Positions 1 to 64,000 of a stretch of DNA of 64,000 nt are shown in pieces. Location of the stretch: assembly GCF_007746075.1 (NCBI RefSeq), contig NZ_CP036339.1:4927786-4991785 (forward strand), given 5' to 3'. Origin of the DNA: Lacipirellula limnantheis (GTDB lineage: Bacteria; Planctomycetota; Planctomycetia; Pirellulales; Lacipirellulaceae). The notes under the pieces are model-generated. The model saw only the letters and a list, made by a program, of their open reading frames with translations, searched no databases and was not told the DNA's origin. Each line of letters opens with the position of its first letter. Within the stretch, counting starts at the first letter, position 1. The position numbers and the translations under genes were made by a program.

Positions 1-440
1 CCCAGAATCAACCCCGGCACAGGGCTGTAGCCAAAGTAGATCTTGCGGTTGCTTGGATCGCCCGTGTACCCGACCGTCCGCGGATCGCCCGGATCGACGA
101 TCGACAGCACGTCGTCGGCGCCTTGCACTTCGTGCGTCGCGCCGCCGGGCCGGTTGGTGCTGCCAGCCGGCGTGCCTGGCGTCGGAGCGAGAACTCCGCC
201 CGGGTCCGAGCCGTCCCAGGCGCTCGACCCCTGGGTGTGATCCCACTTGCCGTCGAGCGCGTTGCCGCCGCCCCCCGATTCCGGCACGTCCTGGCCCGGC
301 AAAGCCGAATAGAGATAGAGCAGGGGAGCAGCCCCCGGCGGCAGCGTCGGCGTATCGACGTCGGCGCGAGCGACGCCGCTCGTCAGCAGCGCGGCGGTCG
401 CACTCGCCAGAGAAAGAATTCGCCATCGTGTCAGCTTCAT
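1..440 (-). CDS. Secreted protein, 3' end outside window
   Basis: An open frame runs from ATG at 438-440 to the window edge without a stop, so the C-terminus is missing (about 146 codons seen). Residues 1-26 form a signal peptide: basic start (MKLTRWR), hydrophobic stretch, small residues ending in ARA. The mature part is rich in Gly, Pro, Asp and Thr with no motif I recognise, including a GGGGNALDGKWDH segment. Such proteins are common in planctomycete exported proteomes, often with sorting signals at the missing end. Function unknown. Confidence rests on the clear signal peptide and uninterrupted frame. Confidence 0.7.
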   Translation of the reverse strand, partial: MKLTRWRILSLASATAALLTSGVARADVDTPTLPPGAAPLLYLYSALPGQDVPESGGGGNALDGKWDHTQGSSAWDGSDPGGVLAPTPGTPAGSTNRPGGATHEVQGADDVLSIVDPGDPRTVGYTGDPSNRKIYFGYSPVPGLIL

Positions 441-1188
441 TAGTCAGTTCTCCACAGATGCAGAAGTAGAAGAGAGCTCGATAAGCAGTCACATCCGCCG
501 CGCGCTCGATGCAACGCTGCCCGATGGCAACCGGGCGTTACGCCAGCTATCGCGGTGACTTGCCGCTTCTCCGTTTAGCTCCGCCCAACGGGCCGGCTAA
601 CAATCCCATTGGCGCACGGCTTAGAGGAGACGATGTCGATAGCATAACTGGCTATTCAGGCCCCGGCAACTTTGGCGAGATCGCCCCCTCAAACGTCGCA
701 CTCCGGCAGGCCGCCGCGAATCATTCCGCATGACTTCTGCGCAGGTGCTGGCACAGCCCGCTCCGCGCGGTTGGGATCCGCACCGCAACGACGCCAGCGC
801 CGCAAAAGGACATCAACCCTCTGCTCGATGACCTGCCGCTGATCCGGCGGCGTCGATGCGATGCAGATTGAAAGAGAACTCACGCCCCGCAAATTAATCC
901 ACTTGCCGCATCATGACCACCGGAGAGTCAGCGCCTTGGCGACTTGAAAGCATGTGGGCGCTCGAACAAGAGCGTTCGAGATCGCCGTGGAGTTCGGGCT
1001 ACTCGCTCCCTCGCCTTAGGGTGTTTACCCTAACGCCTCAGGCAATACTGGGGGTGAATCCTTCGCATTCCACGTCTCGGATCTGAGCCGATCACCATGC
1101 ACGAAAAGCGCGACAATTTCATCAACCCGCATTTGCGGTAAACCGATGAACTACCCAACCTAGCGGGCAAACCCTCTAAGGAACGATC
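441..1188. other. Intergenic region, no convincing gene
   Basis: Short frames here lack believable composition or ribosome sites. Two small palindromes are visible: CTCGAAC/GTTCGAG arms at about 961-979, and TTAGGGT-gttt-ACCCTAA at 1016-1033 (7-bp perfect arms, 4-nt loop). The region holds the promoters of the leftward secreted-protein gene and the rightward 106 aa gene. Confidence 0.5.
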
Positions 1189-1509
1189 ATGAATGCCAAG
1201 CCTCCGGCAGCTCCGTCGCCATCGCAAGCCACTTGGCAAATCGTCGCCGAGCTGCCCTATCCTGGATCGCTGACCGCAGTTCACGAACAAGTCCGCACGC
1301 TGCGTCACATCATTGTCGACCGCTTCGATCAAGCGCACGACAATTCGGTCCAATTTTCACTGCGAGGCTATCGCTTCCGCCTCGATCAAGTCGACGGCCG
1401 CCTGGACTTTTGGGTCAACGACGCCGACTGTCCCGTGGAAATCTTGATGGAACCGCTCTGTCATTTAGTCAAGACGCTGGCGATCAAGCGCGGCACGCCG
1501 CTCGCATAA
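1189..1509 (+). CDS. Hypothetical protein, 106 aa
   Basis: ATG preceded by AAGGAACGATC, a reasonable ribosome site. The protein is soluble, with no signal peptide or membrane segment. It begins with a Pro/Ala/Ser-rich tail (about 1-15), then mixed alpha/beta sequence with aromatic and acidic residues (LRGYRFRLDQVDGRLDFWVN). No domain recognised. It stands alone between non-coding stretches. Coding-like composition and the ribosome site support a real gene; function cannot be assigned. Confidence 0.6.
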   Translation: MNAKPPAAPSPSQATWQIVAELPYPGSLTAVHEQVRTLRHIIVDRFDQAHDNSVQFSLRGYRFRLDQVDGRLDFWVNDADCPVEILMEPLCHLVKTLAIKRGTPLA

Positions 1510-1637
1510 AGCTCGCCGGCGCCACTCGCGTGCGGCCAGAGCTAAAGTGCTCGCACCTTAAGCATGTCAAGTGACCCGCGCGCGATCCGCCAGCGGCAAA
1601 CAGACGTGCGCCGCTCAACGCAACAGCCGCAACAGAC

Positions 1638-1775
1638 TCACGGAACCGCCGCTTCCGTCGCCGTACGATTCTCCTGAGCGCGCTGCAGCCGGTACTTCGA
1701 ATAAAACAACCAGCTGCTAAAGGTAAACGCCAGAATCGCAATCAACGCGATGGTCGCCTTCACTGATTTCTTCAT
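1638..1775 (-). CDS. Small single-pass membrane protein, 45 aa
   Basis: A short frame read directly from the sequence: ATG at 1773-1775, TGA at 1638-1640. It encodes a Lys-rich start (MKKSVK), one hydrophobic segment at about residues 8-25 and a charged tail (KYRLQRAQENR). The layout is that of a membrane-anchored microprotein with its tail on the other side. GAGGG lies about 8 nt upstream of the start. Function unknown; the main doubt is its size. Confidence 0.45.
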   Translation of the reverse strand: MKKSVKATIALIAILAFTFSSWLFYSKYRLQRAQENRTATEAAVP

Positions 1776-1856
1776 GGCGTCGCCCTCAGGTTAAGGTGAT
1801 TAGCGGCTAAGTGCCGAAGTGCACCGTCACCACCCTAACCAACTTCCCCCACCCGT

Positions 1857-1879
1857 GCCACTGGCGTGCCGCCAGTGGC
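1857..1879. repeat. Palindromic intergenic repeat, copy 1
   Basis: Perfect 10-bp arms GCCACTGGCG and CGCCAGTGGC separated by TGC. A second copy with the same 21-bp core lies at 4923-4943, so this is a dispersed hairpin repeat and not a chance palindrome. Confidence 0.6.
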
Positions 1880-2069
1880 TAGCGGGTACAGGCGCTCCAT
1901 CCACGATCGCCAGCAAGCAACCTTTCCTACAGACCTATTGACCCTGCCGATCTGTTGCGACCCAACCCCTACACAGCATCGTCTCGCGCTTTCCATGATG
2001 CAGCCGCAGCCCGCGCGGCGTCGGCCCGCTCTTCACGAAATGCTAATCGGGCGCGCGTAGAATGCCGCC

Positions 2070-2480
2070 ATGAATGACTTAGCTCTCATTACGCGTCCGG
2101 CAGCGGAGCCCGCGCCGCCTTTCATCTACTTGCCCGATATGACCGACGCAGATTACGCGCTCGGATTTCGTTACCGGGAGGTGGCAAGTCCGACTGTCAC
2201 GAAGCCCCTTCGTCGGGTCATTGCGGCCGTGTTCCATATCGACGTGAGCAATCGGATCGTGAGGGTTCACGATCCCGTTCTTAACCGGCCTGGCTACGTG
2301 CACCAGTGCTTCGGCATCACCAAGCGATCGAACAAATGCGCATGGCGTCCGGTGCAATTAAAGTTTCCCGACGCCAAGATGGCGCTTCGATCGTGGAAGA
2401 ACGGACTTGACAATCAACAATTTGGCGACGGCATGTTTGCATGCGTCGAAGGACGACTCCCAACCGCAGACGAATACTAA
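2070..2480 (+). CDS. Conserved hypothetical, 136 aa (paralogue A)
   Basis: Soluble protein closely related to the one at 2942-3358. Shared blocks in order: YLPDMTDAD / YLNDLSDGD near residue 20, LGFRYRE / LGFRHRR, the block NRIVRV followed by NRPGYVHQCFG (residues about 61-82), PVQL.FPDA, and a C-terminal FGDG.F..VE..LPT..EY block. The conserved HQCFG and the aromatic and charged residues suggest a folded domain, but no family is recognised. The two copies flank a minus-strand ORF, suggesting a duplicated unit. The start is the first ATG; no strong ribosome site seen. Confidence 0.75.
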   Translation: MNDLALITRPAAEPAPPFIYLPDMTDADYALGFRYREVASPTVTKPLRRVIAAVFHIDVSNRIVRVHDPVLNRPGYVHQCFGITKRSNKCAWRPVQLKFPDAKMALRSWKNGLDNQQFGDGMFACVEGRLPTADEY

Positions 2481-2488
2481 GAAGCCGA

Positions 2489-2773
2489 TCAATACAGTTT
2501 CCGCATCTCTGCGATTCGCCGCTCGATTGCCTGGCACACGTCGGGGCCAGCAGGGAGCGTCACGGAGTCGATCACCGCATTCAGTTCGACGATCGACGTC
2601 GCCGCCAAGTCCACCGACCGCAAGGCTTCGCTGGCGCTCCCGACGACGGCGACTTCGGCCTCGGAACGGCACGCGATGACGGTCCCGAGAAAGGGGACAA
2701 AGAGCAGAGAATCAGCGTGGTCGCCGACGGCGATGCTGGACTCGGCCTCTGGCGCAGTTTGAAGGTAGAGCAT
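2489..2773 (-). CDS. Hypothetical protein, 94 aa
   Basis: Minus-strand frame between the two paralogues, ending 9 bp from the stop of paralogue A (convergent). The protein is acidic and aliphatic (SSIAVGDHADSLLFVPFLG, then a long Val/Ala/Ile-rich stretch) with a helical, charged C-terminus (AIERRIAEMRKLY). The frame stays open upstream for another 23 codons without a start codon, so the N-terminus is uncertain and the gene may be a 5'-truncated remnant. No family recognised. Confidence 0.45.
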   Translation of the reverse strand: MLYLQTAPEAESSIAVGDHADSLLFVPFLGTVIACRSEAEVAVVGSASEALRSVDLAATSIVELNAVIDSVTLPAGPDVCQAIERRIAEMRKLY

Positions 2774-2941
2774 CGTCGCTCCCGCGGTGAGTAGTTGCCG
2801 ACCAGCCGTATTTTCAATCCGAGCGCCATGGATGCAAGCATTTTATTCGCTGCTGGCGGCGATTAACCAACTCTTCACATTTTGGAAACTCGCACGCCTC
2901 AACTTCACAATACGTTCATCTATTCTTCGTAGAGTGGCGCG

Positions 2942-3358
2942 ATGGATTCGCCGCACTCCAAAACGAATGCCTCCGCATTGGAAACGCCGCCGGAGATTCT
3001 GTACCTGAACGACCTGAGCGACGGCGACCGCGAACTGGGGTTTCGCCATCGCAGAATAGCGTGCCCAACGATTGAGATGCCGCTGCGCCGCGTGAAGGCA
3101 GTCGTGTTTGCCATCGACGCGAGCAACCGCATCGTCCGCGTCTTTGACGGGGTGTTCAATCGCCCCGGCTACGTTCACCAGTGCTTCGGCGTCTTGAAGA
3201 AGCGGCGGTCCGCTCGCGGATGGTATCCCGTCCAGCTCACTTTCCCGGACGCCGTGATGGCCCTGAATTCATGGCAGAACGGGAAAGACAACCGTGAGTT
3301 CGGCGACGGAACGTTCACGTATGTCGAAGCTGAGCTCCCGACCCAGGCGGAGTATTGA
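2942..3358 (+). CDS. Conserved hypothetical, 138 aa (paralogue B)
   Basis: Second copy of the 136-138 aa family. It aligns with the protein at 2070-2480 over nearly its full length without large gaps and keeps the NRPGYVHQCFG block and the FGDGTF..VE.ELPT..EY tail. Divergence is spread evenly, so both copies appear under selection and not a fresh duplication. ATG follows a short AT-rich stretch; no strong ribosome site. Function unknown. Confidence 0.75.
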   Translation: MDSPHSKTNASALETPPEILYLNDLSDGDRELGFRHRRIACPTIEMPLRRVKAVVFAIDASNRIVRVFDGVFNRPGYVHQCFGVLKKRRSARGWYPVQLTFPDAVMALNSWQNGKDNREFGDGTFTYVEAELPTQAEY

Positions 3359-3543
3359 GACCAAAAGCACGAAGATCAGCGGCCAAGAAAAAGAGCACGA
3401 CGACCGTTCAGCGGGATGCATAGCTAATCGGCCGCCGCGCGTTGGATGACACAACTCCGCGCGGGGCGTCTTGCTTGGTCGGTAATTGTGTCGAGCGATT
3501 GGAAATCGCCTACGGCAGCGAAGTGAAGATTCAATGAAGAACC

Positions 3544-3768
3544 TTAACCCGCCGCGCTTCTCGCTGCCTTGTGGAACACGTTGTGGTGCTCGATAAACGC
3601 GCTCACTTTGTTGCGGTCGATCGCTTCTTTTTCAAAGTGAAACCAGCGGCTAGGCCCGCCTGTCGTTTGGCACACCGGGCAGGTCCACCGCGCGGCAAAC
3701 TGGCCCGACTTCGTTTGGACGTGAATTTCGTACTTGATGCCGTCGCGCTCGTAGTACTCAGCAGCCAT
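3544..3768 (-). CDS. Small CxxC protein, 74 aa
   Basis: Short soluble protein with one CPVC pair (TCPVCQTTGGPSRW) at about residues 29-41, likely half of a metal site or a redox pair. The N-terminus (MAAEYYERDGIKYEIHVQT) resembles a beta-hairpin and the C-terminus is helical with several His and Lys. It stands alone, so no partner is suggested. Composition is clearly coding-like; function unknown. Confidence 0.6.
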   Translation of the reverse strand: MAAEYYERDGIKYEIHVQTKSGQFAARWTCPVCQTTGGPSRWFHFEKEAIDRNKVSAFIEHHNVFHKAARSAAG

Positions 3769-3994
3769 ATCTATCCCCGCGCATCAATTTGGAGCCGCCT
3801 CAAGAGGGTCCGTATGATACGCGATTGACGGCGTGAATCAAAATTTATCACCGACACCGACGATTCCCTCGGCGCTAGGGGCGGGGGGACTCTGGTACGA
3901 TAATTGCGTGACGCGTCAGGCGTCGTTCCCGGTGGCCAACCCCTCCTGACGCACCTTCATGCCAACGCCTACGCTTCGGCTGTCAGCTGCCGCG

Positions 3995-4183
3995 ATGATT
4001 CAAACAAGCGGCGACCGCGTCATTATTCGCGTGGAACCGCACGGCGAAGGTCACCACGCCATCGCCAGAATGTTCGCTGGCGGCGGCAAATGCCGGTTAC
4101 TGCACGGAGACCGCTTGACGCTGATACAGATCGTCGAGCTGCGGACCGATAGCGGGGCGCCTGAATGGCACGCCGTCATTTAG
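3995..4183 (+). CDS. Hypothetical protein, about 62 aa
   Basis: The frame opens at 3959, but the natural-looking part starts at the ATG at 3995 (MIQTSGDRVIIRVEPHGEG). It reads like a small beta-rich protein with hydrophobic and charged residues alternating and a Gly-rich turn (FAGGGKCRLL). Upstream is an inverted GCGTCAGG/CCTGACGC pair (about 3916-3955) that may be regulatory. No family recognised; start and reality moderately uncertain. Confidence 0.4.
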   Translation: MIQTSGDRVIIRVEPHGEGHHAIARMFAGGGKCRLLHGDRLTLIQIVELRTDSGAPEWHAVI

Positions 4184-4234
4184 GGCTGCACATTCCTACT
4201 GACGTGCGCGCGGGCGAGGCTGTCGAAATTGGCT

Positions 4235-4474
4235 TTAGGTCCGATACAGCAGCCCGGGCGGAGCAAATTCTAAGCCCGCGTCCCAAGCGTCCATTGCCAT
4301 CAACAGCAAACGCGCCGGCAGCGTCGTCGATCGATCACCGCCCAGGGCGCCCTCTTCGCCACGCAAAATCGAACGAGTTGCAACGGGCGATCGAAATTCA
4401 CACAACGGAAGTGACGCGAACATGTCGTTCGCTTCTCTAATTAACGTCACTTCAATCGAGAGTCCGTGGTCCAC
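4235..4474 (-). CDS. Doubtful hypothetical protein, 79 aa
   Basis: Minus-strand frame with plausible but unremarkable composition: an Ile/Leu-rich N-terminus, a helical middle (LLLMAMDAWDAGLEF) and no motif. No ribosome site is evident and there is no related copy in the window. It may be a degenerate remnant in a region full of repeats. Confidence 0.3.
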   Translation of the reverse strand: MDHGLSIEVTLIREANDMFASLPLCEFRSPVATRSILRGEEGALGGDRSTTLPARLLLMAMDAWDAGLEFAPPGLLYRT

Positions 4475-4612
4475 TGCGAGTACACTTGGCGAAATTCTTG
4501 AAAATCTTGGTCGCCCTGGGCCGCATATCGCGCCGCAAGATTGCGAATGTACTTATTCATGTCGCCGGCAGCCATCGATCACCCCTATCGAAGCGACATT
4601 GGCCAGGAAAAT

Positions 4613-4781
4613 CACGGCGGCCCCGGAAAGTAGCCGTAGAAGCGGGGCCGCCGTGGCAGGATATGAGAATAACGCGACGACCCCAGGAAGTGGCGGTAGA
4701 AGTTGGGGCCGTCGCGGCGGTGGTTCAATAACGCGGCGGCCGGACCCCAGCCAATCAACGTTGCCTTTCGGCCGCCGCGTT
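4613..4781. repeat. Three consecutive covarying hairpins
   Basis: Three inverted repeats in a row. Hairpin 1: CACGGCGGCCCC (4613-4624) with GGGGCCGCCGTG (4644-4655), 12 of 12 paired. Hairpin 2: CGCGACGACCCCA (4673-4685) with TGGGGCCGTCGCG (4704-4716), 12 of 13. Hairpin 3: AACGCGGCGGCCG (4730-4742) with CGGCCGCCGCGTT (4769-4781), 13 of 13. Loops 1 and 2 are alike (GGAAAGTAGCCGTAGAAGC, GGAAGTGGCGGTAGAAGT). Stem sequences differ between units while pairing is kept, which suggests selection on structure. Confidence 0.65.
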
Positions 4782-4922
4782 AGGAGTGTGAGCGGATTCT
4801 AGCGGGCGATTGTGAAGACAACTGCTAGCTGGAAATGAAGAGTTGAGAAATCAAAGGGCGTCATCAAAGGAGGCATGACGAATCATTTGCCGGCTGGTGG
4901 CGCCGGCAGGCCTTCCCTGGAC

Positions 4923-4943
4923 GCCACTGGCGTGCCGCCAGTG
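4923..4943. repeat. Palindromic intergenic repeat, copy 2
   Basis: Second copy of the hairpin repeat at 1857-1879. The 21-bp core is identical; the right arm ends two bases short of the first copy's palindrome. Confidence 0.55.
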
Positions 4944-5105
4944 CTGAAGTGCCCAACGGCATGGCTACCGACCGACTCGCAAGCAGCCTGAAGAACAAGG
5001 CCTCCTGCTGCCTGAAATTGAAAACTCGCTACTTTCCTGATTCTCAACAGTATGATGCTAGTGGCACCCATCGCTATGCGGCTCGGCGCTACTATATTGC
5101 CCCAG

Positions 5106-5834
5106 ATGAAGTTCCACCGGCAAGACTTTCTCGATGCCCTCAATCAACGAGATGCTCGCGCTGCGCGCCGCAATCTGGAACTCCCAGCCGACATGCTTCT
5201 AGAGACTGAGCGAGTTGGCGAAGATCGAACGCAAATCGAAAACTGGATGCGGGAGGAAGGCCTCGAGTTCGCGCGGGCCATGCTGGAGCACACGGCGCAA
5301 GAAGTCGCGCTCTCCCAAACGTGGTTCCCTATTCTCCAACAGTTTGCTCACGAGAAGCGGCTAGCCAGCCCATTGCCGGAACATGCATCGCTCTCTAGCA
5401 TCGATCACGTCATTCATCGCGTGCTGGGGCCGAAGATAAAAAGCAAAGGATCGCTGCCGCAAATCCGTGAAAGCAGAATACCAATATTCTCCGCGCCGCT
5501 ACCGGCGCTGCCCTTCGTGATGGCCGAATGGTCGTCGACGTACGCCAATTCCATATTCCTGACGCCGAATGAACTCGAAGAATGGCGAGCCCTCTATCGC
5601 GTCGACGAGGATGCGCCGTGGTGGAACTTTTATTACAGCTGGGACGCAGAGCTTGATGTAGTTCTCGAAGAGGAGTGGAACATCAGCCCGTTGTCGCCAG
5701 GAGCGAGAACCTTACTGATCACTTGGGGATCATGCGTCGGCCCACTGGCCGGAAGTTGGTCGCAGGAACTGTGGGGCATCGACGCCAGCGGCGCTGAAGT
5801 CTTCATCGAAGATCTTGGCTGCAGCGTCGCCTGA
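5106..5834 (+). CDS. Hypothetical protein, about 242 aa
   Basis: The frame opens at 5052, but the ATG at 5106 (MKFHRQDFLDALNQRD) gives a more natural N-terminus. The first half is helical and charged (LEFARAMLEHTAQEVALS). The second half is Trp-rich (MAEWSSTYANS, APWWNFYYSWDAELD, ISPLSPGARTLLITWGS). No signal peptide, membrane span or known catalytic motif. No strong ribosome site for either start. It lies just downstream of the hairpin repeats and ends 91 bp from the stop of the convergent AAA+ gene. Function unknown. Confidence 0.6.
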   Translation: MKFHRQDFLDALNQRDARAARRNLELPADMLLETERVGEDRTQIENWMREEGLEFARAMLEHTAQEVALSQTWFPILQQFAHEKRLASPLPEHASLSSIDHVIHRVLGPKIKSKGSLPQIRESRIPIFSAPLPALPFVMAEWSSTYANSIFLTPNELEEWRALYRVDEDAPWWNFYYSWDAELDVVLEEEWNISPLSPGARTLLITWGSCVGPLAGSWSQELWGIDASGAEVFIEDLGCSVA

Positions 5835-5924
5835 GCTGGCCAGGATCGGCTGCCACGGCTGTGCCGACAGCGATGCCTTCCATCGGACGCAGTCATCACG
5901 ACGCACTATTTTGGCGGCGAAGAT

Positions 5925-7376
5925 TTAGCCGCCGCAACCACTGCCGGAACCTAAAGGCGTCGCCGGAACAGAATACCCAATCACTCGTCCGCTCACAGAT
6001 CCTTGATTCGACAACAGTTCATTCAGTGCCTCTTGCACGTCCTGCGCTTCGATCTTCGCGTCGCCAGTTCGAGCCAAATGCAATTGAATGGCCCGGCGCA
6101 CCAACTCTTTGATGAAGGCGGCGCTGGCTCCCTGGGTGACGCCGACCACCTTCTCAACGACCTCCGGCAATAGTTCCACGTCCGCAGCGTAGAGCAGCGC
6201 CAGCCGCGTACGTTCAGCGGCGCTCGGTGCGGCAAACTTGACCGCCTGATCCACGCGACCCGGTCGCGCCGCCAATGCTTCCTCCAGTAGTTCCGGCCGG
6301 TTCGTCGTCAGAATGAAAATGATCTCGGCGTCTTGAGCCAGCCCGTCCATCTCATTCAACAACTGATTCAATAGCGGCTCCTCGCAAGACATGCCGCTGG
6401 TAACTCGCTCCTTGGCGACGAGGTCGATATCCTCGATCACCACCAGCGACGGTTGCAAAAGCCGGGCCAGCGCCATGTATTCGGTCAACTGCGCAACTTG
6501 GGCGCCAGTAATGATCAGCGTCGTGTGGCCTGGCAACGATCCGATCAAATAGCGAATCGTATAGGTCTTGCCGTTGCCCGGCGGGCCGTGGAACAATAGC
6601 CCCTTCTTCGTAGACTGTTGCAGCTCTCGCAGCCGACGTCGCTGTGCCGCGAACTGCAGAACATTGCGTTCGACCAGCCCCAACGTTTCTTCAGGCAAGA
6701 TAACGTTTTCACGTTTCACCGGCGTCATCTGGTGCACTTTGATGCCGGTCCCTTCGCCCCCGTAGCTTTCGCCGTTTTCAAGCGACAGCACTTTGCCACG
6801 GTAGGACTCCGCCTTCTTGACCGCCGATTCGAGTTGCGACAAGAACTCGCCGGAAATCTTGGCGCCCTTCTCATCGTTGTTCGTCGCGACGTGAATCTTA
6901 ATCCGAGGCGGTTCTTGGAAAGCGAACACCTTGCTCAGTAGAACTGCCATTCGCAGGCCATCGACGCTCGCAATCCATAAAGCGTTGCGAGGACAGCGCA
7001 TGTAAGCCTCGCCGCCGATGTTCACGTCTTCATTCTGCAGCGGCACTTCCCACGCGCTGGCGCCGGCAGTCATCAGGTAAGACAGGTCGATGCCGAACAT
7101 ATCTTCGTCGACCCGCACGCCGCAAAGATGATGAACCTCGGAGACGCGACCGAAATACTCCTCAATCGCACGTTGTAGATCCGCGCGAATCCGAGCCGGA
7201 AACTGCCGTTCGGTGACCGTCAGACAGGCCAGCGACGTCGGTTTAAATGCGTCGCACAGACGGCGATAGACGACAGAGGACCGCGCCTTCTGAACTCGAT
7301 CGGAAATGATCCCGCCCGCTATCAAACCGACCAGCATGCTCGCCACGCACGATGCGACAATTTCCCACGTATTCAT
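5925..7376 (-). CDS. Membrane-anchored AAA+ ATPase, 483 aa
   Basis: One N-terminal membrane segment (about residues 5-25, Ala/Val/Leu/Gly-rich) tethers a cytoplasmic protein. A middle region of unknown fold (about 40-225) precedes an AAA+ module with Walker A GPPGNGKT near residue 265, Walker B LVVIEDID near 315, and a sensor/arginine-finger region LTTNRPELLEEAL and RPGRVDQ. The motor resembles the FtsH/proteasomal/BCS1 group of AAA proteins, but no zinc protease follows, so this is probably a membrane-linked unfoldase or remodeller. The start at 7376 is chosen over GTG at 7481 because it puts the membrane segment at the N-terminus. C-terminal tail is Gly/Ser-rich. Confidence 0.8.
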   Translation of the reverse strand: MNTWEIVASCVASMLVGLIAGGIISDRVQKARSSVVYRRLCDAFKPTSLACLTVTERQFPARIRADLQRAIEEYFGRVSEVHHLCGVRVDEDMFGIDLSYLMTAGASAWEVPLQNEDVNIGGEAYMRCPRNALWIASVDGLRMAVLLSKVFAFQEPPRIKIHVATNNDEKGAKISGEFLSQLESAVKKAESYRGKVLSLENGESYGGEGTGIKVHQMTPVKRENVILPEETLGLVERNVLQFAAQRRRLRELQQSTKKGLLFHGPPGNGKTYTIRYLIGSLPGHTTLIITGAQVAQLTEYMALARLLQPSLVVIEDIDLVAKERVTSGMSCEEPLLNQLLNEMDGLAQDAEIIFILTTNRPELLEEALAARPGRVDQAVKFAAPSAAERTRLALLYAADVELLPEVVEKVVGVTQGASAAFIKELVRRAIQLHLARTGDAKIEAQDVQEALNELLSNQGSVSGRVIGYSVPATPLGSGSGCGG

Positions 7377-7961
7377 TCTTCGCGCCCAATTCGCATTGCG
7401 GTTGCCAATCGCTGCCAAACGTCCAAGTGTAACGGCGTCACAATACGAGAGTATCTTAACTTTTCGGCCTGAGGGCCCCACAGAAACACCTAAGCTCGCC
7501 CAAGAATTCAGCGAGCATGTTGAAATTGGCCGCCCTCCTCGCTATAGTGAACGCCTGAACATATACTGAGGGCAGGGGCAAATCTCCAGCCCGCGCTGCG
7601 AGAGGCGTTCGATGCTGCGCAGCCAGTGCTCGGCCCGCGCTCCTGCATGGCCAGAGACTTTTGCGACTTTTGCGTCCGAACGCGCAAGTCCAGAAACGCA
7701 GAATTCACTCCCGTTTTCCAAGCCAATTTTGTCCTCACAACCCAAGAAACACCGACTCCCAACGCTCCGCAACCGGCAGCCCAAGGCGAGACTTTTGCGG
7801 CACATTAATGGGGCCCCCCGTCGATGCACGCAAAAGCAAACTTCAAAAAAAGAGATTAGCCGCGACGCGCCGCGGAGCGCTTGCCGCCTTCGATCAAACC
7901 ACCAGTAACTAGCGACTAGCATCAGACGACTGACGCGACGACAGTCGCCTTGTGGTCACCT

Positions 7962-8059
7962 CAACCCCAAGGATGAAACCAACTTAAGACCTCTGTCGCC
8001 TAAAACGCATCAGGCGACATAAAGACCCACGCGACAGAAATCAGCCCTCCCGGAAGGCC
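7962..8059. repeat. 98-bp intergenic repeat, copy A
   Basis: Direct repeat of 8299-8395, clearly similar over the full length. Its core is a hairpin with TGTCGCC (7994-8000) and GGCGACA (8013-8019). Arms are identical in both copies while the 12-nt loop varies. Confidence 0.65.
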
Positions 8060-8068
8060 AAGAGAAAG

Positions 8069-8108
8069 GAACGCGGATGGACGCGGATTCACCGGATTTT
8101 CGCGGATC
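8069..8108 (-). repeat. 40-bp dispersed repeat, inverted copy
   Basis: Contains ACGCGGATGGACGCGGATT and GGATTTTCGCGGAT, the reverse complement of the units at 8163-8202 and 8428-8467. Three copies occur within 400 bp. Confidence 0.6.
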
Positions 8109-8162
8109 GAGAAGAACGACTCTCAGCAACGCAAGCCGATATGCCCAACTCCTCCCGACTAC

Positions 8163-8202
8163 ATCCGCGTCCATCCGCCCAATCCGCGAAAATCCGCGTT
8201 CC
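8163..8202 (+). repeat. 40-bp dispersed repeat, direct copy 1
   Basis: Unit begins ATCCGCGTCCATCCGCC and continues AATCCGCGAAAATCCGCGT. It matches 8428-8467 with few changes and is inverted relative to 8069-8108, so a large foldback could form. Confidence 0.6.
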
Positions 8203-8298
8203 ATCCGTCGCCTCGCATCACCTCGTCCCGCCAACGTCCAACATCCAACAGCTGACCACTGACGCGTGTCGCAGCAACTGTCGCCCAATTGCCGCCCC

Positions 8299-8395
8299 CA
8301 ACCCCAATAGTGAAGCCAACTTGAGACGACTGTCGCCCAAAACGCGTCAGGCGACACAAAGACCTAGGCGACAGAGATCATGCCTCCTGAAAGGC
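8299..8395. repeat. 98-bp intergenic repeat, copy B
   Basis: Second copy of 7962-8059. Hairpin arms TGTCGCC (8331-8337) and GGCGACA (8350-8356) are conserved. Confidence 0.65.
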
Positions 8396-8427
8396 AAAGC
8401 AACTTGGTCTGTTCCCCTCACAATTCG

Positions 8428-8467
8428 ATCCGCGTCCATCCGCCAAATCCGCGAAAATCCGCGTCCC
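8428..8467 (+). repeat. 40-bp dispersed repeat, direct copy 2
   Basis: Same unit as 8163-8202, about 200 bp upstream of the recA start. Confidence 0.6.
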
Positions 8468-8676
8468 CTTCGTCGCCCTCCAAGCCGCTCCGGCCGGCCG
8501 TGGTCCCGCGGTTGCCCCCCCGCTAGCACCCCCACAAAAAACCTGAAATTCTCTTGCATCCACCCATGAACACCGATACAGTATCCATGCGTACAGCAAA
8601 GAGGTGAACGCCCGGCGGTCGCAGCCGGCCAATTCCGATCTCACTCCTATTCTGCTATTAATAGGGACCCCAACTC

Positions 8677-9876
8677 ATGGTTGCTGCCACGACTGCCAAA
8701 CCAACGATCGCCAAACCCACGACTCCATCGAAAAACGGCATGGCTAAGAAAGACAAAGACAAGACTCCCGCCAAGAAGGGTGAGAAGGGCGTTCCCGATA
8801 AGAACGCCAAGAAGTCGGCCGCCGACGTCATGTTCGAGGGAAGTTCCGAACTGCGGAACACCGTCGCCGCGATTGAGAAGCAATACGGCGAGGGCTCGAT
8901 CATGCCCTTGGGAGCCGACAAGCTCCGCAAGATCGAAGGCATCTCCACCGGCAGCCTGTCGGTCGACCTCGCCCTCGGCGGCCAGGGAATTCCCCGCGGC
9001 CGCGTCATCGAATGCTTCGGCCCCGAATCGAGCGGCAAGACGACGCTCGCCCTTCATGTGGTCGCCCAGGCACAAAAGGCGGGCGGCATCGCCGCGTTCA
9101 TCGACGCCGAACACGCCCTCGACCCCAGCTGGGCTAAGAAGCTCGGCGTCGACCTCGAAACCCTCCTGGTCAGCCAGCCCGACTCCGGCGAAGAAGCAAT
9201 GACGATCACCGAGATGCTCGTCAAAAGCAACGCCGTCGACGTCATTGTCGTCGACTCGGTCGCCGCCCTCGTGCCGAAGAAGGAACTCGAAGGCGAGATC
9301 GGCGATTCGCACGTCGGCCTCCAGGCCCGGTTGATGAGCCAGTCGCTCCGCAAGCTGACTGGCGCCATTGCCAAGGCCAAAACCTCGGTCATCTTCATCA
9401 ACCAGATCCGCGAAAAGATCGGCGTCATGTTCGGCAGCCCCGAAACGACCCCCGGCGGTCGGGCGCTGAAGTTCTACGCCTCGTGCCGCATCGACGTCCG
9501 TCGCATCGGCCAACTGAAGGAAGGCGAAGACGTCGTCGGCCAACGGGTTCGCGTGAAGATCGTAAAGAACAAGGTCGCCCCGCCGTTCCGGGTCGCTGAG
9601 TTCGACATGATGCACACCGACGGCATCAGCTACGAGGGCGACATCCTCGATCTCGGCATGGAGAAAAAGTTCGTCGCCCGCACCGGCGCTTGGTTCCGCT
9701 ACGGCGAGATGCAGCTCGGCCAAGGCAAGGAAAAGGCCCGCGAGTTCCTCAAAGCCAATCCGCAAATTGCCGAGGAGATCAAGCAGAAAATCATGGCCGC
9801 CGGCGGCATCGAGGAATTGCCGGTCAGCAAGGTCTCCAGCGCCGACGACGAGGAAGACGCCGGCGACGAGTTTTAG
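8677..9876 (+). CDS. recA: RecA recombinase with Lys-rich N-terminal extension
   Basis: RecA forms ATP-dependent filaments on single-stranded DNA, pairs homologous strands and activates LexA-type self-cleavage. Evidence: Walker A GPESSGKT (about 115-122), [18 protein letters not shown] with the catalytic Glu region, L2-region [21 protein letters not shown], and an acidic C-terminal tail ([10 protein letters not shown]). At 399 aa it is longer than the usual 345-360 because of about 45 Lys/Ala/Thr-rich N-terminal residues before [17 protein letters not shown]. An internal ATG at codon 22 is an alternative start, so the extension could be 21 residues shorter. No LexA box of a standard type is evident. 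A strong terminator follows. Confidence 0.97.
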
Positions 9877-9928
9877 TATTCGTCGGGCTGAGCCGGACCT
9901 TGGAAAGTTCAACTGCGAGACGAGCACG

Positions 9929-9970
9929 CGGGCGGGAGCGCCTCGAAGCCTCCCGCCCGTTCGCTTTATC
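9929..9970 (+). terminator. Rho-independent terminator after recA
   Basis: Perfect 10-bp stem CGGGCGGGAG (9929-9938) with CTCCCGCCCG (9950-9959), 11-nt loop, followed by a T-containing but weak tract (TTCGCTTTATC). Confidence 0.6.
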
Positions 9971-10170
9971 CCTCCCTCTTTACCAAAGGTGATCCCACCG
10001 GGGCGTTCCTTCGTCCCGGAAACTTCGAACCGATCTCACGCCTGCCCCGTAAGATGGCCGAGCCCCTATAATGAGGGCAAGGAACCTGCGAAGTAGCATT
10101 CCCGACGCGTTGGCGCTTCTTCCCCTGGCCGCTGTTGGCCCGCGCCATCCACTTCGGAGCTGAGCTGAGA

Positions 10171-11256
10171 ATGATTTCTCGAACGCTTGTGCGAATCGGT
10201 TTCGCGATCGTTGCCCTCTCGCTCTGGCTCCCCGCCGCCCGCGCCGACGACGCAGCGACCCCGACCGTCGCCCCCCAGGAGAGTGAAGTTCTCGCCGCCT
10301 CGCGCGAGATCGTTCGCGATGCCGCCGACTACAGCTTCCGCCGGTGGCTGCGCAACCGGGTGTGGGACGAGGAGGACGAAGCCCGTTACGGCCTGGTCTT
10401 CGACGAGAATTGGGAGACCGCGGCCGCCGCGGCGCCCGAGCTGCCGCTCGTCGTGTTGGTTCACGGTTACAACTCGAGTCCACTCCGCAATGGGGCGGTG
10501 TTGGAACCGGCTCGCGAGGCTGGGTTCCCCTGTGCGACGTTTGCTTACCCCAACGACTGGGAAATCTGCGAGTCTGCCGGCCGGCTGTCGCAGAGTCTCA
10601 AGCAAATCGCCCAGCAACATCCGCAGCAGAAGATTGCCCTGGTCACCCATTCAATGGGCGGGCTGGTGGCTCGCGCCTGCGTGGAGAGCGCCGAACTGGA
10701 CCCCGAGAATGTTTCCCGGCTGATCATGATCGCGCCGCCGACTCATGGCACGATGCTCGCCCATGTAGCCATTGCGACCGACGTCTGGGAGCACTGGCTC
10801 GGCCGCGCCGAAGGAGGGCCTTGGGCCCGTTGCCGCGACTCGGTGATCGACGGCCTTGGCGAAGCGGCCGACGACATGGTCCCCGGTTCGGGGTTCCTCG
10901 CCGACCTGAACGCTCGCCCCCGCAACCCTGATGTTCGCTACACCGTTTTCCTGGGTACCTGCGCTTCCGTGACCGAGGGCGAGATGAAGTGGATGCGGAC
11001 CGCGCTGCAGGAAACTGGCGGCCAATGTCCGGGGTTGCGAGATTGCACCGGCCGGTTCGACCAGCTCCTCTCCGACATGGAAGAGCTGGTCGAAGGCAAG
11101 GGAGACGGCGTCGTCGCGCTGAAGCGCGGCCGGCTCGACGGGGTGGATGACGTGATCGAGCTCCCGTTCGGCCACCTCAACTGCACTGGCGCCCGCGACT
11201 GTGAAGCGGTCGAACGGCTCCAGGCCGAGCTGCTGACGCGGCTGAAATCGAGCTAG
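10171..11256 (+). CDS. Exported alpha/beta hydrolase, 361 aa
   Basis: Start ATG at 10171 is preferred over 10135 because it begins a clean signal peptide (MISRTLVRIGFAIVALSLWL, cleavage near ARA-DD) and follows GGAGCTGAGCTGAGA. The body is an alpha/beta hydrolase: oxyanion strand VVLVHGYNSS (about 94-103) and nucleophile elbow THSMGG with Ser at about 161. A histidine late in the sequence (FGHLNCTG) could complete the triad. It resembles lipase/PGAP1-like esterases that act on envelope or extracellular esters; the substrate is unknown. Single gene between two terminator-bounded units. Confidence 0.8.
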   Translation: MISRTLVRIGFAIVALSLWLPAARADDAATPTVAPQESEVLAASREIVRDAADYSFRRWLRNRVWDEEDEARYGLVFDENWETAAAAAPELPLVVLVHGYNSSPLRNGAVLEPAREAGFPCATFAYPNDWEICESAGRLSQSLKQIAQQHPQQKIALVTHSMGGLVARACVESAELDPENVSRLIMIAPPTHGTMLAHVAIATDVWEHWLGRAEGGPWARCRDSVIDGLGEAADDMVPGSGFLADLNARPRNPDVRYTVFLGTCASVTEGEMKWMRTALQETGGQCPGLRDCTGRFDQLLSDMEELVEGKGDGVVALKRGRLDGVDDVIELPFGHLNCTGARDCEAVERLQAELLTRLKSS

Positions 11257-11545
11257 CCAGGCGCGCCGGCTCTTGTCGAGTCGCTACCAGCCGCCGCCGC
11301 GCTTTACGAAGAATGCGCGATGCGGTTTTTACGTCGTTGCCGGGAAACGCCCCCGATTCGGCGGCAATTGACGAGTGACGCGCGGTAGGAACTCAACCTG
11401 TCGAGCGTGCGTACATGTCAAGGCCGAATCCGAAAAACGCCGCAATCTGCTATCTATCCACGGTGGTAGCGTCCGGTATACTGTCGGTCTAGTCCGCGGC
11501 ATGGTCCGAGGCACGGTTTTTCGTTTTTCTCAGGGAGTCCCAATC

Positions 11546-11923
11546 ATGGGCAAGAAGTTATACGTAGGCAACTTGGCCTACGGTATCAGCGACAGCGATC
11601 TCGAGCAGCTCTTTTCGGCCTTCGGCACCGTGCAGTCTGCTCAGGTGATCATGGACCGCGACACGGGTCGTTCGAAGGGTTTCGGGTTCGTCGAGATGGG
11701 TTCGGATCAAGACGCGCAAGCCGCGATCAACGGTCTGAACGGCACCGAATCACAAGGCCGTGCGCTGACGGTCAACGAAGCGCGTCCGAAGGAACCTCGT
11801 AGCGGCGGCGGTGGCGGCGGCTACGGCGGCGGCGGTGGTTACGGCGGCGGTGGCGGCGGCAAGCGCGGTGGTGGCGGCGGCGGCGGTTATGGCGGCGGTG
11901 GCGGCGGCGGACGACGCTACTAA
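11546..11923 (+). CDS. Glycine-rich RNA-binding protein (RRM), 125 aa
   Basis: The start at 11546 follows AGGGAGTCCCAATC and begins directly with the RRM; the frame's upstream extension is not convincing. RNP2 is LYVGNLAY (about 4-11) and RNP1 is RSKGFGFVEM (about 43-52), so the single-stranded RNA-binding surface is intact. The C-terminal 40 residues are almost all Gly with Tyr, Lys and Arg, ending GGRRY, like plant and cyanobacterial glycine-rich RNA-binding proteins. Such proteins often act as cold-responsive RNA chaperones; this role is inference. A TATACT -10-like box lies near 11476 without a clear -35. A very strong terminator follows. Confidence 0.92.
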   Translation: MGKKLYVGNLAYGISDSDLEQLFSAFGTVQSAQVIMDRDTGRSKGFGFVEMGSDQDAQAAINGLNGTESQGRALTVNEARPKEPRSGGGGGGYGGGGGYGGGGGGKRGGGGGGGYGGGGGGGRRY

Positions 11924-11980
11924 AGCTCTTCCCGATCAGATCGGCCTCGGGCAGCGGCTGAAAGATTGAAAAACCAAAGA

Positions 11981-12013
11981 ACCGCCCGCTGGTTTCCAGC
12001 GGGCGGTTTTTTT
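11981..12013 (+). terminator. Strong rho-independent terminator
   Basis: Perfect 12-bp stem ACCGCCCGCTGG (11981-11992) and CCAGCGGGCGGT (11996-12007), 3-nt loop, followed by a run of T. It ends the RRM gene transcript. Confidence 0.92.
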
Positions 12014-12076
12014 GCAATCAAGCACGCAACGGATTGAAATCGGCGGCAGCACGGGCACTCTTCTTCCGGAGTTTCC

Positions 12077-13456
12077 ATGAAATCAACTGTCCTCACTCGA
12101 CGCGGCGCCTTGAAGTGCTCACTGGCGTGGGCGGGCGCCGCGGTGTGGACGCATCGTGCGCCGCGCGCTTTGGGCTTCACGAACGCGAATGCTCGGCCGC
12201 GCGTTGCTGCCATCGGCACGGGAAGCCGCTGGTGCCAACGGGCTACAGGTATTGATGGCCCCCACGGTTCGGCGCCGAGCTTCGTTCCGTTCGGCGACTA
12301 CGTCGCCGTATGCGACGTCGACGCCGATCGTCTTGGGTTGGCCGTAGACGTTGTTCAAGAGTGGACCGGTAAAGCGCCAGACGCCTATGGCGACTATCGG
12401 CGCGTCATCGATCGCAACGACGTCGACGTCGTCCAAATTTCGACTCCTGATCATTGGCATGCCAAGATTGCGATCGAAGCGATGCTCGCTGGCAAAGATG
12501 TTTACTGCGAGAAGCCCATGACGCTCACGATCGACGAAGGTCGGTTGATGTGCGAGGTCTGCCGGAAGACCGGCAGAGTCGTCCAGATCGGCACCCAACA
12601 GCGCAGCGACGAGTCCTTCCTTACCGCGCTCGCGATCATTCGCGACGGACGCATCGGTACGATTAAGAAAGCGACTTGCGCCATCGGCGGCGGGCCGACG
12701 AGCCCCGTCATCCCGCAAGTCGCGGCGCCGAAGAACCTTGACTGGAACCAATGGCTCGGCCCGGCGCCCGATGCCGGCTACCGGTACTTGGCCGGCGACA
12801 ATGGAGAAACGCAAAGCTGGTCGCGGTGCCACTACGAATTCCGCTGGTGGTACGAGTACTCCGGCGGCAAGCTAACCGATTGGGGCGCACATCACGTCGA
12901 CATTGCGACCTGGGCGATGGAGAAGGGCGCCACGGGCCCAACGCTGATTGAACCGTTGGCAGTGAAGCATCCGGTGCCTTTCAGCGCTGGTTTCCCCACT
13001 GACGACACGCAGTACAACACAGCCACCGAGTTTTTGATCAAGGCGACGTTCGCCGACGGGATGGAGTTGGAGATAAGGCACGACGGCGACAACGGCATTC
13101 TCTTCGAGGGGACCGAAGGAAGGCTCTTCGTCAATCGCGGCAAGGTGGCGGGCGCAGCCGTCGACGACCTTGCCAATCGACCGCTGCCGGATGGGGCGCT
13201 GCGCGCGGTCTACAAAGGGAAAGAACCGACCGACCACTTCCGCAACTTCTTCGATGCGGTGGTCGACCGTTCTGAGCCAATTTCAGATGTGCACAGCCAT
13301 CACCGTGCACTTACCACTTGCCATCTCGCCGGCATCGCGGCCCGACTCGGCCGCACGATTCGTTGGTCGCCCACGGCGGAGAAGATCGTCGATGATCCGC
13401 AGGCGCAGAGCTTTGTGTCACGCGCGCCACGGAACGGATTTGAGACGGAAGTTTGA
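12077..13456 (+). CDS. Exported Gfo/Idh/MocA-family oxidoreductase
   Basis: NAD(P)-dependent sugar or inositol dehydrogenase-like protein of 459 aa. The N-terminus has a Tat-type signal (TRRGALKCSLAWAGAAVW), so it is probably exported folded with bound cofactor. The Rossmann fold starts with VAAIGTGSRW, where the usual GxGxxG is altered. The family lysine motif is present in DVYCEKPMT, and the catalytic region holds GGKLTDWGAHHVD. Planctomycetes carry many such Tat-exported paralogues; substrates are mostly unknown. CCGGAG provides the ribosome site. It lies just outside the left boundary of the integrative element. Confidence 0.88.
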   Translation: MKSTVLTRRGALKCSLAWAGAAVWTHRAPRALGFTNANARPRVAAIGTGSRWCQRATGIDGPHGSAPSFVPFGDYVAVCDVDADRLGLAVDVVQEWTGKAPDAYGDYRRVIDRNDVDVVQISTPDHWHAKIAIEAMLAGKDVYCEKPMTLTIDEGRLMCEVCRKTGRVVQIGTQQRSDESFLTALAIIRDGRIGTIKKATCAIGGGPTSPVIPQVAAPKNLDWNQWLGPAPDAGYRYLAGDNGETQSWSRCHYEFRWWYEYSGGKLTDWGAHHVDIATWAMEKGATGPTLIEPLAVKHPVPFSAGFPTDDTQYNTATEFLIKATFADGMELEIRHDGDNGILFEGTEGRLFVNRGKVAGAAVDDLANRPLPDGALRAVYKGKEPTDHFRNFFDAVVDRSEPISDVHSHHRALTTCHLAGIAARLGRTIRWSPTAEKIVDDPQAQSFVSRAPRNGFETEV

Positions 13457-13494
13457 AGCGCCGTCGCAACGGCTCGCATTGAATCGATAGCGAC

Positions 13495-13543
13495 TTGAGT
13501 GGGCGATGAGGGGCTCGAACCCCCGACATTCACGGTGTAAGCG
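13495..13543. repeat. attL: displaced tRNA-Val 3' half
   Basis: Identical over 49 bp to 28747-28795. It contains the T-arm and part of the anticodon arm, then diverges exactly where the element's own sequence begins. It is not a functional tRNA: the D-arm and 5' acceptor strand are missing. Confidence 0.9.
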
Positions 13544-13682
13544 ATGCCGGCCCGAGTAGCTTTTCTCAGCATTTCCCGGGGTTTAGTAGCATTCTAGGGG
13601 CAGGGCAGGGCATTGCAAGCAATTGCACGCGATGGCGATAATTGTCGGGAAATAGCGGTACTCGGGTGGCGCACAGTGGGCG

Positions 13683-13704
13683 CAAACCGGTAAATACCGT
13701 TTTG
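13683..13704. promoter_or_regulatory. 22-bp palindrome near left element end
   Basis: Matches the reverse complement of 28655-28676 with one mismatch (arms CAAACCGGTA and TACCGTTTTG around AA). It lies 140 bp inside the left att repeat. The pair is a good candidate for integrase/excisionase arm sites or for binding sites of an element-encoded repressor. Confidence 0.6.
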
Positions 13705-13732
13705 TCAGAGCAGGGTTCAGGGGGCGAGGGAT

Positions 13733-14110
13733 ATGGGGAGCGACCATTTTCGTGCGATTGCGGCCATGCAGGGGCGGCTAAAGGCAGCCCGATGCCGGTT
13801 CTCTGAGGATGAATATGCCGATGCTCAGCGAGCCCTTGAGCAGCTGAGCAGTTACGAGCTTTCAACTCTTCAAGACATCGCCCCCAGCGCCGCAGGTGAC
13901 AAATCTTGGGCGCCCATCACCGACTTCGTGGGCGACGACGACAGCCCTGATGACATGACGGCCGTTAGCGCCGCGGCCAGCCGCCTTGAAGCTATGGGGC
14001 TAATTGAGAGCGAGTCACCTGCAGCCGGGGACGAGGCCCGTATCGACCTTATGCGGTATCGAGCGACAGATCTGGGGCGCCGGTTTGTCAACGCCGTTCG
14101 AAGCGACTGA
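13733..14110 (+). CDS. Hypothetical protein in element, 125 aa
   Basis: Soluble helical protein. The N-terminal half (about 1-45) is helical (MQGRLKAARCRFSEDEYADAQ omitted in part) and rich in Ala and Arg; the middle is acidic (FVGDDDSPDDMTA). The C-terminal half reads like a winged-helix fragment (AASRLEAMGLIESES, then RYRATDLGRRFVNAV), so a DNA-binding role is possible. It is the first gene inside the left end, opposite in direction to the replication module. No family named with certainty. Confidence 0.6.
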   Translation: MGSDHFRAIAAMQGRLKAARCRFSEDEYADAQRALEQLSSYELSTLQDIAPSAAGDKSWAPITDFVGDDDSPDDMTAVSAAASRLEAMGLIESESPAAGDEARIDLMRYRATDLGRRFVNAVRSD

Positions 14111-14253
14111 GGGAGAACATCGCCGCCGACTTATGTCAGGGATGCCATTGCTGGGTCTCCAACGGGTTAGGGGGAAATTGTTGACTCGAATCTCTGAACT
14201 GCTTATGCTGACGCACAGCTGACCGTGGGGGGAACAACACGGGAGCTAGACTA

Positions 14254-14883
14254 ATGAGGCATCTTCTTATCGTTCTCTTTTTGCTGGGTATTTCCCCGGC
14301 CATGCCTGCTGGTGCCATTCCAATTCAGTATCAATTCACGATACAAACGGGGGCCTTTTCGCACCCTGCCAGCCACCCGCTTCGCAACGGCGCTACGCTC
14401 GAACTGGCATTTGTTTGGGATGCTGCGACTCTGGAGCCCACAGAATCCGGCCCATTCATCACGGGATGGCGTCCCCGTGATGCGGCGTCAACTGTCACAG
14501 TAGTAGGCACGAGTGCGAATGATGGCGTATATCAATTGACTCCAGCACCCAACACTAATTTCAAGTGGATTTTTTTTGACGATGTTGGCACGGGGTCTGA
14601 CGACCAGATATTCTTCCCTCCAGTAGATTTCATCATTGGCGGCGTCAAAGTTGGTATTTCTCTCCCGATAGCCCGATTCGACAAAACTACGGTGAGTCGC
14701 GGAGGTTATATTTATCCCTTTGCTTTTGAGAATGGCGACGCGAAGTGGGGGCTCACAGGAGTGAGCGTTCCAGGCGGGGGCCGGCTTGTCAGTGGCTCGG
14801 CCACATTTGTGCCGGAGCCAATTGGCGGCGTTCTTATGACTTCCGCCCTCCTCTCCCTCGCCGCCCTCCGTCGCCGCAAATAA
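14254..14883 (+). CDS. PEP-CTERM exported protein, 209 aa
   Basis: Signal peptide at residues 1-21 (MRHLLIVLFLLGISPAMPAG), a beta-rich exported domain (about 22-180) and a C-terminal PEP-CTERM sorting signal: VPEPIGG, hydrophobic helix, then the basic tail RRRK. This signal directs export and processing by exosortase, which is encoded elsewhere. The middle domain is not recognised. It is cargo on the integrative element. The stop codon starts a TAACCCCGCCGCC motif that recurs after two other genes. Start ATG at 14254 fits the signal peptide. Confidence 0.85.
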   Translation: MRHLLIVLFLLGISPAMPAGAIPIQYQFTIQTGAFSHPASHPLRNGATLELAFVWDAATLEPTESGPFITGWRPRDAASTVTVVGTSANDGVYQLTPAPNTNFKWIFFDDVGTGSDDQIFFPPVDFIIGGVKVGISLPIARFDKTTVSRGGYIYPFAFENGDAKWGLTGVSVPGGGRLVSGSATFVPEPIGGVLMTSALLSLAALRRRK

Positions 14884-14899
14884 CCCCGCCGCCCATGCC

Positions 14900-15061
14900 A
14901 TGCAAGCTATCAGCTGTTCCATTGTTGTGTTGTCTGGCGCGTTAATGTGCTCTTCCGCAACGCTTGCCGGCTTCAACCCGATTTCGTTCATCCTCGGGCT
15001 TGGCGTGCTAATCATCGGCCTCTACGCTTGGGCGCTGACTTGCACCCGTCCGAACAAATAA
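14900..15061 (+). CDS. Small membrane protein, 53 aa
   Basis: Short frame read directly, start ATG 14900, stop TAA 15059-15061. The N-terminus is signal-like (ISCSIVVLSGALMCSSATLA) and a second hydrophobic segment follows (FILGLGVLIIGLYAWAL), ending TCTRPNK. It may be a two-pass or secreted-and-anchored microprotein. It starts 17 bp after the PEP-CTERM gene stop, so the two are likely cotranscribed. Its stop is again followed by CCCCGCCGCC. Function unknown. Confidence 0.5.
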   Translation: MQAISCSIVVLSGALMCSSATLAGFNPISFILGLGVLIIGLYAWALTCTRPNK

Positions 15062-15202
15062 CCCCGCCGCCTGCCCGACTTCTGCTATTGCGGCTCTCTC
15101 TCTCCTTTCTGCGACTATCTCGCGCCCAATCCCCCCTGGGCTTATTACTGGTCGGCGTCCGTACTGGCGGCGCCGGCTGGCATTTTCAATTCAGGCGGAA
15201 CG

Positions 15203-15246
15203 CCACGCCGGTCAGGGTCGTTGGGCAGTACACCCGACCGGCGTGG
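15203..15246. repeat. Long imperfect hairpin in element
   Basis: Left arm CCACGCCGGTC-A-GGGT (15203-15218) pairs with ACCCGACCGGCGTGG (15232-15246), 15 pairs with one bulged A and a 13-nt loop. No T-run follows, so a terminator is unlikely. Its role is unknown. Confidence 0.5.
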
Positions 15247-15306
15247 CCTCCATTTGCGTTACCGCCGCCGCCTGCCCGCGACGGGGCTTGCCCAAGGCTT
15301 GGACAA

Positions 15307-15326
15307 TTGGGGATTCGCATCCCCAA
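15307..15326. terminator. Hairpin at convergent gene end
   Basis: TTGGGGAT-TCGC-ATCCCCAA, 8-bp perfect stem, abutting the stop codon of the 37 aa minus-strand ORF. It may act as a transcript end structure. No T-tract. Confidence 0.35.
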
Positions 15327-15440
15327 CTAGCGCCGCCGAGCCTTAAACGGCAGCACGTCACGCCACGCCGCCGCACTCTTGAACGGCTTCGGCGGGTCTC
15401 GTAGGTCCATCGTGCCGGGGTCTTCGGTCAGGGATGCCAT
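15327..15440 (-). CDS. Small protein, 37 aa, ideal ribosome site
   Basis: Short frame read directly: ATG at 15438-15440 preceded by CTGGAGGATTC, an almost perfect Shine-Dalgarno. The product begins MASLTEDPGTMDLRDPPKPF and ends in basic FKARRR. Strongly charged, no membrane segment. Small basic proteins of this kind are frequent in phage-like elements. Possibly in an operon with the 49 aa ORF upstream, whose stop is 18 bp away. Confidence 0.45.
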   Translation of the reverse strand: MASLTEDPGTMDLRDPPKPFKSAAAWRDVLPFKARRR

Positions 15441-15458
15441 GAATCCTCCAGGGTCAAA

Positions 15459-15608
15459 TTAGTGTGCTACAGATTCGATGCTCCTGTCGGCGGCGGGCTC
15501 TGGTGAGTCTCCTTCCCAGTGCCCGCCGCCGTTCTTAATTGCTACCGGCAAGAATCCGGCACCGCGGCACAAGTACGCAGGATTTGTCAGGCACGGTGCG
15601 GGTGCCAA
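15459..15608 (-). CDS. Possible small protein, 49 aa, TTG start
   Basis: Inside a longer open frame, a TTG at 15606-15608 preceded by AAAGGAGTATTGTT gives a 49 aa product (LAPAPCLTNPAYLCRGAG..., then KNGGGHWEGDSPEP). The ribosome site and the tight spacing to the 37 aa ORF argue for translation; the non-ATG start and size argue for caution. Confidence 0.3.
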   Translation of the reverse strand: MAPAPCLTNPAYLCRGAGFLPVAIKNGGGHWEGDSPEPAADRSIESVAH

Positions 15609-15739
15609 AACAATACTCCTTTGGTAGCTTCCGGGCGGCGCCGAGGCGTTGTTGTGTCGACCCTCAGCAAGTCGGCCCGCCCGGATCTTATAGGAGCCCC
15701 GCCTGCCCACGCGCGGGGTGAACCCGCTACACTGCATCT

Positions 15740-15886
15740 ATGCGACGCATTTCGCTGCGACAAATGCTTGTGATCGTTACCGCGCTGACGCTGCTCGTCG
15801 GGCTTTTAACTTGGGTGGCACGATCCGTTGAAGCCGATGTGCAGCGCATCAATGCCGGCCGTGAGCGACTTCGAAGCTCAAACTAA
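15740..15886 (+). CDS. Small membrane protein, 48 aa
   Basis: Short frame read directly, ATG at 15740, TAA at 15884-15886. Basic start (MRRISLRQ), one hydrophobic helix (MLVIVTALTLLVGLLTWV), then a charged amphipathic tail (EADVQRINAGRERLRSSN). Looks like a single-pass membrane microprotein. The stop is followed by CCCCGCCGCCTGCCC, as after the 53 aa ORF. Function unknown. Confidence 0.5.
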   Translation: MRRISLRQMLVIVTALTLLVGLLTWVARSVEADVQRINAGRERLRSSN

Positions 15887-16427
15887 CCCCGCCGCCTGCC
15901 CGCGACGGAATTGGAAAGCACGCTGCACATCAGGCGCATGCTTCATCGCCTCCAATGTTTGCTTTTCCTGGCGAGAACTCGCCCCACGACCGCAAGGCAA
16001 TCGGCGATCGCTTGCTTTAGTTAAGTGGACGGAAGCGCGCAGCTAACTAGACAACCATCAGCCAGCGTCAGTCAACGATCGCATCCAGAATGGCGCGGAA
16101 ACGCCAAGCAAAGTGCCGCGACACGACGCCATCGGCCCCGAACGCGTGGTACGCTGAACGACGGCGGACGTTCTAGCACACGTCGGATGCAAATGAGCAA
16201 TGCTCGCGAGAGGGGAACAACCTACCGGTCTTGCGGCGATCGACCGAGGTGTTGATTAGATCGCCCCGACCCCCAAGGGTTAATTCCAGAACTCAACACG
16301 CTGGCAGAAATTGTCTCGCAATCTGCGTTGGCGATTAGTGCCACGCTGCAAAACTTCTCCGACCAATGAAAGCGAAGCTCGGAGAGGCCGCGCGAACTTC
16401 CAGCGAGCTGATGACGAACGAAATCGC
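15887..16427. other. Intergenic stretch inside element, nothing recognised
   Basis: About 540 bp between the 48 aa ORF and the end of the broken endonuclease gene. Short frames here have no ribosome sites and poor composition. No strong palindrome or known RNA was seen. Confidence 0.4.
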
Positions 16428-17307
16428 CTAGTCGGGCTCGTGCTCCGCCGAATGGAACGCCGCCTCTTTCGCTGCAATTTCATTTCGCAGACGTGAGTTA
16501 AAGGCGGCTGCATCCGACGCATAATGGCAACGTCGATGGCAGTTGGGACAGATCGCGGCGACGCGATCTGTTTTTGTCAGGACCACCGTCCGCCAAACGA
16601 TCTATGTGATGAACTTCGAGAAAGGGAATGCCAGATGGCGTAGTAAAAGGCGCTTCGCTTCCGCAGGCTTCGCAAGTCCCGCTTGCGCGCAACCGTGCAT
16701 AAAGAGCTACCTGAGCTGATCGATGATAGATCGTTTGAATTCGTTGTTTTGCTGTGCCTCCACTGTTACCGCTGCCTTTCAACGATTCGCGAAATTGATT
16801 CAAATCAACGTTCTGCGCGAATGGAAGTTCGGTCGTCGCGTAGTTTGCGGAGTCTTCAATGACCGGAAGCAGCTTAAAGATGATCGCCTTACGTGGATTC
16901 CCGTTCTTGTCTGGGCGATCTTCGAGTGTGTGATCGAAGTAACTAACTGCGTGCGAGTAACGCCACAAACCGTCTTTCCGTTGTACTCTCTCGAACAGCA
17001 GCACATCCCGCCCGTCGGCGACGTGATCTCGAATCGCACGATTCGCGATGGTCCACTGCATGTCGCCGACAGTTCCTTCGCCGCTGTACCAGTAGACTCC
17101 ATCTTCATCGAAACCATCTTGATAGAACTGTTGTGCTGGTTCCTCCGTGTGAAATAGCAGCACAACCGGCTCTCGACTCGATGTGACGATGCCAGTCATC
17201 CGATTACCACCGAAACGATCATTCAGGTGTTTTCGGCGATAGATGGCGCCGAGTTCCAACGGACCTAATGCTGGAACCGTTTGGTACACAAGTTCATGTG
17301 GGGGCAT
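16428..17307 (-). pseudogene. SRA-like/HNH type IV restriction endonuclease, frameshifted
   Basis: Modification-dependent endonuclease of the ScoMcrA-like group. Residues about 12-150 form the SRA-like domain that reads modified DNA: LGAIYRRKHLNDRFGGNR, EGTVGDMQW, NRAIRDHVADGRDVLLFE. The HNH nuclease begins GTCEACGSEAPF with LEVHHIDRLADGGPD near residue 232. In the original frame this then turns into nonsense and stops at 16498. Dropping one base in the A5 run (T5 at 16571-16575) restores TDRVAAICPNCHRRCHY and runs to TAG at 16428-16430. So the second zinc-ligand pair and the final His were lost by one inserted base. A sequencing error or programmed slip is possible. Confidence 0.8.
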
Positions 17308-17369
17308 GGGGTCATCCTGCCGAAGTTGCCGTTACTTTCACCCGCCGCACTGACCGCACGGCTTATCCG

Positions 17370-18617
17370 CTAGCGACAATCAAAATCGCGGGAGCGTCGA
17401 CCGTGCGGCGTTGTCGCCGCCGAGCAAATGCCAACTAGAAAGAGAAGACCCGCAACAACCTGCAGCGCCGAAGATGGCTCGGGTACAACAGACGTTTCGA
17501 GTGAAGGCTGCGGCGCAAGACTCCTAAGAAACGCAAGATTTGTACTCCAGTCGGCGAGGTCAGAACTATCGTGAGTTGTCTCGAACCCTCGCTGCCAAAT
17601 TAAGAAATCATTCCCGTCAGAATCACCGTCTTGATCGAAGTCGCCCGCAATGTCGAGTTCGGCGAGCCAGCCTTCAAATTTGCCGTTTGGATTCTTACCG
17701 GTGCCGACAATGGTGCGACCGTCTGCGGAAAGATAAGTTGAGTGTCCGGTCGTCATGTCCCAGCCGGTCATGTCGATGCCAGCGTCGGTGAGGAGGCTTT
17801 TTACCGACCTCGTGCCGCTAGCCGGCGTCCAGCGAAACGCCCCGTCGCCCCCCAAGTTTGGGTTGCCATAGCCCGATATGGCAATCTTGGCCGCCGAAAC
17901 GTCAGTTGCGTAACCATTGGTCCATTGACCGAGACGCACCATCCCCGTTGCTTCGGTCCAGTACATTGGCAACTCGTTCTGTTGGCCTGGGCCGACAGCC
18001 CCCTTGCTCGTTCCGACGACAAAGCTTCCGTCCGCTGACACAGCTAATGCCTGACTGGAATAAGCCCAACCCGGTAGGTCGCCGAGCCATGTTCGGACTC
18101 CGCCTTCGTCCCTGAATCCCTCGTCGAAGCCGCTGCCGCCTACGACTACCTTTCCATCCCATGAAATATCCTCGCTAGTGCCTCCGTAGAACGTGCTATA
18201 GCTCGTAATGCCAATCACAATTGACCCATCGTAGGACGTAGCAACCGGCTCATACATTCTAGGCGGCAACAGAGTAATTCCCTCCGATTCAGTCCAGCGA
18301 TACGGTTCTGAGCTGCCGGCAATCAAGTGGCCAATGACAACATTGCCATCAGGCGAGATCGCGTTCGCTGTACGAACCTGGGGCAAGTCAGGTCCTCCGG
18401 TGAGAAACTTCAATCCAGCTACGTCAGTCCAGAGAAAAGCCTTCTGTTCAGGGAAGTATGATCCCACAACCTTCGTGCCGTCGGCCGACACGCCTTCTAC
18501 TACCATCGAAGCAGAACCGATTCCGGGAGGCAGGCCGAGCGGTAAGAACCTGGCCGCCTGGCCGACGGTGGTGAGAAGGAGCGTACATAGGGTGAAGGAC
18601 GTTAGCGTCTTCATCAT
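17370..18617 (-). CDS. Exported HAF-like repeat protein with dockerin-like and PEP-CTERM ends
   Basis: Start MMKTLTSFTL at 18617 gives a signal peptide; the frame's 113 upstream codons are not natural. The body (about 25-330) has repeated VSADGTKVVG, SPDGNVVIG, SWDGKVVVGG, SADGSFVVGT and SADGRTIVG motifs with FLWTDVAG and YWTEATGM units, a beta-propeller pattern like HAF extracellular repeats. Then GDFDQDGDSDGNDFLIWQRG is a dockerin type I-like calcium loop, and VPEPSS plus a hydrophobic helix and Arg-rich tail is a PEP-CTERM signal. Cell-surface role likely; partner unknown. Cargo of the element. Confidence 0.85.
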   Translation of the reverse strand: MMKTLTSFTLCTLLLTTVGQAARFLPLGLPPGIGSASMVVEGVSADGTKVVGSYFPEQKAFLWTDVAGLKFLTGGPDLPQVRTANAISPDGNVVIGHLIAGSSEPYRWTESEGITLLPPRMYEPVATSYDGSIVIGITSYSTFYGGTSEDISWDGKVVVGGSGFDEGFRDEGGVRTWLGDLPGWAYSSQALAVSADGSFVVGTSKGAVGPGQQNELPMYWTEATGMVRLGQWTNGYATDVSAAKIAISGYGNPNLGGDGAFRWTPASGTRSVKSLLTDAGIDMTGWDMTTGHSTYLSADGRTIVGTGKNPNGKFEGWLAELDIAGDFDQDGDSDGNDFLIWQRGFETTHDSSDLADWSTNLAFLRSLAPQPSLETSVVPEPSSALQVVAGLLFLVGICSAATTPHGRRSRDFDCR

Positions 18618-18793
18618 GGAAGCCTCGAAGAGAAGCCTAAAAAACTGGTGCTGAAAGCGACTCCGCTGCGAATTTGCGGAGCAAAACGCGCAGGCGTGTG
18701 ATTGCCGGTTGCGACCAGCTTGGCGTTCAAGGTACATTGGATACGAGTCTAATGCGACCTTTTTATAGCCACAAAGGCCATCTTTCTTGCTCA

Positions 18794-18925
18794 TTACGCT
18801 ATGAGACTCGGCCGCCGCTTCACGCTCCGCTCGGCGATCATCGCCACGACGATCGTGGCTGGGCGGCTGGGGATGTCGGTCGTGTTGTAGGATGTTTCCG
18901 CGCCGGCGGTTTGAATGCCGGGCAT
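18794..18925 (-). CDS. Small ORF, 43 aa, related to 21289-21447
   Basis: Frame read directly: begins MPGIQTAGAETSYNTTDI and continues ATIVVAMIAERS. Aligns with the 52 aa ORF at 21289-21447 at MPxI, SY, T.I, IV and RS, and DNA around both starts is also alike. The repeated occurrence upstream of two exported-protein genes suggests either a real family or a shared DNA element. No strong ribosome site. Confidence 0.35.
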   Translation of the reverse strand: MPGIQTAGAETSYNTTDIPSRPATIVVAMIAERSVKRRPSLIA

Positions 18926-19244
18926 GAGCAGTGCGCCGAATGACAAGAGCCGGCACTGCAGAGTGAACCGTAATTCATGATCGGATCGACGGCGGCAATG
19001 TGCCGGTTACTTGCCGGTTGATCTGGCACGCTTTGAAAGCCTCAGACGTAAGTCACGGCAGGTGTGTCGTTCTGTTAGTGTAAAAGATCGGGAACACGTC
19101 GGGAGTCGAGCAACCTCGGTCTGTTGACGACACGCCAAACGTTGCCAGCGAGGGAGGGGGGGCTACATACGACTCGCGAATGAGATCGATCAGGGGGTGC
19201 GGTAAACTCTCTGCACAGCCGTGGGACCCCCGGCATGCTTCGCC

Positions 19245-19328
19245 GATGCGGAGACTACTCTCACGGTTCCCAACACGCGAAGGGGCGGGAGGCGTTTCAA
19301 AATCTCCGAGCAAGGCAAAAGGGGACCC
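19245..19328. repeat. 84-bp repeat, copy 1
   Basis: Aligns without gaps to 23261-23344, about 76% identical by my count. Best-conserved ends: GCGGAGACTACTC and GGCAAAAGGGGACCC. The rest of 18926-19508 shows no convincing gene. Confidence 0.6.
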
Positions 19329-19508
19329 TATTGATGGACCGTCCGAAAACGCCTGCCGTCGCCACTCGATCCCCCATGCTCACCTACGTCCGCTAGGCCG
19401 TGGCGCCGTTTGCTTCGCGGCAAGCGTTGGCTGTTTGCCGTTGTGGTGGCGGAGCGAATTCACACCAGCCTACGAATATCAGCAAGGCTTCCAATTTGAT
19501 CAAAGGCT

Positions 19509-21179
19509 CTAGAAGCTACGATGGATACGGACTTTGCCGCGCATGCAGATATGGTTGACATCAGAGTCGACCGTGAAAAGTGCAGTAAAGTCGCCGCTTG
19601 AGAAGAGTGAGTCCGTGGCTAGTCTACTCGTCCTTGCGGCGTCTTCCGTTTCGGATTGCGTAAGCATTGCGCCGATTGGCGCAATGGCGTCTTGCCAGAC
19701 TTGTAAGTCCATAGAATCTACCAGCCCGTCTCCGTTCCCATCTGCTCCTTCGCCATTGGGCGTCGCACTTGTGCCAAATGCACGCTGCCATGCAAGAAAA
19801 TCCGCGCCATCAACAATGCCATTTGACGTGTAGTCGCCAAGCGGGGCCGGACGAAGCGACCACAGCTCCGGTCCATGCGTGCCATCATTCGCCGTAAAGA
19901 ACAGCTTTCCAGCGACGTTGACTAGACTGCGTGGGTCGGACCCTTCATTGCCAGGCCGAATCTCACCGACCTGGACAGTCCCAGCTTCGGTGCCATCAGT
20001 TTTCCACACTTCGGCATTTCTGGTCGCTCGATTGTCGCCGTCCGCACGGAAGTACAACGTGCCATCGACGTTGGTCAGATTGGAAATGCGCGACCCACTC
20101 CAACTTGGCATCAAATCTCGTACTTTGACAGTGCCTGCAGCAGTGCCATCCGACTTCCACAACTCGTCATTGAAGTAATCGTCGTTGGCCACGAAGTACA
20201 GTGTGCCTGAGACATTCGTCAATTGTCGTGGGTTTGAATCGTAGGAACCGGGAAAGACATCGCTCACTCTCACAGTCCCTGCTGGGGTGCCGTTGCTTTT
20301 CCAGAGTTCGATGCCTGTGATTGAATCTTCTTTCGTGAAGAACAGGGTTCCCCCAACGTTTATCAAATTATCTTGACCTGCCAAGCCATGAGTAGAAGCG
20401 TCAAGCTTGGTGAGCGTGATGGAGTCTTGTTTCCACAATCCATCCAAGTCCGCGAAGTACAATACGCCGTTGACATTCGTAATCTGCGACGGATTGTTTG
20501 CAGGTATCGATAAGGGTACTGTGCCAGCCGAACTTCCGTCGGTACGCCACAGCCCATCACGTCGCGAAGTATTCGTAATCGACGTTGCTATAAAGTACGT
20601 GAATCCATCTATCTCCGTAAGCTGTCTAGGGTCTGTGATGCCATGGCGTATATACAGGTCCTCGATTCTGTATGTGCCAGCCGAAGTTCCGTCGCTCCGC
20701 CAAAGCGAGTTAAGGTGCGTTTCATCGTACACCGCGAACAGCAGAAGTCCGCTGTGGTTAAACAGGGTTTGGTTAAAGCTAAAGTCGAGTCCGGGCGTGG
20801 AGTTCGTAACCATCACCGTGCCAGCTTCGTTTCCGTCGCTCTTCCATAGCTGGTAACCATGCGCGCCGTCGTTCGCCATGAAGTAAAGAACCCCGCTGAC
20901 GTTGACGAGCCGGGAGGCAGTATTCAACCCGCTACCGTTCGGATTGATATCCTTAACGAGAAGCGTGCCTTCCGCTGTACCGTCGGATTTCCACAATTCA
21001 TTCCCGTGCTGGCTATCGCTCGCAGTAAAGAAAACGTGGTCTCCCACTTCGGTGAGCACGCGTGGACCATTGTCGACGTTTTCGCCATTAAGGTCATCAA
21101 CGTCTGCGACTAGATATGGAACGGCGCTGAACGCGAGGCGGTTTTCAAGCGTCTCAAATCTCAACGTATTCGCAAACAC
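19509..21179 (-). CDS. ELWxxDGT repeat surface protein, 556 aa
   Basis: N-terminus FETLENRLAFSAVP matches the LEPR/LENR-type motif at the start of large planctomycete surface proteins. The body (about 35-440) holds about nine units built on ELWKSDGTAEGT (variants SLWRSDGT, EVWKTDGT, ELWKSNGT) alternating with L.NV.GTLYF.A.D, a beta-propeller-like repeat. A dockerin-like tail follows: GDYTSNGIVDGADFLAWQRA and GADGNGDGLVDSMDLQVWQ, two calcium-loop halves. No PEP-CTERM; the last 50 residues have no motif. Export presumably relies on the unusual N-terminus. Cargo of the element; likely adhesion or surface structure, by inference. Confidence 0.85.
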   Translation of the reverse strand: MFANTLRFETLENRLAFSAVPYLVADVDDLNGENVDNGPRVLTEVGDHVFFTASDSQHGNELWKSDGTAEGTLLVKDINPNGSGLNTASRLVNVSGVLYFMANDGAHGYQLWKSDGNEAGTVMVTNSTPGLDFSFNQTLFNHSGLLLFAVYDETHLNSLWRSDGTSAGTYRIEDLYIRHGITDPRQLTEIDGFTYFIATSITNTSRRDGLWRTDGSSAGTVPLSIPANNPSQITNVNGVLYFADLDGLWKQDSITLTKLDASTHGLAGQDNLINVGGTLFFTKEDSITGIELWKSNGTPAGTVRVSDVFPGSYDSNPRQLTNVSGTLYFVANDDYFNDELWKSDGTAAGTVKVRDLMPSWSGSRISNLTNVDGTLYFRADGDNRATRNAEVWKTDGTEAGTVQVGEIRPGNEGSDPRSLVNVAGKLFFTANDGTHGPELWSLRPAPLGDYTSNGIVDGADFLAWQRAFGTSATPNGEGADGNGDGLVDSMDLQVWQDAIAPIGAMLTQSETEDAARTSRLATDSLFSSGDFTALFTVDSDVNHICMRGKVRIHRSF

Positions 21180-21288
21180 TGCCCACTCCGCGTGGTATTG
21201 GTCGGTAGCTCATTGGGCTGGATAAAGCACACATGGACATGCTATCTGCGGTGAGCTGTCGCTGCAAACGCGAACGTTCCGCATGAAA

Positions 21289-21447
21289 TTAGCGACGCCC
21301 GTTTGTGCCTCGCTCTAAACCATACCGAGTCGTCACGTCGTCCATACTGCGGTCGGCACTAGTTGGGATGACGATCATCGGTTCGTGATTGCGAATGGCA
21401 GTGATTCTGTAGGAAGCTCCCGCGGCGGCGGATAGAATGCAGGGCAT
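21289..21447 (-). CDS. Small ORF, 52 aa, related to 18794-18925
   Basis: Starts MPCILSAAAGASYRITAI and continues MIVIPTSADRSMDD. Similar to the 43 aa ORF upstream of the HAF-like gene. It overlaps or abuts the divergent start of the 73 aa plus-strand ORF. Coding status uncertain. Confidence 0.35.
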   Translation of the reverse strand: MPCILSAAAGASYRITAIRNHEPMIVIPTSADRSMDDVTTRYGLERGTNGRR

Positions 21448-21451
21448 GGGA

Positions 21452-21673
21452 ATGACCTGGACGCGCCTCTTGAATCTAGCCTTAGTCACTGTCTTATTGT
21501 GCTCTACCGCTGAGCGGGGCATGACAGCTTACAGTGAACAATCGCTCGAAGGCGGCCTTCAAACAGTGATCTTTGCCGCGACGACAATCTATTGGGCCTA
21601 TCGGGCAGTGACCGACAAGCCTGACCCCGGCCGGGAGGCTGGGAGCGGTTGTAGTGAGAACACCCCCAAGTAA
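21452..21673 (+). CDS. Small membrane protein, about 73 aa
   Basis: ATG at 21452 chosen because AGGGCATGGGA precedes it; 21437 and 21446 are alternatives. The N-terminus is hydrophobic (LLNLALVTVLLCSTAERG), and a second hydrophobic segment (TVIFAATTIYWAYRAV) follows at about 38-53, then a polar tail (DKPDPGREAGSG). A two-segment membrane microprotein seems likely. It ends 24 bp before a PEP-CTERM gene in the same direction, so the two may be cotranscribed. Confidence 0.5.
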   Translation: MTWTRLLNLALVTVLLCSTAERGMTAYSEQSLEGGLQTVIFAATTIYWAYRAVTDKPDPGREAGSGCSENTPK

Positions 21674-21697
21674 AGCAACTTCATCCACGGTCACTTT

Positions 21698-22309
21698 ATG
21701 AAACAAACCGTCTTACTCGCGGCGTTCATCGCAACAGCGTTTTTCCGCCCGGTCGTCGCCGCCGAGTTCGTGGTAAAGCCTAACATTTCCCCCAACAACG
21801 TTTATAGCTTCTACGTCGATGGCGGCAATTTCAACGGGTCTTTCGATGCTATTTTTTTCCAAGCGAAGAGCTATCTGGGATCTTTCATCAATGCAAACAG
21901 CGGTGCCTCCGCGGGCGTCCCCCGTCCACCGGGGGATCTCTTCACCTACCCGAACCGGATGTTGACAGCCGATCCGCTGGATTTTCCGGGCGGCCTAGCC
22001 CTCACGCAAGTTGGCTTGATTAACAATGGCCAAGAGTTGTCGTTCACCGTTGGTAAGCTTGGCGGTACGATCACGACTGCCGCTGAGCCCGGCGGCGACT
22101 TGTTCCTTGGGAACGTGATGATGAGTAGCGGAGGCGGTTTTTCCTACCAGATTCAACTCATATCAGCGGGAAATGTCCTCTATGATACGGGCATCAATAC
22201 CATTCCGCTCACAGATCCAACGTTTCCCGAACCGAGTGGCTTGGTGATCGCCGCGGTGGGGATGGTCGGCCTCCTCTCCTCACGCCGCCTTCGCCGCCCG
22301 CAAGGATGA
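21698..22309 (+). CDS. PEP-CTERM exported protein, 203 aa
   Basis: Signal peptide at 1-22 (MKQTVLLAAFIATAFFRPVV), Gly/Asn/Phe-rich exported domain (about 23-170) with beta-sandwich-like periodicity (VDGGNFNGSFDAIFF, QELSFTVGKLGGT), then PEP-CTERM: FPEPSG, hydrophobic helix, RRLRR tail. Same exosortase-dependent class as the protein at 14254 but not a close relative. Cargo on the element; substrate or structure unknown. Confidence 0.85.
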   Translation: MKQTVLLAAFIATAFFRPVVAAEFVVKPNISPNNVYSFYVDGGNFNGSFDAIFFQAKSYLGSFINANSGASAGVPRPPGDLFTYPNRMLTADPLDFPGGLALTQVGLINNGQELSFTVGKLGGTITTAAEPGGDLFLGNVMMSSGGGFSYQIQLISAGNVLYDTGINTIPLTDPTFPEPSGLVIAAVGMVGLLSSRRLRRPQG

Positions 22310-22315
22310 GAGGCT

Positions 22316-22615
22316 TCACGGCAGGACGGTCTCGTGGTCGTACCCCACGAGTTCCCCGTTCTCGTTAAATCCAATCCCCAACCAGCCAGGGTTCATTGGC
22401 TTCTCGTAGAGCCAATAGCCTTCGTCGATGCTTGTCGGCTGTCCTAACAAGCGTTTGACCTCTTTGGCTTTCATCCCCGGCCGCAGCTGCGCGATGGCGC
22501 TTGTTGGCACGACGGAGCCGACGACTGAGTGAATAAGTTGACCGGCCCAGAAGAAGACCGCCGCGACTGCCATCGCAAGGAAGAGCCGGCGGAGAGTGAA
22601 GCGGGGGCGGGGCAT
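22316..22615 (-). CDS. Membrane-anchored BamE/SmpA-like small protein, 99 aa
   Basis: Start ATG at 22615 (MPRPRFTLRRLFLAM): basic FTLRRLF motif then one membrane segment (about 9-32), a common start in small planctomycete membrane proteins. The outer part has LRPGMKAKEVKRLLGQPT, the pattern of the SmpA/OmlA/BamE fold, followed by YWLYEKP and a short beta strand. It lacks a lipobox. The longer frame upstream belongs to no recognisable protein. Probably cotranscribed with the 77 aa gene 14 bp upstream. Confidence 0.65.
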   Translation of the reverse strand: MPRPRFTLRRLFLAMAVAAVFFWAGQLIHSVVGSVVPTSAIAQLRPGMKAKEVKRLLGQPTSIDEGYWLYEKPMNPGWLGIGFNENGELVGYDHETVLP

Positions 22616-22629
22616 AGAGATAGATTGTA

Positions 22630-22863
22630 TCACTCGCCAAAGTTGGCCAGCCGCGCCGGACGATGCGGGAACTGCTCGTCCATCATCATCGGCGGCCAGC
22701 CATACTTGGCTGCCAGTTTCTCTAGTTCGGCCTGCGCTTCCTCTCGCGTCACGGCGAGCCGATAGTTCTCGGCGATGTTCCCACCGGTATAGGCCACGAA
22801 TTGAAACTCGCCGGCCGTCTCCGTCGGGCTGCACACGGCGGCGTTGATGAACATTCTTTGCAT
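22630..22863 (-). CDS. Hypothetical protein, 77 aa
   Basis: Soluble protein with a beta-rich start (AGEFQFVAYTGG) and a helix (REEAQAELEKLAAKYG), ending in a Met-rich loop and a His/Pro segment. First ATG at 22863; MFINAAV at 22854 is an alternative. Same direction as, and 14 bp from, the BamE-like gene. No family recognised. Confidence 0.5.
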   Translation of the reverse strand: MQRMFINAAVCSPTETAGEFQFVAYTGGNIAENYRLAVTREEAQAELEKLAAKYGWPPMMMDEQFPHRPARLANFGE

Positions 22864-22945
22864 GCAATGAATTTCGCTGGGGCGAAGCGGGTAAACCTTC
22901 CGTCGGTGGGTACTGTCCTAACAGCGTGTTGCTAGGACAGTTTTT

Positions 22946-23110
22946 CTAATTGCCCTGGAGGTAGAGGGGTGCGCTGAGCGCAGCGCCAATTAGCAGCAAG
23001 ACTAGCAGCGAAACGACTTGAACCCACCTGGCTTTAGGCGTCTTGGCCCAATGCGGAGTGACGCCACCGAAGCTCATTAGGTAGCCGACGAATCCCCATA
23101 AGTCTTTCAT
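22946..23110 (-). CDS. Small membrane protein, 54 aa
   Basis: ATG at 23110 follows GAGGGGC, a good ribosome site; the upstream part of the frame is not natural. Starts MKDLWGFVGYLMSFGGV, a polar loop with Trp, then a strong membrane helix (VVSLLVLLLIGAALSAPLYL). A two-segment microprotein. Function unknown. Confidence 0.5.
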   Translation of the reverse strand: MKDLWGFVGYLMSFGGVTPHWAKTPKARWVQVVSLLVLLLIGAALSAPLYLQGN

Positions 23111-23915
23111 GCCCCTCAGTGTAGCGGGTGGGGGCTGAAGAAAACGACCGCACCAGCTGCCCCGTAACGCGCCTTCGCAGGCCGCCGAAGGGAATCTACC
23201 AGCAACCACTGGGACGCATTAGCGTGGCGCTGAGGGCCGCAGAGCGTGAGGTTGTACGGGGACGCGGAGACTACTCGAACAGTTCCCACGGCATGAGGGG
23301 GCGGGGGGCGATTAAAAAATTCTCAACCGGGCAAAAGGGGACCCACGAAACCACGCCCGACCAAGCGCACAAATTGCGGCGACCGGTCCGTCTGCCCATC
23401 CAGCGATCGGCACGCACTTCACGCCCGCGCCGGGAGTCGTTCTCGCGCGGCGCGGGCTAAAGTCAAGTTGTCAAAGATCGCGAGTCGAAAACTACCGCAA
23501 ATCAAATCGCAGTCGAACGTCTCGCCTCATCGGCGCCAAGCCGCACGGTGCAGCAATGCCCTAGAAGGCCCCTAGTTGGCGCGCTGCTGCGTTATAAGGT
23601 TATCTTGACTCTTTACGCTTGAGACGCCGCGGCGCGCGCCCTGGTGGCTCGTAGGGCCTGCCGTGAGGCATCCTTCGTGGCGCGCCGTTCTGGCGAGACC
23701 TTGGACGTGCTTGGAAGCAGGTCGCTTCATCGTTTTCGTAACTCTCTCCGGGTTAGAGCCAATTGGCCCCTCTCGCGTATGAGGCCGGATGCGGCCGTTC
23801 ATTTGTTAAATTAACCGGCTTTCTGATCGATTGGGGTTTCGTTTCACTCCGAGACTTGTCCGTCAAATGGCAGACGTAGCAACCTTCCCCATTGCTGACA
23901 GCGAAACTAAGCCCC
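23111..23915. other. 800-bp intergenic stretch in element
   Basis: Holds the second 84-bp repeat and a perfect 10-bp hairpin GCCCGCGCCG (23423-23432) / CGGCGCGGGC (23448-23457). A weak minus-strand frame from 23730 (MKRPASKHVQGLA, GGAGAG upstream) is not convincing. No known RNA seen. The region separates cargo from the replication module. Confidence 0.45.
23261..23344. repeat. 84-bp repeat, copy 2
   Basis: Ungapped partner of 19245-19328, spaced 4.0 kb apart and in the same orientation. One frame reads RRLL..FP..EGAGG in both copies, but a stop follows at once in this copy. Confidence 0.6.
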
Positions 23916-24158
23916 CTATGTGAAACTCGCGACAAATTGTGCGCACTTAGCGTTATGGTTTTGGAACTCACCGCTCTGGAAACTGACCGTCCCCCCGGGG
24001 TCATTCGCCGCCACAGCCGCCGCATGAGCCGCTCCTGCGTCATCGAACACAACGGACCTGCCGATGTCGATGCCACGACGGATGCCTTCCACGCGAGCCA
24101 GCAGCCGCTCGATGCGGTCGCGAACGCTGTGGTCAAAGGTGAGTTGTTGCTGGGTCAT
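23916..24158 (-). CDS. Short hypothetical in replication module, 80 aa
   Basis: Start MTQQQLTFDHSVRDRIERLL at 24158, preferred over the upstream ATG because that extension overlaps the iteron array. A helical, charged N-terminal part (DRIERLLARVEGIRRGID) and an Ala-rich middle (DDAGAAHAAAVAAN). Last gene of the minus-strand module, separated from the helicase by the candidate origin. Could be an accessory replication or regulatory protein; unproven. Confidence 0.5.
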   Translation of the reverse strand: MTQQQLTFDHSVRDRIERLLARVEGIRRGIDIGRSVVFDDAGAAHAAAVAANDPGGTVSFQSGEFQNHNAKCAQFVASFT

Positions 24159-24177
24159 TGGGTTTCCTTTCCGACCG

Positions 24178-24286
24178 GTGTGAACACTGTGAACAGTTTG
24201 CACCCACTTTCCGGTTAATTTCTATTTATTTCTCTCGTATAGGGACTAATAGGGGAAAGTGTTCACACTGTTCACACTGTTCACAC
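24178..24286. other. Candidate replication origin with iterons
   Basis: Three perfect tandem 9-bp iterons TGTTCACAC at 24260-24268, 24269-24277 and 24278-24286 face two inverted copies, GTGTGAACA (24178-24186) and CTGTGAACA (24187-24195, one mismatch). Between them is an AT-rich core at about 24214-24250 (TTAATTTCTATTTATTTC). The array directly follows the helicase stop codon, the place where satellite islands with their own Rep/helicase commonly have their origin. Role inferred from layout. Confidence 0.7.
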
Positions 24287-24287
24287 A

Positions 24288-25655
24288 TCAAATAACCAGC
24301 CCGAATCCGCCATATCTGTAGCCATCTCGGGTCTTACTTTTGGTGAACAGTTTTTCCAAAATGCGGCGTCCGAAGGCTGTTTGGTTCACCGCACGCTCAT
24401 TCAACCGCTCACACCACGCCCGATAGTCTCCGAACGCCTCACTCGCTTTGCAGCCGGCGTGCTCGGCAACTAGGCATCGTTCATCGAACCAGCGAGCGAA
24501 CGAATCCGACTCGGCGCGATACTCGCTCGTGGCTTCCACAACGCACGCTGGCGCCTTCAATCCGTCTCGTCGCCACGCCAGGCAACCGTCAACGCACCAC
24601 CGCAAGATTGAGCCGAGTTCCTTCCGCAGCTTTTGCTGGAGTTGGTTGTCTTGGCGAGCCTCGTCGATCGTCACGCTGAACGGGATCAGCAGTAGCCGAC
24701 GCCAGATGCCGTGGTCAGTGCCACGAACGACAGGCCGGTGGTTGGTGGTCAACAGCACTTGATGCGATGGCTTAAACTCCCAAAAGTTCTCACGCATCCT
24801 GCGAGCCTTGATGGTGTCGCCGCCGCATAGCTCTTTGACTAGCGGCTCGTTCAACCGGGCTCCGTCCGCCGTCTCGCTGATGCAAACAAGTCGCTTGCCG
24901 TGCAGGTCGGCCAATTCGCACGGATGCCGTTCGCCCCGGCTTTGCATGAGCAGCCCCGCCGGAGCCTTGCAGGCGTACTCGCCGAACGCCGTCAACAGCG
25001 TCTCGGTGAACACGCTTTTCCCGTTGCTCCCGTTGCCGTACAGAATGGGCAACCGGTGCTCCATCACGAGTCCGGGCATCGCCGAGCCAATCAGCCGCCT
25101 GATGAACGCGATAAGCTCGACGTTGCTGGCGAATATCCGGTCGAGAAACTCCAGCCACAGCACTGGCTCGCTTCCCGCTTCGGTCGGATAAATCAGGCAG
25201 GTCGACTTGGTAATCAGGTCGGCGCTGTCGTGCTTCCGCAATTCGCCGGTTCGCAGGTCCACCGTTCCGTTGATGCAATTCAAATCCCAAGGGTCGGCGT
25301 CCAGCTTGTCGACGGTTATCGGCAACGGGCGTTCACTCTTCGCCAGTTCGACCATCGACTCCAGCCGGGCCCGTGAGTGTGAAAGCCTCGCCCAGTTCGC
25401 CAGCGACTTCTGCAACGAATCTGAGCCACAGACGGCAGCCTCAGAGTAGATGCTCGACGCGGTTTGCTTCGCGTATCGCATCACCACGCCGTTGTCGTCA
25501 GCCCGCCAACGAACGCCGTCGAACCGCAGCCACGAGTTCCAACCGTGGACGTAGCGAAGATGGCGCCCGTGCTGTTCGGCGAACCGAGCAGCGTTGGAAA
25601 CGTCATTGCAAACGTCGCGTTGGATGGCTTCTAGTTGTTGGATACGCACGCTCAT
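24288..25655 (-). CDS. D5-type SF3 replicative helicase, 455 aa
   Basis: Phage/plasmid P4-family helicase. A D5_N-like region (about 30-190) precedes the superfamily 3 ATPase: Walker A YGNGSNGKSVF (about 206-216), Walker B-like LVCISETADG near 259, Motif C LLTTNHRP near 300, and arginine finger region GIWRRLLLIPF. The C-terminal domain ends RDGYRYGGFGL. A primase domain at the N-terminus, common in longer relatives (700-800 aa), is absent. The gene overlaps the 109 aa ORF upstream by 4 bp (translational coupling), and the candidate origin directly follows its stop. Confidence 0.88.
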   Translation of the reverse strand: MSVRIQQLEAIQRDVCNDVSNAARFAEQHGRHLRYVHGWNSWLRFDGVRWRADDNGVVMRYAKQTASSIYSEAAVCGSDSLQKSLANWARLSHSRARLESMVELAKSERPLPITVDKLDADPWDLNCINGTVDLRTGELRKHDSADLITKSTCLIYPTEAGSEPVLWLEFLDRIFASNVELIAFIRRLIGSAMPGLVMEHRLPILYGNGSNGKSVFTETLLTAFGEYACKAPAGLLMQSRGERHPCELADLHGKRLVCISETADGARLNEPLVKELCGGDTIKARRMRENFWEFKPSHQVLLTTNHRPVVRGTDHGIWRRLLLIPFSVTIDEARQDNQLQQKLRKELGSILRWCVDGCLAWRRDGLKAPACVVEATSEYRAESDSFARWFDERCLVAEHAGCKASEAFGDYRAWCERLNERAVNQTAFGRRILEKLFTKSKTRDGYRYGGFGLVI

Positions 25656-25981
25656 GCAACCGCCCCCCGTTCGTCTTCGGCGATGCGGTCCACTTGCGAC
25701 AACGCCCGCCGCTTTGCCCGTGCGTATAACGCGACAGTCGCTGCCAGCGGTGCTATGAACGCATTGCCGCGAAGCTTGGAGCGGTCAAAGAGATGGCGGA
25801 ACCGGAGCGGTATCGAGCACTCCAGGCATTGCTCCGCAAGGTCTTCTAAACCGCAAGTGTCTGGTTGCGGAATCTTGGCAACGTGAATGTCGATGTTCCG
25901 TTCAGCGAAAAATTCGACGTAGTTGCCGTTACAGACGGCGAGAACCTGTTGCCGCTGTAGTGGTTTCTGTGGATACTCCAT
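25652..25981 (-). CDS. Hypothetical protein coupled to helicase, 109 aa
   Basis: Overlaps the helicase start by 4 bp. The sequence starts MEYPQKPLQRQQVLAVCNG, has a beta-strand-like middle (NYVEFFAERNIDIHVAKI) and two Cys (TCGLEDLAEQCLEC), ending helical and basic (ARAKRRALSQVDRI). Coupling suggests it works with the helicase, perhaps as a DNA-binding or loading partner. No family recognised. Confidence 0.6.
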   Translation of the reverse strand: MEYPQKPLQRQQVLAVCNGNYVEFFAERNIDIHVAKIPQPDTCGLEDLAEQCLECSIPLRFRHLFDRSKLRGNAFIAPLAATVALYARAKRRALSQVDRIAEDERGAVA

Positions 25982-26053
25982 TTGCTCGCTCTCCAGAATT
26001 GCGGGGGCCGGTCGCCGCGGTGGCCAAACTTTGGCGACCGGCTTCCCCGTGGT

Positions 26054-26227
26054 TCACTCTTCCCCGATGCTGCCCGGGTCGATGGCGTGGTGGTCACTGC
26101 CGCTATCTCGTTGCTTGTCGAGATAGCCCGCCAGCCGATGCAACTCTCGCAACGCCGCCGTGCGAATCTCCGCGACGGGGTGAGCCGCTAGCTCGACCAC
26201 GCTCTGCCAAGTGGGGGTAACGTCCAT
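26054..26227 (-). CDS. Small helical protein, 57 aa
   Basis: Read directly: ATG at 26225-26227 with CTGGAGAAACT upstream, TGA at 26054-26056. Product is helical and charged (MDVTPTWQSVVELAAHPVAE, then RTAALRELHRLAGYLDKQ) with an acidic end. Gaps to the neighbours on both sides are 72 bp, in the same direction, so it sits in the module operon. Confidence 0.55.
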   Translation of the reverse strand: MDVTPTWQSVVELAAHPVAEIRTAALRELHRLAGYLDKQRDSGSDHHAIDPGSIGEE

Positions 26228-26299
26228 AGTTTCTCCAGGGGTGCGACCGACATAGAAACGCCCATACGCTGGTCGCGGTGCGACGGGGCGATGAGTGAC

Positions 26300-26590
26300 C
26301 TAGACGCCGGCCTTGGCTAGCTCGGCTTCGGCCTTGCGAATTGCCGCTTCACGCTGGCGATTGGTGCGGGGTCCGGGAGCGGTGACGCCAGTGGCGGCGG
26401 CGGTGGAGCGTTCTACGAACCGCTGGAACGCCTCTTGAGTGGTGTAGCGGCGTCCACCGATGCTGAAGGTTTCCAACACGACGCCTTTGACGCCGCGGTT
26501 TGACCATCGCCACGGAGTGGGAACAGAGACGCCCTCCTGCCGGGCGAGTTCAGTGAGTGAGAGCCGACGCTCTTTAAGAAAATCGACCAT
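26300..26590 (-). CDS. DUF1580 helix-turn-helix protein, 96 aa
   Basis: Start at MVDFLKERRLSLTELAR (26590; AGGA upstream), not the longer frame. The N-terminal part reads as an excisionase/MerR-type HTH: LSLTELARQEGVSVPTPWRW, then NRGVKGVVLETFSIGGRRY, the pattern of planctomycete DUF1580 proteins. C-terminal half is basic and helical. In satellite islands, such small HTH proteins next to the integrase act as excisionase or copy/transcription regulators; inferred from position here. A palindrome overlaps the region just upstream of its start. Confidence 0.75.
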   Translation of the reverse strand: MVDFLKERRLSLTELARQEGVSVPTPWRWSNRGVKGVVLETFSIGGRRYTTQEAFQRFVERSTAAATGVTAPGPRTNRQREAAIRKAEAELAKAGV

Positions 26591-26599
26591 TATATCCTC

Positions 26600-26631
26600 G
26601 CAATTGGTGATGAAGTGAATCACACAATTGC
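26600..26631. promoter_or_regulatory. Palindrome upstream of DUF1580 gene
   Basis: GCAATTG (26600-26606) and CAATTGC (26625-26631) with further partial pairing (GTGAT / ATCAC). It lies 10-41 bp before the DUF1580 start, so autorepression is plausible. Confidence 0.45.
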
Positions 26632-26672
26632 AAAACTAGTCGGTCGATATCAGTGTCGTCGAACCCGGAAAG

Positions 26673-26719
26673 CACGCTCTCTGTAAGTCGTTATTAGTAA
26701 GGCCATTACGGAGAGCGTG
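26673..26719. promoter_or_regulatory. 14-bp inverted repeat with repeated arm
   Basis: CACGCTCTCTGTAA (26673-26686) pairs with TTACGGAGAGCGTG (26706-26719), 13 of 14. The arm's AGAGCGTGTATG occurs again as direct repeats at 26712-26723 and 26738-26749, 26 bp apart. A protein-binding array or transcript end are both possible. Confidence 0.5.
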
Positions 26720-26754
26720 TATGGTCCCGGAAGCGGTAGAGCGTGTATGACATG

Positions 26755-27342
26755 TCAGGAAGTCAGACGTTTTAGCTCAGCTTTGTGCTCCTTGCTGAGC
26801 CAACTTGTGTCGTATTTGCCGAGTAAGAGCCGACTAATAGCCTGGTTGGTCGCCCCTTCCGTTCTCTGTTGGGCCTGCTGCTTCAATCGGGGGATGTTGC
26901 GTTCGCCGTCCAGGTACGCCTCGATTAACTTCTTGATTTTCGGTCCCGCCTTGATGGGGGGTCGGTCAACTGACTCGCCCGCCGGCTCGCCCTGGGCAGC
27001 CAGTGCCGCGTCGATCAGAAGTTCCTTCGTTGGCCACCATCGCCACAGTAGCTTATCGACTTCCACAACGGGAACTCGAAAGGCGCTCATGCAGCCGAGG
27101 GGGTCTTTTGCTTGGATGGCCCGCATCAAGTCCAGCATGGGGGTCGGATCGTGCGGGGTTTTCTCCGTCATCCACGCAGCTAGTTGCAAGCCGAGAGTTG
27201 AGAGCCGCGGTGGTAAGTCGGGGGCGAGTTCGCTGTCCCAGAAGTTGGCGACGATGGTCTCGAAATCTTCGAGAGCTTCGAAGAACTCTGTCCAGTTGGT
27301 GATCTTGCCGACACGCGGCGAAGCATTGGATTGGGGAACCAT
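26755..27342 (-). CDS. Hypothetical protein in element, 195 aa
   Basis: Soluble protein. A helical N-terminus (WTEFFEALEDFETIVANFWD), a Trp-rich middle (VEVDKLLWRWWPTKELLIDA), and a basic C-terminal helix-turn-helix-like part (KIKKLIEAYLDGERNIPRLK then AISRLLLGKYDTSW). DNA binding by the C-terminal half is plausible. It lies between integrase and DUF1580 genes, all leftward. A hairpin follows the integrase stop before its start. No family recognised. Confidence 0.6.
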   Translation of the reverse strand: MVPQSNASPRVGKITNWTEFFEALEDFETIVANFWDSELAPDLPPRLSTLGLQLAAWMTEKTPHDPTPMLDLMRAIQAKDPLGCMSAFRVPVVEVDKLLWRWWPTKELLIDAALAAQGEPAGESVDRPPIKAGPKIKKLIEAYLDGERNIPRLKQQAQQRTEGATNQAISRLLLGKYDTSWLSKEHKAELKRLTS

Positions 27343-27375
27343 CAGAATTGCCTTACCTTTCCGCCGAGCGACCAG

Positions 27376-27409
27376 CCGGCGCCGCAGCGGTAAGGTACTG
27401 CGACGCCGG
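27376..27409. promoter_or_regulatory. Hairpin between integrase and next gene
   Basis: CCGGCGCCGCAG (27376-27387) pairs with CTGCGACGCCGG (27398-27409), 11 of 12, loop 10 nt, between the integrase stop and the downstream start. May attenuate read-through; no T-run. Confidence 0.4.
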
Positions 27410-27452
27410 CGGGTCTGGCGGGGAGCTACCCCGCGAACTCGACAATGAGAAT

Positions 27453-28628
27453 TTAACCGATACGCTTCGCCACTTCCAAACCCTTCGCCAAATCACGCTC
27501 GGCGTAAACCTGGGTCACGTCCGCTTTGGAATGGCCCAGAACTATCTGCGCGGCTTCCAGTCCGAATTCGCGACGGACTTCGGTCGCCGCGGCGTGGCGC
27601 AACTGGTTGGGTGACCAATGCTCGATACGGGCCTTGATACAGGCGCGAGTGATTGCCACAGCGTAGGAGCCAGTCTTGAAGCGGCCACCCGGTTTCCGCG
27701 CGGGCTTCCGCTTGCGATTTGTGCCGGCCCGATTGCCGCACGACAGTGGCGTCTTTCTGGCCGCCGCCCGCTGCTCGCGCCACCATGCGGCAGATTCGCC
27801 GGGGGAGAAACAGCAGTCGATTGCATCCCGCAGCAGGTAGGGACGGAGAATGTCTTGAGCCTGCGGGCCAATGAAAATGGTTCGGTCCTTCCCGAAATGG
27901 GCCGTTTTGTGCTCGGCAGGCTTAGCCGTCCACACCTCGCCGGAGCGATCGACGTCGCAAGGACGCAGCTTGCAAACCTCCCCGGGTCGCGCACCTGTCA
28001 GCAGTTGGAATCGAACCATTGCAGCCACGATGGGCGACAGATGGGGCAGGGTGGCTTCGACGATTTTTGGCTCGACCGGCCTCACTGGCTCCGTCTCTCG
28101 CAGCGTCGTTCGTCCCTTGCGTAATCCTGGGATGATCGCCAGCGTTTGAGCAACATTGGCGGGGATCTTTCCTTCGGCGGCGCCCCAGCGGAAGATCGCA
28201 ACCATCCTGCTCATCAACTCGTTGACGTGACCGCGGCTGTGGTCCTCTGCGATGATCGCTTGTCGAACTGCCTTGAACTGGACCACGCCGAACTCAGCCG
28301 CCGGCGTTCGACCATATAGGGCCTTCAGAGGCCGCGCAACGCGTTTCATCGTCGCGAAGGTGCCGTGTGTCCTGTCGCCGTAGTACTCCTTGGCGAACAG
28401 CAGGTAGTCGGCGACGAGCTCGACGATGGTCAGTTCGGGCTGCGCGGCGCCGAACGAAGCAGACCTCCCCGATGACAGCCACTCAGTGACGAGGCGATCA
28501 TATTCGAGCTTGCTTGACTTAGAGTTGTGTGGACCGAGATAGTGATCGCGACCATTGATGGTGACGATCGCCTGCCCACTAGCGCGATGCTTCCGATACT
28601 TCGGAACAGCTTGAATTAGACGTGGCAC
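27453..28628 (-). CDS. int: Tyrosine integrase of tRNA-Val element, 391 aa
   Basis: Site-specific recombinase for integration and excision at tRNA-Val. The GTG start at 28628 is chosen because GGGAG lies 9 nt upstream and the product then begins (M)PRLIQAVPKYRKHRASG, the usual planctomycete integrase start; the frame itself opens at 28703. An N-terminal arm/SAM-like region (about 1-175) precedes the catalytic domain: first Arg in LLTGARPGEVCKL, second motif NQLRHAAATEV (HxxR), then LGHSKADVTQVYAERD with the nucleophile Tyr. A 40-residue Arg/Lys-rich insert sits before the HxxR box. Confidence 0.93.
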   Translation of the reverse strand: MPRLIQAVPKYRKHRASGQAIVTINGRDHYLGPHNSKSSKLEYDRLVTEWLSSGRSASFGAAQPELTIVELVADYLLFAKEYYGDRTHGTFATMKRVARPLKALYGRTPAAEFGVVQFKAVRQAIIAEDHSRGHVNELMSRMVAIFRWGAAEGKIPANVAQTLAIIPGLRKGRTTLRETEPVRPVEPKIVEATLPHLSPIVAAMVRFQLLTGARPGEVCKLRPCDVDRSGEVWTAKPAEHKTAHFGKDRTIFIGPQAQDILRPYLLRDAIDCCFSPGESAAWWREQRAAARKTPLSCGNRAGTNRKRKPARKPGGRFKTGSYAVAITRACIKARIEHWSPNQLRHAAATEVRREFGLEAAQIVLGHSKADVTQVYAERDLAKGLEVAKRIG

Positions 28629-28654
28629 GTGCGAATCTCCCGAGCTTCGAACGC

Positions 28655-28676
28655 CAAAACGGTATTTACCGTTTTG
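28655..28676. promoter_or_regulatory. 22-bp palindrome upstream of integrase
   Basis: CAAAACGGTA-TT-TACCGTTTTG, perfect 10-bp arms, ends 27 bp before the integrase start codon and 71 bp inside the right att repeat. Near-identical site at 13683-13704. Likely controls integrase or forms part of the recombination complex. Confidence 0.65.
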
Positions 28677-28746
28677 CGCTCTTGGGAAATGCCGCACTGC
28701 CAAACGTTGGCAGGTGTCAGAAACTCATGACCGGCTAAGACTTACA

Positions 28747-28795
28747 TTGAGTGGGCGATGAGGGGCTCGAACCCCCGACATTCACGGTGTAAGCG
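28747..28795. repeat. attR: repeat inside intact tRNA-Val
   Basis: Perfect 49-bp match to 13495-13543. It covers the tRNA 3' end through the anticodon arm plus five flanking bases. The crossover lies somewhere within the identical stretch. Confidence 0.9.
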
Positions 28796-28824
28796 TGACG
28801 CTCTACCAACTGAGCTAATCGCCC
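28752..28824 (-). tRNA. tRNA-Val (anticodon TAC)
   Basis: 73-nt cloverleaf on the minus strand. Acceptor GGGCGAT pairs with ATCGCCC, 7 of 7; D-arm GCTCAGTTGGTAGAGC; anticodon stem TCACG/CGTGA with loop CTTACAC (TAC reads GTA); T-arm GGGGG-TTCGAGC-CCCTC. Discriminator A, CCA not encoded. Its 3' half is the integration target of the adjacent element, and integration leaves the gene intact. Confidence 0.96.
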
Positions 28825-28947
28825 CGGCGACGCGCCGCCTGCGGGCGGCCGATCTTGCGATCGTAGTTCGCGGGGCAGGGGGGTGTCAATTGGGCTGCCG
28901 CCCGCCCTCGATTACAATAGCGCCCCCAGGGAACTTGGAGAGAAGGC

Positions 28948-29901
28948 GTGTTGGAAACGGCGACGACGCTGCTGTTGGCAATCCATTTGCTCGCGATGAA
29001 CGTCGCCTCAGCAGGTCCGCTGGCCGGAGCCTGGCTGGCGACGCGAAGCCGACGCGCTGGCGATCGATCTCATGCGCTTGACCGGGGAGCCCGCAAGACT
29101 TTCGGTTGGTCGCTGGCGTGTCTTGCCATTGGCGCGCTGGTCGGCGGAATCATGTTGCTGGCGCCAAGCGCAGGCGTACGCGCGGCGCTCGCGCGTTTTC
29201 CGGCCGACGCCTATTGGTTTGCCGGGTCGGAGCTACTTTTTTCCGCGGCGTGCATCGCGGCCTGTGTAAAGCTAATCCACCGGCCCAAGCTAATGTGGCT
29301 GCTTGCCGCGGCAACGGCGACAAACTTGCTTTACCACTTTCCGCCGTTGATGGCGGTCTTCGGCGAACTAGCCGCCAATGGCGACTGGGCTGCGGACGCC
29401 GTGCTCGATCGCCCAACCCTCAGGCGTCTCTGGTTGCGGCCTGAAGTGCTTTCGTTATGGGTCCACTTCGCGTTGGCATCGATCGCCGTTGCCTTCGCGG
29501 CGGCGCTGGCGGCGTGTCATCGCGTCGCGACGAGCGCAGCGGAGTCTGTCGACGCTGGAACGGCGCGGCGGCTGGCCGGCTGTGCGTTGGCGGCGACGGT
29601 GCTGCAGATTCCCGTCGGGATCTGGCTGCTGTTGGCAAGCGACCAGGCGTCGCAGCAGGCCATGATGGGAGGAAGCTGGCCGGCGACGATCGGCCTGGCA
29701 GGCGGCGTGTGGGTGGCCCTGGGAGTGATGCAGTCGCTGGCCACGATTGCCTGGGGCGATGACGATCGACGGCAAACCTTTCGGGCCTGCGTTCTGTTGA
29801 CGATCACGGTCGTCTTCATGTCCTTCGCGCTACGGTCGAGCCGAAGCGCCAATGCTGGACCAGCGCCCGCGATCGACGCGACCGCAGGCGATGCGCAATA
29901 A
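28948..29901 (+). CDS. Multi-pass membrane protein, 317 aa
   Basis: GTG start preceded by GGAGAGAAGGC. About seven to eight hydrophobic helices, starting TTLLLAIHLLAMNVASAG, then AIGALVGGIMLL, LMWLLAAATATNLLYHF, LSLWVHFALASIAVAFAAAL, TVLQIPVGIWLLL, LLTITVVFMSFAL. Several His (IHLLAMN, YHFPP, WVHF) sit in membrane segments, as in heme-binding membrane proteins, and a small periplasmic cytochrome c gene lies convergent next to it; a redox role is possible but not shown. Pro/Ala-rich tail. No family named. Confidence 0.7.
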   Translation: MLETATTLLLAIHLLAMNVASAGPLAGAWLATRSRRAGDRSHALDRGARKTFGWSLACLAIGALVGGIMLLAPSAGVRAALARFPADAYWFAGSELLFSAACIAACVKLIHRPKLMWLLAAATATNLLYHFPPLMAVFGELAANGDWAADAVLDRPTLRRLWLRPEVLSLWVHFALASIAVAFAAALAACHRVATSAAESVDAGTARRLAGCALAATVLQIPVGIWLLLASDQASQQAMMGGSWPATIGLAGGVWVALGVMQSLATIAWGDDDRRQTFRACVLLTITVVFMSFALRSSRSANAGPAPAIDATAGDAQ

Positions 29902-29935
29902 AAAAGGTTGCCTCTATCTAGTTAGAGGCAACCTT
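29901..29935 (-). terminator. Rho-independent terminator, minus direction
   Basis: Perfect 12-bp stem AAGGTTGCCTCT (29904-29915) with AGAGGCAACCTT (29924-29935). The run of A at 29899-29903 gives a T-run when read leftward, so it ends the cytochrome gene. On the plus strand it may end the membrane-protein gene less efficiently. Confidence 0.8.
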
Positions 29936-29985
29936 CGTCGTGTGTCGCGAAAGAGCGGGTCGCACCACTGGCAACGCGATCGCTC

Positions 29986-30399
29986 CTACTCTTCTTTTGG
30001 TTCTTCCTTGGCCTTTTCCAGGTCGCCGCCCGGGAGTTCGCCCTTCGCGATCAACTCGCCGTAGGTCGGGCTCTTGTCATCCTCCGGGTCGCTGTGCATC
30101 TCAGCAACCGTGGCCAGGGCCGCCTTGATCTTCTCGACGTCCTTCTTGTCGGTCTTCGCATCGAGAAGTTCCACCAGATGCTTGCCGTAGGCGTTATGGT
30201 GGGGGCCGATCTTCTTGCCCTGATGGCAAATGTGGCACTTGGCCTTCGTCTTGACCATCTTGGCGAACTCTTCGTTCGGATGATCGTTGATATATTCTTT
30301 GATGAAGACCGCCTGGAACGGGGCGATGGCGCTGGCCGAGTTGGCGGTGAAGCCAGACAGGGCAACGGCGCAGAACATCGTCAGGGCGAACGTACGCAT
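29986..30399 (-). CDS. Small periplasmic c-type cytochrome, 137 aa
   Basis: Start ATG at 30399 follows GGAGCTTTCCAAC and gives a signal peptide (MRTFALTMFCAVALSGF, cut near ASA). The single heme site is CHICH (CxxCH) in KAKCHICHQGKK at about residues 54-65, placing it in the c-type cytochrome class exported before heme attachment. A His (GPHHNAYGKH) close by may supply an axial ligand. The C-terminus is highly charged (EKAKEEPKEE). Likely an electron carrier for the respiratory chain or a partner oxidase; which one is unknown. Ends at a strong terminator. Confidence 0.85.
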   Translation of the reverse strand: MRTFALTMFCAVALSGFTANSASAIAPFQAVFIKEYINDHPNEEFAKMVKTKAKCHICHQGKKIGPHHNAYGKHLVELLDAKTDKKDVEKIKAALATVAEMHSDPEDDKSPTYGELIAKGELPGGDLEKAKEEPKEE

Positions 30400-30564
30400 G
30401 TTGGAAAGCTCCTGGGCAACTGATACTCGCGGCCAGGGAGGGCGCTGCCGCCGCCGCCGCAAGCAGGGGAAGGGTCGCCGCAGCGACTAACCCCAATGGG
30501 TAGGTTCCAGGTAGTAGAATTCGCCGCCGATGGGGTGTCAAGCTGCGATCCAACTGCCGCCCTG

Positions 30565-32205
30565 CTAGGGTTTTATGACCGGTTCGCTCGCGGGCGCCGG
30601 GGCAACCGGAGGCAGCGCTGAGTGCCCGCCGTCAACGGGCGACCCGACAGCGGGTGCATCCAGCGAGGGCAGGATAGGCGCGACAACGGGGGCCGGGACA
30701 GCTCCCTCGCCAGCGGGCGAACCGCCGACGTTCGCCGGCAGCGCCGCGTCGAGCGCCGGTGGCCAATTGGAGACGATGTCCCACAGCGACTTGCTCATTT
30801 CCCAGGGCTCGTCGAGCGAGAATGCCGCCGGCGGCTCGGTCGGCGCCCCCTCGGTGGAGACGACGGGCGCTGATGCACCAGTCGACGGCGCACTGGCGAC
30901 CGGCGCTTGGGCAGCGGGTGCAACGCCGATCGGAAGTGACGCCTCCGACGGCATTAACCTCACGGAGGAAGGCGCTGGCGAATCCGCTGCCGCTCGCGGC
31001 GCCCCGCTTGGCGCGGGCGTCTCAACGTCTGGCGCCACTTCCAAGGGAGGAAAAAACGGCGCCGCCACGCCTGTTGTTCTGGTCAAACGATCAGCGACGA
31101 CGCCGAAGAGGAGCAGCGCGGCCAGCGGAGCCGACCATAGCGCGTGCTTGCGCCAGCGCGGGACGGTCCGTGCCGGCATGGTCCACGGCAGCGTCGTCGC
31201 GGCAAACGGCAACGGCGTATCGAGTTCTTCTAGGATTTCAGCGAGATCCGCGATCAGGTCGATCGGCGTCTGATGCCGATCCGCCGGCGCCTTCGCCAGC
31301 ATTCGTCGAACAACCCGCGAGACCGAGTCCGGTATGTCGCCCCGAAAGCTGCGGAGGTCTGGCGGCCGGTCGCTCTGATGTTGCAACAGCTTTTGGAGTG
31401 CCGTTCCCTGCGCGAACGGGGCCCGTCCCGCGAGCATATAAAACAACGTGCAGCCGAGCGAATAAATGTCGCTGCGGGCGTCGGCTAGCCGCGGATCTCG
31501 TGCCTGCTCCGGCGAGATGTAGTCGAACGTGCCAAGCGTGATGCCGGTGGCCGTTAGATCTTCTTCGGTCTCGTCGTTCATCTGGCGCAGCCGCGCCAGG
31601 CCCATGTCGACCAGCTTCGCTTGCCCGTCGGCCGTAACGAGGATGTTGGAAGGCTTAATATCTCGATGGACGACTTCGCGCTGCCAGGCATGGGCGAGCG
31701 CATGAGCAATTTGATAGACGTAGCTGACCGACTCGGCCACCGGCAACGGGCCGCGATCGGCGACCACGTCGCGAATGTTCTCGCCATCGATGAACTCGAA
31801 GACGATGTACGGGAGACCGCGGTCACGACCAATGTAGTGGACGCGGGCGATGTTCGGATGGTCGAGCCGCGCGGTCGATTGAGCTTCAATGAGGAAGCGT
31901 CGCTGCAGGTCTTCGTTATCAACGCGCTGCGACGAGACGACCTTCACCGCGACGATGCGATCGAGCGTGGTGTCGAGGGCCTTGAACACGACGCCCATCC
32001 CGCCGCCGCCGATGTAATGCTGCAGCAGGAAATGCCCCAGCATCTCGCCCCGCAGCGCGTGCGACAGCTCGCGGGAAGTCAGCCCCAGCGGGAAGACTTG
32101 GGGCGTGATCGACGAAGCAGAACCGATAACCGTGACGTCGCTTTCCAATGCATCGTCAGCGTCGTCGTGAGCTCCGTGCGGCTGATGGGCGGAGTCGTGA
32201 TCCAT
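30565..32205 (-). CDS. Membrane-anchored Ser/Thr protein kinase, 546 aa
   Basis: PknB/Hanks-type kinase. Kinase domain about residues 55-330: GGGGMGVVFKALD, catalytic Lys in VAVKVV, HRDIKPSN catalytic loop, then DMGLARLRQ where the usual DFG is DMG, and GTFDYISPEQA activation-loop end with DIYSLGCTLFYMLAG. A single membrane helix (about 360-380, WSAPLAALLLFGVVADRL) leads to a Pro/Ala/Ser-rich periplasmic tail with no sensor domain visible. Start chosen at the internal Met (32205) because no ribosome site supports the upstream GTG; uncertain. Planctomycete genomes have many such kinases; targets unknown. Confidence 0.85.
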   Translation of the reverse strand: MDHDSAHQPHGAHDDADDALESDVTVIGSASSITPQVFPLGLTSRELSHALRGEMLGHFLLQHYIGGGGMGVVFKALDTTLDRIVAVKVVSSQRVDNEDLQRRFLIEAQSTARLDHPNIARVHYIGRDRGLPYIVFEFIDGENIRDVVADRGPLPVAESVSYVYQIAHALAHAWQREVVHRDIKPSNILVTADGQAKLVDMGLARLRQMNDETEEDLTATGITLGTFDYISPEQARDPRLADARSDIYSLGCTLFYMLAGRAPFAQGTALQKLLQHQSDRPPDLRSFRGDIPDSVSRVVRRMLAKAPADRHQTPIDLIADLAEILEELDTPLPFAATTLPWTMPARTVPRWRKHALWSAPLAALLLFGVVADRLTRTTGVAAPFFPPLEVAPDVETPAPSGAPRAAADSPAPSSVRLMPSEASLPIGVAPAAQAPVASAPSTGASAPVVSTEGAPTEPPAAFSLDEPWEMSKSLWDIVSNWPPALDAALPANVGGSPAGEGAVPAPVVAPILPSLDAPAVGSPVDGGHSALPPVAPAPASEPVIKP

Positions 32206-32463
32206 ACGGCGACCGGTCAAGCGCACTGGTGGGTGAACCGCACACTGGCGTGGGGGCGACCGCCTGTTGCCGCGGAAAGTGTTAGGGTAGCTCTTTCATT
32301 ATAGATGGCCAGGGCGCCTCGGCAAACGTCGGCGTCTGCCCCCGGAAATCCCGGCGTGCGGCGACCATTCACGCGTCGACGGACCGACGATGCAGGCTGC
32401 TTGCGCGGGGCGAAGCGGCCAACGCGCTGCTTAACCGCGGCCCAGCTGCGTGACTCCTGTTTG

Positions 32464-33552
32464 CTATCGCTGCACGCGGGCCGTGCCACCCTTAGCGAGT
32501 GCTTCAACCTCGTGGAGCTTGGCCATGGAGACGTCGCCCGGAAAGGTCGTCAACAGAGCGCCATGAGCCCACCCCAAGCGGAGGGACTCTTCCGGCGGAA
32601 GGTTGCGGATGAGGCCGTAGATGAGGCCGGACGCAAAGCCGTCGCCGCCGCCGATCCGGTCCACGACGTCGAGATGCAGCGTGGGACTTACATAGCTCTT
32701 GCCGTCGAGCCACAGCACGGCGCCCCAGTCGTGGCGGTTGGTCGAGTGGACTTCGCGCAGGGTCGTCGCAACCGCTTGGATGTTCGGAAACTGCTCGCGC
32801 ACCTTCTCGATCATCGCCAGGAAGACCGCTGTGTCGAGCTTCGACTTGCCGTGCGCATCGACCTTGGGACCCTCAATCCCGAGGCTCATCTGCAAGTCTT
32901 CTTCGTTGCCGATTAACACGTCAACTTCGCTGGCAATTCGACGAAAGACTTCTTGGCCCTTGGCCGCGCCGCCTAAGGTCGCCCACAGTTTGGCGCGATA
33001 GTTGAGGTCGAACGAACGGACCGCGCATGCGGACTTCGCTGCCTGCATTCCTTCGAGTATCAGTTGCGACGTTGTTGCCGAAAGCGACGCGAAGATGCCG
33101 CCCGAGTGAAACCAGCGAACTCCGCGAGCAAAGATGGAGTTCCAGTCGAAGTCGCCCGGCTTGAGCAATGCCCCCGCCTCGTTCGCTCGGTTGTAAAAGA
33201 CGACCGGGGCTCGAGCGCCGTGCCCTCGATCGCTGTAGACCGTGGCGATGTTTGGTCCTCGGACGCCGTCGTGCGTGAAGTGCTTGTAGAACGGACGGAC
33301 GCCCATCTCGCGAATCTGCGATTGGACGAGCTCGCCAATGCCGTAGTCGACCATCGCGGTGGCGATGCCCGTATTCAGTCCGAAGCAGCTCGCCAGATTC
33401 GCGGCGACGTTGTACTCCCCCCCCGAAACATGAACTTCAAGCGACCGCGCGCGACGAAACGGCAGAATCCCGGGGTCGAGGCGATGAACGACCGCCCCGA
33501 GCGCAAGAAAATCGAGATCGCAGGAGTCTTGGCGAATGTTAAGTGCGGACAT
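32464..33552 (-). CDS. kdgK: PfkB-family sugar kinase (2-keto-3-deoxygluconate kinase-like)
   Basis: Ribokinase/PfkB fold, 362 aa from ATG 33552. The N-terminal region has SGGEYNVAANLA (substrate-binding), the middle has GNEEDLQMSLG, and the C-terminal signature is VVDRIGGGDGFASGLIYG, where GGGDGF carries the catalytic Asp and the anion hole. Neighbours (SDR, UxaC-like isomerase, XylR regulator, symporter) favour phosphorylation of 2-keto-3-deoxygluconate in hexuronate breakdown. The symbol rests on context and family pattern. It is in the same direction as the SDR gene upstream, 136 bp apart. Confidence 0.75.
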   Translation of the reverse strand: MSALNIRQDSCDLDFLALGAVVHRLDPGILPFRRARSLEVHVSGGEYNVAANLASCFGLNTGIATAMVDYGIGELVQSQIREMGVRPFYKHFTHDGVRGPNIATVYSDRGHGARAPVVFYNRANEAGALLKPGDFDWNSIFARGVRWFHSGGIFASLSATTSQLILEGMQAAKSACAVRSFDLNYRAKLWATLGGAAKGQEVFRRIASEVDVLIGNEEDLQMSLGIEGPKVDAHGKSKLDTAVFLAMIEKVREQFPNIQAVATTLREVHSTNRHDWGAVLWLDGKSYVSPTLHLDVVDRIGGGDGFASGLIYGLIRNLPPEESLRLGWAHGALLTTFPGDVSMAKLHEVEALAKGGTARVQR

Positions 33553-33688
33553 GTGGGGGCGACTACGGCGTTGACCGTTGCTCAGGGAGAGTGACTGACT
33601 TATCGGAGCGATATGGGAGCGTCGGTATTGAAAGTGACTCAGTGCTCGCCACTCATCGGGACGCAACAGCGATGAGGGCGGTTAACGA

Positions 33689-34501
33689 TTAAATGGTCGT
33701 TGCCGAGAAGCCTCCGTCGACCACGATATTCTGACCTGTGACGAACGAGGCGGCGCGGTGAGAAGCCAGCCATACCGTCGCGCCGGCGAGTTCCTGGGCC
33801 TCGCCAAACCGGGCCATTGGCGTGTGGCCGATGATTTGACCGCCTCGCGCCGTGTAGCTGCCGTCGTCGTTCAGGAGCAATCCGCGGTTTTGTTCAGCCG
33901 GGAAGAAGCCGGGGCTGAGCGCGTTGACGCGAACGCCGCGGGGCGCCCATTCACGGGCCAGGAATTGGGTAAGGTTGATCACCGCCGCTTTCGCCGCGGA
34001 GTAGGCGACGACCCGCGACAGCGGAATCATTCCCGCCATGGAAGCAATGTTGATGATGCTGCCGCGGCCGGCGGCCACCATCGCCTCGCCGAAGATCTGG
34101 CACGGCAGCAGCGCGCCGCCGACGAGGTTCAGATCGAACACGATTTGCCACGCCTCGATGGGCAATCGGCAAAAGTCGCTGCCGGGCGGCAAGGTCGCGT
34201 CGGGGCGATTGCCTCCGGCGGCGTTCACCAGGATGCTCACCTGACCGAGTTGGCGAACAATCTCATCGCGAGCCGCGCGGACCGCATCGGCGCTTAACGC
34301 GTCCGCCGCTTGAAAGATCGCCGTCCCGCCAGTCGCCTCGATGGCTTGGACCCGCTGCCGACCTCGATCCGCGCTCCGGCCAACGATGGCCACGCGGGCG
34401 CCGAACGCCGCGAGTGCATCGGCCATGGCGCCCCCTAGAGCGCCGGTACCGCCGATGACGACGGCGGTTTCTCCGTCGAGTTGGAAAATGTCGGAGAGCA
34501 T
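33689..34501 (-). CDS. SDR-family oxidoreductase (fructuronate/mannonate type)
   Basis: Short-chain dehydrogenase, 270 aa from ATG 34501. NAD(P)-binding VVIGGTGALGGAMA (TGxxxGxG form), NAAGGNRP, active site YSAAKAAV (YxxxK), and VRVNALSPGFFPAE, all as in classical SDRs. Between kdgK-like and uxaC-like genes, so reduction of fructuronate to mannonate (or gluconate/5-keto-type chemistry) is the likely job; the exact substrate is inference. Start chosen at the Met immediately before the Rossmann strand; the upstream frame is non-native. Confidence 0.82.
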   Translation of the reverse strand: MLSDIFQLDGETAVVIGGTGALGGAMADALAAFGARVAIVGRSADRGRQRVQAIEATGGTAIFQAADALSADAVRAARDEIVRQLGQVSILVNAAGGNRPDATLPPGSDFCRLPIEAWQIVFDLNLVGGALLPCQIFGEAMVAAGRGSIINIASMAGMIPLSRVVAYSAAKAAVINLTQFLAREWAPRGVRVNALSPGFFPAEQNRGLLLNDDGSYTARGGQIIGHTPMARFGEAQELAGATVWLASHRAASFVTGQNIVVDGGFSATTI

Positions 34502-34872
34502 GGCGGAACGCCTTGAGGGTACTGCAGCGCCGGGGGAGTTCGCTCGCGGCGGCGAGGAAACGATTGGCGTCGAGGATACGGGAAACAATTTTTATTGTCG
34601 ACGGGCTGACGCCAGAGGGATGGCGCTCCTTCGGGTTACGTTCGCTGCGTCCGGTGGGACAGGAGCCTCCGCAAGAGGCGTTTTTGATGGCCGCTCGCGT
34701 GGCCGCCACCGCGGTTGGCGAACGCCCCACTAGCCGCGGGGCTGCGCGCGAGTCCCGGCAACGTCGGTTCGCCGCAGCGACTGGCGCCGTTTTTGCTGCG
34801 AGGGGCGACGGAACAGTGACTTCCCTACGCCTCCCTCCGCGGACGGGGGCGGACATCAGTTATGGGCAGGGC

Positions 34873-37800
34873 ATGGATCGGGCCAAGCATTTGGCGAACG
34901 ACGCAGTCGACGATGTCAGCGATGATCTCCCGCGGCGGCAGCTGGAGCCGGCGCCTCCGGGAGAGCGCCCGTACGTCGTCGGCATCGGAGCCTCCGCTGG
35001 AGGACTGGAATCGCTGGAACGCTTTTTCAAGAGCATGCCATCGGACAGCGGACTGGCGTTCGTCGTGATCCAGCATCTGTCGCCCGACTTCAAAAGCTTG
35101 ATGGACGAGCTGCTGGCGCGCAATACCAAAATGCGCATCCATCGCGTTGAGAACGGGATGGACGTTGACGCGAACTCGATTTATCTCATTCCTCCCAAGA
35201 AGGAGATGATCATCTCCGGCGGCAAGTTATTGCTGACGGATAAGGATCCCGATCAGGAACTGAGTCTTCCAATCGATCATTTCTTCCGGTCGCTTGCCCA
35301 GGATGTGGGGAGCTGTTCGGCGGCGATCGTTCTATCCGGCACCGGCAGCGACGGTTCCCGGGGCATCATCGATATTCACAACGCGGGAGGACTGGTGATG
35401 GCCCAGTCCGAAGCCTCGGCAAAGTTCGACGGTATGCCGAAGAGCGCCCGCGATACTGGCGTCGTGGACCACGTTCTCTCACCGGAGGAGATGCCGGCGC
35501 AGTTGGCGAAGCACTTGAGTCGGGCGCAGCTGAACTATCACTGCAACGTGGCCCATGAAGCGGAGGATGCCGCTGACCTCGAAGGCTACGACGCCATCTT
35601 CAAGTTGCTGCGCGACGAGTACGGCATCGATTTCTCCTACTACAAGCCCAACACCGTTAGTCGACGCATCGAACGGCGGCTCTCGATGAATCAGTCGACG
35701 GATTTGAACGAGTACGTCGACCAGCTGCGCGTCGACCTGCCGGAGCTAAACGCACTTTACAAAGACTTGCTCATCGGCGTCACGCGATTCTTCCGCGACC
35801 GAGAGGCCTACGAGCGGCTGGAACGCGACGTCTTGCCCGAGCTCATCGCCAAGGCCAAACCCGACCAGGAACTGCGCGCTTGGGTTGCCGGCTGCGCCAC
35901 TGGCGAAGAGCCGTACTCGCTCGCCATTCTGCTTTACGAGCAGCTGTCGAAGTTAGATCGACCGCTGAGCGTCAAGATCTTTGCGAGCGACGTGCATCAA
36001 TCGTCGCTGGAGTTTGCCAGCGCGGCCGTGTACGACGAAGAAGCCCTCGCCAAGGTCAGTCCCGAGCGGCTCAACCGTTTTTTCATCCGGCGCGGAGACC
36101 GCTATCAGGTATCCAACGAATTGCGGCAGCTGGTCGTGTTCGCGCGGCATAACGTGATGAAGGACGCCCCGTTCACGAAGCTCGATCTCATTTCCTGCCG
36201 CAACCTGCTCATCTATTTTCAGCCGCCGGCCCAACGAAAGGCGCTATCGCTATTTCACTTCGGATTGAAGACGCGTGGAGTTCTTTTCCTGGGGCCGAGC
36301 GAGACGCTCGGCGAACTCTCGAACGAGTTTGAGGTGCTCGACGATCATTGGAAAATTTTTCGCAAAAGGCGTGACGTCCGCTTGCCCGCGGACATGCGCA
36401 TTCCGCTCTCCACCCCCGTCGGCACATTTCGGGCGAGCCCGACGCCGCCCGCCCACAGCGGCTTCGACGCATCGCTGATGTCGACGTACGACCGGCTGCT
36501 CGAAGAGTTCATGCCCGCGGGGCTGCTGGTGACCGACGGTCGCCAGCTGGTCCATACGTTCGGCGATGCGGGTCGCTACCTGCGGCACCGGGCGGGCCGG
36601 CCGACGACGGACGTTCTCGATCTGCTCGAGGGAGATCTCAAAATGGCTCTCGCCGGGGCGATCCAGCGCGCTTCGAAAGAACAAACGCCGGTGATTTACC
36701 ACGGCATCCGCGCGGCGACGCCCAACGGCGACGAGCAACTAACGCTTGGCGTCAAGCCGCTGTTGAATCGCCATGGCAATCTTACGCATTTGTTCGTCTC
36801 GCTGGATAGCCTCGGCGCGGCGACTTCGCGCGAGCGGACCGCGTCGGAAATGGACGTCGACGAAGCCTCGAAGGAGCACCTCAACTCGTTAGAGACCGAG
36901 CTTCGCTACACTCGCGAGAACCTCCAGGCGACCATCGAGGAGCTTGAGACGAGTAACGAGGAGTTGCAGGCCTCGAACGAGGAGCTCGTCGCCAGCAATG
37001 AAGAACTGCAGAGCACCAACGAAGAGCTTCACTCAGTGAACGAGGAGCTCTATACGGTCAACGCCGAATACCAGAAGAAGATCGTCGAGCTCACGGAAAT
37101 GACCGACGATATGGACAACCTTCTGCGGAGCACCGAGATCGGCACGATTTTCTTGGACCGCAATCTTTGTATCCGGAAGTTCACGCCGCAGATAGGCCGT
37201 GCGTTTGACCTGCTGCCGCAAGACGTCGGTCGGCGGATCGATAGCTTTTCGCACAACATTCGCTATCCCAGTCTCATCGCCGACGTGGGGAAGGTGCTGG
37301 AGACCGATGTGCCCCTTGAACGCGAAGTTCAAGACCGCTCGGGCCAGTGGTTCTTCCTGCGCGTTCTGCCTTACCGTTCGCATTCGAAGCTCGATGGCGT
37401 CGTTCTCACGCTCATCGACGTTTCCGCGCTGAAGAGAACCGAAGCACGCCTCCAGCAGATGTCGGCGATCGTGGAATCGTCGGAGGACGCCATCGTCGGC
37501 ATGGATCTCGAGGGTCGCATCACCACGTGGAACCGCGGCGCCGCAAAGCTCTACGGCTACGACGCGTCGGAGGCTACTGGCCAAGAAATCTGGCTGCTCG
37601 CTGCCCACGATTCCGGGGAATCGCAGTCGCTATTGCGTGACGCGCACGCGCGGACGATCGCTGGGAAGTTGCGGGATCAGCCCGTCGAGATGCAGTCGCG
37701 GCGCCACGACGGCAATTCTATGGTCGTGCTCTGCTCTTTCTCGCCGATTCGGGAGCAGAACGGAGTCGTGATCGGCGTTTCGATGATCGCTCGCGATATC

Positions 37801-39039
37801 TCCAGGCAGAAAGAGGCCGAAAGCGATCGAGAGCGCTACGCCGAGGAGCTTGAAACGATCAACTCGCAGTTGCGGGCCGAAGTCGCGCGTCGCCAGAAGG
37901 CGGAAGCCGAGGCTCGCGACGCGGTGGAGAAGCGCGACCAATTTCTTGCCATGCTTTCGCACGAGCTCCGTAATCCGCTGGCTGCGGTACTCAATTCCGC
38001 GAGCATCCTGCAATGGGACCACCTCGACAAAGAGACCGTTGATGAAGCGCGGGGGGCCATCGCGCGGCAGTCAAAGCAAATGGCGCGGCTGCTCGATGAT
38101 CTGCTCGACGTCTCGCGGATCACGCGCGGAAAGATCGGCATTCGCGCCAAGACGGTCGACCTTTGCCAAACGTCGCGAGACGCCGTCGAAGCCGTTCAAC
38201 CGGCGCTCGAAGGGCGCGATTTGCATCTGTACATCGAGTTACCTGATCACCCGATTCCCGTCAAAGGCGATGCGGCGCGGCTACAGCAGATTCAAGTGAA
38301 CTTGCTCACCAATGCGATCAAGTACACGCCCCCCGGCGGCGAAGTTGCACTTCTAGCAGAGCAAAATGGGGCGGAGGCGGTGCTGCGGGTCCGCGACACG
38401 GGGATTGGCATCCCCGCAGCGATGCACGACCGCATCTTTGACCTGTTCGTCCAAGTCGATGATGCTCCTGGAAAAACTGAAACGGGGATGGGAGTCGGAC
38501 TCACTCTGGTGCAAACCTTGGTGCGGCTGCATGGCGGCACGGTCGAGGTGACGAGCGGCGGCATCGGCGAGGGGAGCGAATTTATCGTCCGGTTGCCCAT
38601 CGTCGGCGAGGAAGTCGCGTCAGAAATGAGTCGGAGCGACGCCGCCCCCAGTTTGCAGGGAATGCGCGTCGTGCTCGTGGAAGATCGAGAGGATATTCGC
38701 ACCGTCACCGGCAAGCTGCTGAAGGCTTTCGGCTGCGAAGTTACTGCTGCCGAGAATGGGACGAAGGGCATTGCGGCCGTCGCGTCGAGCGATCCCGACG
38801 TAGCACTTATCGACATCGGGCTTCCCGACCTCAGCGGCTACGACGTCGCCCAACAGATTCGTGAATTGCCCAATGGCGCCAGCGTCAAGCTGCTCGCCCT
38901 CACGGGATTCGGCCAGCCCGACGATCGCGAACGCGCACTCTCCGCCGGGTTCGACGAGCATCTGGTGAAGCCCCTCGAATATCAATCGCTGCTCAAAGCG
39001 ATCTCTACGGCCTCTACGAACGGTGCGAAGAAGCCCTAA
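34873..39039 (+). CDS. CheB-CheR-PAS-histidine kinase-receiver hybrid, about 1388 aa
   Basis: Fused chemosensory enzyme. CheB-type methylesterase at about 35-220: nucleophile [19 protein letters not shown] His, [11 protein letters not shown] Asp. CheR methyltransferase at about 225-480 with SAM motif [13 protein letters not shown] helical linker of [19 protein letters not shown] repeats follows. A PAS-like region (about 745-850), a canonical PAS ([15 protein letters not shown]), His[16 protein letters not shown] with phosphoacceptor His, HATPase [10 protein letters not shown] and [10 protein letters not shown], then a C-terminal REC with [11 protein letters not shown] and [16 protein letters not shown] at 34873 is chosen; the frame upstream overlaps the SDR start and lacks homology. 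All catalytic residues seem present, so it may link methylation state to phosphorelay. It interrupts the hexuronate gene set. Confidence 0.9.
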
Positions 39040-39181
39040 CACGGGGGCCGCTTCTCCACTTGCGTTTTTTTCTCGTCGCTTCGCCAGTTTAGCCTCCTGG
39101 ATGCAAGCGACCGCCCCCGTAAGATAGACGCATCGGCTCTAACGAACGCTCTCGCGATCGGCTCGAACGAAGAGAAACTAC

Positions 39182-40543
39182 ATGGTCGCTTCCCAACTTC
39201 AACTCGACTCTGCAGGCGGCGCTGGCGCGGACGCCGCCACTGAACAGATGACCGCACTGGAATCACTCGTTCGCCGCGCTGTTCGCGAGCAGCCTGTATG
39301 GGACTTTCACACTCACCTTTATCCCCCTTCGTTTGGCACGCCTTTCAGCGGCGCGGCTAACGGCGCTGATCCTAAGGGCCTCATGCTCTGGGGCATCGAC
39401 GAGTTGCTGACGTATCACTATCTCGTGGCCGAAGTGTTTCGCGTCGTTCCCGCGCGGCAGTTGCCATACGACGACTTTTGGCGAATGACCAAGAGCGAGC
39501 AGGCCGATCACATTTGGAAGCATTTGTTTCTCGAACGTTCGCCAATCAGCGAGGCCTGCCGCGGCGTGCTCACCACGCTCCAGCGACTGGGGCTCGATCC
39601 GGGCGACCGCGATCTGCAGGGGTATCGCGGATGGTTTGCGCAACAGGACCCCAATCGCCAAATCGATCGAGTGATGGAGATTGCCGGCGTCTCGCGGATC
39701 ACGATGACCAATGCCGTGTTTGACGACAACGAGCGACAGCGCTGGCTGGAAAATCAGGACGTGGGCGCCGACTCACGCTTTGCCGCCGTACTGCGTTTTG
39801 ACCCGCTCCTGTGCGACTGGCCGCATGCCGCCGCTCGCTTGACCGAATGGGGCTATCCCGTCGGTCCGACGCTCGATGACGAGGGAGTGGAACAGGGACG
39901 TCGGTTCTTGCGAGATTGGATCTCGCGAACCAGGGCGATTTATTGTGCGGTTAGCCTGCCGCCCGAGTTTCTTTATGACGGGATGGAAGACTCACGAATC
40001 AGCAGTCAGGTGCTACGCCGCATTGTGGCGCCCGTGCTGGAAGAGACGAACATGCCGCTGGCGCTAATGATCGGCTCAAAGCGGGGCGTCAATCCGCAGC
40101 TGCGTGACGGCGGCGACATGGTTGGTTTGGCGGACGTCGCGAGCGTCGCGCGTATTTGCGCCGACTTGCCGCGTAATCGCTTGTTCTGCACGATGCTTGC
40201 CCGCGAAAATCAACACGAGCTCGCCGTAGCGGCCCGCAAGTTCAGGAACTTGATGGTATTCGGCTGCTGGTGGTTCGTGAATAATCCGTCCCTGATCGAC
40301 GAGATCACGCGGATGCGCGTTGAACTGCTGGGCGTGAGCTTTATCCCGCAACATTCCGACGCGCGGGTGCTTGACCAACTGATCTACAAATGGGACCACA
40401 GCCGCGAGTTGATCGCCAATGTGTTGGTCGACAAATATCGCGACGTTGCGGCGACGGGCTGGCGTCCGACGGAAGCCGAAATTCGCCGTGACGTACGGCT
40501 CTACTTCCACGACAACATGGCCAACTTTCTCGCATCGCCTTGA
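39182..40543 (+). CDS. uxaC: Glucuronate isomerase-like (UxaC family)
   Basis: Amidohydrolase-superfamily isomerase, 453 aa, interconverting glucuronate/galacturonate and the keto form. Metal-binding start VWDFHTHLYPP (HxH at about residues 42-44). Later landmarks are MTNAVFDDNERQ, LALMIGSKRGVNPQLRDGGD, LMVFGCWWFVNNPSLI and LLGVSFIPQHSDARVLDQLI, in family order. The family name is broad; divergent planctomycete members may act on other uronates. Together with the KDG kinase-like, SDR and symporter genes nearby it suggests a uronate-use locus. ATG follows AAGAGAAACTAC, only weakly SD-like. Confidence 0.78.
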   Translation: MVASQLQLDSAGGAGADAATEQMTALESLVRRAVREQPVWDFHTHLYPPSFGTPFSGAANGADPKGLMLWGIDELLTYHYLVAEVFRVVPARQLPYDDFWRMTKSEQADHIWKHLFLERSPISEACRGVLTTLQRLGLDPGDRDLQGYRGWFAQQDPNRQIDRVMEIAGVSRITMTNAVFDDNERQRWLENQDVGADSRFAAVLRFDPLLCDWPHAAARLTEWGYPVGPTLDDEGVEQGRRFLRDWISRTRAIYCAVSLPPEFLYDGMEDSRISSQVLRRIVAPVLEETNMPLALMIGSKRGVNPQLRDGGDMVGLADVASVARICADLPRNRLFCTMLARENQHELAVAARKFRNLMVFGCWWFVNNPSLIDEITRMRVELLGVSFIPQHSDARVLDQLIYKWDHSRELIANVLVDKYRDVAATGWRPTEAEIRRDVRLYFHDNMANFLASP

Positions 40544-40610
40544 TACCCGACGGTCGAGGCTCCGTTGTCGCTCGGCGGCTAGGACTCTACTGCCGCTAAG
40601 ACTTCAGCTG

Positions 40611-41780
40611 CTACGAAGTGAACGACGCAACATTCGACTTGCGGTATTCGCGCGGGCTCATTCCAAAATCTTGCTGGAAAGCGATCGCCAACTGCTTCGC
40701 TGACGAGAATCCCGCTTGCTGGGCGATGGAATAGACTTTCGCGGCCGGATCCTCGGCCAGCAACCGACGAGCCATCGCCAGCCGTTGACGGCGCAAGTAC
40801 TGATAGGGCGTTTCACCCAGGACGTCGCGGAACGCGTATTCCAGCCACCGCCGCGAAACTCCCGCGTGTTCGGTAATCTGATCAATCGTGATTGGCTGCT
40901 CGAGATGCTGATGTAAGAAAGACAACGCTTGCCGCAGCCGGGCGTCCGAGACGGCGAACGTCGCTGTCGATTCGCGCTGGACGACTTGCAACGGAGAGAT
41001 CGGCGGCTCTTCCAGAGAGACTCGCTTGCCGCTGAGCAGCCGATCGAGCATCGCAGCCGCTCGATATCCCTCGAGTTGGTCATTGCGCGCGACGCTAGTG
41101 AGCGTTGGCGACGAATGCTCGCAGATGATCTGCTCGTTATCGACTCCGATCACCGCGATTTGCTCAGGCACTTGCAGCCCGACTTGGCGACAAGCGTCGA
41201 TCGCTTGCCGCGCGCGGTAATCGGAGACGGCGAATAATCCACACGGCGACGGCAGCGCGGCCACCCACTCGGCGAGCACTCGATACTGAAGCAACCATTG
41301 GTTCCCGCCCAATCCAAAGGTCGGCTGCGCTAAGAATTCCACGCAGCGGCAACCGGCGGATGTGATTCGCTCTTCAAATCCCGCCCGACGATCGCTCGAG
41401 TACTGCACGCCGCTCAATCCGTAATAGGCGTAGGTTTGAAATCCCTTGCCCACCAAATGTTCGGCCGCCAGAAAGCCGATGGCGCGATTGTCGACGATCG
41501 ACCGCGGCACGGGCGATCTGAGCAGGGCGCTGGAAATGTTCACGACCGGGATCGACAGCGCGGCCGCGCAGGCGGCTTCTCGCTCCGTATTGATGGCAGC
41601 GAGAATGCCGTCGCCAGTCCAGCCGACGAGATCGAGCACCGAGAGCGACAACGACTCCGGAGCCGTGATATAGGACCAGTCGCACTCTTGATCGCGAGCG
41701 TAGCGCAGGACGCCTTCAATGAAGATCTCCTGATGCGCCCCGCGCGGAAAGGCGAGCGCGATTTCTCGGACACGTCTCAT
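40611..41780 (-). CDS. XylR-like regulator: periplasmic-binding-like sensor plus AraC domain
   Basis: 389 aa transcription factor in the XylR form: N-terminal LacI/periplasmic-binding-like sugar sensor (about 1-275, start MRRVREIALAFPRGAHQEIF, with GVQYSSDRRAGFEERI and VIGVDNEQIICEHSSPTLT), then an AraC/XylS DNA-binding domain (about 285-385) with ITEHAGVSRRWLEYAFRDVL and IAQQAGFSSAKQLAIAFQQ, two helix-turn-helices. Divergently oriented to the symporter with a 319-bp gap that holds a direct repeat like an AraC-family operator. Probably senses a sugar or uronate for this locus; ligand inferred. Confidence 0.88.
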   Translation of the reverse strand: MRRVREIALAFPRGAHQEIFIEGVLRYARDQECDWSYITAPESLSLSVLDLVGWTGDGILAAINTEREAACAAALSIPVVNISSALLRSPVPRSIVDNRAIGFLAAEHLVGKGFQTYAYYGLSGVQYSSDRRAGFEERITSAGCRCVEFLAQPTFGLGGNQWLLQYRVLAEWVAALPSPCGLFAVSDYRARQAIDACRQVGLQVPEQIAVIGVDNEQIICEHSSPTLTSVARNDQLEGYRAAAMLDRLLSGKRVSLEEPPISPLQVVQRESTATFAVSDARLRQALSFLHQHLEQPITIDQITEHAGVSRRWLEYAFRDVLGETPYQYLRRQRLAMARRLLAEDPAAKVYSIAQQAGFSSAKQLAIAFQQDFGMSPREYRKSNVASFTS

Positions 41781-41890
41781 GGGCGAGCCTGGCCGCGAGG
41801 AGCGAAGCCGACGTCAAAGCGCGAGGAGAATCGCCGACAGCTGCGATTTTCCAGCCATTATTGCAACGCCAACCCCTTGACTGCAAATAC

Positions 41891-41906
41891 TTGGCAAAAT
41901 TGGCAA
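41891..41906. promoter_or_regulatory. Candidate XylR operator direct repeat
   Basis: TTGGCAA-AA-TTGGCAA, two identical 7-bp half-sites in the same orientation, in the divergent region between the regulator and the symporter. AraC-family regulators bind direct repeats. A TTGACT lies 14 bp upstream. Prediction only. Confidence 0.45.
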
Positions 41907-42099
41907 GGCCTTCGCTCGGCGTGAATAGCAAACTAGATCGCCATGAGCCGGAGCGTCGCCATTCGTCGGCGCCCTTCGACGTCGGGGGCGAAACTACATC
42001 GCCCGCTTCGCGAGTCCACTCGACTTCCGTCTGCCGGGGAATCCAAGTACGCTGCTGCACAGGAATCCCCCCCCGCTTTCCGCAGCCCTCATTTGGCCT

Positions 42100-43608
42100 G
42101 TGTTCGATCCGCCCCTGCTTGCACAATTTGCCGCACTCGATCACGCCCATCTCGATGGGTTTGACTACGCCGTGATCGGGGTCTACTTGACCGCGATGTT
42201 GGCGCTCGGCGCCATCCTCTCAACGAAAATCCGTGCGTTCAAAGACTATTTCCTCGCTGGCGGGTCGCTCACGACGCCGCTGCTGATCTGCACGCTCGTT
42301 AGCTCGTACTACGGAATCGACGTCACGTTTGGGACGAGCGAGTCGGGATTTTATTACGGCGTCGTCGCCTGGTTCTGGTACAGTTTGCCTTATTATTTCT
42401 TCATCGGGTTCGCGGCGCTGGTGATCGCTCCACGTCTGAAGCGCTACGGCAATGCGATGACGCTTTCGGATATTCTGGAGCAACACTACGGCAGACCGAC
42501 GCGCGTGGTCGGCGCCGCTGCCTGCTTCGTTTATTCCGCGCCCGTCCTCGCCATGGCCGGCATGATGACCCTGCTGGAGTTCGTCGGCATTCCGACAAGT
42601 TGGGGCCTGCTCGCGGCCATCGGCGTCTGCGCCGCATACACCACGATGGGAGGACTGTGGGCCGATGCCATCAGCGACACCATGCAGTTCGTGCTGATGT
42701 GCGTTTCGCTGGCAATTGCGATTCCCTTCGCGATCGACTGGGTCGGCGGGTGGGGGTTCATGGAGCACATGTCGGCCAGCGCCGGCAGCGATACGGCCAA
42801 TCACTTCGCACACCACGGCGGGCTAAGCGGGTGGATGCTCGCCGCTTGGTCGATGACGGGGCTGACCGTGCTGGTGGAGCCGGCGTTCTACCAGCGCGTC
42901 TTCGCAGCGAGCGACGCCAAGGCCGTGCAACGAGCGCTGCTCGTCGGAATTTTGCTGTGGGCCTCTTACGATTGGGGCGTGACGCTCATTGGCATCATTG
43001 CCCGTTCGGCCGTGGAGCAGGGGTTGCTCCCTGCTGATCTCGTCGGGAGGTCGGCCCTGCTGACCATCTGCATGGAAATGTTGCCGACGGGATTGCGCGG
43101 GTTGATGATTGGCGGCATCCTGTCGGCGGCCATGTCGACGATCGACAGCTATTCGCTCTTGGCCAGCGGCAATGTCGTCTATGACATTTACCGTCCCCTG
43201 ATTGATCCCAAGGCGTCGGACCGTCGACTGCTCGTGCTCACGCGCCTGGGCGTCTTCGGCGTGATGGTTGCCGCGGCGATCATGAGCCTCTTCTTCGAGC
43301 GCATGCGCGATGCCTGGCAGTTTATGTCGAGCGTCATGGCTTCGGTCGTGCTGACGCCCGTACTTGGCGCCCTCTTTGGCCGGCCGCGGCGTGCCGCGGG
43401 GCTATGGAGCGCGATCAGCGGATTCGCCGGCTTGGCAGCTTTCTATGGGTTGCTCTTCACCTATGGAAACTACGATTCGGTGGAGGAGACGCACGTCTGG
43501 CGCATTGCCGGCGCCGAACTTTGGCAGGACTTCGCCGTGCTGTTCGCGCTGCCGATCTCGATCGCTGGGTTCACCGCCGGAAACCTGTTCGGCAAGGAGT
43601 CGCCATGA
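42100..43608 (+). CDS. Sodium/solute symporter (SSS family), 502 aa
   Basis: Multi-pass transporter with about 13 helices. Family signatures in order: FDYAVIGVYLTAMLALGA (helix 1), FKDYFLAGGSL (characteristic FLAGR-type loop), CTLVSSYYGIDVTFG (sodium-site region), AAYTTMGGLWADAISD, GLRGLMIGGILSAAMSTIDS (helix 8-9 signature) and GNVVYDIYRPLI. Substrate by context a uronate or related sugar acid. GTG start at 42100. Its stop overlaps the next ATG (ATGA), coupling it to a 36 aa membrane protein. Confidence 0.88.
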   Translation: MFDPPLLAQFAALDHAHLDGFDYAVIGVYLTAMLALGAILSTKIRAFKDYFLAGGSLTTPLLICTLVSSYYGIDVTFGTSESGFYYGVVAWFWYSLPYYFFIGFAALVIAPRLKRYGNAMTLSDILEQHYGRPTRVVGAAACFVYSAPVLAMAGMMTLLEFVGIPTSWGLLAAIGVCAAYTTMGGLWADAISDTMQFVLMCVSLAIAIPFAIDWVGGWGFMEHMSASAGSDTANHFAHHGGLSGWMLAAWSMTGLTVLVEPAFYQRVFAASDAKAVQRALLVGILLWASYDWGVTLIGIIARSAVEQGLLPADLVGRSALLTICMEMLPTGLRGLMIGGILSAAMSTIDSYSLLASGNVVYDIYRPLIDPKASDRRLLVLTRLGVFGVMVAAAIMSLFFERMRDAWQFMSSVMASVVLTPVLGALFGRPRRAAGLWSAISGFAGLAAFYGLLFTYGNYDSVEETHVWRIAGAELWQDFAVLFALPISIAGFTAGNLFGKESP

Positions 43609-43715
43609 TTGAGTTCGTCACCTGGGCGAGCGTCGTCGTCCTGGGGCCTGGTTCGATCGCCATTTTCATTTGGTTCCTGTGCGATCTGCGCAAGATTTTT
43701 CGCCGCGATGAGTAG
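43605..43715 (+). CDS. 36 aa membrane protein coupled to symporter
   Basis: Read directly. ATGA overlap with the symporter stop. Sequence is one hydrophobic helix (VTWASVVVLGPGSIAIFIWF) with a short basic tail (RKIFRRDE). Small single-helix partners are known for some secondary carriers; here the coupling is the main evidence. Likely a stabilising or assembly subunit. Confidence 0.6.
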   Translation: MIEFVTWASVVVLGPGSIAIFIWFLCDLRKIFRRDE

Positions 43716-43732
43716 CTGCGGCTCGCTGCTCT

Positions 43733-44107
43733 TCAGAAGCCGGCGCTGCGGCGGCGGATCTCGTTCAGCACTTCAGGCAGCGGGTACTCGATAATCGGAG
43801 TATGCGAGCCTGCCACCTCGTTCAATCGCCGCCAGCCGCGGGTGAGGAGCCGTTCGCGACGCCCGACGTAGCGTTCATCAAGCGTCCGTTTGTCGAACGG
43901 GCCTTCGACGACGACTGGCGGAAAATCGTCGGCGACGATGTACTGCGCCAGCGCGGGGTTACAGCGGATGTGGCGCTCGGGCGTCGTATGAAGCACCTCG
44001 GGATCGAGCATGCCGACGATGTAGCGGAGGTACATCTCGCTGTCAGTCAGCTCGGCAACGTCTTGGCCGCAGACGTCGCAGAGGTATCCTTCGTCGCATT
44101 TGGCCAT
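43733..44107 (-). CDS. Conserved hypothetical with CxxC, 124 aa
   Basis: Begins MAKCDEGYLCDVCGQDV, which has three Cys (KC, LC, VC) and may bind zinc. The remainder is helical and charged (SEMYLRYIVGMLDPEVLHTTPERHIRCN, further Cys at RCN). No catalytic motif. Planctomycete genomes carry many such proteins with unknown function. Its start region is followed on the other side by an inverted repeat and dapB. Confidence 0.6.
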   Translation of the reverse strand: MAKCDEGYLCDVCGQDVAELTDSEMYLRYIVGMLDPEVLHTTPERHIRCNPALAQYIVADDFPPVVVEGPFDKRTLDERYVGRRERLLTRGWRRLNEVAGSHTPIIEYPLPEVLNEIRRRSAGF

Positions 44108-44124
44108 GAGAGAGCCGTCAGCTT

Positions 44125-44191
44125 TCAGCGATCAGCTAAAACAAATGTCGTAACTTACTTCTCTGGCTGAGTGCTGAACGCTGATCGCTGA
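44125..44191. repeat. Interrupted 12-bp inverted repeat
   Basis: TCAGCGATCAGC (44125-44136) and GCTGATCGCTGA (44180-44191), 43-nt spacer, with further related AGCTGTCAGC/GTTCAGC segments around. Sits between two minus-strand genes, upstream of the hypothetical and downstream of dapB. Confidence 0.5.
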
Positions 44192-44197
44192 CAGCTA

Positions 44198-44992
44198 CTA
44201 AAGCCCGAGCACTTCCTTCATGCCATACATTCCCGCCGGTCTGCCGACGAGCCATTTGGCGGCGAGGATCGCCCCCTGGGCGTAACAGTCGCGGTTGCTG
44301 GCGGCGACGCGCAGTTCGATCGTCTCGCCGAGCATGCCGAAGACGATGGTGTGTTCGCCGGGGTTGTCGCCGGTGCGGACGGCGTGGTACCCGATCTCTT
44401 GCGGCGTCCGTTTGCCAGTGCGGCCTTCGCGTCCATGGACGTGATCGGTGAGCCCCATCGCCTCGGCGACAATCTCGCCGAACTTCAGCGCGGTGCCACT
44501 GGGGGCGTCTTCTTTGAACCGGTGATGACGTTCGATGATCTCGACGTCGACGCCCGAGGGGTAATCCTTCAGCACCTTGCCGGCGATCTCGGTAAGCTTC
44601 ATCACCAGATTGACCGCGGTGCTCATGCTTGGCGCGAAGACAATCGGGATCTGCTCGGCGGCGGCGGCGATGAACTCTTTCTGGTCGGGCTCAAAACCAG
44701 TGGTGGCGATCACCAGCGGCTTCTTCGACTGGAGGCAGTGATCAACGATGGCGATGCCCGCGTCGGGAACCGAAAAGTCGATCACCACGTCGGCGGCGCT
44801 TTCGCCGACGACAGAGAGCGACACGCCGAGCTTCTCGCCGCCGGCGACGAGACCGGCGTCGTGGCCGAGGAAGTGGCTCCCCGCCGATTCTAGCGCGGCG
44901 ACGATTTGAATCTGCTTGTCCTGGCTGGCGAGGGCGACGACGCGGCGTCCCATGCGCCCGGCGGCGCCGTGGATGGCTAGCTTGATTGGCAT
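44198..44992 (-). CDS. dapB: 4-hydroxy-tetrahydrodipicolinate reductase
   Basis: Reduces the DapA product with NAD(P)H in lysine and diaminopimelate synthesis. N-terminal Rossmann motif LAIHGAAGRMGRRVV (about 4-18), IDFSVPDAG, then ATTGF, the conserved catalytic loop EIIERHHRFKEDAPSGTAL (His-His and Lys), and C-terminal GETIELRVAASNRDCYAQGA. Length 264 aa, usual. DAP synthesis fits the presence of a peptidoglycan pathway in planctomycetes. Separated from the C-terminal neighbours by repeats. Start ATG is the first in frame. Confidence 0.97.
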   Translation of the reverse strand: MPIKLAIHGAAGRMGRRVVALASQDKQIQIVAALESAGSHFLGHDAGLVAGGEKLGVSLSVVGESAADVVIDFSVPDAGIAIVDHCLQSKKPLVIATTGFEPDQKEFIAAAAEQIPIVFAPSMSTAVNLVMKLTEIAGKVLKDYPSGVDVEIIERHHRFKEDAPSGTALKFGEIVAEAMGLTDHVHGREGRTGKRTPQEIGYHAVRTGDNPGEHTIVFGMLGETIELRVAASNRDCYAQGAILAAKWLVGRPAGMYGMKEVLGL

Positions 44993-45025
44993 TCGGTGAA
45001 TCTCACTCGGGCGACTTTCAACTTC

Positions 45026-45787
45026 CTAGTAGCTCAACATGATTGGAAGTCTATTCTCGCAAGCCTTATCCGCCAACTGGCGAAATATGCTCAGCCCTTG
45101 CCCCGCACATGCGATGAGCGAATTGCCTTTCTGCGCGGGGTTTTCTGCTACTTGCTTTCTCCTCGCGCCAAACAACGACGCCCACTTGCTCTTTTGCTTC
45201 GTCTCCGGGATCGATTCGCCCTGCAAAATTGGCGGACGAGAATGAGCGAGATGATCGAGCGCCCGCTTCAATTCGAACGTTGAGCCGATCACGGCCTGTT
45301 CACCGCAAAGGTCTGGACCCTCGACTACCGCGTTGAAATCTGCAGGAATCCAAAGATTGGCTCGCAGAATCTGTTGGTACAGCGAAGGATGGTTAGGAGA
45401 ACTCGATTTCTTGTAGGCTAAATCGCTTTCCCAACGCTCCGGCAGAATTGCTGGCGGAGTTAACTTGGGCTGCTCAGCGTACGCAGTCCAAAGAAGGAGC
45501 CCCGCGTATCCTTCCCAAGCTGGTCGTTCAGTGAAGTATGGCGCTTCGTCGCCTTCATTCCACTTAATCTCACCACATTTTAAATCGCGAAGCCCCTCCG
45601 TAAGTTCTGCACACCACAGACCTATGACATCACGAATTTCGTCGGCTGGCGGCGGTGGGTCTGGCTCGCCACCCGCATAGATCATGTTGTATTTCGCGCC
45701 CATTTCGCGCGCCAATCGTTGCCCTGCATTCTCCCACTCGCGACGGTAGAACCGAGTCATCGATCCAACGTACACGTCAAACGCCAT
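45026..45787 (-). CDS. Hypothetical protein, 253 aa
   Basis: Soluble protein starting MAFDVYVGSMTRFYRREWEN. Trp- and Pro-rich in the middle (PAWEGYAGLLLWTAYAEQP, ERWESDLAYKKSSS), with an RANLWIPADFNAVVEGPD segment and a helical C-terminus. No signal peptide. It may be a small immunity- or DUF-type protein of a widespread unclassified group, but no known family is assured. Between dapB and thrC, though it likely has nothing to do with them. Confidence 0.65.
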   Translation of the reverse strand: MAFDVYVGSMTRFYRREWENAGQRLAREMGAKYNMIYAGGEPDPPPPADEIRDVIGLWCAELTEGLRDLKCGEIKWNEGDEAPYFTERPAWEGYAGLLLWTAYAEQPKLTPPAILPERWESDLAYKKSSSPNHPSLYQQILRANLWIPADFNAVVEGPDLCGEQAVIGSTFELKRALDHLAHSRPPILQGESIPETKQKSKWASLFGARRKQVAENPAQKGNSLIACAGQGLSIFRQLADKACENRLPIMLSY

Positions 45788-45847
45788 AGATTCCCGCCCT
45801 GAAATCGCTGCGTGTTGAGAAACGGGGAAAGAGAGAAGGCGAGTTCT

Positions 45848-47263
45848 CTAACTATTCAGTTGAATCGCCCGCACGATTTCGTCGAGGTCGTTCTCCACCT
45901 TCACCGCCCGGTTCGCGAACGCGGCACGGCTCACGCCGCGCTTGCCCAGGACGCGGTTGAATTCTTCCTGGTCGGTGGTGTGGTAGGCGATCGTCGCCGT
46001 CGGGTCCTTCAGTTGGTGCCCCGTGAGGATGCAGACGACGCGGTCGCTAGGGGCGATGACCCCTTGCTCGCGGAGGAGCTTGGCGCCGGCGACGCTCGCA
46101 GCGCTAGCCGGTTCGCACCCGAAGCCGTTGGCGCCGACCTGGGCCTTCGCGTCGAGCATCTGCTGATCTGTCACCTCGCGGACCACGCCGTCGCACCAAT
46201 CCAGGGCTCGCAAGCACTTCATGAGGTTCACGGGACGATTGATTTCAATCGCGCTGGCAATCGTGTCGGCCTTCGACGAAGCCGCGTCGAGGCCTGCGTA
46301 ATACTTATTGATAATCGCTTGGTCGGGCCGTCCGCCGTTCCAACGCAACCCGTTGTCGTTGTAGAGCGAGTTGAGCGTGTTGGCGCCGGCGGCGTTGATG
46401 ACGGCGAGCCGCGGGATGCGGTCGATCAGCCCGAGGGCGTGGAGTTCGTGGAACGCCTTGCCGAACGCGCTGCTGTTGCCCAGATTGCCGCCGGGGACGA
46501 CGATCCAGTCGGGAATCTGCCAGTCGAGGCTTTCGAGGACGCGGAACATGATCGTCTTCTGGCCTTCAAGCCGGAACGGATTGACGCTGTTCACCAGGTA
46601 GATGCCAAGTTCCTTGCTCACCTGCTGCACCCGGAGCATCGCATCGTCGAAGTCGCCGGCAATCTGGATTGTCAGGGCGCCGTAGTCGAGCGCTTGGGAT
46701 AGCTTGCCATAGGAAATCTTGCCCGAGCCAATGAAGATCACGGCCTGCATCAGCTTGCTGCTGCAGCAGTAAAGGGCGAGCGACGCGCTGGTGTTGCCGG
46801 TCGAGGCGCAGGCGGCGCGCTTGGCGCCAATCATGTGGGCGTGGGTAAACGCCGCGGTCATGCCGTTGTCTTTAAAGCTTCCCGAAGGGTTCATCCCTTC
46901 GTACTCCAAGAACAACGTCCCCGGATTCGTGCCGACGTACTTTGCGACGCCGTCGGTCGCGATCAACGGCGTCTGGCCTTCGCCAATCGTGACGATCTTC
47001 TCCGGCGGTGCGAATGGCAGCAGTTCTGAGAACCGCCAGACGCCGCTGCGGCAGAGAGGCTCGTTACGGCGCGACCACTTGCTTTCGAACCAGCGCAGCG
47101 AATCGGGGACGTCGCTCCGCTCCCAGTCGTAGGCGACGTCGAGCAGTGAGCCGCACTTGGGACACGCTGTGTAAACATCGCCTACGTCGAAGGTGGCGCT
47201 GCAGTCCGGCGACAGACACTGTTGAAATGCCTGGTCGGTAATGATGTCGACCGAAGTTGCCAC
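45848..47263 (-). CDS. thrC: Threonine synthase
   Basis: PLP enzyme turning O-phosphohomoserine into threonine, 471 aa. N-terminus holds a zinc-ribbon-like module ([12 protein letters not shown] and [10 protein letters not shown]), as in plant and archaeal type I threonine synthases. PLP lysine is in [12 protein letters not shown]; the pyrophosphate-binding loop is [16 protein letters not shown]. Start ATG gives the zinc-module start. C-terminal KLLREQGVI and [11 protein letters not shown] fit the family. dapB nearby suggests an aspartate-family amino acid cluster, though only loosely linked. Confidence 0.95.
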
Positions 47264-47463
47264 CTGAGTGCGATGCTCCGCAATTGAGGCCGGCTAGTCG
47301 GCGCGGGGCTCGCCAGCTGAGCGCCGACCGGCAGTAAGCGTAACGGGGAAAACGACTTACTAAGTCTAGCTTCGCCCGTGCAGAGCGGCAACGGAGCGGC
47401 GGGCCCTACGAAGATACTCCGGCAGCGGCCGTTCTATCATTCCAGGTGGGCAGTGGGATCGCA

Positions 47464-47628
47464 TTACTCGAACGCTTTTACATAGTTTGCGCAGACATTC
47501 TGCCAATATGCCCCGCGCTGCCAGGCGGCGACCAGCAGCGCGGCCGGCGTCACGGCGATCGCGATGAGGGCTTGGAAGGTGAATCCTGAGATCACCCAAC
47601 CGCAGACCTCTAGCATGATTTCGGCCAT
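47464..47628 (-). CDS. Small membrane protein, 54 aa
   Basis: Read directly: ATG at 47626-47628 with GAGGGGACTTCTAG upstream. One hydrophobic region (ISGFTFQALIAIAVTPAALL) and a Trp/Tyr-containing tail (AWQRGAYWQNVCANYVKAFE). Likely a single-pass membrane protein. Function unknown. Confidence 0.5.
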   Translation of the reverse strand: MAEIMLEVCGWVISGFTFQALIAIAVTPAALLVAAWQRGAYWQNVCANYVKAFE

Positions 47629-47835
47629 CTAGAAGTCCCCTCATCCGTGTCGGCGAACTTGCGACCGGCAGCGAGAGCAAACCCTTGTTTGTTACTCAAC
47701 ACCATGGCAGATAACCACTTGCGCAGCGACGAATCCGCGGCCAGCGGTTTGACGCTCCTGATTATTCGCTTTACAATAGCGATTCTTGGCCCATTTCGGC
47801 CGTGCCGGTCGGGGGCCTCGCTCCGGAGGAACAAC

Positions 47836-48216
47836 ATGAAGAAAGCGGATATGAAGGTGTACCGGGATCGACTCATCGATATCCGGGCCCGGCTACGCGG
47901 CGATGTCACCTCGATGACTCACGCCGCCTTGCACAAAGGTGGATCGGACGGGGCCAATGGCTCAAGCATGCCCATCCACATGGCAGAACTCGGGAGCGAG
48001 AATTACGAGCAGGAGTTTACCCTTAGCCTCCTGGCCAACGAGGAAGATCGTCTCGGCATGATCGAGATGGCGCTGCAGCGCATCGAGGGGGGCGAGTATG
48101 GCCAATGCGAGCAATGCGAAGGCGTCATCCCCAAGGCTCGATTGAACGCGATTCCCTACACGCCCTTCTGCATCAAGTGCGCGGAGTCGCGCGATCAACG
48201 AGCGCCGCTGGATTAA
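47836..48216 (+). CDS. dksA: DksA/TraR-type C4 zinc-finger protein, 126 aa
   Basis: Start MKKADMKVYRDRLID at 47836, with GGAGGAACAAC upstream; the frame opens earlier but is not natural. N-terminal helical hairpin about 1-90 then the C4 zinc finger: CEQCEGVIPKARL then FCIKCAES, four Cys. DksA-type proteins bind the RNA polymerase secondary channel and, with ppGpp, tune rRNA and amino acid promoters. The coiled-coil tip Asp-x-x-Asp is not clearly conserved, so it could be the general TraR/DksA group. lspA follows 163 bp later; this pairing is common in planctomycetes. Confidence 0.88.
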   Translation: MKKADMKVYRDRLIDIRARLRGDVTSMTHAALHKGGSDGANGSSMPIHMAELGSENYEQEFTLSLLANEEDRLGMIEMALQRIEGGEYGQCEQCEGVIPKARLNAIPYTPFCIKCAESRDQRAPLD

Positions 48217-48378
48217 TTTGGCAGGCTTTGCAGTAACGCCCGTCAGCCCCGTTCTTCGACTGGTCGTCGCTCCGCTGGCAAATTTCCGCTGGTCAAGCGA
48301 TTAGGGCGTTCTTTCGCCTCAATCGCGAGTTTCGACTTCCATCATGTGCGGCGCGCAGGGCAGGAGGCCAAGACCGCG

Positions 48379-48969
48379 ATGGATCAGCGAGCCCCGATTC
48401 CGTTCAATCGCCATCTCACCTTCTGGGCTTTAGCGTGTCTGGGTTGCGCCGCTGACTTGTGGTCGAAGCACTACATGTTCAGTCAGCCCGACCTGCTTGC
48501 ACACGATATTCGTTGGATGTGGGAAGGTCACGCCGGGTTCCAACTCAGCTTGAACGAAGGCGCCCTCTTCGGCATGGGGCAGGGGAATGTCTGGGTTTTC
48601 GCCAGTTGCGCCACGGCCGCCGCAGTGGCCATCCCGGTCTGGCTGTTTGTCTTTGGTGCGGCGCGGGATCGCGGGCTGACAATCGCGTTGGGATGCATCT
48701 TGGGCGGCGTCATTGGCAATCTTTACGACCGCCTGGGTCTTCCGGGTCTGCAATGGGCGAATTGGGACTCAGCTCGCTCGGGGACCGTGCATGCGGTACG
48801 CGACTTCGTCTTGATCGCGCGCCGCTGGCCTCCGCAGGGACAATTTGACGTCTGGCCAAACTTTAACGTCGCCGATTCCCTGTTGGTGTGCGGAGCGATC
48901 GCACTATTTTTGATCTCTTGGCGCCGTCCAGATCGGCCGCCCACGCCTGAGTCCGCGGTCGCGAGCTAA
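48379..48969 (+). CDS. lspA: Lipoprotein signal peptidase II
   Basis: Membrane aspartyl protease that removes lipoprotein signal peptides. ATG at 48379 (MDQRAP) chosen to start before the first helix. Helix 1 LTFWALACLGCAADLWSKHY with the DxxSK pattern; LNEGALFGMGQG; catalytic Asp 1 in GGVIGNLYDRLG and Asp 2 in FNVADSLLV. Length 196 aa, about usual. Follows the DksA-type gene. Confidence 0.93.
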   Translation: MDQRAPIPFNRHLTFWALACLGCAADLWSKHYMFSQPDLLAHDIRWMWEGHAGFQLSLNEGALFGMGQGNVWVFASCATAAAVAIPVWLFVFGAARDRGLTIALGCILGGVIGNLYDRLGLPGLQWANWDSARSGTVHAVRDFVLIARRWPPQGQFDVWPNFNVADSLLVCGAIALFLISWRRPDRPPTPESAVAS

Positions 48970-49280
48970 CCCGTCGCGATGGCCTAAGATGGCAGCTTCG
49001 TGAGCCAGCGATTGGCCGCGATTGGCAGTCGCTCAACCTCGCTGCGCGCCAAGAGACCAGTTCAACGGTTGCCATTGTGCTGTTTCAGCGATCTGCGGGC
49101 TACCACAATCGACCTTCCCAAGACGCGATCGGGCGAGTTTGATGAAATGTCCGCCGCGTCGTACGACGCTTTGAAAGCGATGGCATCAGGTTTGCAATCT
49201 CTCGCCGCGTGACGGACCGCTAGGTTTACGAGCGGGGAAGCGTCGGAGTAAACAACGTAACAGTCTTTCGGAGCAGAAAC

Positions 49281-49718
49281 TTGAGAATCTCACGCGCATC
49301 GACCTATGCATTATTGGCAGCCGTTCAACTGAATGAATCGGCAAGTTCCCCCCCGATTCCGTGCAGCCAACTGGCGCAACTCGGCGACATGCCAGAACGA
49401 TTCCTGCTGCAGGTTTTGCGCAACCTCGTGAACGAGGGAATTCTTAAGTCGACCCGCGGCGTCGACGGCGGCTACCGACTGGCCAAACCGCTCGCTCAGA
49501 TTACGATGCTCGACGTCGTCGAAGCGATCGACGGCCCCGTGCAGCCGGAATTGCCGCAGATCAACGGGCTGACCCCGCAATCCCAGAAGAAGCTGGCGGA
49601 AGTCCTCGGGGACGTCGCGGCCGACGCGAAGAAGCGGCTCGCTGCCGTGACGCTCGCGCAACTGAAGCCGGCGCCGAATCCCGCCGCCAATGGCAGCAAA
49701 GTTCGCCGTACCGGTTGA
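49281..49718 (+). CDS. Rrf2-family transcriptional regulator, 145 aa
   Basis: TTG start at 49281 with GGAG upstream. Winged-helix N-terminus: MRISRASTYALLAAVQL, PCSQLAQLGDMPERFLLQVLRNL (recognition region), STRGVDGGYRLAKP, all family motifs. The Cys triad found in iron-sulfur-binding members such as IscR is not present in the region where it is expected. C-terminal extension is Ala/Pro/Lys-rich. Targets unknown. Confidence 0.82.
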   Translation: MRISRASTYALLAAVQLNESASSPPIPCSQLAQLGDMPERFLLQVLRNLVNEGILKSTRGVDGGYRLAKPLAQITMLDVVEAIDGPVQPELPQINGLTPQSQKKLAEVLGDVAADAKKRLAAVTLAQLKPAPNPAANGSKVRRTG

Positions 49719-49791
49719 TCAAGATTGGCGGCACTGCCGTCTAATCAAGTGCCCCATGTGACGCCGCTGGCAAACGTGCCGGCGGACGTTG

Positions 49792-50838
49792 TCATTGCGC
49801 GCTCGACTTGCTGCCGTTCGTTGAGAAGATGATCGGCTGCCCGTTGGGTAACGGCCGAATGGCCAGCGCCACTCCCGCTTCCCACATGGCACGTTTGAGC
49901 GTTCGCAGCTCGCCGTAACTGTCGGGGTAGACCCAAGCGGTCACGGCTGGTCGTGCGGTCCTCCGCGCCTTCAGTTGCCGCATGAACGGCGAACTTGGCA
50001 ACAGCGCCTGGTCGATCGTTTGGCCAATGTCCTCCGAAACCGGCAAGAACACCGCTTGCACTTCCGGCACGGTCTGTTGCGGCATTGGCACTCCCGGCGG
50101 GCCTTGCACTGAAACTGTGTGGCGCTTCACTGAAAGCCGCATCCGGAAGCCATCGATCGGACCGTAAACGTCTTCGACCGAGTTCCGATCCCGCAAGCCG
50201 CTGCGGATATAATCGCCGCCGCGGGCGCGAAACTCGTCCAAGAGCCCATCGGACGGCACCACCGCCAACATCCCCCGCTTGATCCGCACGTGGATCTCAT
50301 CCCCCTCCACCGTCTTGGCCAGCGGGGTCGGCACGCATTCGACCTCTTCCACGTCGATCGTCTGCGACACCAGTGAAACCTGCTCCTGCGTCAACTCCGA
50401 AAGCTTCATTTCGGCTTCAGCGATTGCCCGCTGGACGTCGAACTGAGTTTTTCCCGCTTCGTCGAGCTTGGCGCGCCGTTCTGCGATTTGCTGCTCTACC
50501 GAGGCTTGCAAGGTGAGCAGCGCCTGACGTCGCTGTTCGGTCAGGGCGGCCTGCACGGCGAGGTCGACCATCCGTTCCGCCTCGCGTTCCAGTTCCCTGG
50601 TCTCTTTGTTCGCCTCCTCGATCAACTTCTCCAGTTCGCGCGAGTCGACAAGTTGCTCTTTCACCCCAGAGGCCGCCTTCGGCTTCTTTGGCATCATCGC
50701 GGCATCGAACTCCGCCGGCCGCGACGCACGCACGCCCACGATCATCACCAGGACGATCAAGATGCCGACCATGTTGCACACAACGTCGATGAAGGAGTCT
50801 TGCCCCGGCATCGAGTCGTCGTCATCGTGTTGTTCCAC
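49792..50838 (-). CDS. ExbD/MotB-like single-pass protein with coiled coil, 348 aa
   Basis: N-terminal SFIDVVCNMVGILIVLVMIV forms one membrane helix with Asp in the position used by the proton-channel subunit of ExbD/MotB. Then a long helical coiled-coil (about 60-165, EEANKETRELEREAERM..., and similar) and a mixed C-terminal domain with IKRGMLAVVPSDG and TVPEVQAVFLPVSED. No OmpA-like peptidoglycan-binding motif is evident. Overlaps the upstream gene by 17 bp: translational coupling. Likely the stator partner of the two MotA-like proteins here. Confidence 0.75.
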   Translation of the reverse strand: MEQHDDDDSMPGQDSFIDVVCNMVGILIVLVMIVGVRASRPAEFDAAMMPKKPKAASGVKEQLVDSRELEKLIEEANKETRELEREAERMVDLAVQAALTEQRRQALLTLQASVEQQIAERRAKLDEAGKTQFDVQRAIAEAEMKLSELTQEQVSLVSQTIDVEEVECVPTPLAKTVEGDEIHVRIKRGMLAVVPSDGLLDEFRARGGDYIRSGLRDRNSVEDVYGPIDGFRMRLSVKRHTVSVQGPPGVPMPQQTVPEVQAVFLPVSEDIGQTIDQALLPSSPFMRQLKARRTARPAVTAWVYPDSYGELRTLKRAMWEAGVALAIRPLPNGQPIIFSTNGSKSSAQ

Positions 50839-53107
50839 TGCCGGCTCCCTCTTCTGGACGCGAGGCGACTTCCTGGAATTTCACGTCGATGCCGCTGTCG
50901 CGCAGCAGGTCGTTCAGCCGTGCGGCGTGCTTCTCAGCGCCCGGCGCCACTTGCAACACGAGCGTCGGCCGCCAATACATGTTGTTGCCCGCCAGGCCCC
51001 ACTCGTTCATCCGTTCCTTGACCGCCGCTGCGAGCTGATCCAACACGCGATCGGTCGGTTGATGGAACGAAACGGTGGTCGGGTCGCCGACCGGCCCCGA
51101 ACCTCCTTGGTTCGTAGGCATCACGTCAATCGCCTCGGGCTTGACCACTACGCGGATCGGCCGACTGATCGCTGACGCCCGTCGCGACGCGGCCTCGTTT
51201 GCCCAGTTGGCGCCGCGCGATGTGGCGGCGCTCGCCGTCTGGCCGACGTTGTAGCTCACCACGCCGCCTGATGCCCCGTCGCCGCCAGCGCTACTACTGG
51301 CGCCGCCTGCCTGTCCCCCCGCCGCGGCGCTTGCCGCGCTTCCTGCCGCGCCGCCGCTCGATCCGGGGCTCCCGCCCCCTGCGGTCGTTTGCGAAGACGC
51401 GCCGCCCGTCGGCGACTTGGCGCCGGCGAACGTCGACCCGCCCGTCTGCTCCGTGGAACCTGTGGCCTGCGTCCCGCCGGGCGCTCCTTGGCCCGATTGA
51501 GATCCGGCGGCCGCAACCTGCCCACCCGCTGCCCCGGGGCCAGCGCCCTTCTGTCCGGCTTGCCCCGCTTGCCCCGCTTGCGTCGCGGCGGCGCCTGGTT
51601 GGCCGGGGCCTGTTCCCCCGGCGACCGTTCCCGCAGGCGTCCCCTGAGCCATGTTGCCGTTTGCGGGATCGCTGGCACTGCCGCTCGCTCCCAGCCCGCC
51701 GCTCCCTCCGACGCCGCCGCCGCTGACGCCTTGCCCATCGGTCGATAGGCCGCCGGAGGCGTAGCGGTTAGCGCCCGCTTGCCCATCCTCCGTGCCAGTC
51801 CCTGCTCCCGACCCCATTCCGACGCCATTCCCGGCCGCTCCGCCGCCCGCCGACGCGGCGATCCAGTTCTCGCCGTTGTGATCCCCAATCCGATCGCCAT
51901 CGCCGCCGGGGTGGACCACGCCCTCGAATCCGCCTCCAGCTCCATCTTCGTCGCCCCCGCCGATTCCGTCCCCTTCGCCGCCGCCGACGGCGAGTCGAGG
52001 GCCATACCGGCGCGGCGCCGCCTTGGCGAGCATCGCTTGCCGCTGCCGCGCCTGCTCCACCGCATGTCGCATCATCTGATCAAGGCGCGGATCGGGGTCG
52101 GGGTATTCGAGCTTCCAGTCGGCGTCGACGAACTCGTAACCAAAGTCCGAGTCCCACGAGCTGATCGCGCTCATCGCGGCGCCGTAGGCGTACGCCCCAT
52201 CAGGTCGCACGATCAGGAGCGGATAGGGATCGGGCAAGTCGGTCTGTCCAGCCGCCCTGGCGCGGGCGTTGAGCTCTTCGCGCGCCGCCCGAATTGCCGC
52301 ATTCAGCGGATTGCCCGACCGCAGCGGGCCGTCGAAATCAGCCGCAACCAGCTTGATCCCTTCCGGGTAAATCGTGACGGCGTCTTTGGTGCACTCGATA
52401 TAGATCGGCCGCCGCATCGTTCCATTGAGGCCTTTGTACGGCACGATCGCGTACGACTTTTTGCCTGTCGTTTCTTTACGCAGCTCTTCAATCTGCTTGA
52501 TCGTCTCGGCGACCAATGTTTTCAGCCGTTCGAGTTCGGCCTTCGCGGCCTCCTGATCGACGCTCTGTTTCTTCTCGGCCTCTTCCAACCGCTCGAGCGC
52601 GACGCGCAACTTGGCAATTTCTTGCTCCAGCCGCCGCTCGTGTTCTTCCAGGTGGCTGACGCGGGCCTCGTCGTCCTTGATGCGCTGAGCCGCATCGACG
52701 CGCATCTTCTCGACCTTTTGCTTGTGCTCTTGGATTTCCGCTAAGCGCTTCGCGTATTCCTCGGCAGTCAGCCCGTCGTCGGCCTTCAACAACTTCTCAT
52801 CGAGCTTGATCTTCGCATCGCCGTTGGGGTCTTCGCCGGCTAGCTTCTTCAATTCCGCGAGCGCGGCCGGCGAGGGAACTTCAGCCTCGGCCTTCTCGCC
52901 GTCGACCACCGGCGGCTTGGGCTTCTCGGCTGCCGTCGCGGCTGGCTTCGCGGCATTGGCGAGCGCTTCCTCCAGCGTGACGTTCGTCGCCTTCTGCGCA
53001 AGCACCACCAATAGCAACACCAGCGACCCCATGGTGCAGGTGAGCACGTCCAGAAAGGTGAACGACAGGACGCCGCCACCCGCTTCGCTCGTCCGGCGGC
53101 GAATCAT
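50822..53107 (-). CDS. Large ExbD/MotB-like protein with coiled coil and Gly/Ala/Ser-rich region, 761 aa
   Basis: N-terminus FTFLDVLTCTMGSLVLLLVV is a membrane helix carrying an Asp, the ExbD/MotB pattern. Long coiled-coil about 100-225 (HEERLEQEIAKLRVALERLEE-like heptads, written in part). A globular segment follows (SYAIVPYKGLNGTMRRP, YIECTKDAVTIYPEG). Then about 260 residues of Gly/Ala/Ser/Gln (about 375-650, AGQAGQAGQKGAGPGAAGG). A final part (VVKPEAIDVMP onward) ends near ARLNDLLRDSGIDV. Overlaps the MotA-like gene upstream by 4 bp and the next gene by 17 bp. Confidence 0.75.
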   Translation of the reverse strand: MIRRRTSEAGGGVLSFTFLDVLTCTMGSLVLLLVVLAQKATNVTLEEALANAAKPAATAAEKPKPPVVDGEKAEAEVPSPAALAELKKLAGEDPNGDAKIKLDEKLLKADDGLTAEEYAKRLAEIQEHKQKVEKMRVDAAQRIKDDEARVSHLEEHERRLEQEIAKLRVALERLEEAEKKQSVDQEAAKAELERLKTLVAETIKQIEELRKETTGKKSYAIVPYKGLNGTMRRPIYIECTKDAVTIYPEGIKLVAADFDGPLRSGNPLNAAIRAAREELNARARAAGQTDLPDPYPLLIVRPDGAYAYGAAMSAISSWDSDFGYEFVDADWKLEYPDPDPRLDQMMRHAVEQARQRQAMLAKAAPRRYGPRLAVGGGEGDGIGGGDEDGAGGGFEGVVHPGGDGDRIGDHNGENWIAASAGGGAAGNGVGMGSGAGTGTEDGQAGANRYASGGLSTDGQGVSGGGVGGSGGLGASGSASDPANGNMAQGTPAGTVAGGTGPGQPGAAATQAGQAGQAGQKGAGPGAAGGQVAAAGSQSGQGAPGGTQATGSTEQTGGSTFAGAKSPTGGASSQTTAGGGSPGSSGGAAGSAASAAAGGQAGGASSSAGGDGASGGVVSYNVGQTASAATSRGANWANEAASRRASAISRPIRVVVKPEAIDVMPTNQGGSGPVGDPTTVSFHQPTDRVLDQLAAAVKERMNEWGLAGNNMYWRPTLVLQVAPGAEKHAARLNDLLRDSGIDVKFQEVASRPEEGAGSGTTR

Positions 53108-54633
53108 GCTGCGTGGCTCGTCCGTGTGGCGTCCATCAAACTAATGCCGTCCCGCGCCGAAGTCGGCCGGCCCAAATTCGCACTCAGAAGCTGTAGCGTC
53201 GCCGACAAGCTCACCACCGTCTCTTGAAAGTGATGCGACTCGGCCAGCGTCGCCAGATTGCTATTGAGCGCCTCTTCCAGCCGCCGCACCTGTGCCGTGG
53301 CGTCGACGACTTTGAGCAGCACCTCGCTCTGTTTGGCAAGTTGCTCTTGGTGCGCCACCGCAAGTCCGGCGGACTCGATGAGCGTGTGCTGCATTTCGCG
53401 CAGCAGCTCCTCGCTCTGGTGGATCAACTTCTCCTGGCGACCGATGCCCGCCATCACAGCTTCGCCGATCGCGGCTTCCAACTCGCCAATATGGCGGCGG
53501 TTGTCTTCCGCCAACTTTGTTTCCGTATGAGTCATGACGGCCGTGTGATGCTCCAGCGCCTCGGCCAGCGCGCTGGTATGCTGATCGATGTTGTCGCTGA
53601 GAATCTCGGCGTGGCGAACGAGCACTCCTTGCAAATCCTCGGTGTGCTTCGCGATGCCGGAGTTCAGCGACTCGGCATGCTTCGCTAGGCCGGCGGAGAG
53701 CGCTTCGCCGACTGTGCGGTGGAGCAGGGCGGCCGCAGCGGAGGCTGTTTCTTCCCAACCGCGACCCGCCGCCAGCAGCGTCTTACTCAGCGTCGCATCG
53801 TGCCGAGAGATGGCCGACTCAACCGTGTCGAGCACTCGCTCGCACTGCCGCACGATAGCGGCCGCCTGCGGATCGGTCGACGCCGCAATGTATCCGCTTG
53901 CTCCGGCAAGTTCGCTCACCGCGGTCGCGTCGACGGCGTCAAGCAACTGCAATTCAACATGTTCGACGCCGATCTTGACGAATGCCAAGACCACCGTGGT
54001 CACGATCGCCTGGCCCACGATGGCCAGCGCTGACTGCAACGCCAACGTTCCCGCGACCCCGCCTTCCACCGTCGTATTCCAATCGGGAATGACTGCCGCA
54101 ATGACGGTGACGGCGCCGAGGGCGCCCACGGCGGGCAACGCGGTGATAATGGTCCGAATCCCGCCGAAACTGGCAGCGAGCGTCGCCCGATCCGCCGCGG
54201 CCAGTTGCCGCAACCGCTGGCCGACCGCGTCGGCCGTCTCTGTGGCGCTGCCGCCGCTCAAGCCGTTCCGCATGCGGCGAACGAGGTAACTTCCCTGCAT
54301 CGAGCGCGGCAGCCGTTCGAGTTCATTCAGTCGGTCGCCAATCGTCTTGATTAGCAGCGCCTCTCCGTCGATTGGTCTCGGCAGGACGCTTCCGAGCGAG
54401 CCGTATTGCATCAACACATTCCACGCCCGCATCGCGAGGGAGGCCATCCCAACGCAAAACAGGAACGTGACGGCCGTTCGCAGCGTCGCCCCGTCGCCGG
54501 CGAACCAGCGATGGAGGTTGCCGTTCGGTTCGAGATTACGCACCACCACTGCCTGGAAGGCAAAGCAGGCCATCCCGCCCCACACTAGCGGCTGGCGGAG
54601 GAGCCATTCGCAGAACGCTGTTATTCGCGACAC
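53104..54633 (-). CDS. MotA/TolQ/ExbB-like protein with long helical tail, 509 aa
   Basis: Three or four membrane segments: WGGMACFAFQAVVVRNL, TAVTFLFCVGMASLA, IITALPAVGALGAVTVIAAV, LALQSALAIVGQAIVTTVVL. The latter two match the pore-helix region of the MotA/TolQ/ExbB family. The C-terminal 260 residues form a long helical tail with repeats such as AKHAESLNSGIAKHTEDLQG and HTAVMTHTETKLAED. Translationally coupled to the two ExbD/MotB-like proteins downstream by overlaps. Likely proton-driven membrane motor unit; output unknown. Confidence 0.78.
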   Translation of the reverse strand: MSRITAFCEWLLRQPLVWGGMACFAFQAVVVRNLEPNGNLHRWFAGDGATLRTAVTFLFCVGMASLAMRAWNVLMQYGSLGSVLPRPIDGEALLIKTIGDRLNELERLPRSMQGSYLVRRMRNGLSGGSATETADAVGQRLRQLAAADRATLAASFGGIRTIITALPAVGALGAVTVIAAVIPDWNTTVEGGVAGTLALQSALAIVGQAIVTTVVLAFVKIGVEHVELQLLDAVDATAVSELAGASGYIAASTDPQAAAIVRQCERVLDTVESAISRHDATLSKTLLAAGRGWEETASAAAALLHRTVGEALSAGLAKHAESLNSGIAKHTEDLQGVLVRHAEILSDNIDQHTSALAEALEHHTAVMTHTETKLAEDNRRHIGELEAAIGEAVMAGIGRQEKLIHQSEELLREMQHTLIESAGLAVAHQEQLAKQSEVLLKVVDATAQVRRLEEALNSNLATLAESHHFQETVVSLSATLQLLSANLGRPTSARDGISLMDATRTSHAA

Positions 54634-54794
54634 GTTGAATCCCCTTCTACGGGCGGCTTTCGCTTGGCGCCGTCACGGCGCGCGGCGACGGCGCAAGGTT
54701 TCTCTTTCCCATAGAATCGGCCCAACCGTTAAACTCGATGCAGTCGAATCTTGCAAATCTCCATGCTGGCGCCTGCGCCAGCAGAGTACCGTCA

Positions 54795-54863
54795 ATCTGA
54801 GCGAAGCGAAGAATCTAGCAGCTCGCTCGGCTTCGCCAGATCCTTCGCTCCGCTCAGGATGAC
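54795..54863. repeat. Palindromic repeat, copy 1
   Basis: Left arm CTGAGCGAAGCGAAGAATCT (54798-54817) pairs with AGATCCTTCGCTCCGCTCAG (54839-54858) with few mismatches. A second copy is at 55194-55259. Confidence 0.6.
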
Positions 54864-55117
54864 CTTGCCAGTTCACTCCCCGGCAGCCTCCCCGCAATCC
54901 GCAAAGATTGCCACAAGCCCGCCTCATCGTTGGTCGATAACTTCCTCCGTCCAAACGGCTTCGTGACGCGTCGCCGGGCGCGACAGTGCACTGAGGCGAT
55001 CGCTCCGCGATGGCCCAGCGGGGGGACTCTTCACTCATCGCAGGCGCGATGTGATTAGCAGAGGACGCCGCGCTACTAGCGCTTACCGTCCATCGATTCA
55101 TCCCAGGGGGGAGACAG

Positions 55118-55161
55118 CAGCCCCGGTCGGCTTTGCGCCGACCGGGCTGTTGTTGTTTTTG
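55118..55161 (+). terminator. Terminator-like hairpin on plus strand
   Basis: CAGCCCCGGTCGGC (55118-55131) pairs with GCCGACCGGGCTG (55137-55149) with one bulged C, 5-nt loop, followed by a T-rich tract TTGTTGTTTTTG. No gene precedes it on the plus strand, so it may end an unannotated RNA. Confidence 0.6.
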
Positions 55162-55193
55162 TCGGTGCGGCTGGCCCGCGCTGCGACCAGGTG

Positions 55194-55259
55194 ATCCTGA
55201 GCGCAGCGAAGAGTCGAGCAAATCAAACGAGCGTCCAGACTCTTCGCTCTGCTCAGAAT
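55194..55259. repeat. Palindromic repeat, copy 2
   Basis: Left arm ATCCTGAGCGCAGCGAAGAG (55194-55213, continuing TC) pairs with GACTCTTCGCTCTGCTCAGA (55238-55257). Same family as copy 1 at 54795-54863; the loops are unrelated. Confidence 0.6.
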
Positions 55260-55288
55260 GACGGAGTGAGATTAGATCGCTCGTCTCG

Positions 55289-56554
55289 CTACGCCGCCGT
55301 CTTGCGACCGTCGCTACTCCGCGCGGTAAGCAAATGAATCGCCCCCGTGAGGCCATGCACGGCGTCTTCAATCTGCCGCGTCTCATGAATGACGCGCAGG
55401 TTGTCCGAAAGCGTCGCCTGCAACTCGAGCAATCGGCCCTCGCCTTGCGCGATTTCCTGAATCGCATTGACCACGACGGCGAAATCATTCCGCAGCAGCC
55501 CGGCCTTGTCGATCGTCGCCTGAATTTGCGCCATGAATCGATCTTGCCGTTCGCCGATCGCATCTAGAATCTGCCGCAGCCGTTCTTCGCGGACCGCGTC
55601 GTAGCTTTCGTGCCGGCTACTGAGCGTCTCCAATGCCTGCGTCCAGGCGTGGCCTTCTTGCTTCTGGCGAGCGTCCAGCCGTTGCAGAATCATTTCGAAG
55701 GCCTCGACCCAGGTGGCGGTTTGCCCTTCGAGATTCGCTGCCATCAGTTTCAAGGCGTCGTCATTCGCTTCTTTCACCACCCGCAGGAACGGCGTGAGAC
55801 TGGCGTCCTTGAGTTCGAAGCGATTGAACAGCTCGTCTTCCACCGTGTGATCGATGTGCTGCAAGATCGCCTTTTCAATCCATTCGCACACGAACTGGCA
55901 GAACATCATGCACATCGCCGCGGCCAGCGCGACGGTGGTCGCGTTGAACGCGTGTCCCATCTCGCTGACGACGACGCCGAGCTGGTCGCTCATCTTGTCG
56001 AGCGTGATGCCGTTCAGGGCCGTGCCGAAGTGGACCACCGTACCCAAGAAGCCCAGCACCGGCGTGATGCGTACGACGAAGCGAATCAGCGTGTAGCTCG
56101 CCGTCATCCGCTCGGCGTCATGATGCGACAGCAGCTGCAGCTGATCGCGGAACTCATTGCCAGCGCCATTCTCGACGACGTACTCTAGCGCGGCCGCGAA
56201 GCGACGCCCGATCCGCGACTCACGCAGCCACTTGGGCTGGGCATCGACGATCTCCAGCAGTCCAGCGGCAGCCGCTGCCGGCACGCGACCCTTGCGGGCG
56301 GGCAGCCACTGGTGACGCAGCGCCAGCACTTCCCGCGGAAAACTGGCCACCTTCCGCAGCACATCCGCCAAGCCCCAAAACGTCAGCGCCACCACGACGT
56401 ACTCCACCAAATGCTCGGTGGTGTAGCGATGCAGCGTCGAATCCTTCATTCCGGGACTGAGCAGGATCGCGTAAAAAATCGCGGTGCAGACGGCGCCAAT
56501 CAAGAACGAGGCGTCGAGCGCCGCGAGCAGCGGATTCTTGCGACTTCGAGGCAT
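55289..56554 (-). CDS. MotA/TolQ/ExbB-like proton channel protein, 421 aa
   Basis: Start MPRSRKNPLLAALDASFLIG at 56554 (the frame upstream is not natural). Membrane segments: FLIGAVCTAIFYAILLSPG, VEYVVVALTFWGLADVL, then RITPVLGFLGTVVHFGTALN and NATTVALAAAMCMMFCQFV, which match the pore region of MotA/TolQ/ExbB. A C-terminal helical tail of about 130 residues carries heptad-like stretches. Transcribed toward the other three motor-like genes but separated from them by 655 bp. Second MotA-type protein of the cluster; divergent from the methyltransferase gene. Confidence 0.78.
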   Translation of the reverse strand: MPRSRKNPLLAALDASFLIGAVCTAIFYAILLSPGMKDSTLHRYTTEHLVEYVVVALTFWGLADVLRKVASFPREVLALRHQWLPARKGRVPAAAAAGLLEIVDAQPKWLRESRIGRRFAAALEYVVENGAGNEFRDQLQLLSHHDAERMTASYTLIRFVVRITPVLGFLGTVVHFGTALNGITLDKMSDQLGVVVSEMGHAFNATTVALAAAMCMMFCQFVCEWIEKAILQHIDHTVEDELFNRFELKDASLTPFLRVVKEANDDALKLMAANLEGQTATWVEAFEMILQRLDARQKQEGHAWTQALETLSSRHESYDAVREERLRQILDAIGERQDRFMAQIQATIDKAGLLRNDFAVVVNAIQEIAQGEGRLLELQATLSDNLRVIHETRQIEDAVHGLTGAIHLLTARSSDGRKTAA

Positions 56555-56678
56555 GAGGATGCAGACCTTTTCAAGGTGGCGGTCGTAACGCCAGCGCGAG
56601 CGATCGGACCGTCTCGCGCGAGGCGGGCGGAGTGTATAATCGCCAGCCGATTTCCGCACAACCCGACCTGTCGCACAA

Positions 56679-57761
56679 ATGCCGCCCGAATTGCCTAGCT
56701 TGCCGCCAACGCGCCCGGCGGAGTCGCGAGCACTGGCGACGGCCATCGACCTGCTGGCAGCGCAACGCGACATTCGCCGAATCCTCTGCACCACCGTGGG
56801 TCGCGCTCAGGGAGCGCTCGCCGTCGCCCGGGCCGTTGCCTCAAGCGAGGTCATCTGCTGGTTCCTCGATCTCTTTCCGCGGCAGCTTGCGTCCACGGTG
56901 ATCGTCGATGCTCCCGCCAACCTCACGCTAGCCTGCGCGGCAGACGCTCCTTCGGGACCGTTTCAAGCAGTGCTGCTCCCGTTCTCCAAAGCAGGCGAGG
57001 CAGAGCTAGCACGCGATCAGCTCCAGTCGGCGGCGCTGGCGCTAGACGCGGGCGGCGTGCTCATCGCGGCCGTCGACAATCCCCGCGATCAATGGCTGCG
57101 CGAGCAATTGAGCGATCTGTTTGCCAAGGTGACCGTGCAAGCATACGACGACGCAACGGTCTATGTCGCGCGAAAGCAGCGCGAACTCCGCAAGGTGCGC
57201 AACTTTCGCTGCGAATTCACGTTCCGCGACGGCGAGCGTCTGCTACGCGCCCTGAGCCGACCTGGCGTCTTCGCGCATCGTCGACTTGATCCCGGCGCTC
57301 GCCAGCTGATCGACGCCGCAGAGGTTCAACCCGGCAGCCGCATCCTCGACATCGGCTGCGGCGCAGGAACCGTGTCACTTGCGCTCGCCTCCCGCGAACC
57401 CTCCGTTTCCGTCCACGGGGTGGACGGCAACGTCCGCGCCGTCGAGTGTACGCTGGCTGGCGCCGCGTTGAACGGCCTTACCAACGTCACTGCCGAATTG
57501 AGTTGCGACGGCAACTTTCGCGGGGCAGGGGAGTACGACTTGGCCGTCGCCAACCCGCCTTACTACGCCGACAATCGAATCGCGGCGCTGTTCGTCGCCG
57601 CTGCGCAGCGTTCGCTTCGGCCCGGAGGTCGGCTCCTCATCGTCGCCAAGCGCGCCGACTGGTATGCCGCCACTATGCCTGAACATTGGGATAACGTCCG
57701 GCATTCTCACAGCGGCAATTACGCCATTGTTCAGGCCTTCCGCCGTTCCTCCGCCGAGTAA
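56679..57761 (+). CDS. RsmC-like SAM-dependent methyltransferase, 360 aa
   Basis: Class I methyltransferase with the RsmC/RlmG two-domain layout: an inactive-like N-terminal Rossmann half (about 1-165, [18 protein letters not shown]) and an active C-terminal half. SAM motif I is [14 protein letters not shown], acidic loop [10 protein letters not shown], and motif IV NPPYYAD (guanine-N2 type NPPF/Y). Likely 16S rRNA or 23S rRNA guanine-N2 methylation. ATG at 56679, divergent from the MotA-like gene. Confidence 0.8.
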
Positions 57762-57790
57762 CATGAACTCCGAATGGAGCGGCGCTCCGC

Positions 57791-59572
57791 TCACTCGGCG
57801 TGCTTGCGAACGATCGTGAACGCGACGTCGTCGCCAATGTGCTGCGCTCGTCCATTCTCGTGCACCAGCTCGGGAATGTTCACCGTCAACGTGCCTTCCG
57901 TGCAAGCGACCTCGTCCGGCTCCATGTAAACCCCGCGCCTCGTCCGATAGAGACGGACCTCGTAGTCGCCTGGCTCCAAGCCGCTGATGGTGACCGTTTC
58001 CCGAGCGACGCTTGACGCGGGGTTCGCAAACCAGCCAAAAATGAGCTTCTCACTCTGCATCGCCCAGGCATCGCCGGAGGAGGCGGCGACGGCGAGCGGT
58101 TTCCATTGGCCGCCGACGAAGTCGATGTCACTGACGAATCTGGCGAACGCGCGGAGTTGTCCCGTCACAATGCTGTCGTTGAGATACGGCGAATAGTTCC
58201 ACCAAAATGGCGTGGCGCAACTCCCGTTGGCCAGCGCCGACCATAAGGCATTATGGTAAGTAGCCTGATAGCCCGGCATCCCAGGTTCATAGTACGTGTG
58301 ATCGAAGCCGCACTCGCCAATGATTGCCGGCTTCTCGAACTCGGCCCACAGCTTCGCGGTTTGCTCGGCATAGTTGCGGTATGACGCCCGTAGCGGATGA
58401 TCGTGGATCAGGTCGGGCTTCCCCCCCTTCGGCATCGGAAACTCTTGGGCTTCGTAAATCTCTCGGGCGCCAATATCGAAGATTTCGTATCCCTCTTTCC
58501 ACCAGTGGACGACATGTCCGCTCTGCGTCCCAGTTGTCGGGCGGCGGTAGGGGTCGTGCTGGTGAAAATAGTCATTCATTCGCCGACACCACTGAAGCGC
58601 GCCAGCTTCATCGGCCTGGAAGCCTTCCGTGCCGTTGATCTCATCGACGACAAACCACATGAACAGCGACGGGCTATACCCCCAACGGGCAATGATGTAG
58701 CGATAGAGATTCTGCTGGTGCTTCCAAGCGTCGTCGTTGGCGAACCAGTCCCGCGCATCAACGATATTACGGTAGGGATTACTGCGATAACGGTCGTTGC
58801 CGCCGCCCCACATCGCCTCGGAAATGTAGGAGTGGAAGACGAGGTTCCATGCGATATGGATATCGCGCTCTTCGCACCAGCCGAAGATTTCATCCAACCT
58901 GCCGGCGCGGTCCTGATCGTAGCGACCTACGCCCGACCCCGCCGTCTCCAACGGCGTCGGATAGAAGCATATGAAGTTCACGCCGAGCCGTTGAAGTTCA
59001 TCGAGCGCCGTCTCGGAAATCTGACCATGGCCGCGGCGATGATAGTCGTCGTTGTACCACAAGCCGATGCCGTAAAAGCTTGAACCATCGCTATGCTGCA
59101 AGTAGCGCCGATTTTCCGCGATGTTGACGAACCCGCGACGCCGACTCGGACCGACGCGGAACGTCGCCGGCTCGGTTTCAGCCGTCCCCTCTCGATCGCG
59201 GACCTTCACCACATACGACCACTCGCCTGACTCCGTCGGCGTGAATCGCACCATCCATTCGCTATCCCAATTGGTGGGATTGTAGAAACCCCAGATCTTC
59301 CAAATCTTGCCCGACGGCGCCGTGAACTCAGCCGAAAGGTCGATTTGTTCCGCATCGAACGGATTCTCAAAACTCGCCTTGAGATCGATTTCAAGTTCGA
59401 ATTTTTCGTACTGGCCAAGCTTGCGCGGCTGCACGTTGCGACCGGCATTCTGTAGGCGCGCATACCATGCTTCGCGATGGATCGTCGGTTCGACCGAAAC
59501 CAGCTCTGGCGGTTCGGCGCTAGACGGCGCTGCCGCAGCAGCAAGCATCATGGCCAGAAGAAGTCGCGGCAT
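57791..59572 (-). CDS. Exported DUF5060-type glycoside hydrolase, 593 aa
   Basis: Start MPRLLLAMMLAAAAAPSSAE at 59572 gives a signal peptide. Then an Ig-like DUF5060 module (FELEIDLKASFENPFDAEQ, MVRFTPTESGEWSYVVKVRD) at about 30-135, and a (beta/alpha)8-like catalytic region: HSDGSSFYGIGLWYNDD, LQRLGVNFICFYPTP, DIHIAWNLVFHS, MWFVVDEINGTEGF (likely acid/base Glu) and PAIIGECGFDHTYY (likely nucleophile). Family placement near GH5-like cellulase-fold enzymes; the glycan substrate is unknown. A C-terminal beta domain follows. Convergent with the methyltransferase gene. Confidence 0.8.
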   Translation of the reverse strand: MPRLLLAMMLAAAAAPSSAEPPELVSVEPTIHREAWYARLQNAGRNVQPRKLGQYEKFELEIDLKASFENPFDAEQIDLSAEFTAPSGKIWKIWGFYNPTNWDSEWMVRFTPTESGEWSYVVKVRDREGTAETEPATFRVGPSRRRGFVNIAENRRYLQHSDGSSFYGIGLWYNDDYHRRGHGQISETALDELQRLGVNFICFYPTPLETAGSGVGRYDQDRAGRLDEIFGWCEERDIHIAWNLVFHSYISEAMWGGGNDRYRSNPYRNIVDARDWFANDDAWKHQQNLYRYIIARWGYSPSLFMWFVVDEINGTEGFQADEAGALQWCRRMNDYFHQHDPYRRPTTGTQSGHVVHWWKEGYEIFDIGAREIYEAQEFPMPKGGKPDLIHDHPLRASYRNYAEQTAKLWAEFEKPAIIGECGFDHTYYEPGMPGYQATYHNALWSALANGSCATPFWWNYSPYLNDSIVTGQLRAFARFVSDIDFVGGQWKPLAVAASSGDAWAMQSEKLIFGWFANPASSVARETVTISGLEPGDYEVRLYRTRRGVYMEPDEVACTEGTLTVNIPELVHENGRAQHIGDDVAFTIVRKHAE

Positions 59573-59695
59573 TTTGATTTCACTTGGGCGTCGTGGCTGG
59601 ATAAGTGTACGTTCGATCGGACACAGGCCGTTAAAGTAGTTTAGCAAGCGGCCGATGACGACCCGATTTTACCTAAATCACTACGATCAAACAGC

Positions 59696-60136
59696 TTAGA
59701 GGAGGCGCTGCATCCGGGAATGGGTGACCGAGCCGAAGATCGTCGGACCCACGCCAACAACTATGTAACCGAGCGCGCGGTAGAAGCCGACCGCCTCGTC
59801 GCGAGCGTTTAACACGGCGTACTTGGCGCCCCGTTGCCGAGCAATCTCCTCAAGCCTACGGACGATCAGCCTCCCCAAGCCTTCGCCCCGCCGCGATTCA
59901 GCGACGGCCATGTAGCGGATTTGAGCCTCTTCCGGGGAATTCAACTGGATCCGGCCGGCGGCGATCGCCTCGCCCGAATCGCCGAAGATCACCGCATGCT
60001 CGGTCCCGCTCCCCGGTCGATCGAGGTCATCCCGTTCGCTTCCGCGAGGTTGTTGGAACGGATCGCGCAGGACCTGCCAGCGCAGTGCGAAGTAGCGTTC
60101 GAATTCCTCGGCGGTGCGTGGCGAAGTGACTTCCAT
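59696..60136 (-). CDS. GNAT acetyltransferase, 146 aa
   Basis: N-acetyltransferase fold starting MEVTSPRTAEEFERYFALRW at 60136; the frame upstream is unlikely. Acetyl-CoA binding loop in YMAVAESRRGEGLGRLIVRR (R/Q-x-x-G-x-G/A pattern, RRGEGLGR), then LNARDEAVGFYRALGYIVVG. Resembles ElaA-like small-molecule acetyltransferases. Substrate unknown. Divergent from the 57 aa membrane gene. Confidence 0.85.
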   Translation of the reverse strand: MEVTSPRTAEEFERYFALRWQVLRDPFQQPRGSERDDLDRPGSGTEHAVIFGDSGEAIAAGRIQLNSPEEAQIRYMAVAESRRGEGLGRLIVRRLEEIARQRGAKYAVLNARDEAVGFYRALGYIVVGVGPTIFGSVTHSRMQRLL

Positions 60137-60216
60137 GGCCACCAGTATGTTTCCAACCGCTATCCCGCCAAGGCCTCCCGTTGCCATTTCCCGGGCCAAT
60201 CGGTACTGTGCTGGCC

Positions 60217-60390
60217 ATGCAAGCTGCCGCTAGACTTCTCCAACTCGCCGGTCTGACGATACCTGTCCTGGCGATGGTCGCCCAGCTCATGAACCGCATT
60301 CGGGCTGGCCAAATGCTGCAGTTCCTCGTCGTCGCCGTTTGCCTATTCAGTGCAGGCTACATTCTGCAAGTCTACGGGCCGCGGAAGTAA
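60217..60390 (+). CDS. Small membrane protein, 57 aa
   Basis: ATG at 60217 (MQAAARLLQLAGLTIPVLAM), two hydrophobic stretches: LLQLAGLTIPVLAMVAQL and MLQFLVVAVCLFSAGYILQV. Probable two-pass membrane protein with a short polar centre (MNRIRAGQ). Function unknown. Divergent from the GNAT gene. Confidence 0.5.
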   Translation: MQAAARLLQLAGLTIPVLAMVAQLMNRIRAGQMLQFLVVAVCLFSAGYILQVYGPRK

Positions 60391-60770
60391 CTCGCCTATT
60401 GATTGCCGAGACCCCAGCGGACGCGGCCGATTTGCCCAATCGCGCCCGTCGCCGCGACCGGCAAGCTCGCCTTGACCCTGCCTCTGAATCGCTATAAACT
60501 TTTTGCTGCGATAACGTTGCGCTGATTTTGCGCGCGTCGGACGAAGGTCGGTCTTCGCCCCGCGGGCGCGATTCTCATAGAATTTGCGATTCGGGCGATG
60601 GGGTCGCCCTTGCTGCTTGCAGCCGTCGGCGCGCCGTGGCATGCCCGCTGGGTTCGTCGGCTGGACAGCCTCTCAATGTCGAGAGTCGCTCTGCCAGCGG
60701 CCCGCGTCGACTGAGCAAACCTCGGCGGCGGCCGAAAGCCATTCATTATTTGAGCGTATTGGGTAGACGA
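60391..60770. other. Region upstream of secA
   Basis: 380 bp with no convincing gene. It holds a broad promoter area for secA; no strong hairpin or riboswitch was recognised. Confidence 0.4.

Positions 60771-64000
<3,230 letters not shown>

Follow-up and report, generated by a model that had tools for sequence, protein, structure and literature searches.

A satellite-like integrative element in a tRNA-Val gene of Lacipirellula limnantheis and its family in the planctomycete order

Introduction

What is the 15-kb stretch that lies against a tRNA-Val gene in this part of the Lacipirellula limnantheis genome, and how might it pass between cells? A preliminary description, made from the letters of the window alone (the whole analysed stretch of 64,000 nucleotides), took it for an integrative element laid out like a phage satellite. 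Phage satellites lie between attL and attR repeats and span about 7-20 kb (PMC13376191); most descriptions come from Enterobacterales, Vibrionaceae and Gram-positive cocci, to which marine and soil examples have recently been added (PMC11389934). Our literature search found no paper joining planctomycetes with 'phage satellite', and a satellite of this kind has probably not been described previously in the phylum. With moderate confidence, we read the stretch as an integrative element of satellite type whose family is widespread in the planctomycete order and whose transfer most likely relies on helper phages.

Results

Boundaries of the element and same-genus comparison

The element is 15.25 kb long and, as had been proposed, is bounded at both ends by a perfect 49-bp repeat of the 3' half of tRNA-Val(TAC).

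13495-13543, minus strand: att repeat at the far end, a tRNA 3'-half fragment; 49-bp perfect direct repeat
28747-28795, minus strand: att repeat on the tRNA/integrase side; 49-bp perfect direct repeat
28751-28824, minus strand: tRNA-Val(TAC), intact (ARAGORN call), with its 3' half supplied by the element

The two copies are 100% identical, each consisting of 45 nt of the tRNA 3' end and 4 nt beyond. With up to 3 mismatches allowed, the repeat is present at just two sites in the 6.83-Mb genome; because there are only these two occurrences, it is not a chance repeat and the tRNA-Val gene is single copy. The GC content is ~0.63 in the flanks and 0.53-0.60 within the element.

The preliminary description had called for a comparison with an empty site. 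A genome of the same genus (G004) has the same tRNA-Val and the same right flank without the element, and matches element bases 13498-13543 at 100%. A search for the exact empty site through the left-flank oxidoreductase found no close ortholog conserved in the genus; since conservation of the left flank does not extend across the genus, the exact site could not be reconstructed. At the level of sequence, the reading of the stretch as an integrative element, which would be able to excise and replicate, is firmly supported by its att repeats and intact integrase, by homologues of the element in many other tRNA genes and by the G004 genome lacking the element.

Integrase and putative arm sites

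27453-28703, minus strand: tyrosine integrase with a lambda-like N-terminal arm-binding domain (PF00589, E 1.5e-12; frame open)
28655-28676, unstranded: palindrome CAAAACGGTATTTACCGTTTTG, a putative arm site of the integrase, with its centre 85.5 bp from the tRNA 3' end
13683-13704, unstranded: putative far-end arm site, the second of the pair, lying 194.5 bp from the tRNA-3'-end equivalent

The relatives point to a GTG at 28628 as the likely start of the integrase. Its structure model finds lambda integrase tetramers as best matches, and it had no match among 50,697 phage records. The two palindromes of the element are two of just three matches in the whole host genome, the far one having one mismatch to the consensus half-site. 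In the family the palindrome has the consensus CAAAACGGTAnnTACCGTTTTG, with its centre ~86 bp past the tRNA 3' end at nearly every locus, whichever tRNA is used; among 45 family integrase loci, almost all have it at a distance of 82-89 bp from the tRNA end, and the reversed-pattern control gave none in 45 genomes. Family elements have a second copy inward of their far end, at 194, 184 or 172 bp, distances that are helically phased; in L170 and L076 no far arm site was found. The half-site CGGTA and integrase residue Asp28 are associated (Fisher p 3.6e-5); in the lambda-Int-like model, Asp28 falls within the beta hairpin predicted for the N-terminus. The paired palindromes look like the arm sites of this integrase, which we infer binds them, and the fixed attachment-site signature, a palindrome at a set distance plus a far copy, is new here.

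DUF1580 protein and small neighbours

26300-26623, minus strand: DUF1580 winged-helix protein, candidate excisionase or regulator (PF07618, E 5e-13; frame open)
26755-27342, minus strand: 195-aa protein between the integrase and DUF1580, no family in Pfam or PHROGs
25652-25981, minus strand: 109-aa protein encoded immediately upstream of the helicase, with conserved counterparts in some relatives
23916-24203, minus strand: small ORF downstream of the probable origin, likely start 24158; weak homologue in element E of the same genome
13733-14110, plus strand: 125-aa far-end protein whose frame begins 29 bp beyond the far arm site; no family in Pfam or PHROGs

The DUF1580 protein weakly matches the excisionase family PHROG 66, and its predicted model is MerR/Xis-like. 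A true relationship to the fold matches was considered and set aside, as Z scores of up to 7.4 are under the level separating relatives from the common winged-helix arrangement. The gene lies on the same strand as the integrase, downstream of it, at 26 of 37 family integrases, and occurs twice in the host genome, each time adjoining an integrase of the family. The protein probably acts as an excisionase or switch; our literature search found no paper that mentions DUF1580. The 109-aa protein beside the helicase has counterparts of 35% identity in L081, 33% in L138 and 36% in element E.

Helicase and probable replication origin

24288-25655, minus strand: D5/SF3 helicase with a C-terminal Pox_D5/RFX-like DNA-binding domain (PF08706, PF19263, PF03288, PF02257; PHROG primase/helicase families)
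24178-24286, unstranded: probable replication origin, two inverted iteron arrays (2 + 3) of 9-bp iterons with a 63-bp AT-richer spacer

The helicase frame is open, with a D5_N/DUF5906 match at E 2e-30 and PF19263 at E 5e-11; Pfam detects no primase domain in it. The iterons are GTGTGAACA-type 9-mers, three copies at 24260-24286 and two inverted copies at 24178-24196. All the parts first read from the letters (integrase, HTH protein, D5/SF3 helicase and iterons) are present. Relatives were scored by requiring both tandem and inverted arrays, a count-based score having been dropped as not selective. Two inverted arrays of 9-bp-spaced iterons round a spacer were found directly 3' of the helicase in 13 of 24 relatives, versus 0 of 960 shuffles. 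The arrays are a probable origin; the inverted-array layout is new here and makes the iteron pairs a testable origin. D5 helicases are found in ordinary phages, and occur in plasmids too. A helicase search of the genome contigs returned two distant loci only.

Cargo and internal repeats

14254-14883, plus strand: exported protein with a PEP-CTERM-like tail, seen in the sequence; no Pfam or PHROG match
16498-17307, minus strand: HNH-type protein (PF01844 below cut-off; PHROG 15103, unknown function, E 1e-49)
17370-18956, minus strand: HAF-repeat-like protein with a PEP-CTERM-like tail and a dockerin-like stretch, 45% identical to cargo of element B of the same genome
19245-19328, plus strand: first copy of the 84-bp repeat that bounds the middle cargo block
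19509-21179, minus strand: ELWKSDGT-repeat protein with a dockerin domain (PF00404)
21698-22309, plus strand: exported protein with a PEP-CTERM-like tail (weak PF07589, E 0.05)
23261-23344, plus strand: second copy of the 84-bp repeat; an 87% match lies at the end of element E

The PEP-CTERM-like C-termini of three cargo proteins were judged by eye, and just one has a weak Pfam match (E 0.05). The exported-protein cargo noted at the outset is indeed there, but it is not distinctive: the host genome has ~150 PEP-CTERM matches, so this type of cargo is not special to the element. Enrichment of PEP-CTERM genes was considered and is not claimed, the host genome being full of them.

Scans of 21 window ORFs with Pfam and/or PHROGs found no capsid, terminase, portal, tail or relaxase gene, in agreement with the preliminary description, which had seen no virion, terminase or conjugation genes. 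By these scans the element has no full virion gene set, and Pfam and PHROGs did not detect the terminase, portal, capsid, tail and lysis set of an intact prophage.

Relatives in the planctomycete order

Relatives of the integrase were found in 69 of 98 genomes and of the helicase in 35 of 98, with the two co-located beside tRNA genes for Ala, Asp, Asn, Leu and Val. The order integrase, DUF1580, helicase, proposed as a search key next to tRNA-Val, recurs in other genomes, but beside many tRNA genes and not specifically Val. By homology, the element is one member of an order-wide family with a common machinery for insertion and copying. Many relatives of 7-15 kb share its compact layout; other members, of up to 22-41 kb, carry kinase, FHA, EAL or reverse-transcriptase cargo. 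In several relatives the same integrase and/or helicase is accompanied by capsid, portal or terminase genes, with no tail genes detected.

L073, 10.3 kb: integrase (42%), helicase (50%), HNH, weak TerS, capsid
L181, 10.9 kb: integrase, DUF1580, TerS, capsid, ClpP
L076, 15.1 kb: integrase, DUF1580, helicase, portal
L185: integrase, DUF1580, helicase, TerL, capsid
L082, 13.7 kb: helicase (48%), TerL, capsid, portal

Element D of the same genome likewise has integrase, TerL, capsid and portal genes, tail genes not being detected. Such capsid-bearing, apparently tail-less relatives of the integrase/helicase family are new here; their integrases are only 42-49% and their helicases only 38-50% identical to ours, and the arm sites are divergent in several. 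Members of the wider integrase family (31-48% identity) are also found on larger viral contigs of IMG/VR, some of which may be complete prophages, so a satellite cannot be defined by its integrase alone. For elements B (tRNA-Arg) and C (tRNA-Ala) of the same genome, no exact far-end tRNA repeat of at least 13 bp was found in the stretches examined.

Discussion

Mode of transfer

The relatives with capsid, portal or terminase genes and no detected tail genes lend the satellite-like reading stronger support than this sequence alone allowed, and because of them helper-phage transfer appears most likely. A lambda-type integrase would bind the palindromic arm sites on either side of the tRNA core and insert the circle into tRNA-Val, restoring the tRNA 3' half; DUF1580 would be the probable excisionase or switch. 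Once excised, the circle would be copied by the D5/SF3 helicase, starting at the inverted iteron arrays that directly follow the helicase gene on its 3' side, and a helper phage would most likely carry it from cell to cell. The present copy holds exported-protein cargo in place of capsid, portal and terminase genes. We give about an even chance to a broader model, an order-wide satellite family in which one recombination chassis (integrase, phased palindromic arms, DUF1580) is combined with replication modules that can replace one another (D5 helicase and its inverted iteron origin, DUF3987 or DnaB-type) and a load of either capsid and packaging genes or host-beneficial cargo, for example exported proteins.

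Points against the satellite reading are the low integrase and helicase identity of the capsid-bearing relatives, the related integrases on larger viral contigs, the D5 helicases of ordinary phages and plasmids, and the lack of a packaging or capsid gene in the present copy. This lack would suit an integrative element outside the satellites, able to excise, to replicate by its D5 helicase and to spread through a conjugative helper (with oriT only), natural transformation or generalised transduction, as would the kinase, FHA, EAL and reverse-transcriptase cargo and the 22-41 kb sizes in the family, which are above those of usual satellites. However, no relaxase match was found among the scanned proteins (some IMEs make do with an oriT), and capsid, portal or terminase genes occur in relatives that have this integrase and/or helicase; we consider this alternative possible but rather unlikely. 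An ancient insertion whose module is now inert is very improbable: the comparison covers one strain of the species and the far arm site has its mismatch, but the 49-bp repeat is perfect, every core frame is open and G004 lacks the element at the same tRNA. Least probable is a decayed prophage that lost its virion genes, in spite of the phage-type helicase and integrase and the related integrases on larger viral contigs, given the intact integrase and helicase, the perfect att repeat, the many 7-15 kb relatives with the same compact layout, and the maintained origin and arm-site geometry.

Comparison with known elements

Like phage satellites, the element lies between att repeats (49 bp), is of satellite size (15.25 kb) and has integrase, regulatory and DNA-replication genes (PF00589, PF07618, PF08706/PF19263). 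P4-like satellites share with it the tRNA target, integrase, winged-helix regulator, D5-type helicase and iterons near the helicase gene. Our helicase, however, has no primase half, and the host phylum and integrase are different; the P4 genes Sid, Psu and delta had no PHROG match among 20 scanned ORFs.

The PICMI satellites of Vibrionaceae have a core of integrase, small gene, AlpA excisionase and DUF5906/DUF3987 primase (PMC10803314). The element is likewise small and capsid-less, with the order integrase, small gene, winged-helix excisionase or regulator and DUF5906/DUF3987-type replication protein (PF19263, E 5e-11). In contrast to PICMI, its excisionase candidate is DUF1580 and not AlpA, with no PF05930 or PF12728 match; it lies in tRNA-Val and not at fis (a site that is optional in the wider PICMI search model); and it is larger, carries exported cargo and belongs to planctomycetes. 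If the family is indeed one of satellites, searches requiring AlpA would miss its members. With cfPICIs (PMC11389934), L082 and element D share the combination of integrase, TerL, capsid and portal genes, and tail genes went undetected; the present element, however, has no capsid or packaging module, L073 and L181 have only part of the capsid module, and the replication and recombination genes are of planctomycete type. Should the family be common, it would connect the planctomycetes, a phylum still poorly understood, with phage-driven gene transfer and would explain the movement of exported-protein genes.

The suggested origin recalls the replicon of the crenarchaeal plasmid pRN1 (PMC4234260), whose essential replication sequence is downstream of the replication gene; pRN1 is an archaeal plasmid with another replication protein, and the likeness concerns origin position, not iteron layout. 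Tyrosine integrase, restored tRNA and a displaced 3' fragment marking the far end are shared with the tRNA islands catalogued by Islander (PMC4383910). That catalogue is general, whereas arm-site geometry, DUF1580 and origin define a particular lineage here, and the arm-site rule (tRNA 3' end plus ~86 bp, then the palindrome), together with the far-end rule, provides a simple way of finding and delimiting such elements.

An integrative element in tRNA-Val

The segment inserted in tRNA-Val is a real integrative element. The perfect tRNA-derived repeat that the preliminary description placed around some 15.3 kb is borne out by two 100% identical copies, and a search of the whole 6.83-Mb genome found no further copy.

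13495-13543 and 28747-28795: att direct repeat, 49 bp, perfect, bounding a 15,252-bp segment
28751-28824, minus strand: tRNA-Val(TAC), from the tRNA gene call

The integrase, helix-turn-helix protein, D5/SF3 helicase and iterons described for it are all present. On the minus strand, from the tRNA inward, lie genes for a tyrosine integrase, a 195-aa protein, a DUF1580 protein, a 109-aa protein and the helicase, followed by an iteron cluster (24178-24286) and then cargo. As described, the cargo includes exported proteins: three have PEP-CTERM-like tails, and they are accompanied by one ELWKSDGT-repeat/dockerin protein, one HNH-type protein and small ORFs. The reported lack of virion, terminase and conjugation genes also held, no virion, packaging or relaxase genes being found among the element's ORFs scanned. 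GC is lower inside the element than outside.

The proposed empty-site comparison succeeded for one flank. In a genome of the same genus (G004), the same tRNA-Val has an att core identical to that of the window at 46/46 bp, and its right-hand neighbours match the window's at 76-81% DNA identity. The similarity stops at the tRNA 3' end, where a large histidine-kinase-like gene is found instead, and no integrase or helicase follows the tRNA. The left flank is not conserved: its oxidoreductase gene lacks a close ortholog elsewhere in the genus, which prevents an exact reconstruction of the empty site. The comparison supports insertion, short of a full empty-site proof. In another genome (G077) this tRNA-Val again has an ortholog of the same neighbour beside it, and the 9.8-kb element inserted there is a different one, encoding a D5 helicase and an integrase other than the window's.

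An order-wide family

Of 98 genomes, 69 encode a relative of the integrase and 35 a relative of the helicase. Assignment of the host to the planctomycetes is based on its gene content (DUF1580, PEP-CTERM) and on one Planctomycetota record found among these relatives. A search for the integrase, helicase and DUF1580 set next to tRNA-Val had been suggested; the set recurs, usually with DUF1580 in the middle, and it is not tied to tRNA-Val, being found also beside tRNA-Ala, -Asp, -Asn and -Leu genes. Several of these elements are delimited by direct repeats of 42-69 bp. The window element belongs to a large family of satellite-type elements that appears to be undescribed and whose attachment-site and origin architecture is distinctive and directly testable. 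Since the wider integrase family is also carried by viral contigs of 7 to 105 kb, some users of this integrase may be complete phages.

At two loci (L076, on G056:C86, and G027:C3) the far att repeat is immediately followed by another integrase gene of this family, which suggests tandem arrays of elements within one tRNA gene. A tRNA-Ile locus (L154/L178; G003:C1 ~6091.8 kb) has the palindrome described below at the usual distance and no recognisable family integrase, and may be a decayed or swapped element. The cargo of an 11.1-kb family member (L170; G007:C12) includes a fused protein kinase/tubulin-like protein as well as an FHA-EAL protein.

Putative arm sites and excisionase

The window element has a 22-bp palindrome on its integrase side, with its centre 85.5 bp from the tRNA 3' end, and a second copy 194.5 bp inside the far end. 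The centre falls 82-89 bp from the tRNA end in nearly all of 45 non-redundant integrase loci, whichever the tRNA. With at most one mismatch, the pattern has three sites in the host genome, namely both ends of the window element and the integrase end of the tRNA-Ala element, while the reversed control pattern has 0 occurrences in all 45 genomes searched. An integrase relative adjoins 19 of the 25 palindrome sites fetched.

The far-end copy lies at about -194 in the window, G027, G010 and L165, at -184 in G018, G020b, G032 and L166, and at -172 in L073; L181 has one half-site each at about -194 and -184. Positions that differ by steps of one helical turn are better explained by a complex of integrase and DNA than by a simple operator. 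Palindromes deviating from CGGTA usually accompany an integrase without the Asp of its VTLxGxDxYLG stretch (Fisher p 3.6e-5, 45 loci that are not phylogenetically independent). In the predicted integrase model this stretch forms the N-terminal beta hairpin; the structures that the model matches best are lambda integrase tetramers. We infer that the palindromes are integrase arm sites.

At 26 of 37 loci the DUF1580 gene follows the integrase gene by 0.8-3.9 kb in the same orientation, and exactly two copies of DUF1580 are present in the host genome, both adjoining a family integrase. Its predicted MerR/Xis-like winged-helix fold (structure model) and a weak match to an excisionase PHROG make it a likely, putative excisionase.

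A probable replication origin

At 13 of 24 loci, the 260 bp on the 3' side of the helicase contain two inverted arrays, each of 2-3 near-identical 8-mers mostly in 9-bp steps; the spacer between them measures 47-82 bp and is in most cases richer in AT. The arrangement was seen in 0 of 960 shuffled sequences. These arrays are a probable origin, from which replication would proceed. The iteron sequence varies among relatives while the layout is constant, a pattern consistent with binding by the C-terminal DNA-binding domain of the helicase itself.

Capsid-bearing relatives

The satellite-type reading draws on several relatives that encode virion proteins.

L073 (10.3 kb, tRNA-Ala): helicase 50% identical to the window's, HNH, weak terminase small subunit match, capsid
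L181 (10.9 kb, tRNA-Met): integrase, DUF1580, DUF3987, terminase small subunit, capsid, ClpP-type protease
L076 (15.1 kb, tRNA-Asn): integrase, DUF1580, helicase, portal
L185: integrase, DUF1580, helicase, terminase large subunit, capsid
L082 (13.7 kb, tRNA-Gln): another integrase, helicase (48%), ParB, terminase large subunit, capsid, portal

Element D of the host genome (G000:C1 ~1716961-1732016; L187, L188) is likewise of this kind: 15.0 kb long, at tRNA-Met with a 43-bp repeat of the tRNA 5' half, it has genes for a terminase large subunit, HNH, capsid, portal and head morphogenesis. It shares 54-60% identity with L082 in terminase, capsid and portal, and tail genes were not detected in it. 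Nor were any detected among the scanned ORFs of the virion-gene-bearing relatives, for which alignment-mode scans listed the best 25 families, and L073 and L181 have no ORF of typical tape-measure length, replication proteins aside. Judged from these ORFs, the absence of tails is well supported, short of complete because the scans covered part of the relatives' ORFs and 25 families were listed.

The core order of PICMI satellites (integrase, small gene, winged-helix regulator, DUF5906 protein) is like that of the window element; in PICMI, excision depends on AlpA and replication on the primase (PMC10803314). Transfer of the window element by a helper phage is the least certain step, as this copy has no packaging function.

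Cargo and other elements of the host genome

Exported cargo is also present in elements B and E, but PEP-CTERM genes are very common across the genome. Element E (G000:C1 ~1732005-1745172; L188) abuts element D across the same tRNA-Met, with a 20-bp repeat. In addition to its own integrase and two cargo genes of the PEP-CTERM type, it has a RecA/DnaB-like gene flanked by homologues of the window 109-aa and 95-aa proteins. Element B, at tRNA-Arg (L006/L007; G000:C1 149-157 kb and beyond), encodes a primase-helicase of full length, which matches the window helicase at 59%. Downstream lie the gene for a HAF-repeat protein (45% identity to window cargo) and a gene pair resembling type III restriction-modification genes. 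The tRNA-Ala element (L009; G000:C1 ~4550.8 kb on) has an integrase of the same family (51%), DUF1580, a ParB-like gene and a reverse-transcriptase-like gene. The far ends of element B and of the tRNA-Ala element were not found in the stretches fetched.

An 84-bp repeat (window 19245-19328 and 23261-23344) brackets the middle cargo block; it has only six genomic copies, one of them (87%) at the end of element E. Several of these elements contain, or lie next to, copies or fragments of a short membrane protein with the motif CFAASVGCLALWWRS:

window 19180-19512: CFAASVGCLALWWRS-motif membrane protein, fragment or copy
L187 12418-12879: the same
L188 12270-12710 and 14037-14489: the same
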